Position numbers and translations under genes: made by a program. Below are positions 1 through 64,000 of a stretch of DNA of 64,000 nt, one piece after another. This DNA is from Oasisia sp. SBJ-2009 (Eukaryota > Annelida > Polychaeta > Sabellida > Siboglinidae). The notes below the pieces were generated by a model, which saw nothing but the letters and a program-made list of their open reading frames with translations, was not told the origin of the DNA and did no database searches. Position 1 is the first letter of the stretch; every line of letters starts with the position of its first letter. The stretch lies in contig OZ024866.1 of the NCBI GenBank assembly GCA_964017155.1, forward strand, positions 20,974,326 to 21,038,325. Reading direction: 5' to 3'.

Positions 1-221
1 CATTCATGACACAGTAGATATTTCTCCACAACGGACGGGTGTGACCTTCAAAGACATGTCAGTTAATGTGTGCGGCTATACGGAAAAAATCCTTAGATGA
101 ATTTCTTTAATATATGCATTGCTTCAATGTAATATATTTTTCGTGAAGATTTGCTCTAATCGGGCAATCTAATTGAATTTGGACTGGTCTGTTTCCGTGA
201 CAACATTGAGCAACAGACAAC

Positions 222-670
222 ATGGACGACGCGTTTGTACTCCATTACAAGGGGAAATTGAGGGAGAAAACAGTTGTGGGAGCAAATGGAGAGTGTTTGT
301 TGTGGACTGGAAGTAGATGTTGTGTACGGGGAGGGGTGGTTGGGAATTATGGGGTGATTTACGTTAAATGTCGCCAACTTCGTGGTCGTGGTTTGCGCTG
401 GAAACTGATGAGAGAGTTCATCGTTTAGCATACATGTTGCACCACAAGGAATGGGAACTTCCGCCAGATATGCACTGTAGCCACTTGTGTCACAATTCTC
501 TATGTATAAATGTCAATCATTTAATACTCGAGACTCCATTTGTGAATGGTAACAGGAAGCAGTGTGCCAGAGAAAACATATGCTTAGGCCATGATCAAGC
601 CCCACCATGCATTTTTTTTAAATACACATACCTTTTAAGAATACGAGGTAATGAAATTAATTGCAATTAG
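222..670 (+). CDS. His-Me finger (HNH) homing-endonuclease-like protein, frame broken by a GA insertion
   Basis: This matches the zinc-binding His-Me finger endonuclease family typified by I-PpoI. The first frame starts at ATG 222 and contains a CLLWTG segment and a YG turn. The second frame continues with VHRLAYML, then SHLCHN-x2-CIN-x2-NHL and a terminal N-x-NRKQC...CLGH. By family analogy the SHLCHN histidine is catalytic, the downstream Asn binds metal, and Cys/His residues bind zinc. The two halves are in different frames: a GAGAGAG run at 410-416 carries one extra GA, and without it the reading joins directly to VHRLAYML. Joined length would be about 149 residues, close to I-PpoI. The gene is therefore either dead or read through a -1 shift. 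It converges on the transposase gene. Confidence 0.8.
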
Positions 671-912
671 CATGTACTTACCATTGCATAAGTCGTTCAT
701 CAGTCTCCATTTCTTTTGATCAGATCTGTCTGTCTGTGCGTCCTTTTGTTGGCCCATACAGCATTGTGTTTGCAGGTTGTGTCAGACAGTGTAGTCTTTC
801 TTCTGTTGATCCGGGTCTGGCTTATTGTGTATTGTCTAATTGTCTGTGTACCCTCTGTGTATTCTCTATTGTAAGTAAATCACTGGGGTGTGACAACTCA
901 GAGTTCTACTAA
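671..912. other. Convergence zone between nuclease and transposase genes
   Basis: This 240-bp stretch separates the two stop codons. It begins at a perfect 12-bp palindrome TAATTGCAATTA (658-669). On the plus strand a TTTGCAG acceptor-like site (to 775) and a GTAAGT donor-like site (871) bracket about 95 bp. No conserved protein is recognisable and no AATAAA is seen for either gene. Confidence 0.4.
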
Positions 913-3024
913 TTATGTGTGAGCTGGATAGGTGTGGTCGTCTACAGATCTGTCACGAAGACAGTAGGGGTGTTCTACCACAGTGCTCTTATTCACCTTG
1001 ACCTTGACCTTGGGTTTTTTCACATTGACCTTGCTCTTGTTTGTTGTTGTCATTTCTTGGTCCAGTTGGCCCTTGCGATAGACTGCCTTCTGTGCAGCCA
1101 CTCTCGTCTGAGCTGAGGCCTCCCTCTGTCGCTTTGCTACGTGAACGGCATCAAACCGTTTCCTCTTGTTTACTAACAAACGTCTCCTCACTGCGCGTCG
1201 GTGCATGTACATTCTGTGATACAATGCCTCGCGTTGTATTTGGGCAGCAACCCGTGCTACCCTGCCACCTCTAGTTATGGGTGCCCTGTTACTCTCCAGC
1301 TTCCTCAGTAGTGAGGCTCCAGTGCCATAATTCAGCCTATCTATGGCTGCACACGCCCTGCCCGTGACATTGCGTGAGAAGTTCACATTCTTGGGAAGCG
1401 ATGCCGATAGCGATCGGTTCAAGCCTTCATTTCGGTTCGTGTTCATGCATAACTTCGTCATCTCCAGAGCGCGAACACCGAGTCTGATGTTAATCAGATT
1501 TCGTAGAGTCGCTCTGTCTGTGTCCGTCATGTTCAGATGTGATATACGCCCTGAGTGTAAGTGCACTGATTTCTTCCACCAGTTCTTGCGTTTGCCACCA
1601 GCGCAGACAACAGAGTAGTACCGGCACTTCTCACACTCCCCACTGTAGCAGTCTAGTGTCGTCTCAATGACGCGAGGCATCAGTGAGGCCACCTTTTTGG
1701 TGTCACCAGCATATAGGTCATTCATCGCACTGTGTATTTGATGGCACCTGGTCTTCACGTCAAGTGAAAACATTTTTCTCTGCTCTTTTCGTATTACTGC
1801 TGTCGTCCCCGGAAACATGCGCTCACTAAACTGCGCCTTGATCATTTTCCTAAACAGCGACGACCCTAAGTGTGTAGTGTCAGCTTGTCGCTCGACATTT
1901 GACGTTGTTCCTGACATCCCTGCCTTCACGCCTTCGGCACCGTGTGCATCTCCATCGGTGACGATGTATGGCAGTCCGACATCTTGTGCCGCAAACTGTC
2001 GCCCTATCTCAGCCCCTGCTGTATACTCGGAGAGAGGCTCACTGGCTGGCAGCGTTGCCGTACAGTTTGCATGGCCTGGACATGTCACATTCACTCCTCG
2101 CCTCCTCAGTGAAGCACCCAGTGTGCATAGCTTGTTCTGGATGCTTATCCCAACTATCTCATTCTGTGCTGTCTGCTTCTCGACAGCAACAGTGATCGCC
2201 TGGCTGGCATTCTGTCCTGCGTGATACGCTCCAGTGATGCACGTGGTGTTATAGCGACTATCAATCGCGATATTTATGGGCGCATTCTCGGGTAGACCAC
2301 GCAGCCGATTTATTTGCTTCACGTCTTCGCGTTTCTTTGCCAGGTCTGCCAATGTCATCGTCGACGTTGTGTCACCAACCTTGTTGGCAGTTTTTTGCAT
2401 GGCGCTGATGCATGGTGATGGCACATTCATACTAGCAAAAATTACTCGGCTCTTTACTATGCCTGTTGTACTCTCCTGTAATCCGACTTGCAGTCCAATG
2501 TTAGGCGCCGCTGGCTTACGGCCTCGCCTTCCTGTCTCCACTTCATGGTACAGTTTATACATCCTTGATGTGTATCCACATTTCTTGCATCGTAGACAAC
2601 ACTGCCAACACAATCCTACTTTGATTTCTCTGCCACACTCGCCTTCCGTCACTGAATGCTCCTCGATGCACTCGTTGTACATCGTTTCCATCCGGCCTTT
2701 GTCGTACAGCCGCATTTCCTCACGTGTATCTTCTCCTCCTCCTTGTAGATACACCGATGTCAAGTCGTCATTGTCGTGATCATCGCGGCGTGGCCGCAGG
2801 ATCTTCGCCTCGCCAGAGTGCCCTTCTGCATCTGGCACCTCGATGAGGACAGCTGGCGTCACTTTTGTGACGTGCGTAAACTCAGCTTGGGTAAGTCTGG
2901 GCATCCATCGGGCTAAACTTTCTCCATCTCCAGTCTGCTCTTCAATGCTGTCCTCTTTCTTGGACGCGTATGCAGGATGACCCTTCCTAAAACCACAGGC
3001 CCTTTCACTCTTTCGCGGAGACAT
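913..3024 (-). CDS. Mutator-like (MULE) DDE transposase, full length 703 aa
   Basis: The protein belongs to the Mutator-like transposase family common in invertebrate genomes. I take ATG 3024 (MSPRKSE...) as the start; the nine open codons upstream begin with TTG. The N-terminus is basic and acidic, followed by a zinc-type cluster C139-x2-C142-x3-C146-x2-C149. The catalytic triad is likely D255 (IDSRYN), D357 or D359 (TDGD) and E533 (NRNEGLNRSL). A second pair C464/C467 sits before the E block, and SLPKNVNFSRNVTGR is a family hallmark. The tail after residue 590 is very rich in Arg and Lys and ends in a KVKVKVNK stretch and a PYCLRDR motif. It would bind element ends and catalyse cut and paste in the nucleus. 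All key residues are present, so this copy could be active. Confidence 0.88.
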   Translation of the reverse strand: MSPRKSERACGFRKGHPAYASKKEDSIEEQTGDGESLARWMPRLTQAEFTHVTKVTPAVLIEVPDAEGHSGEAKILRPRRDDHDNDDLTSVYLQGGGEDTREEMRLYDKGRMETMYNECIEEHSVTEGECGREIKVGLCWQCCLRCKKCGYTSRMYKLYHEVETGRRGRKPAAPNIGLQVGLQESTTGIVKSRVIFASMNVPSPCISAMQKTANKVGDTTSTMTLADLAKKREDVKQINRLRGLPENAPINIAIDSRYNTTCITGAYHAGQNASQAITVAVEKQTAQNEIVGISIQNKLCTLGASLRRRGVNVTCPGHANCTATLPASEPLSEYTAGAEIGRQFAAQDVGLPYIVTDGDAHGAEGVKAGMSGTTSNVERQADTTHLGSSLFRKMIKAQFSERMFPGTTAVIRKEQRKMFSLDVKTRCHQIHSAMNDLYAGDTKKVASLMPRVIETTLDCYSGECEKCRYYSVVCAGGKRKNWWKKSVHLHSGRISHLNMTDTDRATLRNLINIRLGVRALEMTKLCMNTNRNEGLNRSLSASLPKNVNFSRNVTGRACAAIDRLNYGTGASLLRKLESNRAPITRGGRVARVAAQIQREALYHRMYMHRRAVRRRLLVNKRKRFDAVHVAKRQREASAQTRVAAQKAVYRKGQLDQEMTTTNKSKVNVKKPKVKVKVNKSTVVEHPYCLRDRSVDDHTYPAHT

Positions 3025-3895
3025 GATGACAATTGAAATACACACACACAAAATTCCAAATGTGACACACCAGAGTAATCCAACCTAGTGACCAGCTGAC
3101 ACTAAGCTCACATGGCTGCTGCAACTTTAGTGGGGTGGGGTACATAATTTCCTCCAATCAAGCGATTGTTTACACCAGTAGTCCCATGTACAATTGATTT
3201 GTGATTTACAACCCTCCCTGGATGTGATATGTCAAATATTTTGTTTCTACCAGGTGGCATCAAAGCTGGAACAGCCCACTTGTGCATCAGGCCTGCATTC
3301 TGCCCGCATGTCGTTGACATGTACCTGTGCACGACAGGAAACGAGGCTGCTGTGTGAGTGTTTGATGTGGCTTTTTTTCATACCCCATATCAGCACTAAT
3401 ACACATGTGTCTTTGGAGCTGGCTTTAATTCGTGAAGTTTACACCCTTTTTTTAACAAATGGGATCTTTTAAAAGGCAAATGTTCAATATTTTTGGCCAA
3501 AAAACAAGCATAATGCAGAATATTAAAAAAAAATACCAACATTGCACTATAGTGATTAAATTCAGTGTCTTCAAGGTCGTCTTAGTGTAACCAATGTGAC
3601 ACTGGGGTCAGAATTCATATAATATCAACTACTATAATTAATGTATTGTCCCACTAAAGCTCGTATATATACATCATTCATGACACAGTAGATATTTCTC
3701 CACAACGGACGGGTGTGACCTTCAAAGACATGTCAGTTAATGTGTGCGGCTATACGGAAAAAATCCTTAGATGAATTTCTTTAATATATGCATTGCTTCA
3801 ATGTAATATATTTTTCGTGAAGATTTGCTCTATTCGGGCAATCTAATTGAATTTGGACTGGTCTGTTTCCGTGACAACATTGAGCAACAGACAAC
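3025..3895. promoter_or_regulatory. Divergent intergenic region, representative of all units
   Basis: This region lies between the transposase start and the next unit's nuclease start, so it must hold both promoters if the genes are expressed. A TATATATA box at 3664-3671 is well placed for a nuclease transcript starting near the CATTCATGACAC motif. Two perfect palindromes, CTTTTAAAAG (3466-3475) and TTTTTGGCCAAAAA (3490-3503), are kept in the units. The last 400 bp are AT-rich. The same layout recurs in each unit. Confidence 0.4.
3108..3320 (-). other. Conserved small open frame upstream of the transposase (70 codons)
   Basis: An ATG-started frame (ATG at 3320, stop at 3108) reads towards the transposase and ends about 85 bp before its start codon. 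It contains PPGRNKIFDISHPGR and ends in PTKVAAAM. It stays open in every unit, with only C/S and Y/D changes. Copies are so similar that openness alone proves little. I do not recognise the family. It could be an upstream exon or reading frame of the transposase mRNA, or chance. Confidence 0.25.
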
Positions 3896-4344
3896 ATGGA
3901 CGACGCGTTTGTACTCCATTACAAGGGGAAATTGAGGGAGAAAACAGTTGTGGCAGCAAATGGAGAGTGTTTGTTGTGGACTGGAAGTAGATGTTGTGTA
4001 CGGGGAGGGGTGGTTGGGAATTATGGGGTGATTTACGTTAAATGTCGCCAACTTCGTGGTCGTGGTTTGCGCTGGAAACTGATGAGAGAGTTCATCGTTT
4101 AGCATACATGTTGCACCACAAGGAATGGGAACTTCCGCCAGATATGCACTGTAGCCACTTGTGTCACAATTCTCTATGTATAAATGTCAATCATTTAATA
4201 CTCGAGACTCCATTTGTGAATGGTAACAGGAAGCAGTGTGCCAGAGAAAACATATGCTTAGGCCATGATCAAGCCCCACCATGCATTTTTTTTAAATACA
4301 CATACCTTTTAAGAATACGAGGTAATGAAATTAATTGCAATTAG
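3896..4344 (+). CDS. His-Me nuclease-like gene, unit 2, same GA frameshift
   Basis: This is a copy of the unit 1 nuclease with one Gly-to-Ala change near residue 21. The zinc and His-Me motifs are intact in the second frame. The GAGAGAG run has the same extra GA, and the end keeps 8 T so the second frame runs on to NCN. Confidence 0.75.
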
Positions 4345-4693
4345 CATGTACTTACCATTGCATAAGTCGTTCATCAGTCTCCATTTCTTTTGATCAGATC
4401 TGTCTGTCTGTGCGTCCTTTTGTTGGCCCATACAGCGTTGTGTTTGCAGGTTGTGTCAGACAGTGTAGTCTTTCTTCTGTTGATCCGGGTCTGGCTTATT
4501 GTGTATTGTCTAATTGTCTGTGTACCCTCTGTGTATTCTCTATTGTAAGTAAATCACTGGGGTGTGACAACTCAGAGTTCTACTAATTATGTGTGAGCTG
4601 GATAGGTGTGGTCGTCTACAGATCTGTCACGAAGACAGTAGGGGTGTTCTACCACAGTGCTCTTATTCACCTTGACCTTGACCTTGGGTTTTT

Positions 4694-6685
4694 TCACATT
4701 GACCTTGCTCTTGTTGTTGTCATTTCTTGGTCCAGTTGGCCCTTGCGATAGATTGCCTTCTGTGCAGCCACTCTCGTCTGAGCTGAGGCCTCCCTCTGTC
4801 GCTTTGCTGCGTGAACGGCATCAAACCGTTTCCTCTTGTTTACTAACAAACGTCTCCTCACTGCGCGTCGGTGCATGTACATTCTGTGATACAATGCCTC
4901 GCGTTGTATTTGCGCAGCAACCCGTGCTACCCTGCCACCTCTAGTTATGGGTGCCCTGTTACTTTCCAGCTTCCTCAGTAGTGAGGCTCCAGTGCCATAA
5001 TTCAGCCTATCTATGGCTGCACACGCCCTGCCCGTGACATTGCGTGAGAAGTTCACATTCTTGGGAAGCGATGCCGATAGCGATCGGTTCAAGCCTTCAT
5101 TTCGGTTCGTGTTCATGCATAACTTCGTCATCTCCAGAGCGCGAACTCCGAGTCTGATGTTAATCAGATTTCGTAGAGTCGCTCTGTCTGTGTCCGTCAT
5201 GTTCAGATGTGATATACGCCCTGAGTGTAAGTGCACTGATTTCTTCCACCAGTTCTTGCGTTTGCCACCAGCGCAGACAACAGAGTAGTACCGGCACTTC
5301 TCACACTCCCCACTGTAGCAGTCTAGTGTCGTCTCAATGACGCGAGGCATCAGTGAGGCCACCTTTTTGGTGTCACCAGCATATAGGTCATTCATCACAC
5401 TGTGTATTTGATGGCACCTGGTCTTCACGTCAAGTGAAAACATTTTTCTCTGCTCTTTTCGTATTACTGCTGTCGTCCCCGGAAACATGCGCTCACTAAA
5501 CTGCTCCTTGATCATTTTCCTAAACAGCGACGACCCTAAGTGTGTAGTGTCAGCTTGTCGCTCGACATTTGACGTTGTTCCTGACATCCCTGCCTTCACG
5601 CCTTCGGCACCGTGTGCATCTCCATCGGTGACGATGTATGGCAGTCCGACATCTTGTGCCGCAAACTGTCGCCCTATCTCAGCCCCTGCTGTATACTCGG
5701 AGAGAGGCTCACTGGCTGGCAGCGTTGCCGTACAGTTTGCATGGCCTGGACATGTCACATTCACTCCTCGCCTCCTCAGTGAAGCACCCAGTGTGCATAG
5801 CTTGTTCTGGATGCTTATCCCAACTATCTCATTCTGTGCTGTCTGCTTCTCGACAGCAACAGTGATCGCCTGGCTGGCATTCTGTCCTGCGTGATACGCT
5901 CCAGTGATGCACGTGGTGTTATAGAGACTATCAATCGCGATATTTATGGGCGCATTCTCGGGTAGACCACGCAGCCGATTTATTTGCTTCACGTCTTCGC
6001 GTTTCTTTGCCAATGTCATCGTCGACGTTGTGTCACCAACCTTGTTGGCAGTTTTTTGCATGGCGCTGATGCATGGTGATGGCACATTCATACTAGCAAA
6101 AATTACTCGGCTCTTTACTATGCCTGTTGTACTCTCCTGTAATCCGACTTGCAGTCCAATGTTAGGCGCCGCTGGCTTACGGCCTCGCCTTCCTGTCTCC
6201 ACTTCATGGTACAGTTTATACATCCTTGATGTGTATCCACATTTCTTGCATCGTAGACAACACTGCCAACACAATCCTACTTTGATTTCTCTGCCACACT
6301 CGCCTTCCGTCACTGAATGCTCCTCGATGCACTCGTTGTACATCGTTTCCATCCGGCCTTTGTCGTACAGCCGCATTTCCTCACGTGTATCTTCTCCTCC
6401 TCCTTGTAGATACACCGATGTCAAGTCGTCATTGTCGTGATCATCGCGGCGTGGCCGCAGGATCTTCGCCTCGCCAGAGTGCCCTTCTGCATCTGGCACC
6501 TCGATGAGGCCAGCTGGCGTCACTTTTGTGACGTGCGTAAACTCAGCTTGGGTAAGTCTGGGCATCCATCGGGCTAAACTTTCTCCATCTCCAGTCTGCT
6601 CTTCAATGCTGTCCTCTTTCTTGGACGCGTATGCAGGATGACCCTTCCTAAAACCACAGGCCCTTTCACTCTTTCGCGGAGACAT
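4694..6685 (-). CDS. MULE transposase, unit 2, altered C-terminus (663 aa)
   Basis: Relative to unit 1, three residues (DLA) are missing from TLADLAKK, the SRY next to the first Asp is SLY, and there are A-to-E, A-to-V and V-to-G changes. All DDE residues and Cys clusters remain. A 4-bp loss in the GTT tract near 4712 replaces the last 40 or so residues with RARSM, removing the basic KVKVKVNK tail and PYCLRDR motif. The core may still act; the missing tail probably lowers DNA binding or nuclear import. Confidence 0.85.
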   Translation of the reverse strand: MSPRKSERACGFRKGHPAYASKKEDSIEEQTGDGESLARWMPRLTQAEFTHVTKVTPAGLIEVPDAEGHSGEAKILRPRRDDHDNDDLTSVYLQGGGEDTREEMRLYDKGRMETMYNECIEEHSVTEGECGREIKVGLCWQCCLRCKKCGYTSRMYKLYHEVETGRRGRKPAAPNIGLQVGLQESTTGIVKSRVIFASMNVPSPCISAMQKTANKVGDTTSTMTLAKKREDVKQINRLRGLPENAPINIAIDSLYNTTCITGAYHAGQNASQAITVAVEKQTAQNEIVGISIQNKLCTLGASLRRRGVNVTCPGHANCTATLPASEPLSEYTAGAEIGRQFAAQDVGLPYIVTDGDAHGAEGVKAGMSGTTSNVERQADTTHLGSSLFRKMIKEQFSERMFPGTTAVIRKEQRKMFSLDVKTRCHQIHSVMNDLYAGDTKKVASLMPRVIETTLDCYSGECEKCRYYSVVCAGGKRKNWWKKSVHLHSGRISHLNMTDTDRATLRNLINIRLGVRALEMTKLCMNTNRNEGLNRSLSASLPKNVNFSRNVTGRACAAIDRLNYGTGASLLRKLESNRAPITRGGRVARVAAQIQREALYHRMYMHRRAVRRRLLVNKRKRFDAVHAAKRQREASAQTRVAAQKAIYRKGQLDQEMTTTRARSM

Positions 6686-7556
6686 GATGACAATTGAAAT
6701 ACACACACACAAAATTCCAAATGTGACACACCAGAGTAATCCAACCTAGTGACCAGCTGACACTAAGCTCACATGGCTGCTGCAACTTTAGTGGGGTGGG
6801 GTACATAATTTCCTCCAATCAAGCGATTGTTTACACCAGTAGTCCCATGTACAATTGATTTGTGATTTACAACCCTCCCTGGATGTGATATGTCAAATAT
6901 TTTGTTTCTACCAGGTGGCATCAAAGCTGGAACAGCCCACTTGTGCATCAGGCCTGCATTCTGCCCGCTCGTCGTTGACATGTACCTGTGCACGACAGGA
7001 AACGAGGCTGCTGTGTGAGTGTTTGATGTAACTTTTTTGCATACCCCATATCAGCACTAATACACATGTGTCTTTGGAGCTGGCTTTAATTCGTGAAGTT
7101 TACACCCTTTTTTTAACAAATGGGATCTTTTAAAAGGCAAATGTTCAATATTTTTGGCCAAAAAACAAGCATAATGCAGAATATTAAAAAAAAATACCAA
7201 CATTGCACTATAGTGATTAAATTCAGTGTCTTCAAGGTCGTCTTAGTGTAACCAATGTGACACTGGGGTCAGAATTCATATAATATCAACTACTATAATT
7301 AATGTATTGTCCCACTAAAGCTCGTATATATACATCATTCATGACACAGTAGATATTTCTCCACAACGGACGGGTGTGACCTTCAAAGACATGTCAGTTA
7401 ATGTGTGCGGCTATACGGAAAAAATCCTTAGATGAATTTCTTTAATATATGCATTGCTTCAATGTAATATATTTTTCGTGAAGATTTGCTCTAATCGGGC
7501 AATCTAATTGAATTTGGACTGGTCTGTTTCCGTGACAACATTGAGCAACAGACAAC

Positions 7557-7957
7557 ATGGACGACGCGTTTGTACTCCATTACAAGGGGAAATTGAGGGA
7601 GAAAACAGTTGTGGCAGCAAATGGAGAGTGTTTGTTGTGGACTGGAAGTAGATGTTGTGTACGGGGAGGGGTGGTTGGGAATTATGGGGTGATTTACGTT
7701 AAATGTCGCCAACTTCGTGGTCGTGGTTTGCGCTGGAAACTGATGAGAGAGTTCATCGTTTAGCATACATGTTGCACCACAAGGAATGGGAACTTCCGCC
7801 AGATATGCACTGTAGCCACTTGTGTCACAATTCTCTATGTATAAATGTCAATCATTTAATACTCGAGACTCCATTTGTGAATGGTAACAGGAGGCAGTGT
7901 GCCAGAGAAAACATATGCTTAGGCCATGATCAAGCCCCACCATGCATTTTTTTTTAA
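7557..7957 (+). CDS. His-Me nuclease-like gene, unit 3, same GA frameshift
   Basis: The motifs match the other copies, with NRRQC in place of NRKQC. A ninth T in the terminal run ends the second frame at CIFF, 16 codons earlier than in types A and B. The conserved CLGH and Cys residues are still included, so this end may be the natural one. Confidence 0.75.
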
Positions 7958-8355
7958 ATACACATACCTTTTAAGAATACGAGGTAATGAAATTAATTGC
8001 AATTAGCATGTACTTACCATTGCATAAGTCGTTCATCAGTCTCCATTTCTTTTGATCAGATCTGTCTGTCTGTGCGTCCTTTTGTTGGCCCATACAGCAT
8101 TGTGTTTGCAGGTTGTGTCAGACAGTGTAGTCTTTCTTCTGTTGATCCGGGTCTGGCTTATTGTGTATTGTCTAATTGTCTGTGTACCCTCTGTGTATTC
8201 TCTATTGTAAGTAAATCACTGGGGTGTGACAACTCAGAGTTCTACTAATTATGTGTGAGCTGGATAGGTGTGGTCGTCTACAGATCTGTCACGAAGACAG
8301 TAGGGGTGTTCTACCACAGTGCTCTTATTCACCTTGACCTTGACCTTGGGTTTTT

Positions 8356-10352
8356 TCACATTGACCTTGCTCTTGTTGTCATTTCTTGGTCCAGTTGGCC
8401 CTTGCGATAGATTGCCTTCTGTGCAGCCACTCTCGTCTGAGCTGAGGCCTCCCTCTGTCGCTTTGCTGCGTGAACGGCATCAAACCGTTTCCTCTTGTTT
8501 ACTAACAAACGTCTCCTCACTGCGCGTCGGTGCATGTACATTCTGTGATACAATGCCTCGCGTTGTATTTGCGCAGCAACCCGTGCTACCCTGCCACCTC
8601 TAGTTATGGGTGCCCTGTTACTTTCCAGCTTCCTCAGTAGTGAGGCTCCAGTGCCATAATTCAGCCTATCTATGGCTGCACACGCCCTCCCGTGACATTG
8701 CGTGAGAAGTTCACATTCTTGGGAAGCGATGCCGATAGCGATCGGTTCAAGCCTTCATTTCGGTTCGTGTTCATGCATAACTTCGTCATCTCCAGAGCGC
8801 GAACACCGAGTCTGATGTTAATCAGATTTCGTAGAGTCGCTCTGTCTGTGTCCGTCATGTTCAGATGTGATATACGCCCTGAGTGTAAGTGCACTGATTT
8901 CTTCCACCAGTTCTTGCGTTTGCCACCAGCGCAGACAACAGAGTAGTACCGGCACTTCTCACACTCCCCACTGTAGCAGTCTAGTGTCGTCTCAATGACG
9001 CGAGGCATCAGTGAGGCCACCTTTTTGGTGTCACCAGCATATAGGTCATTCATCGCACTGTGTATTTGATGGCACCTGGTCTTCACGTCAAGTGAAAACA
9101 TTTTTCTCTGCTCTTTTCGTATTACTGCTGTCGTCCCCGGAAACATGCGCTCACTAAACTGCGCCTTGATCATTTTCCTAAACAGCGACGACCCTAAGTG
9201 TGTAGTGTCAGCTTGTCGCTCGACATTTGACGTTGTTCCTGACATCCCTGCCTTCACGCCTTCGGCACCGTGTGCATCTCCATCGGTGACGATGTATGGC
9301 AGTCCGACATCTTGTGCCGCAAACTGTCGCCCTATCTCAGCCCCTGCTGTATACTCGGAGAGAGGCTCACTGGCTGGCAGCGTTGCCGTACAGTTTGCAT
9401 GGCCTGGACATGTCACATTCACTCCTCGCCTCCTCAGTGAAGCACCCAGTGTGCATAGCTTGTTCTGGATGCTTATCCCAACTATCTCATTCTGTGCTGT
9501 CTGCTTCTCGACAGCAACAGTGATCGCCTGGCTGGCATTCTGTCCTGCGTGATACGCTCCAGTGATGCACGTGGTGTTATAGCGACTATCAATCGCGATA
9601 TTTATGGGCGCATTCTCGGGTAGACCACGCAGCCGATTTATTTGCTTCACGTCTTCGCGTTTCTTTGCCAGGTCTGCCAATGTCATCGTCGACGTTGTGT
9701 CACCAACCTTGTTGGCAGTTTTTTGCATGGCGCTGATGCATGGTGATGGCACATTCATACTAGCAAAAATTACTCGGCTCTTTACTATGCCTGTTGTACT
9801 CTCCTGTAATCCGACTTGCAGTCCAATGTTAGGCGCCGCTGGCTTACGGCCTCGCCTTCCTGTCTCCACTTCATGGTACAGTTTATACATCCTTGATGTG
9901 TATCCACATTTCTTGCATCGTAGACAACACTGCCAACACAATCCTACTTTGATTTCTCTGCCACACTCGCCTTCCGTCACTGAATGCTCCTCGATGCACT
10001 CGTTGTACATCGTTTCCATCCGGCCTTTGTCGTACAGCCGCATTTCCTCACGTGTATCTTCTCCTCCTCCTTGTAGATACACCGATGTCAAGTCGTCATT
10101 GTCGTGATCATCGCGGCGTGGCCGCAGGATCTTCGCCTCGCCAGAGTGCCCTTCTGCATCTGGCACCTCGATGAGGCCAGCTGGCGTCACTTTTGTGACG
10201 TGCGTAAACTCAGCTTGGGTAAGTCTGGGCATCCATCGGGCTAAACTTTCTCCATCTCCAGTCTGCTCTTCAATGCTGTCCTCTTTCTTGGACGCGTATG
10301 CAGGATGACCCTTCCTAAAACCACAGGCCCTTTCACTCTTTCGCGGAGACAT
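8356..10352 (-). pseudogene. MULE transposase, unit 3, frameshifted
   Basis: The frame runs 560 residues from ATG 10352 through all three DDE residues. It then shifts at SRNVTG because one base is missing from the CCCTGCCC run (about 8687) and stops at 8670. The rest of the gene stays readable in the original frame and ends in RARSM at 8356. The truncated product would keep the catalytic core but lose the 100-residue basic tail. Confidence 0.85.
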
Positions 10353-11223
10353 GATGACAATTGAAATACACACACACAAAATTCCAAATGTGACACACCA
10401 GAGTAATCCAACCTAGTGACCAGCTGACACTAAGCTCACATGGCTGCTGCAACTTTAGTGGGGTGGGGTACATAATTTCCTCCAATCAAGCGATTGTTTA
10501 CACCAGTAGTCCCATGTACAATTGATTTGTGATTTACAACCCTCCCTGGATGTGATATGTCAAATATTTTGTTTCTACCAGGTGGCATCAAAGCTGGAAC
10601 AGCCCACTTGTGCATCAGGCCTGCATTCTGCCCGCTCGTCGTTGACATGTACCTGTGCACGACAGGAAACGAGGCTGCTGTGTGAGTGTTTGATGTAACT
10701 TTTTTGCATACCCCATATCAGCACTAATACACATGTGTCTTTGGAGCTGGCTTTAATTCGTGAAGTTTACACCCTTTTTTTAACAAATGGGATCTTTTAA
10801 AAGGCAAATGTTCAATATTTTTGGCCAAAAAACAAGCATAATGCAGAATATTAAAAAAAAATACCAACATTGCACTATAGTGATTAAATTCAGTGTCTTC
10901 AAGGTCGTCTTAGTGTAACCAATGTGACACTGGGGTCAGAATTCATATAATATCAACTACTATAATTAATGTATTGTCCCACTAAAGCTCGTATATATAC
11001 ATCATTCATGACACAGTAGATATTTCTCCACAACGGACGGGTGTGACCTTCAAAGACATGTCAGTTAATGTGTGCGGCTATACGGAAAAAATCCTTAGAT
11101 GAATTTCTTTAATATATGCATTGCTTCAATGTAATATATTTTTCGTGAAGATTTGCTCTAATCGGGCAATCTAATTGAATTTGGACTGGTCTGTTTCCGT
11201 GACAACATTGAGCAACAGACAAC

Positions 11224-11624
11224 ATGGACGACGCGTTTGTACTCCATTACAAGGGGAAATTGAGGGAGAAAACAGTTGTGGCAGCAAATGGAGAGTGTTT
11301 GTTGTGGACTGGAAGTAGATGTTGTGTACGGGGAGGGGTGGTTGGGAATTATGGGGTGATTTACGTTAAATGTCGCCAACTTCGTGGTCGTGGTTTGCGC
11401 TGGAAACTGATGAGAGAGTTCATCGTTTAGCATACATGTTGCACCACAAGGAATGGGAACTTCCGCCAGATATGCACTGTAGCCACTTGTGTCACAATTC
11501 TCTATGTATAAATGTCAATCATTTAATACTCGAGACTCCATTTGTGAATGGTAACAGGAGGCAGTGTGCCAGAGAAAACATATGCTTAGGCCATGATCAA
11601 GCCCCACCATGCATTTTTTTTTAA
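11224..11624 (+). CDS. His-Me nuclease-like gene, unit 4, same GA frameshift
   Basis: This is identical in translated sequence to the unit 3 copy: Ala variant, NRRQC, 9-T run and early stop at CIFF. The GA expansion is present. Confidence 0.75.
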
Positions 11625-12022
11625 ATACACATACCTTTTAAGAATACGAGGTAATGAAATTAATTGCAATTAGCATGTACTTACCATTGCATAAGTCGTT
11701 CATCAGTCTCCATTTCTTTTGATCAGATCTGTCTGTCTGTGCGTCCTTTTGTTGGCCCATACAGCATTGTGTTTGCAGGTTGTGTCAGACAGTGTAGTCT
11801 TTCTTCTGTTGATCCGGGTCTGGCTTATTGTGTATTGTCTAATTGTCTGTGTACCCTCTGTGTATTCTCTATTGTAAGTAAATCACTGGGGTGTGACAAC
11901 TCAGAGTTCTACTAATTATGTGTGAGCTGGATAGGTGTGGTCGTCTACAGATCTGTCACGAAGACAGTAGGGGTGTTCTACCACAGTGCTCTTATTCACC
12001 TTGACCTTGACCTTGGGTTTTT

Positions 12023-14019
12023 TCACATTGACCTTGCTCTTGTTGTCATTTCTTGGTCCAGTTGGCCCTTGCGATAGATTGCCTTCTGTGCAGCCACTCT
12101 CGTCTGAGCTGAGGCCTCCCTCTGTCGCTTTGCTGCGTGAACGGCATCAAACCGTTTCCTCTTGTTTACTAACAAACGTCTCCTCACTGCGCGTCGGTGC
12201 ATGTACATTCTGTGATACAATGCCTCGCGTTGTATTTGCGCAGCAACCCGTGCTACCCTGCCACCTCTAGTTATGGGTGCCCTGTTACTTTCCAGCTTCC
12301 TCAGTAGTGAGGCTCCAGTGCCATAATTCAGCCTATCTATGGCTGCACACGCCCTCCCGTGACATTGCGTGAGAAGTTCACATTCTTGGGAAGCGATGCC
12401 GATAGCGATCGGTTCAAGCCTTCATTTCGGTTCGTGTTCATGCATAACTTCGTCATCTCCAGAGCGCGAACACCGAGTCTGATGTTAATCAGATTTCGTA
12501 GAGTCGCTCTGTCTGTGTCCGTCATGTTCAGATGTGATATACGCCCTCAGTGTAAGTGCACTGATTTCTTCCACCAGTTCTTGCGTTTGCCACCAGCGCA
12601 GACAACAGAGTAGTACCGGCACTTCTCACACTCCCCACTGTAGCAGTCTAGTGTCGTCTCAATGACGCGAGGCATCAGTGAGGCCACCTTTTTGGTGTCA
12701 CCAGCATATAGGTCATTCATCGCACTGTGTATTTGATGGCACCTGGTCTTCACGTCAAGTGAAAACATTTTTCTCTGCTCTTTTCGTATTACTGCTGTCG
12801 TCCCCGGAAACATGCGCTCACTAAACTGCGCCTTGATCATTTTCCTAAACAGCGACGACCCTAAGTGTGTAGTGTCAGCTTGTCGCTCGACATTTGACGT
12901 TGTTCCTGACATCCCTGCCTTCACGCCTTCGGCACCGTGTGCATCTCCATCGGTGACGATGTATGGCAGTCCGACATCTTGTGCCGCAAACTGTCGCCCT
13001 ATCTCAGCCCCTGCTGTATACTCGGAGAGAGGCTCACTGGCTGGCAGCGTTGCCGTACAGTTTGCATGGCCTGGACATGTCACATTCACTCCTCGCCTCC
13101 TCAGTGAAGCACCCAGTGTGCATAGCTTGTTCTGGATGCTTATCCCAACTATCTCATTCTGTGCTGTCTGCTTCTCGACAGCAACAGTGATCGCCTGGCT
13201 GGCATTCTGTCCTGCGTGATACGCTCCAGTGATGCACGTGGTGTTATAGCGACTATCAATCGCGATATTTATGGGCGCATTCTCGGGTAGACCACGCAGC
13301 CGATTTATTTGCTTCACGTCTTCGCGTTTCTTTGCCAGGTCTGCCAATGTCATCGTCGACGTTGTGTCACCAACCTTGTTGGCAGTTTTTTGCATGGCGC
13401 TGATGCATGGTGATGGCACATTCATACTAGCAAAAATTACTCGGCTCTTTACTATGCCTGTTGTACTCTCCTGTAATCCGACTTGCAGTCCAATGTTAGG
13501 CGCCGCTGGCTTACGGCCTCGCCTTCCTGTCTCCACTTCATGGTACAGTTTATACATCCTTGATGTGTATCCACATTTCTTGCATCGTAGACAACACTGC
13601 CAACACAATCCTACTTTGATTTCTCTGCCACACTCGCCTTCCGTCACTGAATGCTCCTCGATGCACTCATTGTACATCGTTTCCATCCGGCCTTTGTCGT
13701 ACAGCCGCATTTCCTCACGTGTATCTTCTCCTCCTCCTTGTAGATACACCGATGTCAAGTCGTCATTGTCGTGATCATCGCGGCGTGGCCGCAGGATCTT
13801 CGCCTCGCCAGAGTGCCCTTCTGCATCTGGCACCTCGATGAGGCCAGCTGGCGTCACTTTTGTGACGTGCGTAAACTCAGCTTGGGTAAGTCTGGGCATC
13901 CATCGGGCTAAACTTTCTCCATCTCCAGTCTGCTCTTCAATGCTGTCCTCTTTCTTGGACGCGTATGCAGGATGACCCTTCCTAAAACCACAGGCCCTTT
14001 CACTCTTTCGCGGAGACAT
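12023..14019 (-). pseudogene. MULE transposase, unit 4, nonsense plus frameshift
   Basis: A TCA-to-TGA change at 12547-12549 stops the protein after KSVHLH (490 residues), before the catalytic Glu block. It also carries the type C one-base deletion further on. It lacks the E of the DDE triad, so this copy cannot encode an active enzyme. Confidence 0.88.
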
Positions 14020-14890
14020 GATGACAATTGAAATACACACACACAAAATTCCAAATGTGACACACCAGAGTAATCCAACCTAGTGACCAGCTGACACTAA
14101 GCTCACATGGCTGCTGCAACTTTAGTGGGGTGGGGTACATAATTTCCTCCAATCAAGCGATTGTTTACACCAGTAGTCCCATGTACAATTGATTTGTGAT
14201 TTACAACCCTCCCTGGATGTGATATGTCAAATATTTTGTTTCTACCAGGTGGCATCAAAGCTGGAACAGCCCACTTGTGCATCAGGCCTGCATTCTGCCC
14301 GCTCGTCGTTGACATGTACCTGTGCACGACAGGAAACGAGGCTGCTGTGTGAGTGTTTGATGTAACTTTTTTGCATACCCCATATCAGCACTAATACACA
14401 TGTGTCTTTGGAGCTGGCTTTAATTCGTGAAGTTTACACCCTTTTTTTAACAAATGGGATCTTTTAAAAGGCAAATGTTCAATATTTTTGGCCAAAAAAC
14501 AAGCATAATGCAGAATATTTAAAAAAAATACCAACATTGCACTATAGTGATTAAATTCAGTGTCTTCAAGGTCGTCTTAGTGTAACCAATGTGACACTGG
14601 GGTCAGAATTCATATAATATCAACTACTATAATTAATGTATTGTCCCACTAAAGCTCGTATATATACATCATTCATGACACAGTAGATATTTCTCCACAA
14701 CGGACGGGTGTGACCTTCAAAGACATGTCAGTTAATGTGTGCGGCTATACGGAAAAAATCCTTAGATGAATTTCTTTAATATATGCATTGCTTCAATGTA
14801 ATATATTTTTCGTGAAGATTTGCTCTAATCGGGCAATCTAATTGAATTTGGACTGGTCTGTTTCCGTGACAACATTGAGCAACAGACAAC

Positions 14891-15339
14891 ATGGACGACG
14901 CGTTTGTACTCCATTACAAGGGGAAATTGAGGGAGAAAACAGTTGTGGGAGCAAATGGAGAGTGTTTGTTGTGGACTGGAAGTAGATGTTGTGTACGGGG
15001 AGGGGTGGTTGGGAATTATGGGGTGATTTACGTTAAATGTCGCCAACTTCGTGGTCGTGGTTTGCGCTGGAAACTGATGAGAGAGTTCATCGTTTAGCAT
15101 ACATGTTGCACCACAAGGAATGGGAACTTCCGCCAGATATGCACTGTAGCCACTTGTGTCACAATTCTCTATGTATAAATGTCAATCATTTAATACTCGA
15201 GACTCCATTTGTGAATGGTAACAGGAAGCAGTGTGCCAGAGAAAACATATGCTTAGGCCATGATCAAGCCCCACCATGCATTTTTTTTAAATACACATAC
15301 CTTTTAAGAATACGAGGTAATGAAATTAATTGCAATTAG
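14891..15339 (+). CDS. His-Me nuclease-like gene, unit 5, same GA frameshift
   Basis: The translation equals unit 1, including the Gly variant and 8-T end. The GA expansion separates the start-containing frame from the His-Me motif frame. Confidence 0.75.
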
Positions 15340-15581
15340 CATGTACTTACCATTGCATAAGTCGTTCATCAGTCTCCATTTCTTTTGATCAGATCTGTCT
15401 GTCTGTGCGTCCTTTTGTTGGCCCATACAGCATTGTGTTTGCAGGTTGTGTCAGACAGTGTAGTCTTTCTTCTGTTGATCCGGGTCTGGCTTATTGTGTA
15501 TTGTCTAATTGTCTGTGTACCCTCTGTGTATTCTCTATTGTAAGTAAATCACTGGGGTGTGACAACTCAGAGTTCTACTAA

Positions 15582-17693
15582 TTATGTGTGAGCTGGATAG
15601 GTGTGGTCGTCTACAGATCTGTCACGAAGACAGTAGGGGTGTTCTACCACAGTGCTCTTATTCACCTTGACCTTGACCTTGGGTTTTTTCACATTGACCT
15701 TGCTCTTGTTTGTTGTTGTCATTTCTTGGTCCAGTTGGCCCTTGCGATAGACTGCCTTCTGTGCAGCCACTCTCGTCTGAGCTGAGGCCTCCCTCTGTCG
15801 CTTTGCTACGTGAACGGCATCAAACCGTTTCCTCTTGTTTACTAACAAACGTCTCCTCACTGCGCGTCGGTGCATGTACATTCTGTGATACAATGCCTCG
15901 CGTTGTATTTGGGCAGCAACCCGTGCTACCCTGCCACCTCTAGTTATGGGTGCCCTGTTACTCTCCAGCTTCCTCAGTAGTGAGGCTCCAGTGCCATAAT
16001 TCAGCCTATCTATGGCTGCACACGCCCTGCCCGTGACATTGCGTGAGAAGTTCACATTCTTGGGAAGCGATGCCGATAGCGATCGGTTCAAGCCTTCATT
16101 TCGGTTCGTGTTCATGCATAACTTCGTCATCTCCAGAGCGCGAACACCGAGTCTGATGTTAATCAGATTTCGTAGAGTCGCTCTGTCTGTGTCCGTCATG
16201 TTCAGATGTGATATACGCCCTGAGTGTAAGTGCACTGATTTCTTCCACCAGTTCTTGCGTTTGCCACCAGCGCAGACAACAGAGTAGTACCGGCACTTCT
16301 CACACTCCCCACTGTAGCAGTCTAGTGTCGTCTCAATGACGCGAGGCATCAGTGAGGCCACCTTTTTGGTGTCACCAGCATATAGGTCATTCATCGCACT
16401 GTGTATTTGATGGCACCTGGTCTTCACGTCAAGTGAAAACATTTTTCTCTGCTCTTTTCGTATTACTGCTGTCGTCCCCGGAAACATGCGCTCACTAAAC
16501 TGCGCCTTGATCATTTTCCTAAACAGCGACGACCCTAAGTGTGTAGTGTCAGCTTGTCGCTCGACATTTGACGTTGTTCCTGACATCCCTGCCTTCACGC
16601 CTTCGGCACCGTGTGCATCTCCATCGGTGACGATGTATGGCAGTCCGACATCTTGTGCCGCAAACTGTCGCCCTATCTCAGCCCCTGCTGTATACTCGGA
16701 GAGAGGCTCACTGGCTGGCAGCGTTGCCGTACAGTTTGCATGGCCTGGACATGTCACATTCACTCCTCGCCTCCTCAGTGAAGCACCCAGTGTGCATAGC
16801 TTGTTCTGGATGCTTATCCCAACTATCTCATTCTGTGCTGTCTGCTTCTCGACAGCAACAGTGATCGCCTGGCTGGCATTCTGTCCTGCGTGATACGCTC
16901 CAGTGATGCACGTGGTGTTATAGCGACTATCAATCGCGATATTTATGGGCGCATTCTCGGGTAGACCACGCAGCCGATTTATTTGCTTCACGTCTTCGCG
17001 TTTCTTTGCCAGGTCTGCCAATGTCATCGTCGACGTTGTGTCACCAACCTTGTTGGCAGTTTTTTGCATGGCGCTGATGCATGGTGATGGCACATTCATA
17101 CTAGCAAAAATTACTCGGCTCTTTACTATGCCTGTTGTACTCTCCTGTAATCCGACTTGCAGTCCAATGTTAGGCGCCGCTGGCTTACGGCCTCGCCTTC
17201 CTGTCTCCACTTCATGGTACAGTTTATACATCCTTGATGTGTATCCACATTTCTTGCATCGTAGACAACACTGCCAACACAATCCTACTTTGATTTCTCT
17301 GCCACACTCGCCTTCCGTCACTGAATGCTCCTCGATGCACTCGTTGTACATCGTTTCCATCCGGCCTTTGTCGTACAGCCGCATTTCCTCACGTGTATCT
17401 TCTCCTCCTCCTTGTAGATACACCGATGTCAAGTCGTCATTGTCGTGATCATCGCGGCGTGGCCGCAGGATCTTCGCCTCGCCAGAGTGCCCTTCTGCAT
17501 CTGGCACCTCGATGAGGACAGCTGGCGTCACTTTTGTGACGTGCGTAAACTCAGCTTGGGTAAGTCTGGGCATCCATCGGGCTAAACTTTCTCCATCTCC
17601 AGTCTGCTCTTCAATGCTGTCCTCTTTCTTGGACGCGTATGCAGGATGACCCTTCCTAAAACCACAGGCCCTTTCACTCTTTCGCGGAGACAT
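15582..17693 (-). CDS. MULE transposase, unit 5, full length 703 aa
   Basis: The translation matches unit 1 throughout, with the DDE residues, Cys clusters and full basic tail ending in PYCLRDR...PAHT. It is one of the five full-length candidates in the window. Confidence 0.88.
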   Translation of the reverse strand: MSPRKSERACGFRKGHPAYASKKEDSIEEQTGDGESLARWMPRLTQAEFTHVTKVTPAVLIEVPDAEGHSGEAKILRPRRDDHDNDDLTSVYLQGGGEDTREEMRLYDKGRMETMYNECIEEHSVTEGECGREIKVGLCWQCCLRCKKCGYTSRMYKLYHEVETGRRGRKPAAPNIGLQVGLQESTTGIVKSRVIFASMNVPSPCISAMQKTANKVGDTTSTMTLADLAKKREDVKQINRLRGLPENAPINIAIDSRYNTTCITGAYHAGQNASQAITVAVEKQTAQNEIVGISIQNKLCTLGASLRRRGVNVTCPGHANCTATLPASEPLSEYTAGAEIGRQFAAQDVGLPYIVTDGDAHGAEGVKAGMSGTTSNVERQADTTHLGSSLFRKMIKAQFSERMFPGTTAVIRKEQRKMFSLDVKTRCHQIHSAMNDLYAGDTKKVASLMPRVIETTLDCYSGECEKCRYYSVVCAGGKRKNWWKKSVHLHSGRISHLNMTDTDRATLRNLINIRLGVRALEMTKLCMNTNRNEGLNRSLSASLPKNVNFSRNVTGRACAAIDRLNYGTGASLLRKLESNRAPITRGGRVARVAAQIQREALYHRMYMHRRAVRRRLLVNKRKRFDAVHVAKRQREASAQTRVAAQKAVYRKGQLDQEMTTTNKSKVNVKKPKVKVKVNKSTVVEHPYCLRDRSVDDHTYPAHT

Positions 17694-18564
17694 GATGACA
17701 ATTGAAATACACACACACAAAATTCCAAATGTGACACACCAGAGTAATCCAACCTAGTGACCAGCTGACACTAAGCTCACATGGCTGCTGCAACTTTAGT
17801 GGGGTGGGGTACATAATTTCCTCCAATCAAGCGATTGTTTACACCAGTAGTCCCATGTACAATTGATTTGTGATTTACAACCCTCCCTGGATGTGATATG
17901 TCAAATATTTTGTTTCTACCAGGTGGCATCAAAGCTGGAACAGCCCACTTGTGCATCAGGCCTGCATTCTGCCCGCATGTCGTTGACATGTACCTGTGCA
18001 CGACAGGAAACGAGGCTGCTGTGTGAGTGTTTGATGTGGCTTTTTTTCATACCCCATATCAGCACTAATACACATGTGTCTTTGGAGCTGGCTTTAATTC
18101 GTGAAGTTTACACCCTTTTTTTAACAAATGGGATCTTTTAAAAGGCAAATGTTCAATATTTTTGGCCAAAAAACAAGCATAATGCAGAATATTAAAAAAA
18201 AATACCAACATTGCACTATAGTGATTAAATTCAGTGTCTTCAAGGTCGTCTTAGTGTAACCAATGTGACACTGGGGTCAGAATTCATATAATATCAACTA
18301 CTATAATTAATGTATTGTCCCACTAAAGCTCGTATATATACATCATTCATGACACAGTAGATATTTCTCCACAACGGACGGGTGTGACCTTCAAAGACAT
18401 GTCAGTTAATGTGTGCGGCTATACGGAAAAAATCCTTAGATGAATTTCTTTAATATATGCATTGCTTCAATGTAATATATTTTTCGTGAAGATTTGCTCT
18501 ATTCGGGCAATCTAATTGAATTTGGACTGGTCTGTTTCCGTGACAACATTGAGCAACAGACAAC

Positions 18565-19013
18565 ATGGACGACGCGTTTGTACTCCATTACAAGGGGAAA
18601 TTGAGGGAGAAAACAGTTGTGGCAGCAAATGGAGAGTGTTTGTTGTGGACTGGAAGTAGATGTTGTGTACGGGGAGGGGTGGTTGGGAATTATGGGGTGA
18701 TTTACGTTAAATGTCGCCAACTTCGTGGTCGTGGTTTGCGCTGGAAACTGATGAGAGAGTTCATCGTTTAGCATACATGTTGCACCACAAGGAATGGGAA
18801 CTTCCGCCAGATATGCACTGTAGCCACTTGTGTCACAATTCTCTATGTATAAATGTCAATCATTTAATACTCGAGACTCCATTTGTGAATGGTAACAGGA
18901 AGCAGTGTGCCAGAGAAAACATATGCTTAGGCCATGATCAAGCCCCACCATGCATTTTTTTTAAATACACATACCTTTTAAGAATACGAGGTAATGAAAT
19001 TAATTGCAATTAG
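18565..19013 (+). CDS. His-Me nuclease-like gene, unit 6, same GA frameshift
   Basis: This is a type B copy: Ala variant, NRKQC, 8-T end. Motifs are intact in the second frame and the GA expansion is present. Confidence 0.75.
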
Positions 19014-19362
19014 CATGTACTTACCATTGCATAAGTCGTTCATCAGTCTCCATTTCTTTTGATCAGATCTGTCTGTCTGTGCGTCCTTTTGTTGGCCCAT
19101 ACAGCATTGTGTTTGCAGGTTGTGTCAGACAGTGTAGTCTTTCTTCTGTTGATCCGGGTCTGGCTTATTGTGTATTGTCTAATTGTCTGTGTACCCTCTG
19201 TGTATTCTCTATTGTAAGTAAATCACTGGGGTGTGACAACTCAGAGTTCTACTAATTATGTGTGAGCTGGATAGGTGTGGTCGTCTACAGATCTGTCACG
19301 AAGACAGTAGGGGTGTTCTACCACAGTGCTCTTATTCACCTTGACCTTGACCTTGGGTTTTT

Positions 19363-21354
19363 TCACATTGACCTTGCTCTTGTTGTTGTCATTTCTTGGT
19401 CCAGTTGGCCCTTGCGATAGATTGCCTTCTGTGCAGCCACTCTCGTCTGAGCTGAGGCCTCCCTCTGTCGCTTTGCTGCGTGAACGGCATCAAACCGTTT
19501 CCTCTTGTTTACTAACAAACGTCTCCTCACTGCGCGTCGGTGCATGTACATTCTGTGATACAATGCCTCGCGTTGTATTTGCGCAGCAACCCGTGCTACC
19601 CTGCCACCTCTAGTTATGGGTGCCCTGTTACTTTCCAGCTTCCTCAGTAGTGAGGCTCCAGTGCCATAATTCAGCCTATCTATGGCTGCACACGCCCTGC
19701 CCGTGACATTGCGTGAGAAGTTCACATTCTTGGGAAGCGATGCCGATAGCGATCGGTTCAAGCCTTCATTTCGGTTCGTGTTCATGCATAACTTCGTCAT
19801 CTCCAGAGCGCGAACTCCGAGTCTGATGTTAATCAGATTTCGTAGAGTCGCTCTGTCTGTGTCCGTCATGTTCAGATGTGATATACGCCCTGAGTGTAAG
19901 TGCACTGATTTCTTCCACCAGTTCTTGCGTTTGCCACCAGCGCAGACAACAGAGTAGTACCGGCACTTCTCACACTCCCCACTGTAGCAGTCTAGTGTCG
20001 TCTCAATGACGCGAGGCATCAGTGAGGCCACCTTTTTGGTGTCACCAGCATATAGGTCATTCATCACACTGTGTATTTGATGGCACCTGGTCTTCACGTC
20101 AAGTGAAAACATTTTTCTCTGCTCTTTTCGTATTACTGCTGTCGTCCCCGGAAACATGCGCTCACTAAACTGCTCCTTGATCATTTTCCTAAACAGCGAC
20201 GACCCTAAGTGTGTAGTGTCAGCTTGTCGCTCGACATTTGACGTTGTTCCTGACATCCCTGCCTTCACGCCTTCGGCACCGTGTGCATCTCCATCGGTGA
20301 CGATGTATGGCAGTCCGACATCTTGTGCCGCAAACTGTCGCCCTATCTCAGCCCCTGCTGTATACTCGGAGAGAGGCTCACTGGCTGGCAGCGTTGCCGT
20401 ACAGTTTGCATGGCCTGGACATGTCACATTCACTCCTCGCCTCCTCAGTGAAGCACCCAGTGTGCATAGCTTGTTCTGGATGCTTATCCCAACTATCTCA
20501 TTCTGTGCTGTCTGCTTCTCGACAGCAACAGTGATCGCCTGGCTGGCATTCTGTCCTGCGTGATACGCTCCAGTGATGCACGTGGTGTTATAGAGACTAT
20601 CAATCGCGATATTTATGGGCGCATTCTCGGGTAGACCACGCAGCCGATTTATTTGCTTCACGTCTTCGCGTTTCTTTGCCAATGTCATCGTCGACGTTGT
20701 GTCACCAACCTTGTTGGCAGTTTTTTGCATGGCGCTGATGCATGGTGATGGCACATTCATACTAGCAAAAATTACTCGGCTCTTTACTATGCCTGTTGTA
20801 CTCTCCTGTAATCCGACTTGCAGTCCAATGTTAGGCGCCGCTGGCTTACGGCCTCGCCTTCCTGTCTCCACTTCATGGTACAGTTTATACATCCTTGATG
20901 TGTATCCACATTTCTTGCATCGTAGACAACACTGCCAACACAATCCTACTTTGATTTCTCTGCCACACTCGCCTTCCGTCACTGAATGCTCCTCGATGCA
21001 CTCGTTGTACATCGTTTCCATCCGGCCTTTGTCGTACAGCCGCATTTCCTCACGTGTATCTTCTCCTCCTCCTTGTAGATACACCGATGTCAAGTCGTCA
21101 TTGTCGTGATCATCGCGGCGTGGCCGCAGGATCTTCGCCTCGCCAGAGTGCCCTTCTGCATCTGGCACCTCGATGAGGCCAGCTGGCGTCACTTTTGTGA
21201 CGTGCGTAAACTCAGCTTGGGTAAGTCTGGGCATCCATCGGGCTAAACTTTCTCCATCTCCAGTCTGCTCTTCAATGCTGTCCTCTTTCTTGGACGCGTA
21301 TGCAGGATGACCCTTCCTAAAACCACAGGCCCTTTCACTCTTTCGCGGAGACAT
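19363..21354 (-). CDS. MULE transposase, unit 6, altered C-terminus (663 aa)
   Basis: The translation is the same as unit 2: DLA missing, SLY beside the first Asp, RARSM end. The catalytic residues are kept. Confidence 0.85.
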   Translation of the reverse strand: MSPRKSERACGFRKGHPAYASKKEDSIEEQTGDGESLARWMPRLTQAEFTHVTKVTPAGLIEVPDAEGHSGEAKILRPRRDDHDNDDLTSVYLQGGGEDTREEMRLYDKGRMETMYNECIEEHSVTEGECGREIKVGLCWQCCLRCKKCGYTSRMYKLYHEVETGRRGRKPAAPNIGLQVGLQESTTGIVKSRVIFASMNVPSPCISAMQKTANKVGDTTSTMTLAKKREDVKQINRLRGLPENAPINIAIDSLYNTTCITGAYHAGQNASQAITVAVEKQTAQNEIVGISIQNKLCTLGASLRRRGVNVTCPGHANCTATLPASEPLSEYTAGAEIGRQFAAQDVGLPYIVTDGDAHGAEGVKAGMSGTTSNVERQADTTHLGSSLFRKMIKEQFSERMFPGTTAVIRKEQRKMFSLDVKTRCHQIHSVMNDLYAGDTKKVASLMPRVIETTLDCYSGECEKCRYYSVVCAGGKRKNWWKKSVHLHSGRISHLNMTDTDRATLRNLINIRLGVRALEMTKLCMNTNRNEGLNRSLSASLPKNVNFSRNVTGRACAAIDRLNYGTGASLLRKLESNRAPITRGGRVARVAAQIQREALYHRMYMHRRAVRRRLLVNKRKRFDAVHAAKRQREASAQTRVAAQKAIYRKGQLDQEMTTTRARSM

Positions 21355-22225
21355 GATGACAATTGAAATACACACACACAAAATTCCAAATGTGACACAC
21401 CAGAGTAATCCAACCTAGTGACCAGCTGACACTAAGCTCACATGGCTGCTGCAACTTTAGTGGGGTGGGGTACATAATTTCCTCCAATCAAGCGATTGTT
21501 TACACCAGTAGTCCCATGTACAATTGATTTGTGATTTACAACCCTCCCTGGATGTGATATGTCAAATATTTTGTTTCTACCAGGTGGCATCAAAGCTGGA
21601 ACAGCCCACTTGTGCATCAGGCCTGCATTCTGCCCGCTCGTCGTTGACATGTACCTGTGCACGACAGGAAACGAGGCTGCTGTGTGAGTGTTTGATGTAA
21701 CTTTTTTGCATACCCCATATCAGCACTAATACACATGTGTCTTTGGAGCTGGCTTTAATTCGTGAAGTTTACACCCTTTTTTTAACAAATGGGATCTTTT
21801 AAAAGGCAAATGTTCAATATTTTTGGCCAAAAAACAAGCATAATGCAGAATATTAAAAAAAAATACCAACATTGCACTATAGTGATTAAATTCAGTGTCT
21901 TCAAGGTCGTCTTAGTGTAACCAATGTGACACTGGGGTCAGAATTCATATAATATCAACTACTATAATTAATGTATTGTCCCACTAAAGCTCGTATATAT
22001 ACATCATTCATGACACAGTAGATATTTCTCCACAACGGACGGGTGTGACCTTCAAAGACATGTCAGTTAATGTGTGCGGCTATACGGAAAAAATCCTTAG
22101 ATGAATTTCTTTAATATATGCATTGCTTCAATGTAATATATTTTTCGTGAAGATTTGCTCTAATCGGGCAATCTAATTGAATTTGGACTGGTCTGTTTCC
22201 GTGACAACATTGAGCAACAGACAAC

Positions 22226-22674
22226 ATGGACGACGCGTTTGTACTCCATTACAAGGGGAAATTGAGGGAGAAAACAGTTGTGGCAGCAAATGGAGAGTGT
22301 TTGTTGTGGACTGGAAGTAGATGTTGTGTACGGGGAGGGGTGGTTGGGAATTATGGGGTGATTTACGTTAAATGTCGCCAACTTCGTGGTCGTGGTTTGC
22401 GCTGGAAACTGATGAGAGAGTTCATCGTTTAGCATACATGTTGCACCACAAGGAATGGGAACTTCCGCCAGATATGCACTGTAGCCACTTGTGTCACAAT
22501 TCTCTATGTATAAATGTCAATCATTTAATACTCGAGACTCCATTTGTGAATGGTAACAGGAAGCAGTGTGCCAGAGAAAACATATGCTTAGGCCATGATC
22601 AAGCCCCACCATGCATTTTTTTTAAATACACATACCTTTTAAGAATACGAGGTAATGAAATTAATTGCAATTAG
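22226..22674 (+). CDS. His-Me nuclease-like gene, unit 7, same GA frameshift
   Basis: It has the Ala variant with NRKQC and the 8-T end. This mix of type A length with the common Ala residue suggests gene conversion or a late Gly change in units 1 and 5. Confidence 0.75.
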
Positions 22675-22916
22675 CATGTACTTACCATTGCATAAGTCGT
22701 TCATCAGTCTCCATTTCTTTTGATCAGATCTGTCTGTCTGTGCGTCCTTTTGTTGGCCCATACAGCATTGTGTTTGCAGGTTGTGTCAGACAGTGTAGTC
22801 TTTCTTCTGTTGATCCGGGTCTGGCTTATTGTGTATTGTCTAATTGTCTGTGTACCCTCTGTGTATTCTCTATTGTAAGTAAATCACTGGGGTGTGACAA
22901 CTCAGAGTTCTACTAA

Positions 22917-25028
22917 TTATGTGTGAGCTGGATAGGTGTGGTCGTCTACAGATCTGTCACGAAGACAGTAGGGGTGTTCTACCACAGTGCTCTTATTCAC
23001 CTTGACCTTGACCTTGGGTTTTTTCACATTGACCTTGCTCTTGTTTGTTGTTGTCATTTCTTGGTCCAGTTGGCCCTTGCGATAGACTGCCTTCTGTGCA
23101 GCCACTCTCGTCTGAGCTGAGGCCTCCCTCTGTCGCTTTGCTACGTGAACGGCATCAAACCGTTTCCTCTTGTTTACTAACAAACGTCTCCTCACTGCGC
23201 GTCGGTGCATGTACATTCTGTGATACAATGCCTCGCGTTGTATTTGGGCAGCAACCCGTGCTACCCTGCCACCTCTAGTTATGGGTGCCCTGTTACTCTC
23301 CAGCTTCCTCAGTAGTGAGGCTCCAGTGCCATAATTCAGCCTATCTATGGCTGCACACGCCCTGCCCGTGACATTGCGTGAGAAGTTCACATTCTTGGGA
23401 AGCGATGCCGATAGCGATCGGTTCAAGCCTTCATTTCGGTTCGTGTTCATGCATAACTTCGTCATCTCCAGAGCGCGAACACCGAGTCTGATGTTAATCA
23501 GATTTCGTAGAGTCGCTCTGTCTGTGTCCGTCATGTTCAGATGTGATATACGCCCTGAGTGTAAGTGCACTGATTTCTTCCACCAGTTCTTGCGTTTGCC
23601 ACCAGCGCAGACAACAGAGTAGTACCGGCACTTCTCACACTCCCCACTGTAGCAGTCTAGTGTCGTCTCAATGACGCGAGGCATCAGTGAGGCCACCTTT
23701 TTGGTGTCACCAGCATATAGGTCATTCATCGCACTGTGTATTTGATGGCACCTGGTCTTCACGTCAAGTGAAAACATTTTTCTCTGCTCTTTTCGTATTA
23801 CTGCTGTCGTCCCCGGAAACATGCGCTCACTAAACTGCGCCTTGATCATTTTCCTAAACAGCGACGACCCTAAGTGTGTAGTGTCAGCTTGTCGCTCGAC
23901 ATTTGACGTTGTTCCTGACATCCCTGCCTTCACGCCTTCGGCACCGTGTGCATCTCCATCGGTGACGATGTATGGCAGTCCGACATCTTGTGCCGCAAAC
24001 TGTCGCCCTATCTCAGCCCCTGCTGTATACTCGGAGAGAGGCTCACTGGCTGGCAGCGTTGCCGTACAGTTTGCATGGCCTGGACATGTCACATTCACTC
24101 CTCGCCTCCTCAGTGAAGCACCCAGTGTGCATAGCTTGTTCTGGATGCTTATCCCAACTATCTCATTCTGTGCTGTCTGCTTCTCGACAGCAACAGTGAT
24201 CGCCTGGCTGGCATTCTGTCCTGCGTGATACGCTCCAGTGATGCACGTGGTGTTATAGCGACTATCAATCGCGATATTTATGGGCGCATTCTCGGGTAGA
24301 CCACGCAGCCGATTTATTTGCTTCACGTCTTCGCGTTTCTTTGCCAGGTCTGCCAATGTCATCGTCGACGTTGTGTCACCAACCTTGTTGGCAGTTTTTT
24401 GCATGGCGCTGATGCATGGTGATGGCACATTCATACTAGCAAAAATTACTCGGCTCTTTACTATGCCTGTTGTACTCTCCTGTAATCCGACTTGCAGTCC
24501 AATGTTAGGCGCCGCTGGCTTACGGCCTCGCCTTCCTGTCTCCACTTCATGGTACAGTTTATACATCCTTGATGTGTATCCACATTTCTTGCATCGTAGA
24601 CAACACTGCCAACACAATCCTACTTTGATTTCTCTGCCACACTCGCCTTCCGTCACTGAATGCTCCTCGATGCACTCGTTGTACATCGTTTCCATCCGGC
24701 CTTTGTCGTACAGCCGCATTTCCTCACGTGTATCTTCTCCTCCTCCTTGTAGATACACCGATGTCAAGTCGTCATTGTCGTGATCATCGCGGCGTGGCCG
24801 CAGGATCTTCGCCTCGCCAGAGTGCCCTTCTGCATCTGGCACCTCGATGAGGACAGCTGGCGTCACTTTTGTGACGTGCGTAAACTCAGCTTGGGTAAGT
24901 CTGGGCATCCATCGGGCTAAACTTTCTCCATCTCCAGTCTGCTCTTCAATGCTGTCCTCTTTCTTGGACGCGTATGCAGGATGACCCTTCCTAAAACCAC
25001 AGGCCCTTTCACTCTTTCGCGGAGACAT
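22917..25028 (-). CDS. MULE transposase, unit 7, full length 703 aa
   Basis: The translation equals units 1 and 5. Catalytic residues, Cys clusters and the basic tail are all present. Confidence 0.88.
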   Translation of the reverse strand: MSPRKSERACGFRKGHPAYASKKEDSIEEQTGDGESLARWMPRLTQAEFTHVTKVTPAVLIEVPDAEGHSGEAKILRPRRDDHDNDDLTSVYLQGGGEDTREEMRLYDKGRMETMYNECIEEHSVTEGECGREIKVGLCWQCCLRCKKCGYTSRMYKLYHEVETGRRGRKPAAPNIGLQVGLQESTTGIVKSRVIFASMNVPSPCISAMQKTANKVGDTTSTMTLADLAKKREDVKQINRLRGLPENAPINIAIDSRYNTTCITGAYHAGQNASQAITVAVEKQTAQNEIVGISIQNKLCTLGASLRRRGVNVTCPGHANCTATLPASEPLSEYTAGAEIGRQFAAQDVGLPYIVTDGDAHGAEGVKAGMSGTTSNVERQADTTHLGSSLFRKMIKAQFSERMFPGTTAVIRKEQRKMFSLDVKTRCHQIHSAMNDLYAGDTKKVASLMPRVIETTLDCYSGECEKCRYYSVVCAGGKRKNWWKKSVHLHSGRISHLNMTDTDRATLRNLINIRLGVRALEMTKLCMNTNRNEGLNRSLSASLPKNVNFSRNVTGRACAAIDRLNYGTGASLLRKLESNRAPITRGGRVARVAAQIQREALYHRMYMHRRAVRRRLLVNKRKRFDAVHVAKRQREASAQTRVAAQKAVYRKGQLDQEMTTTNKSKVNVKKPKVKVKVNKSTVVEHPYCLRDRSVDDHTYPAHT

Positions 25029-25899
25029 GATGACAATTGAAATACACACACACAAAATTCCAAATGTGACACACCAGAGTAATCCAACCTAGTGACCAGC
25101 TGACACTAAGCTCACATGGCTGCTGCAACTTTAGTGGGGTGGGGTACATAATTTCCTCCAATCAAGCGATTGTTTACACCAGTAGTCCCATGTACAATTG
25201 ATTTGTGATTTACAACCCTCCCTGGATGTGATATGTCAAATATTTTGTTTCTACCAGGTGGCATCAAAGCTGGAACAGCCCACTTGTGCATCAGGCCTGC
25301 ATTCTGCCCGCATGTCGTTGACATGTACCTGTGCACGACAGGAAACGAGGCTGCTGTGTGAGTGTTTGATGTGGCTTTTTTTCATACCCCATATCAGCAC
25401 TAATACACATGTGTCTTTGGAGCTGGCTTTAATTCGTGAAGTTTACACCCTTTTTTTAACAAATGGGATCTTTTAAAAGGCAAATGTTCAATATTTTTGG
25501 CCAAAAAACAAGCATAATGCAGAATATTAAAAAAAAATACCAACATTGCACTATAGTGATTAAATTCAGTGTCTTCAAGGTCGTCTTAGTGTAACCAATG
25601 TGACACTGGGGTCAGAATTCATATAATATCAACTACTATAATTAATGTATTGTCCCACTAAAGCTCGTATATATACATCATTCATGACACAGTAGATATT
25701 TCTCCACAACGGACGGGTGTGACCTTCAAAGACATGTCAGTTAATGTGTGCGGCTATACGGAAAAAATCCTTAGATGAATTTCTTTAATATATGCATTGC
25801 TTCAATGTAATATATTTTTCGTGAAGATTTGCTCTATTCGGGCAATCTAATTGAATTTGGACTGGTCTGTTTCCGTGACAACATTGAGCAACAGACAAC

Positions 25900-26348
25900 A
25901 TGGACGACGCGTTTGTACTCCATTACAAGGGGAAATTGAGGGAGAAAACAGTTGTGGCAGCAAATGGAGAGTGTTTGTTGTGGACTGGAAGTAGATGTTG
26001 TGTACGGGGAGGGGTGGTTGGGAATTATGGGGTGATTTACGTTAAATGTCGCCAACTTCGTGGTCGTGGTTTGCGCTGGAAACTGATGAGAGAGTTCATC
26101 GTTTAGCATACATGTTGCACCACAAGGAATGGGAACTTCCGCCAGATATGCACTGTAGCCACTTGTGTCACAATTCTCTATGTATAAATGTCAATCATTT
26201 AATACTCGAGACTCCATTTGTGAATGGTAACAGGAAGCAGTGTGCCAGAGAAAACATATGCTTAGGCCATGATCAAGCCCCACCATGCATTTTTTTTAAA
26301 TACACATACCTTTTAAGAATACGAGGTAATGAAATTAATTGCAATTAG
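25900..26348 (+). CDS. His-Me nuclease-like gene, unit 8, same GA frameshift
   Basis: This is a type B copy with the Ala variant, NRKQC and 8-T end. The frame is interrupted by the shared GA expansion. Confidence 0.75.
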
Positions 26349-26697
26349 CATGTACTTACCATTGCATAAGTCGTTCATCAGTCTCCATTTCTTTTGATCA
26401 GATCTGTCTGTCTGTGCGTCCTTTTGTTGGCCCATACAGCATTGTGTTTGCAGGTTGTGTCAGACAGTGTAGTCTTTCTTCTGTTGATCCGGGTCTGGCT
26501 TATTGTGTATTGTCTAATTGTCTGTGTACCCTCTGTGTATTCTCTATTGTAAGTAAATCACTGGGGTGTGACAACTCAGAGTTCTACTAATTATGTGTGA
26601 GCTGGATAGGTGTGGTCGTCTACAGATCTGTCACGAAGACAGTAGGGGTGTTCTACCACAGTGCTCTTATTCACCTTGACCTTGACCTTGGGTTTTT

Positions 26698-28689
26698 TCA
26701 CATTGACCTTGCTCTTGTTGTTGTCATTTCTTGGTCCAGTTGGCCCTTGCGATAGATTGCCTTCTGTGCAGCCACTCTCGTCTGAGCTGAGGCCTCCCTC
26801 TGTCGCTTTGCTGCGTGAACGGCATCAAACCGTTTCCTCTTGTTTACTAACAAACGTCTCCTCACTGCGCGTCGGTGCATGTACATTCTGTGATACAATG
26901 CCTCGCGTTGTATTTGCGCAGCAACCCGTGCTACCCTGCCACCTCTAGTTATGGGTGCCCTGTTACTTTCCAGCTTCCTCAGTAGTGAGGCTCCAGTGCC
27001 ATAATTCAGCCTATCTATGGCTGCACACGCCCTGCCCGTGACATTGCGTGAGAAGTTCACATTCTTGGGAAGCGATGCCGATAGCGATCGGTTCAAGCCT
27101 TCATTTCGGTTCGTGTTCATGCATAACTTCGTCATCTCCAGAGCGCGAACTCCGAGTCTGATGTTAATCAGATTTCGTAGAGTCGCTCTGTCTGTGTCCG
27201 TCATGTTCAGATGTGATATACGCCCTGAGTGTAAGTGCACTGATTTCTTCCACCAGTTCTTGCGTTTGCCACCAGCGCAGACAACAGAGTAGTACCGGCA
27301 CTTCTCACACTCCCCACTGTAGCAGTCTAGTGTCGTCTCAATGACGCGAGGCATCAGTGAGGCCACCTTTTTGGTGTCACCAGCATATAGGTCATTCATC
27401 ACACTGTGTATTTGATGGCACCTGGTCTTCACGTCAAGTGAAAACATTTTTCTCTGCTCTTTTCGTATTACTGCTGTCGTCCCCGGAAACATGCGCTCAC
27501 TAAACTGCTCCTTGATCATTTTCCTAAACAGCGACGACCCTAAGTGTGTAGTGTCAGCTTGTCGCTCGACATTTGACGTTGTTCCTGACATCCCTGCCTT
27601 CACGCCTTCGGCACCGTGTGCATCTCCATCGGTGACGATGTATGGCAGTCCGACATCTTGTGCCGCAAACTGTCGCCCTATCTCAGCCCCTGCTGTATAC
27701 TCGGAGAGAGGCTCACTGGCTGGCAGCGTTGCCGTACAGTTTGCATGGCCTGGACATGTCACATTCACTCCTCGCCTCCTCAGTGAAGCACCCAGTGTGC
27801 ATAGCTTGTTCTGGATGCTTATCCCAACTATCTCATTCTGTGCTGTCTGCTTCTCGACAGCAACAGTGATCGCCTGGCTGGCATTCTGTCCTGCGTGATA
27901 CGCTCCAGTGATGCACGTGGTGTTATAGAGACTATCAATCGCGATATTTATGGGCGCATTCTCGGGTAGACCACGCAGCCGATTTATTTGCTTCACGTCT
28001 TCGCGTTTCTTTGCCAATGTCATCGTCGACGTTGTGTCACCAACCTTGTTGGCAGTTTTTTGCATGGCGCTGATGCATGGTGATGGCACATTCATACTAG
28101 CAAAAATTACTCGGCTCTTTACTATGCCTGTTGTACTCTCCTGTAATCCGACTTGCAGTCCAATGTTAGGCGCCGCTGGCTTACGGCCTCGCCTTCCTGT
28201 CTCCACTTCATGGTACAGTTTATACATCCTTGATGTGTATCCACATTTCTTGCATCGTAGACAACACTGCCAACACAATCCTACTTTGATTTCTCTGCCA
28301 CACTCGCCTTCCGTCACTGAATGCTCCTCGATGCACTCGTTGTACATCGTTTCCATCCGGCCTTTGTCGTACAGCCGCATTTCCTCACGTGTATCTTCTC
28401 CTCCTCCTTGTAGATACACCGATGTCAAGTCGTCATTGTCGTGATCATCGCGGCGTGGCCGCAGGATCTTCGCCTCGCCAGAGTGCCCTTCTGCATCTGG
28501 CACCTCGATGAGGCCAGCTGGCGTCACTTTTGTGACGTGCGTAAACTCAGCTTGGGTAAGTCTGGGCATCCATCGGGCTAAACTTTCTCCATCTCCAGTC
28601 TGCTCTTCAATGCTGTCCTCTTTCTTGGACGCGTATGCAGGATGACCCTTCCTAAAACCACAGGCCCTTTCACTCTTTCGCGGAGACAT
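26698..28689 (-). CDS. MULE transposase, unit 8, altered C-terminus (663 aa)
   Basis: The translation is the same as units 2 and 6, with the core intact and the tail replaced by RARSM. Confidence 0.85.
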   Translation of the reverse strand: MSPRKSERACGFRKGHPAYASKKEDSIEEQTGDGESLARWMPRLTQAEFTHVTKVTPAGLIEVPDAEGHSGEAKILRPRRDDHDNDDLTSVYLQGGGEDTREEMRLYDKGRMETMYNECIEEHSVTEGECGREIKVGLCWQCCLRCKKCGYTSRMYKLYHEVETGRRGRKPAAPNIGLQVGLQESTTGIVKSRVIFASMNVPSPCISAMQKTANKVGDTTSTMTLAKKREDVKQINRLRGLPENAPINIAIDSLYNTTCITGAYHAGQNASQAITVAVEKQTAQNEIVGISIQNKLCTLGASLRRRGVNVTCPGHANCTATLPASEPLSEYTAGAEIGRQFAAQDVGLPYIVTDGDAHGAEGVKAGMSGTTSNVERQADTTHLGSSLFRKMIKEQFSERMFPGTTAVIRKEQRKMFSLDVKTRCHQIHSVMNDLYAGDTKKVASLMPRVIETTLDCYSGECEKCRYYSVVCAGGKRKNWWKKSVHLHSGRISHLNMTDTDRATLRNLINIRLGVRALEMTKLCMNTNRNEGLNRSLSASLPKNVNFSRNVTGRACAAIDRLNYGTGASLLRKLESNRAPITRGGRVARVAAQIQREALYHRMYMHRRAVRRRLLVNKRKRFDAVHAAKRQREASAQTRVAAQKAIYRKGQLDQEMTTTRARSM

Positions 28690-29560
28690 GATGACAATTG
28701 AAATACACACACACAAAATTCCAAATGTGACACACCAGAGTAATCCAACCTAGTGACCAGCTGACACTAAGCTCACATGGCTGCTGCAACTTTAGTGGGG
28801 TGGGGTACATAATTTCCTCCAATCAAGCGATTGTTTACACCAGTAGTCCCATGTACAATTGATTTGTGATTTACAACCCTCCCTGGATGTGATATGTCAA
28901 ATATTTTGTTTCTACCAGGTGGCATCAAAGCTGGAACAGCCCACTTGTGCATCAGGCCTGCATTCTGCCCGCTCGTCGTTGACATGTACCTGTGCACGAC
29001 AGGAAACGAGGCTGCTGTGTGAGTGTTTGATGTAACTTTTTTGCATACCCCATATCAGCACTAATACACATGTGTCTTTGGAGCTGGCTTTAATTCGTGA
29101 AGTTTACACCCTTTTTTTAACAAATGGGATCTTTTAAAAGGCAAATGTTCAATATTTTTGGCCAAAAAACAAGCATAATGCAGAATATTAAAAAAAAATA
29201 CCAACATTGCACTATAGTGATTAAATTCAGTGTCTTCAAGGTCGTCTTAGTGTAACCAATGTGACACTGGGGTCAGAATTCATATAATATCAACTACTAT
29301 AATTAATGTATTGTCCCACTAAAGCTCGTATATATACATCATTCATGACACAGTAGATATTTCTCCACAACGGACGGGTGTGACCTTCAAAGACATGTCA
29401 GTTAATGTGTGCGGCTATACGGAAAAAATCCTTAGATGAATTTCTTTAATATATGCATTGCTTCAATGTAATATATTTTTCGTGAAGATTTGCTCTAATC
29501 GGGCAATCTAATTGAATTTGGACTGGTCTGTTTCCGTGACAACATTGAGCAACAGACAAC

Positions 29561-29961
29561 ATGGACGACGCGTTTGTACTCCATTACAAGGGGAAATTGA
29601 GGGAGAAAACAGTTGTGGCAGCAAATGGAGAGTGTTTGTTGTGGACTGGAAGTAGATGTTGTGTACGGGGAGGGGTGGTTGGGAATTATGGGGTGATTTA
29701 CGTTAAATGTCGCCAACTTCGTGGTCGTGGTTTGCGCTGGAAACTGATGAGAGAGTTCATCGTTTAGCATACATGTTGCACCACAAGGAATGGGAACTTC
29801 CGCCAGATATGCACTGTAGCCACTTGTGTCACAATTCTCTATGTATAAATGTCAATCATTTAATACTCGAGACTCCATTTGTGAATGGTAACAGGAGGCA
29901 GTGTGCCAGAGAAAACATATGCTTAGGCCATGATCAAGCCCCACCATGCATTTTTTTTTAA
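29561..29961 (+). CDS. His-Me nuclease-like gene, unit 9, same GA frameshift
   Basis: It equals the unit 3 copy: NRRQC, 9-T run, stop after CIFF. The GA expansion is present. Confidence 0.75.
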
Positions 29962-30359
29962 ATACACATACCTTTTAAGAATACGAGGTAATGAAATTAA
30001 TTGCAATTAGCATGTACTTACCATTGCATAAGTCGTTCATCAGTCTCCATTTCTTTTGATCAGATCTGTCTGTCTGTGCGTCCTTTTGTTGGCCCATACA
30101 GCATTGTGTTTGCAGGTTGTGTCAGACAGTGTAGTCTTTCTTCTGTTGATCCGGGTCTGGCTTATTGTGTATTGTCTAATTGTCTGTGTACCCTCTGTGT
30201 ATTCTCTATTGTAAGTAAATCACTGGGGTGTGACAACTCAGAGTTCTACTAATTATGTGTGAGCTGGATAGGTGTGGTCGTCTACAGATCTGTCACGAAG
30301 ACAGTAGGGGTGTTCTACCACAGTGCTCTTATTCACCTTGACCTTGACCTTGGGTTTTT

Positions 30360-32356
30360 TCACATTGACCTTGCTCTTGTTGTCATTTCTTGGTCCAGTT
30401 GGCCCTTGCGATAGATTGCCTTCTGTGCAGCCACTCTCGTCTGAGCTGAGGCCTCCCTCTGTCGCTTTGCTGCGTGAACGGCATCAAACCGTTTCCTCTT
30501 GTTTACTAACAAACGTCTCCTCACTGCGCGTCGGTGCATGTACATTCTGTGATACAATGCCTCGCGTTGTATTTGCGCAGCAACCCGTGCTACCCTGCCA
30601 CCTCTAGTTATGGGTGCCCTGTTACTTTCCAGCTTCCTCAGTAGTGAGGCTCCAGTGCCATAATTCAGCCTATCTATGGCTGCACACGCCCTCCCGTGAC
30701 ATTGCGTGAGAAGTTCACATTCTTGGGAAGCGATGCCGATAGCGATCGGTTCAAGCCTTCATTTCGGTTCGTGTTCATGCATAACTTCGTCATCTCCAGA
30801 GCGCGAACACCGAGTCTGATGTTAATCAGATTTCGTAGAGTCGCTCTGTCTGTGTCCGTCATGTTCAGATGTGATATACGCCCTGAGTGTAAGTGCACTG
30901 ATTTCTTCCACCAGTTCTTGCGTTTGCCACCAGCGCAGACAACAGAGTAGTACCGGCACTTCTCACACTCCCCACTGTAGCAGTCTAGTGTCGTCTCAAT
31001 GACGCGAGGCATCAGTGAGGCCACCTTTTTGGTGTCACCAGCATATAGGTCATTCATCGCACTGTGTATTTGATGGCACCTGGTCTTCACGTCAAGTGAA
31101 AACATTTTTCTCTGCTCTTTTCGTATTACTGCTGTCGTCCCCGGAAACATGCGCTCACTAAACTGCGCCTTGATCATTTTCCTAAACAGCGACGACCCTA
31201 AGTGTGTAGTGTCAGCTTGTCGCTCGACATTTGACGTTGTTCCTGACATCCCTGCCTTCACGCCTTCGGCACCGTGTGCATCTCCATCGGTGACGATGTA
31301 TGGCAGTCCGACATCTTGTGCCGCAAACTGTCGCCCTATCTCAGCCCCTGCTGTATACTCGGAGAGAGGCTCACTGGCTGGCAGCGTTGCCGTACAGTTT
31401 GCATGGCCTGGACATGTCACATTCACTCCTCGCCTCCTCAGTGAAGCACCCAGTGTGCATAGCTTGTTCTGGATGCTTATCCCAACTATCTCATTCTGTG
31501 CTGTCTGCTTCTCGACAGCAACAGTGATCGCCTGGCTGGCATTCTGTCCTACGTGATACGCTCCAGTGATGCACGTGGTGTTATAGCGACTATCAATCGC
31601 GATATTTATGGGCGCATTCTCGGGTAGACCACGCAGCCGATTTATTTGCTTCACGTCTTCGCGTTTCTTTGCCAGGTCTGCCAATGTCATCGTCGACGTT
31701 GTGTCACCAACCTTGTTGGCAGTTTTTTGCATGGCGCTGATGCATGGTGATGGCACATTCATACTAGCAAAAATTACTCGGCTCTTTACTATGCCTGTTG
31801 TACTCTCCTGTAATCCGACTTGCAGTCCAATGTTAGGCGCCGCTGGCTTACGGCCTCGCCTTCCTGTCTCCACTTCATGGTACAGTTTATACATCCTTGA
31901 TGTGTATCCACATTTCTTGCATCGTAGACAACACTGCCAACACAATCCTACTTTGATTTCTCTGCCACACTCGCCTTCCGTCACTGAATGCTCCTCGATG
32001 CACTCGTTGTACATCGTTTCCATCCGGCCTTTGTCGTACAGCCGCATTTCCTCACGTGTATCTTCTCCTCCTCCTTGTAGATACACCGATGTCAAGTCGT
32101 CATTGTCGTGATCATCGCGGCGTGGCCGCAGGATCTTCGCCTCGCCAGAGTGCCCTTCTGCATCTGGCACCTCGATGAGGCCAGCTGGCGTCACTTTTGT
32201 GACGTGCGTAAACTCAGCTTGGGTAAGTCTGGGCATCCATCGGGCTAAACTTTCTCCATCTCCAGTCTGCTCTTCAATGCTGTCCTCTTTCTTGGACGCG
32301 TATGCAGGATGACCCTTCCTAAAACCACAGGCCCTTTCACTCTTTCGCGGAGACAT
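30360..32356 (-). pseudogene. MULE transposase, unit 9, frameshifted
   Basis: The one-base deletion of unit 3 is shared, giving a 560-residue product that ends at 30674. A private Ala-to-Val change (YHVGQN) lies just after the first catalytic Asp block. The tail remains readable in the original frame to 30360. Confidence 0.85.
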
Positions 32357-33227
32357 GATGACAATTGAAATACACACACACAAAATTCCAAATGTGACAC
32401 ACCAGAGTAATCCAACCTAGTGACCAGCTGACACTAAGCTCACATGGCTGCTGCAACTTTAGTGGGGTGGGGTACATAATTTCCTCCAATCAAGCGATTG
32501 TTTACACCAGTAGTCCCATGTACAATTGATTTGTGATTTACAACCCTCCCTGGATGTGATATGTCAAATATTTTGTTTCTACCAGGTGGCATCAAAGCTG
32601 GAACAGCCCACTTGTGCATCAGGCCTGCATTCTGCCCGCTCGTCGTTGACATGTACCTGTGCACGACAGGAAACGAGGCTGCTGTGTGAGTGTTTGATGT
32701 AACTTTTTTGCATACCCCATATCAGCACTAATACACATGTGTCTTTGGAGCTGGCTTTAATTCGTGAAGTTTACACCCTTTTTTTAACAAATGGGATCTT
32801 TTAAAAGGCAAATGTTCAATATTTTTGGCCAAAAAACAAGCATAATGCAGAATATTAAAAAAAAATACCAACATTGCACTATAGTGATTAAATTCAGTGT
32901 CTTCAAGGTCGTCTTAGTGTAACCAATGTGACACTGGGGTCAGAATTCATATAATATCAACTACTATAATTAATGTATTGTCCCACTAAAGCTCGTATAT
33001 ATACATCATTCATGACACAGTAGATATTTCTCCACAACGGACGGGTGTGACCTTCAAAGACATGTCAGTTAATGTGTGCGGCTATACGGAAAAAATCCTT
33101 AGATGAATTTCTTTAATATATGCATTGCTTCAATGTAATATATTTTTCGTGAAGATTTGCTCTAATCGGGCAATCTAATTGAATTTGGACTGGTCTGTTT
33201 CCGTGACAACATTGAGCAACAGACAAC

Positions 33228-33628
33228 ATGGACGACGCGTTTGTACTCCATTACAAGGGGAAATTGAGGGAGAAAACAGTTGTGGCAGCAAATGGAGAGT
33301 GTTTGTTGTGGACTGGAAGTAGATGTTGTGTACGGGGAGGGGTGGTTGGGAATTATGGGGTGATTTACGTTAAATGTCGCCAACTTCGTGGTCGTGGTTT
33401 GCGCTGGAAACTGATGAGAGAGTTCATCGTTTAGCATACATGTTGCACCACAAGGAATGGGAACTTCCGCCAGATATGCACTGTAGCCACTTGTGTCACA
33501 ATTCTCTATGTATAAATGTCAATCATTTAATACTCGAGACTCCATTTGTGAATGGTAACAGGAGGCAGTGTGCCAGAGAAAACATATGCTTAGGCCATGA
33601 TCAAGCCCCACCATGCATTTTTTTTTAA
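33228..33628 (+). CDS. His-Me nuclease-like gene, unit 10, same GA frameshift
   Basis: It is the same as units 3, 4 and 9 in translation, with the GA expansion and the early CIFF stop. Confidence 0.75.
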
Positions 33629-34026
33629 ATACACATACCTTTTAAGAATACGAGGTAATGAAATTAATTGCAATTAGCATGTACTTACCATTGCATAAGT
33701 CGTTCATCAGTCTCCATTTCTTTTGATCAGATCTGTCTGTCTGTGCGTCCTTTTGTTGGCCCATACAGCATTGTGTTTGCAGGTTGTGTCAGACAGTGTA
33801 GTCTTTCTTCTGTTGATCCGGGTCTGGCTTATTGTGTATTGTCTAATTGTCTGTGTACCCTCTGTGTATTCTCTATTGTAAGTAAATCACTGGGGTGTGA
33901 CAACTCAGAGTTCTACTAATTATGTGTGAGCTGGATAGGTGTGGTCGTCTACAGATCTGTCACGAAGACAGTAGGGGTGTTCTACCACAGTGCTCTTATT
34001 CACCTTGACCTTGACCTTGGGTTTTT

Positions 34027-36023
34027 TCACATTGACCTTGCTCTTGTTGTCATTTCTTGGTCCAGTTGGCCCTTGCGATAGATTGCCTTCTGTGCAGCCA
34101 CTCTCGTCTGAGCTGAGGCCTCCCTCTGTCGCTTTGCTGCGTGAACGGCATCAAACCGTTTCCTCTTGTTTACTAACAAACGTCTCCTCACTGCGCGTCG
34201 GTGCATGTACATTCTGTGATACAATGCCTCGCGTTGTATTTGCGCAGCAACCCGTGCTACCCTGCCACCTCTAGTTATGGGTGCCCTGTTACTTTCCAGC
34301 TTCCTCAGTAGTGAGGCTCCAGTGCCATAATTCAGCCTATCTATGGCTGCACACGCCCTCCCGTGACATTGCGTGAGAAGTTCACATTCTTGGGAAGCGA
34401 TGCCGATAGCGATCGGTTCAAGCCTTCATTTCGGTTCGTGTTCATGCATAACTTCGTCATCTCCAGAGCGCGAACACCGAGTCTGATGTTAATCAGATTT
34501 CGTAGAGTCGCTCTGTCTGTGTCCGTCATGTTCAGATGTGATATACGCCCTCAGTGTAAGTGCACTGATTTCTTCCACCAGTTCTTGCGTTTGCCACCAG
34601 CGCAGACAACAGAGTAGTACCGGCACTTCTCACACTCCCCACTGTAGCAGTCTAGTGTCGTCTCAATGACGCGAGGCATCAGTGAGGCCACCTTTTTGGT
34701 GTCACCAGCATATAGGTCATTCATCGCACTGTGTATTTGATGGCACCTGGTCTTCACGTCAAGTGAAAACATTTTTCTCTGCTCTTTTCGTATTACTGCT
34801 GTCGTCCCCGGAAACATGCGCTCACTAAACTGCGCCTTGATCATTTTCCTAAACAGCGACGACCCTAAGTGTGTAGTGTCAGCTTGTCGCTCGACATTTG
34901 ACGTTGTTCCTGACATCCCTGCCTTCACGCCTTCGGCACCGTGTGCATCTCCATCGGTGACGATGTATGGCAGTCCGACATCTTGTGCCGCAAACTGTCG
35001 CCCTATCTCAGCCCCTGCTGTATACTCGGAGAGAGGCTCACTGGCTGGCAGCGTTGCCGTACAGTTTGCATGGCCTGGACATGTCACATTCACTCCTCGC
35101 CTCCTCAGTGAAGCACCCAGTGTGCATAGCTTGTTCTGGATGCTTATCCCAACTATCTCATTCTGTGCTGTCTGCTTCTCGACAGCAACAGTGATCGCCT
35201 GGCTGGCATTCTGTCCTGCGTGATACGCTCCAGTGATGCACGTGGTGTTATAGCGACTATCAATCGCGATATTTATGGGCGCATTCTCGGGTAGACCACG
35301 CAGCCGATTTATTTGCTTCACGTCTTCGCGTTTCTTTGCCAGGTCTGCCAATGTCATCGTCGACGTTGTGTCACCAACCTTGTTGGCAGTTTTTTGCATG
35401 GCGCTGATGCATGGTGATGGCACATTCATACTAGCAAAAATTACTCGGCTCTTTACTATGCCTGTTGTACTCTCCTGTAATCCGACTTGCAGTCCAATGT
35501 TAGGCGCCGCTGGCTTACGGCCTCGCCTTCCTGTCTCCACTTCATGGTACAGTTTATACATCCTTGATGTGTATCCACATTTCTTGCATCGTAGACAACA
35601 CTGCCAACACAATCCTACTTTGATTTCTCTGCCACACTCGCCTTCCGTCACTGAATGCTCCTCGATGCACTCGTTGTACATCGTTTCCATCCGGCCTTTG
35701 TCGTACAGCCGCATTTCCTCACGTGTATCTTCTCCTCCTCCTTGTAGATACACCGATGTCAAGTCGTCATTGTCGTGATCATCGCGGCGTGGCCGCAGGA
35801 TCTTCGCCTCGCCAGAGTGCCCTTCTGCATCTGGCACCTCGATGAGGCCAGCTGGCGTCACTTTTGTGACGTGCGTAAACTCAGCTTGGGTAAGTCTGGG
35901 CATCCATCGGGCTAAACTTTCTCCATCTCCAGTCTGCTCTTCAATGCTGTCCTCTTTCTTGGACGCGTATGCAGGATGACCCTTCCTAAAACCACAGGCC
36001 CTTTCACTCTTTCGCGGAGACAT
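34027..36023 (-). pseudogene. MULE transposase, unit 10, nonsense plus frameshift
   Basis: It shares the TGA at 34551-34553 and the downstream one-base deletion with unit 4. The 490-residue product lacks the catalytic Glu. Confidence 0.88.
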
Positions 36024-36894
36024 GATGACAATTGAAATACACACACACAAAATTCCAAATGTGACACACCAGAGTAATCCAACCTAGTGACCAGCTGACA
36101 CTAAGCTCACATGGCTGCTGCAACTTTAGTGGGGTGGGGTACATCATTTCCTCCAATCAAGCGATTGTTTACACCAGTAGTCCCATGTACAATTGATTTG
36201 TGATTTACAACCCTCCCTGGATGTGATATGTCAAATATTTTGTTTCTACCAGGTGGCATCAAAGCTGGAACAGCCCACTTGTGCATCAGGCCTGCATTCT
36301 GCCCGCTCGTCGTTGACATGTACCTGTGCACGACAGGAAACGAGGCTGCTGTGTGAGTGTTTGATGTAACTTTTTTGCATACCCCATATCAGCACTAATA
36401 CACATGTGTCTTTGGAGCTGGCTTTAATTCGTGAAGTTTACACCCTTTTTTTAACAAATGGGATCTTTTAAAAGGCAAATGTTCAATATTTTTGGCCAAA
36501 AAACAAGCATAATGCAGAATATTAAAAAAAAATACCAACATTGCACTATAGTGATTAAATTCAGTGTCTTCAAGGTCGTCTTAGTGTAACCAATGTGACA
36601 CTGGGGTCAGAATTCATATAATATCAACTACTATAATTAATGTATTGTCCCACTAAAGCTCGTATATATACATCATTCATGACACAGTAGATATTTCTCC
36701 ACAACGGACGGGTGTGACCTTCAAAGACATGTCAGTTAATGTGTGCGGCTATACGGAAAAAATCCTTAGATGAATTTCTTTAATATATGCATTGCTTCAA
36801 TGTAATATATTTTTCGTGAAGATTTGCTCTATTCGGGCAATCTAATTGAATTTGGACTGGTCTGTTTCCGTGACAACATTGAGCAACAGACAAC

Positions 36895-37295
36895 ATGGAC
36901 GACGCGTTTGTACTCCATTACAAGGGGAAATTGAGGGAGAAAACAGTTGTGGCAGCAAATGGAGAGTGTTTGTTGTGGACTGGAAGTAGATGTTGTGTAC
37001 GGGGAGGGGTGGTTGGGAATTATGGGGTGATTTACGTTAAATGTCGCCAACTTCGTGGTCGTGGTTTGCGCTGGAAACTGATGAGAGAGTTCATCGTTTA
37101 GCATACATGTTGCACCACAAGGAATGGGAACTTCCGCCAGATATGCACTGTAGCCACTTGTGTCACAATTCTCTATGTATAAATGTCAATCATTTAATAC
37201 TCGAGACTCCATTTGTGAATGGTAACAGGAAGCAGTGTGCCAGAGAAAACATATGCTTAGGCCATGATCAAGCCCCACCATGCATTTTTTTTTAA
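36895..37295 (+). CDS. His-Me nuclease-like gene, unit 11, same GA frameshift
   Basis: It combines NRKQC of types A and B with the 9-T early stop of types C and D, showing independent variation of the T run or recombination between types. The GA expansion is present. Confidence 0.75.
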
Positions 37296-37586
37296 ATACA
37301 CATACCTTTTAAGAATACGAGGTAATGAAATTAATTGCAATTAGCATGTACTTACCATTGCATAAGTCGTTCATCAGTCTCCATTTCTTTTGATCAGATC
37401 TGTCTGTCTGTGCGTCCTTTTGTTGGCCCATACAGCGTTGTGTTTGCAGGTTGTGTCAGACAGTGTAGTCTTTCTTCTGTTGATCCGGGTCTGGCTTATT
37501 GTGTATTGTCTAATTGTCTGTGTACCCTCTGTGTATTCTCTATTGTAAGTAAATCACTGGGGTGTGACAACTCAGAGTTCTACTAA

Positions 37587-38511
37587 TTATGTGTGAGCTG
37601 GATAGGTGTGGTCGTCTACAGATCTGTCACGAAGACAGTAGGGGTGTTCTACCACAGTGCTCTTATTCACCTTGACCTTGACCTTGGGTTTTTTCACATT
37701 GACCTTGCTCTTGTTTGTTGTCATTTCTTGGTCCAGTTGGCCCTTGCGATAGACTGCCTTCTGTGCAGCCACTCTCGTCTGAGCTGAGGCCTCCCTCTGT
37801 CGCTTTGCTGCGTGAACGGCATCAAACCGTTTCCTCTTGTTTACTAACAAACGTCTCCTCACTGCGCGTCGGTGCATGTACATTCTGTGATACAATGCCT
37901 CGCGTTGTATTTGCGCAGCAACCCGTGCTACCCTGCCACCTCTAGTTATGGGTGCCCTGTTACTCTCCAGCTTCCTCAGTAGTGAGGCTCCAGTGCCATA
38001 ATTCAGCCTATCTATGGCTGCACACGCCCTGCCCGTGACATTGCGTGAGAAGTTCACATTCTTGGGAAGCGATGCCGATAGCGATCGGTTCAAGCCTTCA
38101 TTTCGGTTCGTGTTCATGCATAACTTCGTCATCTCCAGAGCGCGAACACCGAGTCTGATGTTAATCAGATTTCGTAGAGTCGCTCTGTCTGTGTCCGTCA
38201 TGTTCAGATGTGATATACGCCCTGAGTGTAAGTGCACTGATTTCTTCCACCAGTTCTTGCGTTTGCCACCAGCGCAGACAACAGAGTAGTACCGGCACTT
38301 CTCACACTCCCCACTGTAGCAGTCTAGTGTCGTCTCAATGACGCGAGGCATCAGTGAGGCCACCTTTTTGGTGTCACCAGCATATAGGTCATTCATCACA
38401 CTGTGTATTTGATGGCACCTGGTCTTCACGTCAAGTGAAAACATTTTTCTCTGCTCTTTTCGTATTACTGCTGTCGTCCCCGGAAACATGCGCTCACTAA
38501 ACTGCTCCTTG
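37587..38511 (-). pseudogene. Truncated C-terminal transposase fragment, unit 11
   Basis: This is the 3' part of a transposase gene cut off upstream by the duplication junction. It begins in KEQFSERMFPG and keeps the catalytic Glu block, the basic tail and the PYCLRDR end in one open frame (300 residues from the first Met). It lacks both catalytic Asp residues. The GTT tract here is 3 bp shorter than type A but in frame, so the full tail survives. Confidence 0.85.
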
Positions 38512-38520
38512 TTTAATTAA
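38512..38520. other. Duplication junction with TTT filler beside a palindrome
   Basis: Sequence left of 38511 is transposase core; sequence right of 38515 is the AATTAATTGC leading into the palindrome TAATTGCAATTA. Three T that belong to neither parent lie between. The same join occurs in unit 12 (43359-43363), so it arose once and was then copied. Short filler is typical of end joining at a double-strand break. Confidence 0.85.
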
Positions 38521-38772
38521 TTGCAATTAGCATGTACTTACCATTGCATAAGTCGTTCATCAGTCTCCATTTCTTTTGATCAGATCTGTCTGTCTGTGCG
38601 TCCTTTTGTTGGCCCATACAGCATTGTGTTTGCAGGTTGTGTCAGACAGTGTAGTCTTTCTTCTGTTGATCCGGGTCTGGCTTATTGTGTATTGTCTAAT
38701 TGTCTGTGTACCCTCTGTGTATTCTCTATTGCAAGTAAATCACTGGGGTGTGACAACTCAGAGTTCTACTAA

Positions 38773-40875
38773 TTATGTGTGAGCTGGATAGGTGTGGTCG
38801 TCTACAGATCTGTCACGAAGACAGTAGGGGTGTTCTACCACAGTGCTCTTATTCACCTTGACCTTGACCTTGGGTTTTTTCACATTGACCTTGCTCTTGT
38901 TTGTTGTTGTCATTTCTTGGTCCAGTTGGCCCTTGCGATAGACTGCCTTCTGTGCAGCCACTCTCGTCTGAGCTGAGGCCTCCCTCTGTCGCTTTGCTGC
39001 GTGAACGGCATCAAACCGTTTCCTCTTGTTTACTAACAAACGTCTCCTCACTGCGCGTCGGTGCATGTACATTCTGTGATACAATGCCTCGCGTTGTATT
39101 TGCGCAGCAACCCGTGCTACCCTGCCACCTCTAGTTATGGGTGCCCTGTTACTTTCCAGCTTCCTCAGTAGTGAGGCTCCAGTGCCATAATTCAGCCTAT
39201 CTATGGCTGCACACGCCCTGCCCGTGACATTGCGTGAGAAGTTCACATTCTTGGGAAGCGATGCCGATAGCGATCGGTTCAAGCCTTCATTTCGGTTCGT
39301 GTTCATGCATAACTTCGTCATCTCCAGAGCGCGAACTCCGAGTCTGATGTTAATCAGATTTCGTAGAGTCGCTCTGTCTGTGTCCGTCATGTTCAGATGT
39401 GATATACGCCCTGAGTGTAAGTGCACTGATTTCTTCCACCAGTTCTTGCGTTTGCCACCAGCGCAGACAACAGAGTAGTACCGGCACTTCTCACACTCCC
39501 CACTGTAGCAGTCTAGTGTCGTCTCAATGACGCGAGGCATCAGTGAGGCCACCTTTTTGGTGTCACCAGCATATAGGTCATTCATCACACTGTGTATTTG
39601 ATGGCACCTGGTCTTCACGTCAAGTGAAAACATTTTTCTCTGCTCTTTTCGTATTACTGCTGTCGTCCCCGGAAACATGCGCTCACTAAACTGCTCCTTG
39701 ATCATTTTCCTAAACAGCGACGACCCTAAGTGTGTAGTGTCAGCTTGTCGCTCGACATTTGACGTTGTTCCTGACATCCCTGCCTTCACGCCTTCGGCAC
39801 CGTGTGCATCTCCATCGGTGACGATGTATGGCAGTCCGACATCTTGTGCCGCAAACTGTCGCCCTATCTCAGCCCCTGCTGTATACTCGGAGAGAGGCTC
39901 ACTGGCTGGCAGCGTTGCCGTACAGTTTGCATGGCCTGGACATGTCACATTCACTCCTCGCCTCCTCAGTGAAGCACCCAGTGTGCATAGCTTGTTCTGG
40001 ATGCTTATCCCAACTATCTCATTCTGTGCTGTCTGCTTCTCGACAGCAACAGTGATCGCCTGGCTGGCATTCTGTCCTGCGTGATACGCTCCAGTGATGC
40101 ACGTGGTGTTATAGAGACTATCAATCGCGATATTTATGGGCGCATTCTCGGGTAGACCACGCAGCCGATTTATTTGCTTCACGTCTTCGCGTTTCTTTGC
40201 CAATGTCATCGTCGACGTTGTGTCACCAACCTTGTTGGCAGTTTTTTGCATGGCGCTGATGCATGGTGATGGCACATTCATACTAGCAAAAATTACTCGG
40301 CTCTTTACTATGCCTGTTGTACTCTCCTGTAATCCGACTTGCAGTCCAATGTTAGGCGCCGCTGGCTTACGGCCTCGCCTTCCTGTCTCCACTTCATGGT
40401 ACAGTTTATACATCCTTGATGTGTATCCACATTTCTTGCATCGTAGACAACACTGCCAACACAATCCTACTTTGATTTCTCTGCCACACTCGCCTTCCGT
40501 CACTGAATGCTCCTCGATGCACTCGTTGTACATCGTTTCCATCCGGCCTTTGTCGTACAGCCGCATTTCCTCACGTGTATCTTCTCCTCCTCCTTGTAGA
40601 TACACCGATGTCAAGTCGTCATTGTCGTGATCATCGCGGCGTGGCCGCAGGATCTTCGCCTCGCCAGAGTGCCCTTCTGCATCTGGCACCTCGATGAGGC
40701 CAGCTGGCGTCACTTTTGTGACGTGCGTAAACTCAGCTTGGGTAAGTCTGGGCATCCATCGGGCTAAACTTTCTCCATCTCCAGTCTGCTCTTCAATGCT
40801 GTCCTCTTTCTTGGACGCGTATGCAGGATGACCCTTCCTAAAACCACAGGCCCTTTCACTCTTTCGCGGAGACAT
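38773..40875 (-). CDS. MULE transposase, unit 11, full length 700 aa
   Basis: It combines the type B core (DLA missing, SLY, KEQF) with the type A 3' end (long GTT tract, basic tail, PYCLRDR). All DDE and Cys residues are present. This recombinant demonstrates exchange between A and B types inside one gene. Confidence 0.88.
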   Translation of the reverse strand: MSPRKSERACGFRKGHPAYASKKEDSIEEQTGDGESLARWMPRLTQAEFTHVTKVTPAGLIEVPDAEGHSGEAKILRPRRDDHDNDDLTSVYLQGGGEDTREEMRLYDKGRMETMYNECIEEHSVTEGECGREIKVGLCWQCCLRCKKCGYTSRMYKLYHEVETGRRGRKPAAPNIGLQVGLQESTTGIVKSRVIFASMNVPSPCISAMQKTANKVGDTTSTMTLAKKREDVKQINRLRGLPENAPINIAIDSLYNTTCITGAYHAGQNASQAITVAVEKQTAQNEIVGISIQNKLCTLGASLRRRGVNVTCPGHANCTATLPASEPLSEYTAGAEIGRQFAAQDVGLPYIVTDGDAHGAEGVKAGMSGTTSNVERQADTTHLGSSLFRKMIKEQFSERMFPGTTAVIRKEQRKMFSLDVKTRCHQIHSVMNDLYAGDTKKVASLMPRVIETTLDCYSGECEKCRYYSVVCAGGKRKNWWKKSVHLHSGRISHLNMTDTDRATLRNLINIRLGVRALEMTKLCMNTNRNEGLNRSLSASLPKNVNFSRNVTGRACAAIDRLNYGTGASLLRKLESNRAPITRGGRVARVAAQIQREALYHRMYMHRRAVRRRLLVNKRKRFDAVHAAKRQREASAQTRVAAQKAVYRKGQLDQEMTTTNKSKVNVKKPKVKVKVNKSTVVEHPYCLRDRSVDDHTYPAHT

Positions 40876-41746
40876 GATGACAATTGAAATACACACACAC
40901 AAAATTCCAAATGTGACACACCAGAGTAATCCAACCTAGTGACCAGCTGACACTAAGCTCACATGGCTGCTGCAACTTTAGTGGGGTGGGGTACATAATT
41001 TCCTCCAATCAAGCGATTGTTTACACCAGTAGTCCCATGTACAATTGATTTGTGATTTACAACCCTCCCTGGATGTGATATGTCAAATATTTTGTTTCTA
41101 CCAGGTGGCATCAAAGCTGGAACAGCCCACTTGTGCATCAGGCCTGCATTCTGCCCGCATGTCGTTGACATGTACCTGTGCACGACAGGAAACGAGGCTG
41201 CTGTGTGAGTGTTTGATGTGGCTTTTTTTCATACCCCATATCAGCACTAATACACATGTGTCTTTGGAGCTGGCTTTAATTCGTGAAGTTTACACCCTTT
41301 TTTTAACAAATGGGATCTTTTAAAAGGCAAATGTTCAATATTTTTGGCCAAAAAACAAGCATAATGCAGAATATTAAAAAAAAATACCAACATTGCACTA
41401 TAGTGATTAAATTCAGTGTCTTCAAGGTCGTCTTAGTGTAACCAATGTGACACTGGGGTCAGAATTCATATAATATCAACTACTATAATTAATGTATTGT
41501 CCCACTAAAGCTCGTATATATACATCATTCATGACACAGTAGATATTTCTCCACAACGGACGGGTGTGACCTTCAAAGACATGTCAGTTAATGTGTGCGG
41601 CTATACGGAAAAAATCCTTAGATGAATTTCTTTAATATATGCATTGCTTCAATGTAATATATTTTTCGTGAAGATTTGCTCTAATCGGGCAATCTAATTG
41701 AATTTGGACTGGTCTGTTTCCGTGACAACATTGAGCAACAGACAAC

Positions 41747-42147
41747 ATGGACGACGCGTTTGTACTCCATTACAAGGGGAAATTGAGGGAGAAAACAGTT
41801 GTGGCAGCAAATGGAGAGTGTTTGTTGTGGACTGGAAGTAGATGTTGTGTACGGGGAGGGGTGGTTGGGAATTATGGGGTGATTTACGTTAAATGTCGCC
41901 AACTTCGTGGTCGTGGTTTGCGCTGGAAACTGATGAGAGAGTTCATCGTTTAGCATACATGTTGCACCACAAGGAATGGGAACTTCCGCCAGATATGCAC
42001 TGTAGCCACTTGTGTCACAATTCTCTATGTATAAATGTCAATCATTTAATACTCGAGACTCCATTTGTGAATGGTAACAGGAGGCAGTGTGCCAGAGAAA
42101 ACATATGCTTAGGCCATGATCAAGCCCCACCATGCATTTTTTTTTAA
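41747..42147 (+). CDS. His-Me nuclease-like gene, unit 12, same GA frameshift
   Basis: This is a C/D-type copy with NRRQC and the 9-T stop. The GA expansion is present. Confidence 0.75.
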
Positions 42148-42545
42148 ATACACATACCTTTTAAGAATACGAGGTAATGAAATTAATTGCAATTAGCATG
42201 TACTTACCATTGCATAAGTCGTTCATCAGTCTCCATTTCTTTTGATCAGATCTGTCTGTCTGTGCGTCCTTTTGTTGGCCCATACAGCATTGTGTTTGCA
42301 GGTTGTGTCAGACAGTGTAGTCTTTCTTCTGTTGATCCGGGTCTGGCTTATTGTGTATTGTCTAATTGTCTGTGTACCCTCTGTGTATTCTCTATTGTAA
42401 GTAAATCACTGGGGTGTGACAACTCAGAGTTCTACTAATTATGTGTGAGCTGGATAGGTGTGGTCGTCTACAGATCTGTCACGAAGACAGTAGGGGTGTT
42501 CTACCACAGTGCTCTTATTCACCTTGACCTTGACCTTGGTTTTTT

Positions 42546-43359
42546 TCACATTGACCTTGCTCTTGTTGTCATTTCTTGGTCCAGTTGGCCCTTGCGATAG
42601 ATTGCCTTCTGTGCAGCCACTCTCGTCTGAGCTGAGGCCTCCCTCTGTCGCTTTGCTGCGTGAACGGCATCAAACCGTTTCCTCTTGTTTACTAACAAAC
42701 GTCTCCTCACTGCGCGTCGGTGCATGTACATTCTGTGATACAATGCCTCGCGTTGTATTTGCGCAGCAACCCGTGCTACCCTGCCACCTCTAGTTATGGG
42801 TGCCCTGTTACTTTCCAGCTTCCTCAGTAGTGAGGCTCCAGTGCCATAATTCAGCCTATCTATGGCTGCACACGCCCTGCCCGTGACATTGCGTGAGAAG
42901 TTCACATTCTTGGGAAGCGATGCCGATAGCGATCGGTTCAAGCCTTCATTTCGGTTCGTGTTCATGCATAACTTCGTCATCTCCAGAGCGCGAACACCGA
43001 GTCTGATGTTAATCAGATTTCGTAGAGTCGCTCTGTCTGTGTCCGTCATGTTCAGATGTGATATACGCCCTGAGTGTAAGTGCACTGATTTCTTCCACCA
43101 GTTCTTGCGTTTGCCACCAGCGCAGACAACAGAGTAGTACCGGCACTTCTCACACTCCCCACTGTAGCAGTCTAGTGTCGTCTCAATGACGCGAGGCATC
43201 AGTGAGGCCACCTTTTTGGTGTCACCAGCATATAGGTCATTCATCACACTGTGTATTTGATGGCACCTGGTCTTCACGTCAAGTGAAAACATTTTTCTCT
43301 GCTCTTTTCGTATTACTGCTGTCGTCCCCGGAAACATGCGCTCACTAAACTGCTCCTTG
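42546..43359 (-). pseudogene. Truncated C-terminal transposase fragment, unit 12
   Basis: This fragment matches that of unit 11 but has the short GTT tract, so it ends in RARSM after 263 residues from the first Met. It keeps the Glu block without the Asp residues. Confidence 0.85.
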
Positions 43360-43620
43360 TTTAATTAATTGCAATTAGCATGTACTTACCATTGCATAAG
43401 TCGTTCATCAGTCTCCATTTCTTTTGATCAGATCTGTCTGTCTGTGCGTCCTTTTGTTGGCCCATACAGCATTGTGTTTGCAGGTTGTGTCAGACAGTGT
43501 AGTCTTTCTTCTGTTGATCCGGGTCTGGCTTATTGTGTATTGTCTAATTGTCTGTGTACCCTCTGTGTATTCTCTATTGCAAGTAAATCACTGGGGTGTG
43601 ACAACTCAGAGTTCTACTAA

Positions 43621-45723
43621 TTATGTGTGAGCTGGATAGGTGTGGTCGTCTACAGATCTGTCACGAAGACAGTAGGGGTGTTCTACCACAGTGCTCTTAT
43701 TCACCTTGACCTTGACCTTGGGTTTTTTCACATTGACCTTGCTCTTGTTTGTTGTTGTCATTTCTTGGTCCAGTTGGCCCTTGCGATAGACTGCCTTCTG
43801 TGCAGCCACTCTCGTCTGAGCTGAGGCCTCCCTCTGTCGCTTTGCTGCGTGAACGGCATCAAACCGTTTCCTCTTGTTTCCTAACAAACGTCTCCTCACT
43901 GCGCGTCGGTGCATGTACATTCTGTGATACAATGCCTCGCGTTGTATTTGCGCAGCAACCCGTGCTACCCTGCCACCTCTAGTTATGGGTGCCCTGTTAC
44001 TTTCCAGCTTCCTCAGTAGTGAGGCTCCAGTGCCATAATTCAGCCTATCTATGGCTGCACACGCCCTGCCCGTGACATTGCGTGAGAAGTTCACATTCTT
44101 GGGAAGCGATGCCGATAGCGATCGGTTCAAGCCTTCATTTCGGTTCGTGTTCATGCATAACTTCGTCATCTCCAGAGCGCGAACTCCGAGTCTGATGTTA
44201 ATCAGATTTCGTAGAGTCGCTCTGTCTGTGTCCGTCATGTTCAGATGTGATATACGCCCTGAGTGTAAGTGCACTGATTTCTTCCACCAGTTCTTGCGTT
44301 TGCCACCAGCGCAGACAACAGAGTAGTACCGGCACTTCTCACACTCCCCACTGTAGCAGTCTAGTGTCGTCTCAATGACGCGAGGCATCAGTGAGGCCAC
44401 CTTTTTGGTGTCACCAGCATATAGGTCATTCATCACACTGTGTATTTGATGGCACCTGGTCTTCACGTCAAGTGAAAACATTTTTCTCTGCTCTTTTCGT
44501 ATTACTGCTGTCGTCCCCGGAAACATGCGCTCACTAAACTGCTCCTTGATCATTTTCCTAAACAGCGACGACCCTAAGTGTGTAGTGTCAGCTTGTCGCT
44601 CGACATTTGACGTTGTTCCTGACATCCCTGCCTTCACGCCTTCGGCACCGTGTGCATCTCCATCGGTGACGATGTATGGCAGTCCGACATCTTGTGCCGC
44701 AAACTGTCGCCCTATCTCAGCCCCTGCTGTATACTCGGAGAGAGGCTCACTGGCTGGCAGCGTTGCCGTACAGTTTGCATGGCCTGGACATGTCACATTC
44801 ACTCCTCGCCTCCTCAGTGAAGCACCCAGTGTGCATAGCTTGTTCTGGATGCTTATCCCAACTATCTCATTCTGTGCTGTCTGCTTCTCGACAGCAACAG
44901 TGATCGCCTGGCTGGCATTCTGTCCTGCGTGATACGCTCCAGTGATGCACGTGGTGTTATAGAGACTATCAATCGCGATATTTATGGGCGCATTCTCGGG
45001 TAGACCACGCAGCCGATTTATTTGCTTCACGTCTTCGCGTTTCTTTGCCAATGTCATCGTCGACGTTGTGTCACCAACCTTGTTGGCAGTTTTTTGCATG
45101 GCGCTGATGCATGGTGATGGCACATTCATACTAGCAAAAATTACTCGGCTCTTTACTATGCCTGTTGTACTCTCCTGTAATCCGACTTGCAGTCCAATGT
45201 TAGGCGCCGCTGGCTTACGGCCTCGCCTTCCTGTCTCCACTTCATGGTACAGTTTATACATCCTTGATGTGTATCCACATTTCTTGCATCGTAGACAACA
45301 CTGCCAACACAATCCTACTTTGATTTCTCTGCCACACTCGCCTTCCGTCACTGAATGCTCCTCGATGCACTCGTTGTACATCGTTTCCATCCGGCCTTTG
45401 TCGTACAGCCGCATTTCCTCACGTGTATCTTCTCCTCCTCCTTGTAGATACACCGATGTCAAGTCGTCATTGTCGTGATCATCGCGGCGTGGCCGCAGGA
45501 TCTTCGCCTCGCCAGAGTGCCCTTCTGCATCTGGCACCTCGATGAGGCCAGCTGGCGTCACTTTTGTGACGTGCGTAAACTCAGCTTGGGTAAGTCTGGG
45601 CATCCATCGGGCTAAACTTTCTCCATCTCCAGTCTGCTCTTCAATGCTGTCCTCTTTCTTGGACGCGTATGCAGGATGACCCTTCCTAAAACCACAGGCC
45701 CTTTCACTCTTTCGCGGAGACAT
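43621..45723 (-). CDS. MULE transposase, unit 12, full length 700 aa
   Basis: It is the same recombinant type as unit 11 with one private Val-to-Gly change (RRRLLGNK) in the basic tail. The catalytic residues are intact. Confidence 0.88.
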   Translation of the reverse strand: MSPRKSERACGFRKGHPAYASKKEDSIEEQTGDGESLARWMPRLTQAEFTHVTKVTPAGLIEVPDAEGHSGEAKILRPRRDDHDNDDLTSVYLQGGGEDTREEMRLYDKGRMETMYNECIEEHSVTEGECGREIKVGLCWQCCLRCKKCGYTSRMYKLYHEVETGRRGRKPAAPNIGLQVGLQESTTGIVKSRVIFASMNVPSPCISAMQKTANKVGDTTSTMTLAKKREDVKQINRLRGLPENAPINIAIDSLYNTTCITGAYHAGQNASQAITVAVEKQTAQNEIVGISIQNKLCTLGASLRRRGVNVTCPGHANCTATLPASEPLSEYTAGAEIGRQFAAQDVGLPYIVTDGDAHGAEGVKAGMSGTTSNVERQADTTHLGSSLFRKMIKEQFSERMFPGTTAVIRKEQRKMFSLDVKTRCHQIHSVMNDLYAGDTKKVASLMPRVIETTLDCYSGECEKCRYYSVVCAGGKRKNWWKKSVHLHSGRISHLNMTDTDRATLRNLINIRLGVRALEMTKLCMNTNRNEGLNRSLSASLPKNVNFSRNVTGRACAAIDRLNYGTGASLLRKLESNRAPITRGGRVARVAAQIQREALYHRMYMHRRAVRRRLLGNKRKRFDAVHAAKRQREASAQTRVAAQKAVYRKGQLDQEMTTTNKSKVNVKKPKVKVKVNKSTVVEHPYCLRDRSVDDHTYPAHT

Positions 45724-46594
45724 GATGACAATTGAAATACACACACACAAAATTCCAAATGTGACACACCAGAGTAATCCAACCTAGTGACCAGCTGACA
45801 CTAAGCTCACATGGCTGCTGCAACTTTAGTGGGGTGGGGTACATAATTTCCTCCAATCAAGCGATTGTTTACACCAGTAGTCCCATGTACAATTGATTTG
45901 TGATTTACAACCCTCCCTGGATGTGATATGTCAAATATTTTGTTTCTACCAGGTGGCATCAAAGCTGGAACAGCCCACTTGTGCATCAGGCCTGCATTCT
46001 GCCCGCTCGTCGTTGACATGTACCTGTGCACGACAGGAAACGAGGCTGCTGTGTGAGTGTTTGATGTAACTTTTTTGCATACCCCATATCAGCACTAATA
46101 CACATGTGTCTTTGGAGCTGGCTTTAATTCGTGAAGTTTACACCCTTTTTTTAACAAATGGGATCTTTTAAAAGGCAAATGTTCAATATTTTTGGCCAAA
46201 AAACAAGCATAATGCAGAATATTAAAAAAAAATACCAACATTGCACTATAGTGATTAAATTCAGTGTCTTCAAGGTCGTCTTAGTGTAACCAATGTGACA
46301 CTGGGGTCAGAATTCATATAATATCAACTACTATAATTAATGTATTGTCCCACTAAAGCTCGTATATATACATCATTCATGACACAGTAGATATTTCTCC
46401 ACAACGGACGGGTGTGACCTTCAAAGACATGTCAGTTAATGTGTGCGGCTATACGGAAAAAATCCTTAGATGAATTTCTTTAATATATGCATTGCTTCAA
46501 TGTAATATATTTTTCGTGAAGATTTGCTCTAATCGGGCAATCTAATTGAATTTGGACTGGTCTGTTTCCGTGACAACATTGAGCAACAGACAAC

Positions 46595-46995
46595 ATGGAC
46601 GACGCGTTTGTACTCCATTACAAGGGGAAATTGAGGGAGAAAACAGTTGTGGCAGCAAATGGAGAGTGTTTGTTGTGGACTGGAAGTAGATGTTGTGTAC
46701 GGGGAGGGGTGGTTGGGAATTATGGGGTGATTTACGTTAAATGTCGCCAACTTCGTGGTCGTGGTTTGCGCTGGAAACTGATGAGAGAGTTCATCGTTTA
46801 GCATACATGTTGCACCACAAGGAATGGGAACTTCCGCCAGATATGCACTGTAGCCACTTGTGTCACAATTCTCTATGTATAAATGTCAATCATTTAATAC
46901 TCGAGACTCCATTTGTGAATGGTAACAGGAGGCAGTGTGCCAGAGAAAACATATGCTTAGGCCATGATCAAGCCCCACCATGCATTTTTTTTTAA
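46595..46995 (+). CDS. His-Me nuclease-like gene, unit 13, same GA frameshift
   Basis: The copy has NRRQC and the 9-T end. The GA expansion is present even in this diverged edge unit, placing it before array formation. Confidence 0.75.
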
Positions 46996-47393
46996 ATACA
47001 CATACCTTTTAAGAATACGAGGTAATGAAATTAATTGCAATTAGCATGTACTTACCATTGCATAAGTCGTTCATCAGTCTCCATTTCTTTTGATCAGATC
47101 TGTCTGTCTGTGCGTCCTTTTGTTGGCCCATACAGCATTGTGTTTGCAGGTTGTGTCAGACAGTGTAGTCTTTCTTCTGTTGATCCGGGTCTGGCTTATT
47201 GTGTATTGTCTAATTGTCTGTGTACCCTCGGTGTATTCTCTATTGTAAGTAAATCACTGGGGTGTGACAACTCAGAGTTCTACTAATTATGTGTGAGCTG
47301 GATAGGTGTGGTCGTCTACAGATCTGTCACGAAGACAGTAGGGGTGTTCTACCACAGTGCTCTTATTCACCTTGACCTTGACCTTGGGTTTTT

Positions 47394-49385
47394 TCACATT
47401 GACCTTGCTCTTGTTGTTGTCATTTCTTGGTCCAGTTGGCCCTTGCGATAGATTGCCTTCTGTGCAGCCACTCTCGTCTGAGCTGAGGCCTCCCTCTGTC
47501 GCTTTGCTGCGTGAACGGCATCAAACCGTTTCCTCTTGTTTACTAACAAACGTCTCCTCACTGCGCGTCGGTGCATGTACATTCTGTGATACAATGCCTC
47601 GCGTTGTATTTGCGCAGCAACCCGTGCTACCCTGCCACCTCTAGTTATGGGTGCCCTGTTACTTTCCAGCTTCCTCAGTAGTGAGGCTCCAGTGCCATAA
47701 TTCAGCCTATCTATGGCTGCACACGCCCTGCCCGTGACATTGCGTGAGAAGTTCACATTCTTGGGAAGCGATGCCGATAGCGATCGGTTCAAGCCTTCAT
47801 TTCGGTTCGTGTTCATGCATAACTTCGTCATCTCCAGAGCGCGAACACCGAGTCTGATGTTAATCAGATTTCGTAGAGTCGCTCTGTCTGTGTCCGTCAT
47901 GTTCAGATGTGATATACGCCCTGAGTGTAAGTGCACTGATTTCTTCCACCAGTTCTTGCGTTTGCCACCAGCGCAGACAACAGAGTAGTACCGGCACTTC
48001 TCACACTCCCCACTGTAGCAGTCTAGTGTCGTCTCAATGACGCGAGGCATCAGTGAGGCCACCTTTTTGGTGTCACCAGCATATAGGTCATTCATCACAC
48101 TGTGTATTTGATGGCACCTGGTCTTCACGTCAAGTGAAAACATTTTTCTCTGCTCTTTTCGTATTACTGCTGTCGTCCCCGGAAACATGCGCTCACTAAA
48201 CTGCTCCTTGATCATTTTCCTAAACAGCGACGACCCTAAGTGTGTAGTGTCAGCTTGTCGCTCGACATTTGACGTTGTTCCTGACATCCCTGCCTTCACG
48301 CCTTCGGCACCGTGTGCATCTCCATCGGTGACGATGTATCGCAGTCCGACATCTTGTGCCGCAAACTGTCGCCCTATCTCAGCCCCTGCTGTATACTCGG
48401 AGAGAGGCTCACTGGCTGGCAGCGTTGCCGTACAGTTTGCATGGCCTGGACATGTCACATTCACTCCTCGCCTCCTCAGTGAAGCACCCAGTGTACATAG
48501 CTTGTTCTGGATGCTTATCCCAACTATCTCATTCTGTGCTGTCTGCTTATCGACAGCAACAGTGATCGCCTGGCTGGCATTCTGTCCTGCGTGATACGCT
48601 CCAGTGATGCACGTGGTGTTATAGAGACTATCAATCGCGATATTTATGGGCGCATTCTCGGGTAGACCACGCAGCCGATTTATTTGCTTCACGTCTTCGC
48701 GTTTCTTTGCCAATGTCATCGTCGACGTTGTGTCACCAACCTTGTTGGCAGTTTTTTGCATGGCGCTGATGCATGGTGATCGCACATTCATACTAACAAA
48801 AATTACTCGGCTCTTTACTATGCCTGTTGTACTCTCCTGTAATCCGACTTGCAGTCCAATGTTAGGCGCCGCTGGCTTACGGCCTCGCCTTCCTGTCTCC
48901 ACTTCATGGTACAGTTTATACATCCTTGATGTGTATCCACATTTCTTGCATCGTAGACAACACTGCCAACACAATCCTACTTTGATTTCTCTGCCACACT
49001 CGCCTTCCGTCACTGAATGCTCCTCGATGCACTCGTTGTACATCGTTTCCATCCGGCCTTTGTCGTACAGCCGCATTTCCTCACGTGTATCTTCTCCTCC
49101 TCTTTGTAGATACACCGATGTCAAGTCGTCATTGTCGTGATCATCGCGGCGTGGCCGCAGGATCTTCGCCTCGCCAGAGTGCCCTTCTGCATCTGGCACC
49201 TCGATGAGGCCAGCTGGCGTCACTTTTGTGACGTGCGTAAACTCAGCTTGGGTAAGTCTGGGCATCCATCGGGCTAAACTTTCTCCATCTCCAGTCTGCT
49301 CTTCAATGCTGTCCTCTTTCTTGGACGCGTATGCAGGATGACCCTTCCTAAAACCACAGGCCCTTTCACTCTTTCGCGGAGACAT
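47394..49385 (-). CDS. MULE transposase, unit 13, altered C-terminus (663 aa)
   Basis: This is a type B protein with five private changes: G-to-R in YLQRGGED, A-to-V in FVSMN, P-to-R in NVRSP, E-to-D in AVDKQ and P-to-R in GLRYIVTD. The last is three residues from the TDGD catalytic motif. Catalytic residues remain and the tail is RARSM. Confidence 0.83.
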   Translation of the reverse strand: MSPRKSERACGFRKGHPAYASKKEDSIEEQTGDGESLARWMPRLTQAEFTHVTKVTPAGLIEVPDAEGHSGEAKILRPRRDDHDNDDLTSVYLQRGGEDTREEMRLYDKGRMETMYNECIEEHSVTEGECGREIKVGLCWQCCLRCKKCGYTSRMYKLYHEVETGRRGRKPAAPNIGLQVGLQESTTGIVKSRVIFVSMNVRSPCISAMQKTANKVGDTTSTMTLAKKREDVKQINRLRGLPENAPINIAIDSLYNTTCITGAYHAGQNASQAITVAVDKQTAQNEIVGISIQNKLCTLGASLRRRGVNVTCPGHANCTATLPASEPLSEYTAGAEIGRQFAAQDVGLRYIVTDGDAHGAEGVKAGMSGTTSNVERQADTTHLGSSLFRKMIKEQFSERMFPGTTAVIRKEQRKMFSLDVKTRCHQIHSVMNDLYAGDTKKVASLMPRVIETTLDCYSGECEKCRYYSVVCAGGKRKNWWKKSVHLHSGRISHLNMTDTDRATLRNLINIRLGVRALEMTKLCMNTNRNEGLNRSLSASLPKNVNFSRNVTGRACAAIDRLNYGTGASLLRKLESNRAPITRGGRVARVAAQIQREALYHRMYMHRRAVRRRLLVNKRKRFDAVHAAKRQREASAQTRVAAQKAIYRKGQLDQEMTTTRARSM

Positions 49386-50034
49386 GATGACAATTGAAAT
49401 ACACACACACAAAATTCCAAATGTGACACACCAGAGTAATCCAACCTAGTGACCAGCTGACACTAAGCTCACATGGCTGCTGCAACTTTAGTGGGGTGGG
49501 GTACATAATTTCCTCCAATCAAGCGATTGTTTACACCAGTAGTCCCATGTACAATTGATTTGTGATTTACAACCCTCCCTGGATGTGATATGTCAAATAT
49601 TTTGTTTCTACCAGGTGGCATCAAAGCTGGAACAGCCCACTTGTGCATCAGGCCTGCATTCTGCCCGCATGTCGTTGACATGTACCTGTGCACGACAGGA
49701 AACGAGGCTGCTGTGTGAGTGTTTGATGTGGCTTTTTTTCATACCCCATATCAGCACTAATACACATGTGTCTTTGGAGCTGGCTTTAATTCGTGAAGTT
49801 TACACCCTTTTTTTAACAAATGGGATCTTTTAAAAGGCAAATGTTCAATATTTTTGGCCAAAAAACAAGCATAATGCAGAATATTAAAAAAAATACCAAC
49901 ATTGCACTATAGTGATTAAATTCAGTGTCTTCAAGGTCGTCTTAGTGTAACCAATGTGACACTGGGGTCAGAATTCATATAATATCAACTACTATAATTA
50001 ATGTATTGTCCCACTAAAGCTCGTATATATACAT

Positions 50035-50206
50035 CATTCATGACACAGTAGATATTTCTCCACAACGGACGGGTGTGACCTTCAAAGACATGTCAGTTAA
50101 TGTGTGCGGCTATACGGAAAAAATCCTTAGATGAATTTCTTTAATATATGCATTGCTTCAATGTAATATATTTTTCGTGAAGATTTGCTCTATTCGGGCA
50201 ATCTAT
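50035..50206. mobile_element. Stub of unit 14 and right edge of the array
   Basis: The first 172 bp of a unit (with the TATTCGGG variant) run up to GGGCAATCTA and then leave the array. The next bases, TTTGG, also occur 6 bp further on in a normal unit, so the join may have used microhomology or a small deletion. The stub ends before the nuclease ATG. Confidence 0.9.
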
Positions 50207-51120
50207 TTGGGGACATACCACCAAATGGAGTCCTACGCCATTACCCATAGTAGTCCTGCTTTAAAGAACTGCATTGTGCAGTTTTTGTAAATTCCTGGAA
50301 GCAATGAATGTAGGACTGGTTGAGTAGAAATTATTTTTTGTGCAGCATGGCATCAGAGCGGTGAAATAATGACATTTGTCAGACAGTGACCACGCGCGTA
50401 TGTATACAGTTGTAGTTCGGCCTAGAGGTGTCAACATGGGCAATCGCCTGCTGATTGGAGCAGAAATGGAGGGGTGTCAGGTTAGAGATTGGATTGTAGG
50501 AGAAAAAGATATGTCATTTTCACGAATTTTATATATGATATGTGTGAATGGAGGCTACTTAGTGTGTGGCTACTTAGTGTGTGAACAATAACATTGATAT
50601 AAAAGCCTGGCGGGAAATCAAAGAAACGTTTCAATGGCCGCCTATGGTAAATTAATGGTGGTATCTACCCATGATATGTTGGGGTGGGCAAAGATGGCGG
50701 AGCATGCGGCCGTTGAAAGTGCCGTATTTTTCGACCGTGGTTGCGTAAGATTATCACACTAAGACAATAGGGCTGTTATAAATGTTCGTTTTTATTGCAC
50801 TTGGAGGTTTTATTATTATATATAAAACACACATAATGATAGTTAGATAATAATAATATAGTAATATGAAGAAAAAATAATTAACGAAAAAATAAAATAA
50901 AACTCGAAAAATCGGTATTTTTAGGAGAGCGTCTTCCCTTAAACTTCGAACGGCTTTTTCTCAGTTTCAATATTTTGACCCCATGCAGTGTTCAATTTGA
51001 CATAACTCTGGCTAGGATACAACTACATCCATAATCTATGTACCCTTTTAAAGTTAATAGCTGACCTTTCCAATGGTATATATAACTCATCTTTGTATAT
51101 ATGACTCATTTCGTTAGAAC
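50207..51120. other. Unique flank, no firm gene
   Basis: No protein family is recognisable. A 17-bp hairpin-like dyad AACTGCA-TTG-TGCAGTT lies at 50267-50283. At 50694 an AAGATGGCGG start context is followed by 17 open codons and a GTAAGA donor-like site at 50745. The rest to 51120 is AT-rich. Confidence 0.4.
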
Positions 51121-51152
51121 ACGTCACACACACGTCACACACGTCACACACG

Positions 51153-51226
<74 letters not shown>

Positions 51227-51230
51227 ATAT
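51121..51230. repeat. CA/CGTCACA microsatellite
   Basis: Several CGTCACA steps lead into about 33 uninterrupted CA dinucleotides (51154-51219). The open frames across it are a product of the repeat. Confidence 0.95.
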
Positions 51231-51576
51231 TGTAGATGTGTAATTAACTGTGAAGATGCTAGCCTGTGACTTAAGAGAACAGTATTGCAGTTGCTGCAAA
51301 TTATCATTACAAATCACCAACTTGTATATCTTTGATGACTTTAAAGTAAACAGATATATTTTAATATGCTGTGGTATTGAAATAAGTTTGTAAAAATTAT
51401 AGTTTAATGCTAACATTTGATATATATGTTTCAGCTGATGTTCAGCGATATTAAAGACTCGTCATAATTTTGCCAACCTATTTTTGAAGGTTAACTTTGT
51501 TATACAATGTTTCCGGTGAAACCAAGATTAATCATAATTTTATTTTTAATATTGGTAAAAACTGGGCTACTAACAA
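51231..51576. other. AT-rich flank, nothing recognised
   Basis: This is AT-rich sequence between the microsatellite and the Penelope remnant. No gene, repeat or RNA signature stands out. Confidence 0.4.
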
Positions 51577-52000
51577 CTTGTTAATTGTATGATTTTAACT
51601 TATTTGGAGCATAACTTTTGATGAGTATGACGTTATGACTCGTCAGCTATGGTTTTGTTGACATACTGGTGTCACGTGTGTGGCTCAGATTTCGGCAGGA
51701 TAATTTGGTTGTAGATGGCAGGCAGATGGTATCCCTGGTCTCTGTTCATGGTAGGGGCTCTCTGTTTGATATATATATATATATATAGCCTCCTTCACTT
51801 TTCTCTTGTGCCATTTGGATTCACAGGTCAGTACTTTAGTGTTCTTCATGGACACTGAGTGTCCTGTGGCCCGACAATGATCTCCTACTCCTGTTGGTTT
51901 ATCCAGGTTTGTGTGTTTTTTGAGTCTCTGGCTGAGTGTTCTCTTGGTTCAACCAATGTATGTGTGGCTGCTCCCTCTCACATGTGATGTCATAGATGGT
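51577..52000 (-). mobile_element. Penelope-like element 3' end with degenerate GIY-YIG nuclease
   Basis: Read on the minus strand from 52000, the translation gives TIYDITCE, then in another frame SHTYIG, a stop, TKRTLSQRLKKH, GDHCRATGHSV and WHKRKVKEAIYI, then PTMNRDQGYHLP after an AT microsatellite. This is the order of the GIY-YIG endonuclease at the C-terminus of Penelope-like reverse transcriptases. It has two frameshifts and one stop, so it is dead. The following 140 bp (51718 down to 51577) is the element's 3' tail. The reverse transcriptase is absent. Confidence 0.8.
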
Positions 52001-52150
52001 TCCACATCTATAACCAAGTTATCCGGCCGAAATCTGACCCAAACACATGACACCAGTACGTGAACAAGGCCCGTAGCTGACGGGTCGAAATGTCGTACTT
52101 ATCGACACATTTATGCTCCAAAGTAAGTTAAATTCATACAATAAACCATT
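52001..52150 (+). mobile_element. Second Penelope-like 3' end, inverted relative to the first
   Basis: This segment starts with the last codons of the same ORF (HIYNQVIRPKSD and a stop). It continues with a tail that mirrors 51577-51718 as an imperfect inverted repeat of about 145 bp. The two 3' ends meet head to head at 52000/52001. Inverted partial copies are known for Penelope-like insertions. Confidence 0.75.
52055..52099 (+). ncRNA. Degenerate hammerhead-ribozyme-like fold in the Penelope tail
   Basis: An outer stem AGTAC/GTACT (52055-52059 with 52095-52099) encloses a hairpin GGCCCGT-AGCTG-ACGGGTC (52068-52086) followed directly by GAAA. This is the layout of hammerhead motifs carried by Penelope-like elements. 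The other core strand reads GTGAACA instead of CTGANGA, two changes at conserved positions, so self-cleavage is unlikely. Confidence 0.4.
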
Positions 52151-52857
52151 ATTGGAGCCATGAACACTATATTCAATAACAACTCGTCTGTTTGCAGGTC
52201 TGAGGGTCATCAAGTGACTGACCCCCATGCAGGAGGGAACGCCAGATGACCAGATGTCAGCACCAGATGACCAGGTGTCAGACCTTCAGATGAAGACGAC
52301 GACTTCTTCGTTAGAAAGCGTGACAACTCCACCGCTCTCACACAACTAGATGAGTCAGTCTGTGCCTAATAGACTCACTTGAACTTTTTAAGTCAAACAC
52401 ATCTTTTTAAGGCCGCATTTGTAGATTACTTGTAGGGTATTTTATAATGAATTAATTTTAACTATAATAAAAAATTGTACTTACTTTATTATAAAGTTAT
52501 TAATATATTTTATTATTTATTTATTATTTTATTTTGTATATTTATTGCTGATAAGTGTAGCTTATGAACTATGATATTTAGAAGCTTTTTTAATTATCAA
52601 TTTTATTATCATTTAATATTTTGTCTTCACATGCAAGTTTAAACTGATTATGAATATTTTTAATATGTGTGTTACAATGTATTTTATGCGCCTCTGAGTG
52701 GAATTCTTTTCTGGATATACGGCACTTTACAAATAAAATTATTGTTATTAGTAGTATCTGTTGAGTTGATCGAGAGAGACAACGGCAGTTGGCCACTGAT
52801 CAAGTGAGTGTTCACAGAGACAAACACTGCCCTGCCAGCCTGTGCTATGTGTGAGTA
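52151..52857. other. Low-complexity flank with a second GAAA-type hairpin
   Basis: At 52283-52320 an AGATGAAGACGA...TCTTCG hairpin precedes TTAGAAAGCG and may be another decayed ribozyme-like tail. From 52380 the sequence is AT-rich with no gene seen. Confidence 0.3.
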
Positions 52858-52902
52858 CCTTGGCTGACTTTGATTGAGCTACTCGAGTTACTCGAGTAAC
52901 CC
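52858..52902 (+). repeat. 45-bp repeat, left arm of a distant inverted pair
   Basis: It contains GATTGAGCTAC followed by the palindromic ACTCGAGTTACTCGAGT and ends in AACCC. It aligns without gaps to the reverse complement of 63769-63813 with 6 mismatches in 45. Confidence 0.7.
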
Positions 52903-53696
52903 CAACATGGTATCCGGTTTATGATAATTTACACTGCGCTGGCAGTACTACGAGCGTAATCCAACTAAACACCGATGACCGTGATCATGGACATAAACCC
53001 CTTAAGTAAATAAATAAAATAAAGTATTAGTTGTTTAGTGTGTAAATTGTGACGTTCATCTTCTTGGTTTTAAATTATAATTGATAGAATGTTGTGACTT
53101 TAGTTTTAGTGGCATCAGCGATATCGCTATTATTCTTCATGTTATTGAAGATAAAATTTGGTGTATCTTTTTGTGTCATCAAAGATCTCTATACAATATT
53201 ATAACTTGATTGCATTAAAAATATAAATGTAAGTGTCTAAGCCATTAAACATATCAGGGTACATCTTTTGTAACACACAAATATCAAGTCCGATCTTTGT
53301 GTCATCAAAAATATCTGTAATTAAATATGTCAGTGTAAGTCTTGTGTTGTCAGCAATCTCAATATACCTCTTCATGCCATCAAAAAGTCCACATCATAAG
53401 TGTACATGTCAGCTGTATCATGGGTGTGTTTTTCATTACATGTTTCTCTCTTTTTCAGACTGCAAATGATAATGCACCAGCAAATGATAGACTCAGCACC
53501 CACACACATGCACATGCATACAAACATGTGTCTAATAAAGTGCAGTGATCCTGTCATTAATTTTTTAGCAATGTCGTGGTGTACATGAATGTGATTGCAA
53601 TAAAAACAACTGTAAAAAAGTTCCATATTCACTAATTTATTTAAGAAGAATGGGCCATATCTACAGTGTGGTGTGCTTGATTTTAGGGCCTTCGGC
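52903..53696. other. AT-rich region with a degenerate short repeat
   Basis: Between about 53100 and 53420 a loose motif of the type TGTGTCATCAAARATCT recurs roughly every 50-60 bp with strong divergence, suggesting an old minisatellite. No gene is supported; a TTTTTCAG acceptor-like site at 53451-53458 stands alone. Confidence 0.35.
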
Positions 53697-53742
53697 TGCA
53701 GCCACGTGGTTAAGTTATTGGGCTGGTGTCAAAAGGCCAGCC
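53697..53742 (+). repeat. Possible SINE head fragment
   Basis: GCCACGTGGTTAAGTTATTGGGCT followed by TCAAAAGGCCAGCC resembles the D-arm and anticodon portion of a tRNA-derived SINE. The B box that should follow is missing, so it would be a truncated copy. Confidence 0.3.
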
Positions 53743-54514
53743 AACATAAGTGATCATGGAATTGATGTCTGATGGCGACTTGAAACACTTCCTTCAAATG
53801 CGTCGACCTGACAGTGAGGTAGGATGGTGATAAACCTGTGTTGTCTTTCTCTCAGTGTGAGGTATGAATGAGATAATGCAGCATTGTCTTCTCCCGGTAA
53901 TAGTAAATACGAAAATAAGCAATACTTGCCAAATATGTCAAAAGGTTCCTGTAGAACAGCCTTTGAAAGATGACTATGAATGGGAACTGTTAATTTTACT
54001 TGCATCTATGAATACATGTGAAATAAAATGTAAAATATTCAGTTTACAAGAAGTTTGTATGTAGGACAATTATAACCATGTATATAGGCCTTAATATATA
54101 AGTAAAGGGTTTGTTGCATGTGTCGTACCGCCACCTAGATTAATTATAATTCGACAACGGCAGAGTAAATAAAGGGGGTCAACTTGGTGGATAACTTACG
54201 CTGTACTGGCGTAAGAGAACTATGAACAAACACCTTATATCAAACTCGCCATGAGCAGTCTTTTTTTATAATTAAAATAATAAATGTAATAAACCAACAG
54301 TAAAGTATGACTCAAATAAAAGCACAAATCACGCGCCACATGGCTACGCACAAACTGTTTCCTTGAACCAGTGTGTCACAATCTCAGTCTCTCCAATCTC
54401 CTCGTGTCTTTCCCTCCCCTGGTATTTATACTTTTCCCCAATGGCGGGAAACCTTCTGTCACGTGATCAGCTACACCCTCCATCTCCTCCCCATGGTGGC
54501 AGCCCTACCCTATA
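53743..54514. other. Flank before the minisatellite, no gene recognised
   Basis: The sequence is mostly AT-rich with a GC-rich stretch from 54355. I see no coding region that resembles a known family. Confidence 0.35.
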
Positions 54515-56200
54515 CTAGTTACCCCAGTAGACGTAATGCCACAAACACATGTACACTAGTTACCCCAGTAGACGTAATGCCACAAAGACATGTACACTAG
54601 TTACCCCAGTAGACGTAATGCCACAAACACATGTACACTAGTTACCCCAGTAGACGTAATGCCACAAACACATGTACACTAGTTACCCCAGTAGACGTAA
54701 TGCCACAAACACATGTAAACTAGTTACCCCAGTAGACGTAATGCCACAAACACATGTACACTAGTTACCCCAGTAGACGTAATGCCACAAACACATGTAA
54801 ACTAGTTACCCCAGTAGACGTAATGCCACAAACACATGTACACTAGTTACCCCAGTAGACGTAATGCCACAAACACATGTAAACTAGTTACCCCAGTAGA
54901 CGTAATGCCACAAACACATGTAAACTAGTTACCCCAGTAGACGTAATGCCACAAACACATGTAAACTAGTTACCCCAGTAGACGTAATGCCACAAACACA
55001 TGTACACTTGTTACCCCAGTAGACGTAATGCCACAAACACATGTACACTAGTTACCCCAGTAGACGTAATGCCACAAACACATGTACACTAGTTACCCCA
55101 GTTGACGTAATGCCACACACACATGTACACTAGTTACCCCAGTAGACGTAATGCTACAAACACATGTAAACTAGTTACCCCAGTAGACGTAATGGCACAA
55201 ACACATGTACACTAGTTACCCCAGTAGACGTAATGCCACAAACACATGTACACTAGTTACCCCAGTAGACGTAATGCCACAAACACATGTAAACTAGTTA
55301 CCCCAGTAGACGTAATGCCACAAACACATGTAAACTAGTTACCCCAGTAGACGTAATGCCACAAACACATGTACACTGGTTACCCCAGTAGACGTAATGC
55401 CACAAACACATGTAAACTAGTTACCCCAGTAGACATAATGCCACAAACACATGTAAACTAGTTACCCCAGTAGACGTAATGCCACAAACACATGTACACT
55501 AGTTACCCCAGTAGACGTAATGCCACAAACACATGTACATTAGTTACCCCAGTAGACGTAATGCCACAAACACATGTAAACTAGTTACCCCAGTAGACGT
55601 AATGCCACAAACACATGTACACTAGTTACCCCAGTAGACGTAATGCCACAAAGACATGTACACTAGTTACCCCAGTGGACGTAATGCCACAAAGACATGT
55701 AAACTAGTTACCCCAGTAGACGTAATGCCACAAAGACATGTAAACTAGTTACCCCAGTAGACGTAATGCCACAAAGACATGTACACTAGTTACCCCAGTA
55801 GACGTAATGCCACAAACACATGTACACTTGTTACCCCAGTAGACGTAATGCCACAAACACATGTAAACTAGTTACCCCAGTAGACGTAATGCCACAAAGA
55901 CATGTACACTAGTTACCCCAGTAGACGTAATGCCACAAAGACATGTACACTAGTTACCCCAGTAGACGTAATGCCACAAAGACATGTACACTAGTTACCC
56001 CAGTAGACGTAATGCCACAAAGACATGTACACTAGTTACCCCAGTAGACGTAATGCCACATACACATGTACACTTGTTACCCCAGTAGAAGTAATGCCAC
56101 AAACACATGTACGGTAGTTACCCCAGTAGACGTAATGCCACAAACACATGTACACTAGTTACCCCAGTAGACGTAATGCCACAAACACATGTACACTAGT
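54515..56200 (+). repeat. 41-bp minisatellite, about 41 copies
   Basis: Units begin CTAGTTACCCCAGTAGACGT and end CACATGTACA. The CTAG phase is exact from 54515 to 56196, that is 41 steps of 41 bp with no net indel. Units differ only by point changes such as ACA/AGA, TACA/TAAA and CTAG/CTTG. The array continues at 58308 beyond a LINE insertion. Confidence 0.97.
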
Positions 56201-56220
56201 TTAACAAGATTTAACAAGAT

Positions 56221-56250
56221 TGCCACCTAGAGAATCAACTCTAGATGGCA
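56221..56250 (-). other. LINE 3' stem-loop
   Basis: TGCCACCTAGAG pairs with CTCTAGATGGCA, with a single G-U pair and loop AATCAA on the plus strand. Such stems, as in the eel UnaL2 tail, are where the reverse transcriptase recognises its RNA. Confidence 0.75.
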
Positions 56251-56297
56251 GGTGGACATGGAAGCCGTTTGGCTTATCGAGAGTCCAACCTATCTAT

Positions 56298-58305
56298 CTA
56301 AGTATACCCTGCCCGTCTTAGGTATATGTCAATTTTATTTTTAAACATATTAACACTTCTAGCACCTACACAATCAGCTGATAATTTGTTCCATTCGTTT
56401 ACTATTCTTTGGGAAAATGAAAATGTTCTAATATCTAGTCTACACTGCTTCTTTGCTAATGCAACTCCATGTCCTCTAGTCCTTCTCTCTTCCTTGACCG
56501 TGAAAAAAATATTTCTGTCAATATTTTCATACCCATTCAATATTTTAAAAACCTCAATCTGATCTCCTCTCAATCTCCTGGTTTCTAGTGTTGTTAGACC
56601 ACATTCTTTTAGACGCATTTCATAACTAATATTCCTGAGTTTTGGTATCATTTTTGTTGCTCTCCTTTGTACTCTTTCTAGCATATCAATATCCTTCTTG
56701 CGATATGGCCTCCATGCTTGTATACAATATTCTAAATGAGGCCTAACTATTGTTTTATAAAGCGGTATTATTAGTTCTTTTTCTTTGTATACTATATTTC
56801 GCCTAATTAATCCAAGAATTTGGTTTGCCTTCGCTGCTGCAATTCCACACTGCTCTGATACCTTCATGTCAGCACTAATGGTTAAACCTAAGTCCTTTTC
56901 CTTTACAGTAGTATTTAGTACAGTACCACCCATTGTATATTGTGCATTTTCATTCCCATGTCCTGTGTGGAGGCATTTACACTTTCCAAAGTTAAACAGC
57001 ATTTGCCATTTCTCAGACCATTCTATCAACTTATTTAGATCATCTTGTAAATGCTGTCTATCTGCATCACTTTTTATTTTCCTAAACACTTTTGTGTCGT
57101 CCGCAAACTTCAACACCTTGCTTGTTATGTCATCATCCAAATCATTGATATATATTAAGAATAAAATAGGTCCCAATACTGATCCTTGCGGTACTCCACT
57201 CAAAACAGATTTCCAATTTGAAACCTCCCCATCAACTACTACTCTTTGTCTTCTATCAATAAGCCATTTTTCTATCCAGTTAATCATACTATTTTCTATG
57301 CCATGGGCCTTTAGTTTAAGTAGTAATCTTTGGTGTGGCACTTTGTCAAAGGCTTTTTTAAAATCTAAGTAGATTATATCTACTGGTGATCCCTCATCTA
57401 CCCACTTTGTGACATCTTCCAAAAAACATAACATATTTGTTAAGCATGACCTCGCTTTTAAAAACCCATGTTGAGATGTGTTTATCAATTTATTTTTAAC
57501 AAGAAAATCAACCAAGTGATCTTTAATTAGTCTTTCTAATAGTTTACAAATCACCGATGTTAAACTCACTGGTCTATAGTTCTCTGACTTGCTTCTTGAT
57601 CCTTTTTTAAATAATGGTATGATGTTTGCTTCTTTCCATTCTACCGGAACCACTCCTTCCTCTAATGCCAAATTGAACACTGTTGCAAGTGGTATGCTAA
57701 TTTGTTCTACAATTTCCAGTAGTAATTTGGGAGGAATCCCATCCACTCCTGGTGATTTATTATTCTTCATATCTCTTATTTTCATAGCTACCATTTTTGG
57801 GGTTACAGTTAGTTGTCCTAAATAGTCACACTCTCTCCCTTCGAACTTAGTCTCTAGTACTGGTAATGTACTAATATCTTCCCTGGTAAACACCGAACTA
57901 AAGTATTCATTTAGGTTTTCTGCCATTAAGAATCCCTCCGTTATTATGTTTCCATCACTACCTTCTAGTGGCCCGACCTTATCTTGAACTTTCTGTTTAC
58001 TTCGAACATACGCATAAAAACTCTTGCTGTCATGTTTTATGTTGAAAACTATTTTTTGTTCATAGCTTCTCTTCGAATTTCTAATTTCAGCTGTAGCTTG
58101 ATTAAGTGCTTCTTTATAAATGGCATAGTCTTCGTCACTTCCAGTATGTCTATATGTCTTCCACATCATTTGCTTGTACTTGATTTTTCTAATGGCTTCC
58201 TTCGATAAGTGTTTCTTCTTTGACCTTTTCCCCTGTTTTTTCAAGGGGACAAATTTGTCAACGACGCAGTCAATTTCCCTCTTTAAGATATTCCAGCATT
58301 CTGTT
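56298..58305 (-). CDS. LINE reverse transcriptase ORF (partial, 5' truncated)
   Basis: The frame is open from the truncation point to a stop at 56298. Numbering is from the first start-like TTG at 58244, which gives 648 codons, but the true start is upstream and lost. Visible blocks are KSPGVDGIPP, NYRPVSLTS, the motif A segment YLDFKKAFD (Asp about 294), GVPQGSVLGP, FADD (380-383) and the thumb region with EKDLGLTIS and RPHLEYCIQAW. All three catalytic Asp are present. The product copies its own RNA at a nicked target. Lacking the apurinic-type endonuclease, this copy cannot move alone. Confidence 0.92.
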
Positions 58306-58307
58306 GT

Positions 58308-58431
58308 TAGTTACCCCAGTAGACGTAATGCCACAAACACATGTACACTAGTTACCCCAGTAGACGTAATGCCACAAACACATGTACACTAGTTATCCCA
58401 GTAGAAGTAATGCCACAAACCCATTTACACG
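58308..58431 (+). repeat. Minisatellite continuation, 3 copies
   Basis: Three 41-bp units resume after the LINE, the last degenerate (TTATCCCAGTAGAAG, ACCCATTT). They mark the original right edge of the array. Confidence 0.95.
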
Positions 58432-58648
58432 CTAACATGTGATTTATTTCCCACTATATGCCAGGAATAAGTTAAACCACAATTCATTTTGAAGCAAGTT
58501 CTAAAATAGTTCTGAGGGGCATGCCTCAAGACCCCCATACCATCGCATTTCCCACACAGCACTTGCTCAGTCCACCCTACCAATTCACCCATCATTTTAC
58601 ACAAACAGCCGTGGGAGAGTGACACACCTTCGCTATTTGTTACAGCGA
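58432..58648. other. Short unassigned stretch
   Basis: No gene is seen. A TATTTGTTACAG acceptor-like site ends at 58648, just before the frame below. Confidence 0.35.
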
Positions 58649-58897
58649 CCAAACAGTCGTCCCAGCTTCACTCAAATCCTTGAGATGCTGAACACAGGCC
58701 CGAGCAATAGTTTCTGCGATGCGTCATACTACTTCAACGAGTTGAACCAGAAACACACGGCGAGCGACGTTGACAACGACATGTTGCCCATCGATGCAAA
58801 ATCACCGCTAACAACACCGTACTATGTCGACACGCTGCAGCACCACATTAGCATCACGCGTGTTGGCAGCACCAGTTCTCACCTGTTCTCGGAATAA
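58649..58897 (+). pseudogene. Possible terminal exon of a protein kinase
   Basis: The frame begins RPNSRPSFTQILEML, which fits subdomain XI of protein kinases (P-x2-RP-S/T-F), followed by about 65 polar residues to a TAA. A splice-acceptor-like TTACAG sits immediately before it. No other kinase exon is in the window, so it is an orphan fragment or the match is chance. Confidence 0.35.
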
Positions 58898-58929
58898 TTG
58901 GATTACCAGGATGAGAACATTGTGAGTGG

Positions 58930-59566
58930 CAGTATTGGGGGCAGCTCGTTGGACCGCAGTCATAGTCCTCTCCCTTGTTTACACAACAACCCCTGTGAGT
59001 GTGTTCCACTCACAAGCCTCTGGTGGTGTGGCAAGGACTAACGTACATGTTCAGCTAGTCGTCGATGACCATCTAAAGATAACCAGTGTTTTCACTGGTT
59101 ATCCAGGATGCACGCACGATGCGTGTGTACTCAAAAACAGTGCACTGTTTGATTAATGTGAATCGGGTCAGGTAACCTTGCTACCAGGTGGTTACGTAAT
59201 TGCTGACACTGCATACCCAGTGAAGATGTGGCTTATTTGTCCTTTCAAGGACAATGGACGTCTGACAGCATGTCAACATCGGTTCAATCAAGTGCTGTCG
59301 TCACAAAGGCAATGTGTTGAGCCATTGGCCATCTGAAAGGACGTTTCCGTCGTCTCAGAGAAATCCCCATGCATACACCAAAGGACATATGCACCTTAAT
59401 TGTGGCTGCGTGCATTTTGTACAACCTTTGCATCAATGCAAATGACCATGTAGATGAGTACATTGTATGTGACGAAACCCCACACCCCAACAACTATCTC
59501 AATGTATTCACCAATTGTCCAGATGGCACTCAGATGAGGAATGCTATCATGAATGCACTGCCATAA
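58930..59566 (+). pseudogene. PIF/Harbinger transposase remnant
   Basis: Successive frames show LDRSHSPL (probably the first Asp block), VHVQLVVDDHLKITSVFTGYPGCTHDACV, then ADTAYPVKMWLICPF (second Asp), then a VE followed after a shift by IGHLKGRFRRLREIP (Glu block) and a helix with ACILYNLCIN. This order is specific to Harbinger nucleases of the HARBI1 type. There is an in-frame TAA after SALFD and frameshifts near 59040 and 59320, and the N-terminus is missing. The stop at 59566 is followed by AATAAA at 59672. It converges on the Myb/SANT gene, the usual partner of this transposase. Confidence 0.85.
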
Positions 59567-60164
59567 TGTCATCAAGACTTTCCCAAATCTTGTTATAAGA
59601 TTGGATATTGTGTTATTATTAATTATTTTACATTTCTATAACACAGTTTAACGATTAAATCATGTTGCAATAATAAATGTCTCCTTTATTTTCTGTAATA
59701 TCACAACAAAACAATACAGACAAAGCAATAGTAAAACAACATAAATATTGCAATAGTTTCGTTACATTTTTTGAAACGTGTACATTTAATGGTTTAATTA
59801 CGTAATAAATGTTCTTTATTGTCATACATAATAATTATATATACGTTTTTTAATATTATATTACTTGCACACAGATATTAACAAAACCAAAAGATGCAAT
59901 AATTAATTAATTATTATCTAAACAGCGTAACATTCATTTTAAGTTAAAATAAATATATACAAAAATTACACATACTAAGTTTATTCATTTACAAAAAATT
60001 ATTTTTATAGTAATAATTTTATAAAACAAATATATAATGTTAAATAAAAAACATATCGTGAATACGTTTTATGACCATTGTGCATAAATAAGCAGATTAA
60101 TTCTTATAAATATTAATACCTGCAAAAATAATAATATCAAAAAATTATTGACGAATGGATCACA
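59567..60164. other. AT-rich region between convergent Harbinger genes
   Basis: It carries AATAAA (59672-59677, plus strand) and TTTATT (59980-59985, a minus-strand poly(A) signal about 180 bp past the Myb/SANT stop). Nothing else stands out. Confidence 0.5.
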
Positions 60165-63100
60165 TCACTTTTTTGACAAAATGTCTAGTAACCTATCTAT
60201 CCTCTCCATTTTGTCATGATGCATTTCCTTCATAAGGTCAAGTTGCCTGTTTGATTGCTGGTTGGTGCTGTCTAGTATTTGTGTTGTTGCATTATTTGAG
60301 CGTTTTACCTTTTTTGGACAAGGCTCACTGTCAGTGTCATTACTTGTACTGCATGAGGCCACCCCCCAACTACCTAACTTGTAGAGCGCAGTGGCTCAGG
60401 GGTAGACCTCCAGACTCTCGACTAAGAGAACCCGGGTTCGAATCCTGTGCTGCGGTGTTAAAACCTTGGGCAAGTTTTTTCACTCTACATTGCTCCAGTT
60501 CACTCAGCTGTATAAATGAGTACCTGGCAATAGACAGTGGTGGATATGTGTACGCGCAGCCTTTCGCACATTAATTGTAGCATGTGGCTGGATGCTTCCC
60601 AGAGAAGTTGAGATGGTATTTGATTGAACAGGTCTGCCGGGGAAGTAAAGTGTAAAAGCGCTTTGAGCAGTCCTATGGACTGGATACTGCGCTATATAAA
60701 AACTTACCTTTTTTTTGTTTTTTACCTAGTGGATTCAGGGCAGGTGCTGGTCTTTGTACCATAAATTTCACTGAATTCGGCAAAAAATGTGCATGTCTTG
60801 GGACTAGCTCCCGTCTTACTGTTGTTGTCAGTAACTGCCAAAAAAGTTCTTTTCATGTTTTTCCATCGGTTCTGGACTTGTTGAACAGTGCACCGCACAC
60901 CACCTTCGTTCATCCTTTAGTGATCCCATTCCACAGAGTGGCATGCACTTTGGAAGACTGGAACTCTCTATCCATGTCAGCTCTTATTGACACTAGCATC
61001 TGTGTATCTGCATCACTCCAGATCTTAGTATCTACAAGAGAAACAAATTGTGATATTACATTATATTGTTTATATGTAAATTTTATTAATATTTTCTCAT
61101 AAATAGAATCCGCATTTTAATATTTATGTGCTTAATGTATCACATAGCGTAACATAAAAGAGTCAGTGGTAGTAATAATGTGTGAAGGATACATCGCAAT
61201 ACACATGTATAAAAAGAAGTGCATGGGAAATTATAAGTAAGTGCATTAATGAAAATGTATTATATAGATAAATGTCTTTGCAGACATTTTTTCATAAATA
61301 GCATAATCACTCATGAGAAAGTTTAACAGACATTCAACACATGTTGCACAATCGTAGATTTAGATAGAAAAGTTTAAAGGGAATTTGTTGAAACGGCAAA
61401 TGTGCACACCAGTAGTGTCATACATGCAAAAAGCATGACACCAGCAGGAATTGAACCTGCTACACACTACATATTGAAACTTGGCACACCTAAAAGGAGA
61501 AGTGTAAAGGATAAGGTAATTAGCAGTGCTTATGTATAAAAGAAATTGTATTCTATATATAATATATATACTGTATATAACTATATATATATATATATAT
61601 ATACATAAACATAATTACAAATGAATTCAGAAATAGCGGATGTTTATAATAAGGTGTATCATCTAAGAGTAACATGACATCTGTACATTATTCATACAAA
61701 GAAATTATGTTATGAATATTTAAGTCATAATGGCAAATTATATTCTAAGTAGTAATAACATGTATTACAAAGTAATACATCAATTGCATGACATGTGTAA
61801 CATTTTTATGTCAAAGTATAACAACTATATTACAAATATTTTTTTATATTTATGTCTTTACCTGTTAAATGCTAAATTTATTGTAAATCTATATATAACT
61901 TGTAATATATGTAAAGAATCACCAGAAAGAGAGGGTCTGCTCGCCACATCAGCTTTCGAAGTCGTACAAGGCACATCAGGTGTCGCAGTAGTACACGGCA
62001 CATCAGGTGTCGCAGTAGTACAGGGCAAATCAGGTGTCGCAGTAGTACACGGCACATCAGGTGTCGCAGTAGTACACGGCACATCAGGTGTCGCAGTAGT
62101 ACACGGCACATCAGGTGTCGCAGTAGTACACGGCACATCAGGTGTCGCAGTAGTACACGGCACATCAGGTGTCACAGTAGTACAGGGCACATCAGGTGTC
62201 GCAGTAGTACACGGCACATCAGGTGTCGCAGTAGTACACGGCACATCAGGTGTCGCAGTAGTACACGGCACATCAGGTGTCGCAGTAGTACACGGCACAT
62301 CAGGTGTCGCAGTAGTACAGGGCACATCAGGTGTCGCAGTAGTACACGGCACATCAGGTGTCGCAGTAGTACACGGCACATCAGGTGTCGCAGTAGTACA
62401 GGGCACATCAGGTGTCGCAGTAGTACACGGCACATCAGGTGTCGCAGTAGTACACGGCACATCAGGTGTCGCAGTAGTACACGGCACATCAGGTGTCGCA
62501 GTAGTACAGGGCACATCAGGTGTCGCAGTAGTACACGGCACATCAGGTGTCGCAGTAGTACTCTGCTTATCACAAGCGGACGCATTTCTGGTAGCGATTA
62601 TTTCCTTGTGTATACTTGCGATCAAATCTTCATCTGAAATTGGTAACATATATTAATCAATTAATGTAACATTCAAATAAATATCACAATGCTTGGAGGA
62701 ATTGTTAGTAATTGTACATTAAATATTATAATTGTCATTGCTTGAAGAAATAAAGGCAAATATATTATATTATAGATATTGTGTTTCAACATTGAAATTG
62801 TTGACGCAACATTATTGTTAGGAATATGAACATTATATAACATTTACCTAACATGAAATAATGAGTGATTGTGAAATCCCTTATCATCCCAATGTTGCTA
62901 AGGGATGTGTGCATATTTGCAATATATTCTCACTATATTTGGGACTGTAACATATGACTATATTAACTGTTTATAAAAATAGGACAATGTTATGAGCATT
63001 TAAAGACAATACTATATCACAATGCGTATGTCTCATAGCTCACCTCCACCTTCAATTATTGCCACAGTGTTTTGATCTAATGTCACTTCTGCAGATGTGC

Positions 63101-63671
63101 CATCAGTAAACTGGATTTTTACCGTTTGCCAGGAACTGCTGCTGTAGAAGAAATGAAAGATATCTATAACGAAACATGTATTCTTGTACGTATTAATTAA
63201 TATATGAAACGGTAATAAAATGAAAACATTTACACACTATTTTTTTAAGAAATTATGTTTATGTAATGATTTGAACTTTTTTTAGGATAATAAAACGTCA
63301 TAAAGTATGTTATTCTGAACCTCATAACATAAGCATACATTGAAAGAGCCTCACAGGTGTGCCTTTTAATAACAAGAATAGGTATGTCAACACACATGGG
63401 ATCAAGCGTCAACTACACCACCCAATGCATCGGCAAAGCGTGGCCGTGCGCCCATCATGATCATATACTGGGCGATATTCCATGTTTTCATGACATAATT
63501 GATGATTTACACTTAATAAGTGCTATGTCATAAAAAGAAATTATAACTCTCATATTCTATGCACATAACTTTAAATATATATAACATACTCATGTAACTT
63601 GCTTAATCTGTAATAAACATATTTTACAAAACGTTTCTGCACAGCTACCTTGCTCCTTACCTCGTCGCCAT
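60165..63671 (-). CDS. Harbinger-type Myb/SANT gene, five exons, one frameshift
   Basis: I deduced coding exons 63671-63661, 63141-63044, 62633-61923, 61031-60726 and 60348-60165. All four introns are GT-AG and every join keeps frame (AG|C, G|AT, G|AT, AG|T). The start is ATGGCGACGAG with donor GTAAGG. Exon 3 encodes 22 copies of ATPDVPCTT. Exon 4 carries the Myb/SANT domain: IWSDADTQMLV, LWNGITK, then VQQVQNRWKNMKRTF and CTFFAEFSEIYG. Exon 5 gives a basic KKVKR stretch and a C-terminal helix ending RIDRLLDILSKK. In Harbinger transposons this protein binds DNA and brings the transposase to the nucleus. One base is missing between GITK and MNEGG (near 60923); otherwise the 436-residue frame is complete. 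Confidence 0.8.
60381..60705 (+). mobile_element. tRNA-derived SINE in the last intron of the Myb/SANT gene
   Basis: The head has an A box (TGGCTCAGGGGTAG, 60392-60405) and a perfect B box GGTTCGAATCC (60435-60445) at normal spacing. The body includes CCTTGGGCAAG and CTGTATAAATGAGTACC. The tail has AAAGCGCTTTGAGCAG and GCGCTATATAAA, a 3' end shared by many LINE-dependent SINEs. AACTT on both sides may be the target duplication. It sits antisense to the host gene. Confidence 0.85.
61032..61922. other. Intron 3 of the Myb/SANT gene, with TA microsatellite and T-arm-like motif
   Basis: A TA-rich microsatellite lies at 61553-61606. On the minus strand 61460-61444 forms a perfect tRNA T-arm (GCAGG-TTCAATT-CCTGC) without a recognisable D-arm, so a tRNA scrap rather than a gene. 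Confidence 0.5.
61966..62561 (-). repeat. Coding minisatellite, 27 bp x 22
   Basis: The 27-bp unit encodes ATPDVPCTT on the minus strand inside exon 3. Units are nearly identical; one has Val for Ala, one Leu for Val, and CAC/CAG changes are mostly silent. As 27 is a multiple of three, several other frames are open by consequence. Confidence 0.95.
62634..63043. other. Intron 2 of the Myb/SANT gene
   Basis: AT-rich; donor GTGAGC at 63043 and acceptor TTTCAG at 62634. No other feature is seen. Confidence 0.6.
63142..63660. other. Intron 1 of the Myb/SANT gene
   Basis: Donor GTAAGG at 63660 and acceptor CTTCTACAG at 63142. The interior is AT-rich without a recognised feature. Confidence 0.6.
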
Positions 63672-63745
63672 TGGTAGCGGCCTTGTAGATTCACCTTGCT
63701 AATCTAGCTCAAAAATGGTGACGTGCTCGATTGATTGCGGCTGTT

Positions 63746-63813
63746 CGATTGGGACTCGAGTAACCCTCGGGTTACGCGAGTTACTCGCGTAGCTCAATCG
63801 AAGTCGGCCCAGG
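63746..63813. repeat. Palindromic repeat, right arm of the inverted pair
   Basis: The 45 bp at 63769-63813 pair with 52858-52902 in inverted orientation. Locally, GATTGGGACTCGAGTAACCC followed by TC and GGGTTACGCGAG also makes an imperfect palindrome. It lies about 75-140 bp upstream of the Myb/SANT start codon. Confidence 0.7.
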
Positions 63814-64000
63814 AGACCATTCCATTCAGGATCTTGCATTTCTGTAAACATCATAAGAGTGGTGACTTCGCAAAGTCCATCTTGAGGTGCTATACCCGTT
63901 GCAGGCTACATTACTATTTCAAGTTTGAGACCAGAGCTTTGATCCAAAACAAGCTCAAGAAGACCAGAAAGTTGCAAATACTGAAGCATAAGTAATGAAG
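63814..64000. other. Window end, unassigned
   Basis: An open plus-strand frame crosses this region but matches no family I know. Nothing else is supported. Confidence 0.3.

Follow-up and report, generated by a model that had tools for sequence, protein, structure and literature searches.

The closest described relatives of the array reported here are the KolobokP elements of animals, Kolobok DNA transposons that combine a DDD/E transposase with a convergent His-Me nuclease of I-PpoI type (Kojima & Bao 2022, PMC9587614). According to the main text of that paper, LTDRs, about 450 or 660 bp long, stand on either side of a part termed INT, and the elements possess short TIRs with RR..YY ends and produce target duplications of 3-5 bp. 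Besides solo LTDRs, the published forms include multimers of the structure (LTDR-INT)n-LTDR and, in small number, INT-INT fusions, the latter ascribed to the excision of an LTDR with a micro-deletion of 3 or 4 bp (PMC9587614). The nuclease has been proposed to cut within or at the ends of the LTDRs, and the models put forward by Kojima & Bao include circular intermediates and induced unequal crossover (PMC9587614).

The window analysed here, i.e. the whole stretch of 64,000 nucleotides at C13:20974326-21038325 (contig OZ024866.1, assembly GCA_964017155.1) of the 764-Mb genome of Oasisia sp. SBJ-2009, contains a long array of such sequences (Table 1). An earlier note, made from the letters of this DNA, had described a transposon-derived, protein-coding macrosatellite that couples a MULE transposase to a His-Me nuclease, and had treated the pairing of these enzymes in a tandem array as undescribed. 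The pair is not new, as the KolobokP lineage is published and its multimers are known (main text of PMC9587614); the macrosatellite itself is supported, with unequal exchange as its likely mode of growth. Judged from its nuclease, its zinc-finger pattern, its LTDRs and TIRs, and its target duplications of 4-5 bp, the element of the array is to be classified as KolobokP. The best explanation of the locus is very probably that LTDR-less INTs of KolobokP were multiplied by host recombination, with neither LTDRs nor a working nuclease in cis.

Table 1. Features of the window; positions are those of the 64,000-nucleotide stretch.
Feature	Position	Strand	Remarks
LTDR-less KolobokP INT array	1..50207	-	partial INT 1-171 and 13 INT units
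LTDR at the right end of the array, 463 bp	50208..50670	-	95.9% identity with the L010 LTDR (454 bp)
Two long units (~4.85 kb)	36051..45750	.	one internal partial duplication and junction common to both
Higher-order block A B C D	1..14046; second copy 22005-36050	.	first unit cut by window edge; ungapped, offset 22004
Full-length transposase, 703 aa	913..3024	-	PF20700
Full-length transposase, 703 aa	15582..17693	-	
Full-length transposase, 703 aa	22917..25028	-	
Full-length transposase, 700 aa	38773..40875	-	
Full-length transposase, 700 aa	43621..45723	-	
Transposase, 663 aa	4694..6685; also 19363-21354, 26698-28689, 47394-49385	-	C-terminus shortened
Shortened transposase, 560 aa	8670..10352; also 30674-32356	-	D, D, E retained
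Truncated transposase, 490 aa	12547..14019; also 34551-36023	-	without catalytic E
His-Me (I-PpoI-like) nuclease pseudogene	222..667	+	frame broken; downstream frame matches PF05551, E=1.5e-11
12 more nuclease pseudogene copies (plus strand)	starts 3896, 7557, 11224, 14891, 18565, 22226, 25900, 29561, 33228, 36895, 41747, 46595		

Mapping of the INT bears out at least 13 head-to-tail units without spacers. The array ends at 50207 (blastn with a single-unit query spans 1-50209), and 13 units plus a partial one are a minimum, given that the array runs up to the left edge of the window. The INTs are bounded at about 170, 3844, 7505 and further such positions rather than at the start of the transposase, and the element does not end at 50206 as first thought: it continues with the closing LTDR, which in transposase orientation starts with GGGTAGATACCACC and finishes with GGTATGTCCCCA. 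Regular units measure 3,661-3,674 bp, the two long ones 4,852 and 4,848 bp, and window INTs are 97.6-99.4% identical (blastn) to the INT of the single copy L010. None of the 13 INT-INT junctions in the window holds an LTDR, and no LTDR match occurs inside the array at E<=1. A search for LTDR ends within the window alone yielded nothing above shuffles (best 10/14, with 59 of 60 shuffles reaching 10 or 11), because the LTDR is absent from the unit, as was seen later from single copies. The array presents what defines a satellite or macrosatellite, i.e. head-to-tail units that are homogenised by recombination and form higher-order repeats. To the right of the array, the window also carries a reverse-transcriptase ORF of a LINE-like element (RVT_1, 648 aa, minus strand, 56298-58244), flanked on both sides by a 41-bp minisatellite (54514-56201 and 58308-58430), and a 27-bp minisatellite of 22.9 copies at 61945-62561 with one frame open per strand.

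The nature of the unit becomes apparent from copies elsewhere in the genome, whose numbers are lower bounds (63 of 473 candidates were scored). Statistics on single copies refer to nine of the 14 loci L009-L022, with L016, L018, L020, L021 and L022 omitted as truncated or multimeric. All nine complete single copies have the architecture LTDR-INT-LTDR, with LTDRs of 433-459 bp and an INT of 3,684-3,698 bp, and all nine are bordered at their outer ends by target duplications of 4-5 bp in flanks read by eye (AGGC, ATCG, AGGCT, GTTT, ATCC, ACAC, AGAT, AAAT and ATAT). Compared by eye, the LTDR termini (GGGTAGATACCACCA, and GGGGACATACCACCA when inverted) match at 13 of 15 positions, in keeping with short TIRs of the form 5'-RR..YY-3'. 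The transposase frame of the single copies is open over 727-730 codons, with L019 lacking the exact string of the second-D motif, and the nuclease keeps an open frame across its His-Cys box in 9/9, with a lost start codon in L015 and an altered, shorter C-terminus in L011. The window unit aligns nearly end to end with the INT of these copies, and the array therefore consists of INT only, the LTDRs being missing between units. Individual units within the array have no target duplications of their own, whose presence the earlier note had named as fatal to its interpretation; it is the single copies that possess them.

The transposase of the array is encoded on the minus strand and matches PF20700 (E 2e-49). 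Inspection of all 13 start codons gave proteins of 703 aa (three), 700 aa (two), 663 aa (four), 560 aa (two) and 490 aa (two), which upholds the five full-length transposases reported before; the long units additionally carry C-terminal transposase fragments of 300 and 263 aa. Along the protein follow AIDS, LC..TCPGHANC (CCHC), TDGDA, DTTH, CYSGECEKC..C and NRNEGLN, and in 26 aligned sequences the three acidic residues, the DTTH histidine, and the cysteines and histidine of the fingers are invariant or at least 90% conserved. The arrangement is that of a KolobokP transposase: DDD/E, a C/DxxH motif, a CCHC finger after the first D and a zinc finger before the last E. A protein search found 89 relatives, one of which (P0077) has both transposase and nuclease domains, and a PDB search with the transposase profile gave no match. 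MuDR/MULE elements generate target-site duplications of about 8-11 bp, and membership in that group was rejected on the 4-5 bp found in 9/9 single copies. What remains of the MULE label is the name that Pfam gives to PF20700 ('Mutator'), which is a name only, whereas duplication length, LTDRs and zinc finger fit Kolobok. Over the first 490 codons the 13 array copies vary at 3 synonymous and 10 non-synonymous codons (0.77 non-synonymous expected), i.e. there is no sign of selection, on few sites. The nine single copies, with 13 synonymous and 29 non-synonymous variable codons, are likewise near neutral, and this test consequently does not set the array apart.

The nuclease domain reported for the unit is indeed present, but its frame is broken at the identical place in 13/13 window units. 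In orientation it is convergent to the transposase, and it is a His-Me nuclease of I-PpoI type, as in KolobokP. The match to solved structures of I-PpoI is weak but aligned (E 0.0038 for the relative P0090, 0.16 for the window piece) and retains S97, H98, H110, E114 and N119 (residue numbers after Kojima & Bao 2022, PMC9587614). A protein search found 185 relatives of the nuclease. The 89 transposase matches and the best 120 of these 185 nuclease matches have five exact contig sizes in common (jitter null 1.7, P 0.025), which by itself is a weak test of linkage between the two enzymes. DNA relatives of the array were absent from the viral contig and genome contig databases.

The order of unit types within the array suggests exchange of several units at a time. 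Both copies of the block A B C D agree without gaps over 14,046 bases with 4 mismatches (99.97%), and the pair A B occurs once more at 14047-21381, matching 21382-28716 at an offset of 7335 (7,335 bases, 2 mismatches). Unit types differ from each other by 6-18 substitutions and copies of the same type by 0-3; the unit at 45751 reads as a mosaic of two types with private changes. The higher-order blocks and the mosaic unit point to multi-unit exchange between tandem copies, for which unequal exchange is the likely process. The INT-INT junction is 4-5 bp shorter than the sum of both INT ends, a loss that fits the LTDR excision described in the main text of Kojima & Bao (PMC9587614). At up to 2 mismatches the genome contains 23 INT-INT junctions (13 in the window, one directly upstream and nine elsewhere) and 44 INT-LTDR junctions, with none in reversed controls. 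A second INT-INT junction type of the same family, found at five of these 23 sites, has a single base changed and may represent either a separate fusion or a substitution.

Upstream of the window, at C13:20921809-20958917, lies a canonical (LTDR-INT)9 run, which passes into an INT-INT junction identical in sequence to the commonest junction of the window. The nuclease is unbroken in all nine LTDR-bearing units of this run and broken, as in the window, in the LTDR-less partial INT beyond the junction. In a midpoint-rooted tree of 31 INTs, including 11 window units (both long units were omitted), the window units form one clade with moderate support (0.73), and their sister is the last upstream unit beside the junction; the units of C13 as a whole cluster together, apart from the single copies (support 0.90). 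Window units diverge from each other by 0.29% on average and single copies by 0.61%, compared with 1.18% between the two groups. These data suggest that both clusters on C13 derive from one insertion. Contrary to a simple history of this kind, the closing LTDR is less similar to that of L010 (95.9%) than are the LTDRs of the upstream run (98.0-99.1%), and about 9 kb of other sequence plus an unread stretch between the upstream cluster and the window array leave a single common insertion short of proof.

LTDR-less arrays are not confined to this family. About 15 kb to the right of the closing LTDR, and in opposite orientation, a second KolobokP family opens with an LTDR (83% identical) at C13:21040215-21040654 and continues, in the pieces read (L029, L030, L032), as INT copies without LTDRs between them past C13:21078000. 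Its INT is about 74% identical over the aligned part, dN/dS between the families is 0.13 (L010 against one second-family frame, 638 codons), and all three junctions in L030 are the same. In 3/3 nuclease copies of this family, the 80 residues that precede the box are free of stops. On C6:30448500-30458000 (L033) we found an array of a 2,464-bp INT that lacks approximately positions 1289-2519, with units 99.93-99.96% identical and without LTDR matches over the 9.5 kb that were read; it is a non-autonomous satellite from KolobokP whose internal deletion takes part of the transposase. At C6:43880000-43976366, INT-LTDR junctions are spaced about 3.63 kb apart, or multiples thereof, over some 90 kb, which suggests an extensive array with LTDRs whose unit is slightly shorter.

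A history that accommodates these observations would begin with a KolobokP copy on the chromosome that became an (LTDR-INT)n multimer, such as the one seen in the neighbouring cluster, provided that the two share their insertion. Excision of one LTDR would then have fused two INTs with a loss of 4-5 bp, as the identical junctions suggest, and the LTDR-less run would have expanded by unequal homologous exchange and gene conversion, to judge from the higher-order repeats and the mosaic unit. Every unit read has a single inherited break of the nuclease frame, and 5/13 transposases are still full length. The array now behaves as a macrosatellite, whose internal units, having no transposon ends, should not transpose singly. 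It also seems rather likely, though with less confidence than for the window itself, that KolobokP repeatedly seeds coding macrosatellites: loss of an LTDR from a multimer would lock the core into an array grown by host recombination alone, for which terminal repeats and a working nuclease in cis are unneeded. This genome would have seen such events repeatedly, in two families whose aligned DNA differs by about 26%, with part of the transposase lost at one locus.

Other modes of growth have to be weighed against host recombination. A circle of one or several INTs could have been copied by a rolling-circle mechanism and reintegrated as a concatemer; the near-exact repetition of a 22,004-bp (six-unit) period over 14 kb speaks for such an origin, and circular intermediates are among the models in the main text of Kojima & Bao (PMC9587614). 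However, recombination between units is needed in any case, both for the mosaic at 45751 and for the two-unit repeat contained in the six-unit period, and the contigs of 2.5-5.3 kb in 68 of the 89 transposase relatives, which might be taken for circles, would result from collapsed repeats as well. We regard this origin as unlikely. Even less probable is growth driven by the element's own nuclease, i.e. cleavage followed by break repair templated by a neighbouring copy, with the enzyme supplied in trans. Amplification of this sort had been offered in the earlier note, and it is weakened by the broken nuclease of 13/13 window units and by the lack of LTDRs, the proposed place of the cut, between units. 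In its favour one may cite the many relatives of both proteins (89 for the transposase and 185 for the nuclease), the single copies and the adjoining multimer, whose open nuclease frames could act in trans, and the second-family array with no stop before the box over the 80 residues read in each of three copies.

The array length and its higher-order blocks could also have arisen through mis-assembly of near-identical copies, as blocks that are 99.97% identical over 14 kb and the unread sequence directly beside the window might lead one to suspect. Against this stand the linked variants of the units, which keep a consistent order, and the LTDR-less junctions that recur at other loci and in the second family, and we give an assembly artefact the least credence of the alternatives.

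One chromosome region here displays the stages between a mobile element and a satellite, namely the LTDR multimer, the LTDR-less junction and the higher-order array, and the single insertions elsewhere in the genome represent the starting point of this series. Two parts of the published model are thereby set apart, as this long array lacks LTDRs between units and no unit read in it has an intact nuclease. The model of nuclease-induced unequal crossover becomes testable within one genome, by comparing how arrays change in length when they possess or lack LTDRs and intact nucleases.

Our array shares with KolobokP, as presented in the main text of PMC9587614, the enzyme pair, LTDRs of about 450 bp, TIRs, target duplications, multimers and INT-INT fusions marked by a micro-deletion. 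Of the LTDR-less runs that this main text mentions, LTDR-(INT)4-LTDR is the longest, compared with 13 INTs and a partial one here; the words 'satellite' and 'higher-order' are absent from the main text, and the supplements could list longer runs (PMC9587614). Higher-order repeats, a nuclease broken in every unit and a second family with LTDR-less arrays of its own go beyond the main-text account of KolobokP (PMC9587614). The lineage and its tendency to multimerise are thus already known, and the terminal-repeat-free, nuclease-dead core macrosatellite with higher-order structure, recurrent in one genome, was not found described in the literature searched, the KolobokP supplements aside.

Among protein-coding macrosatellites, D4Z4 and DXZ4 consist of multi-kb tandem units homogenised by recombination, and the window array shares with them such units, reading frames or transcripts, and homogenisation. 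Macrosatellites of the D4Z4/DXZ4 type are not known to be made of entire transposon cores in which transposase genes can be recognised. Tandem arrays of LTR retrotransposons, reportedly including those of Cassandra, keep a terminal repeat between the internal regions, whereas the terminal repeat is lost in the KolobokP array of the window. The resemblance lies in the origin: as in the LTR-retrotransposon arrays of PMC11899658, a mobile element has given rise to a tandem array.
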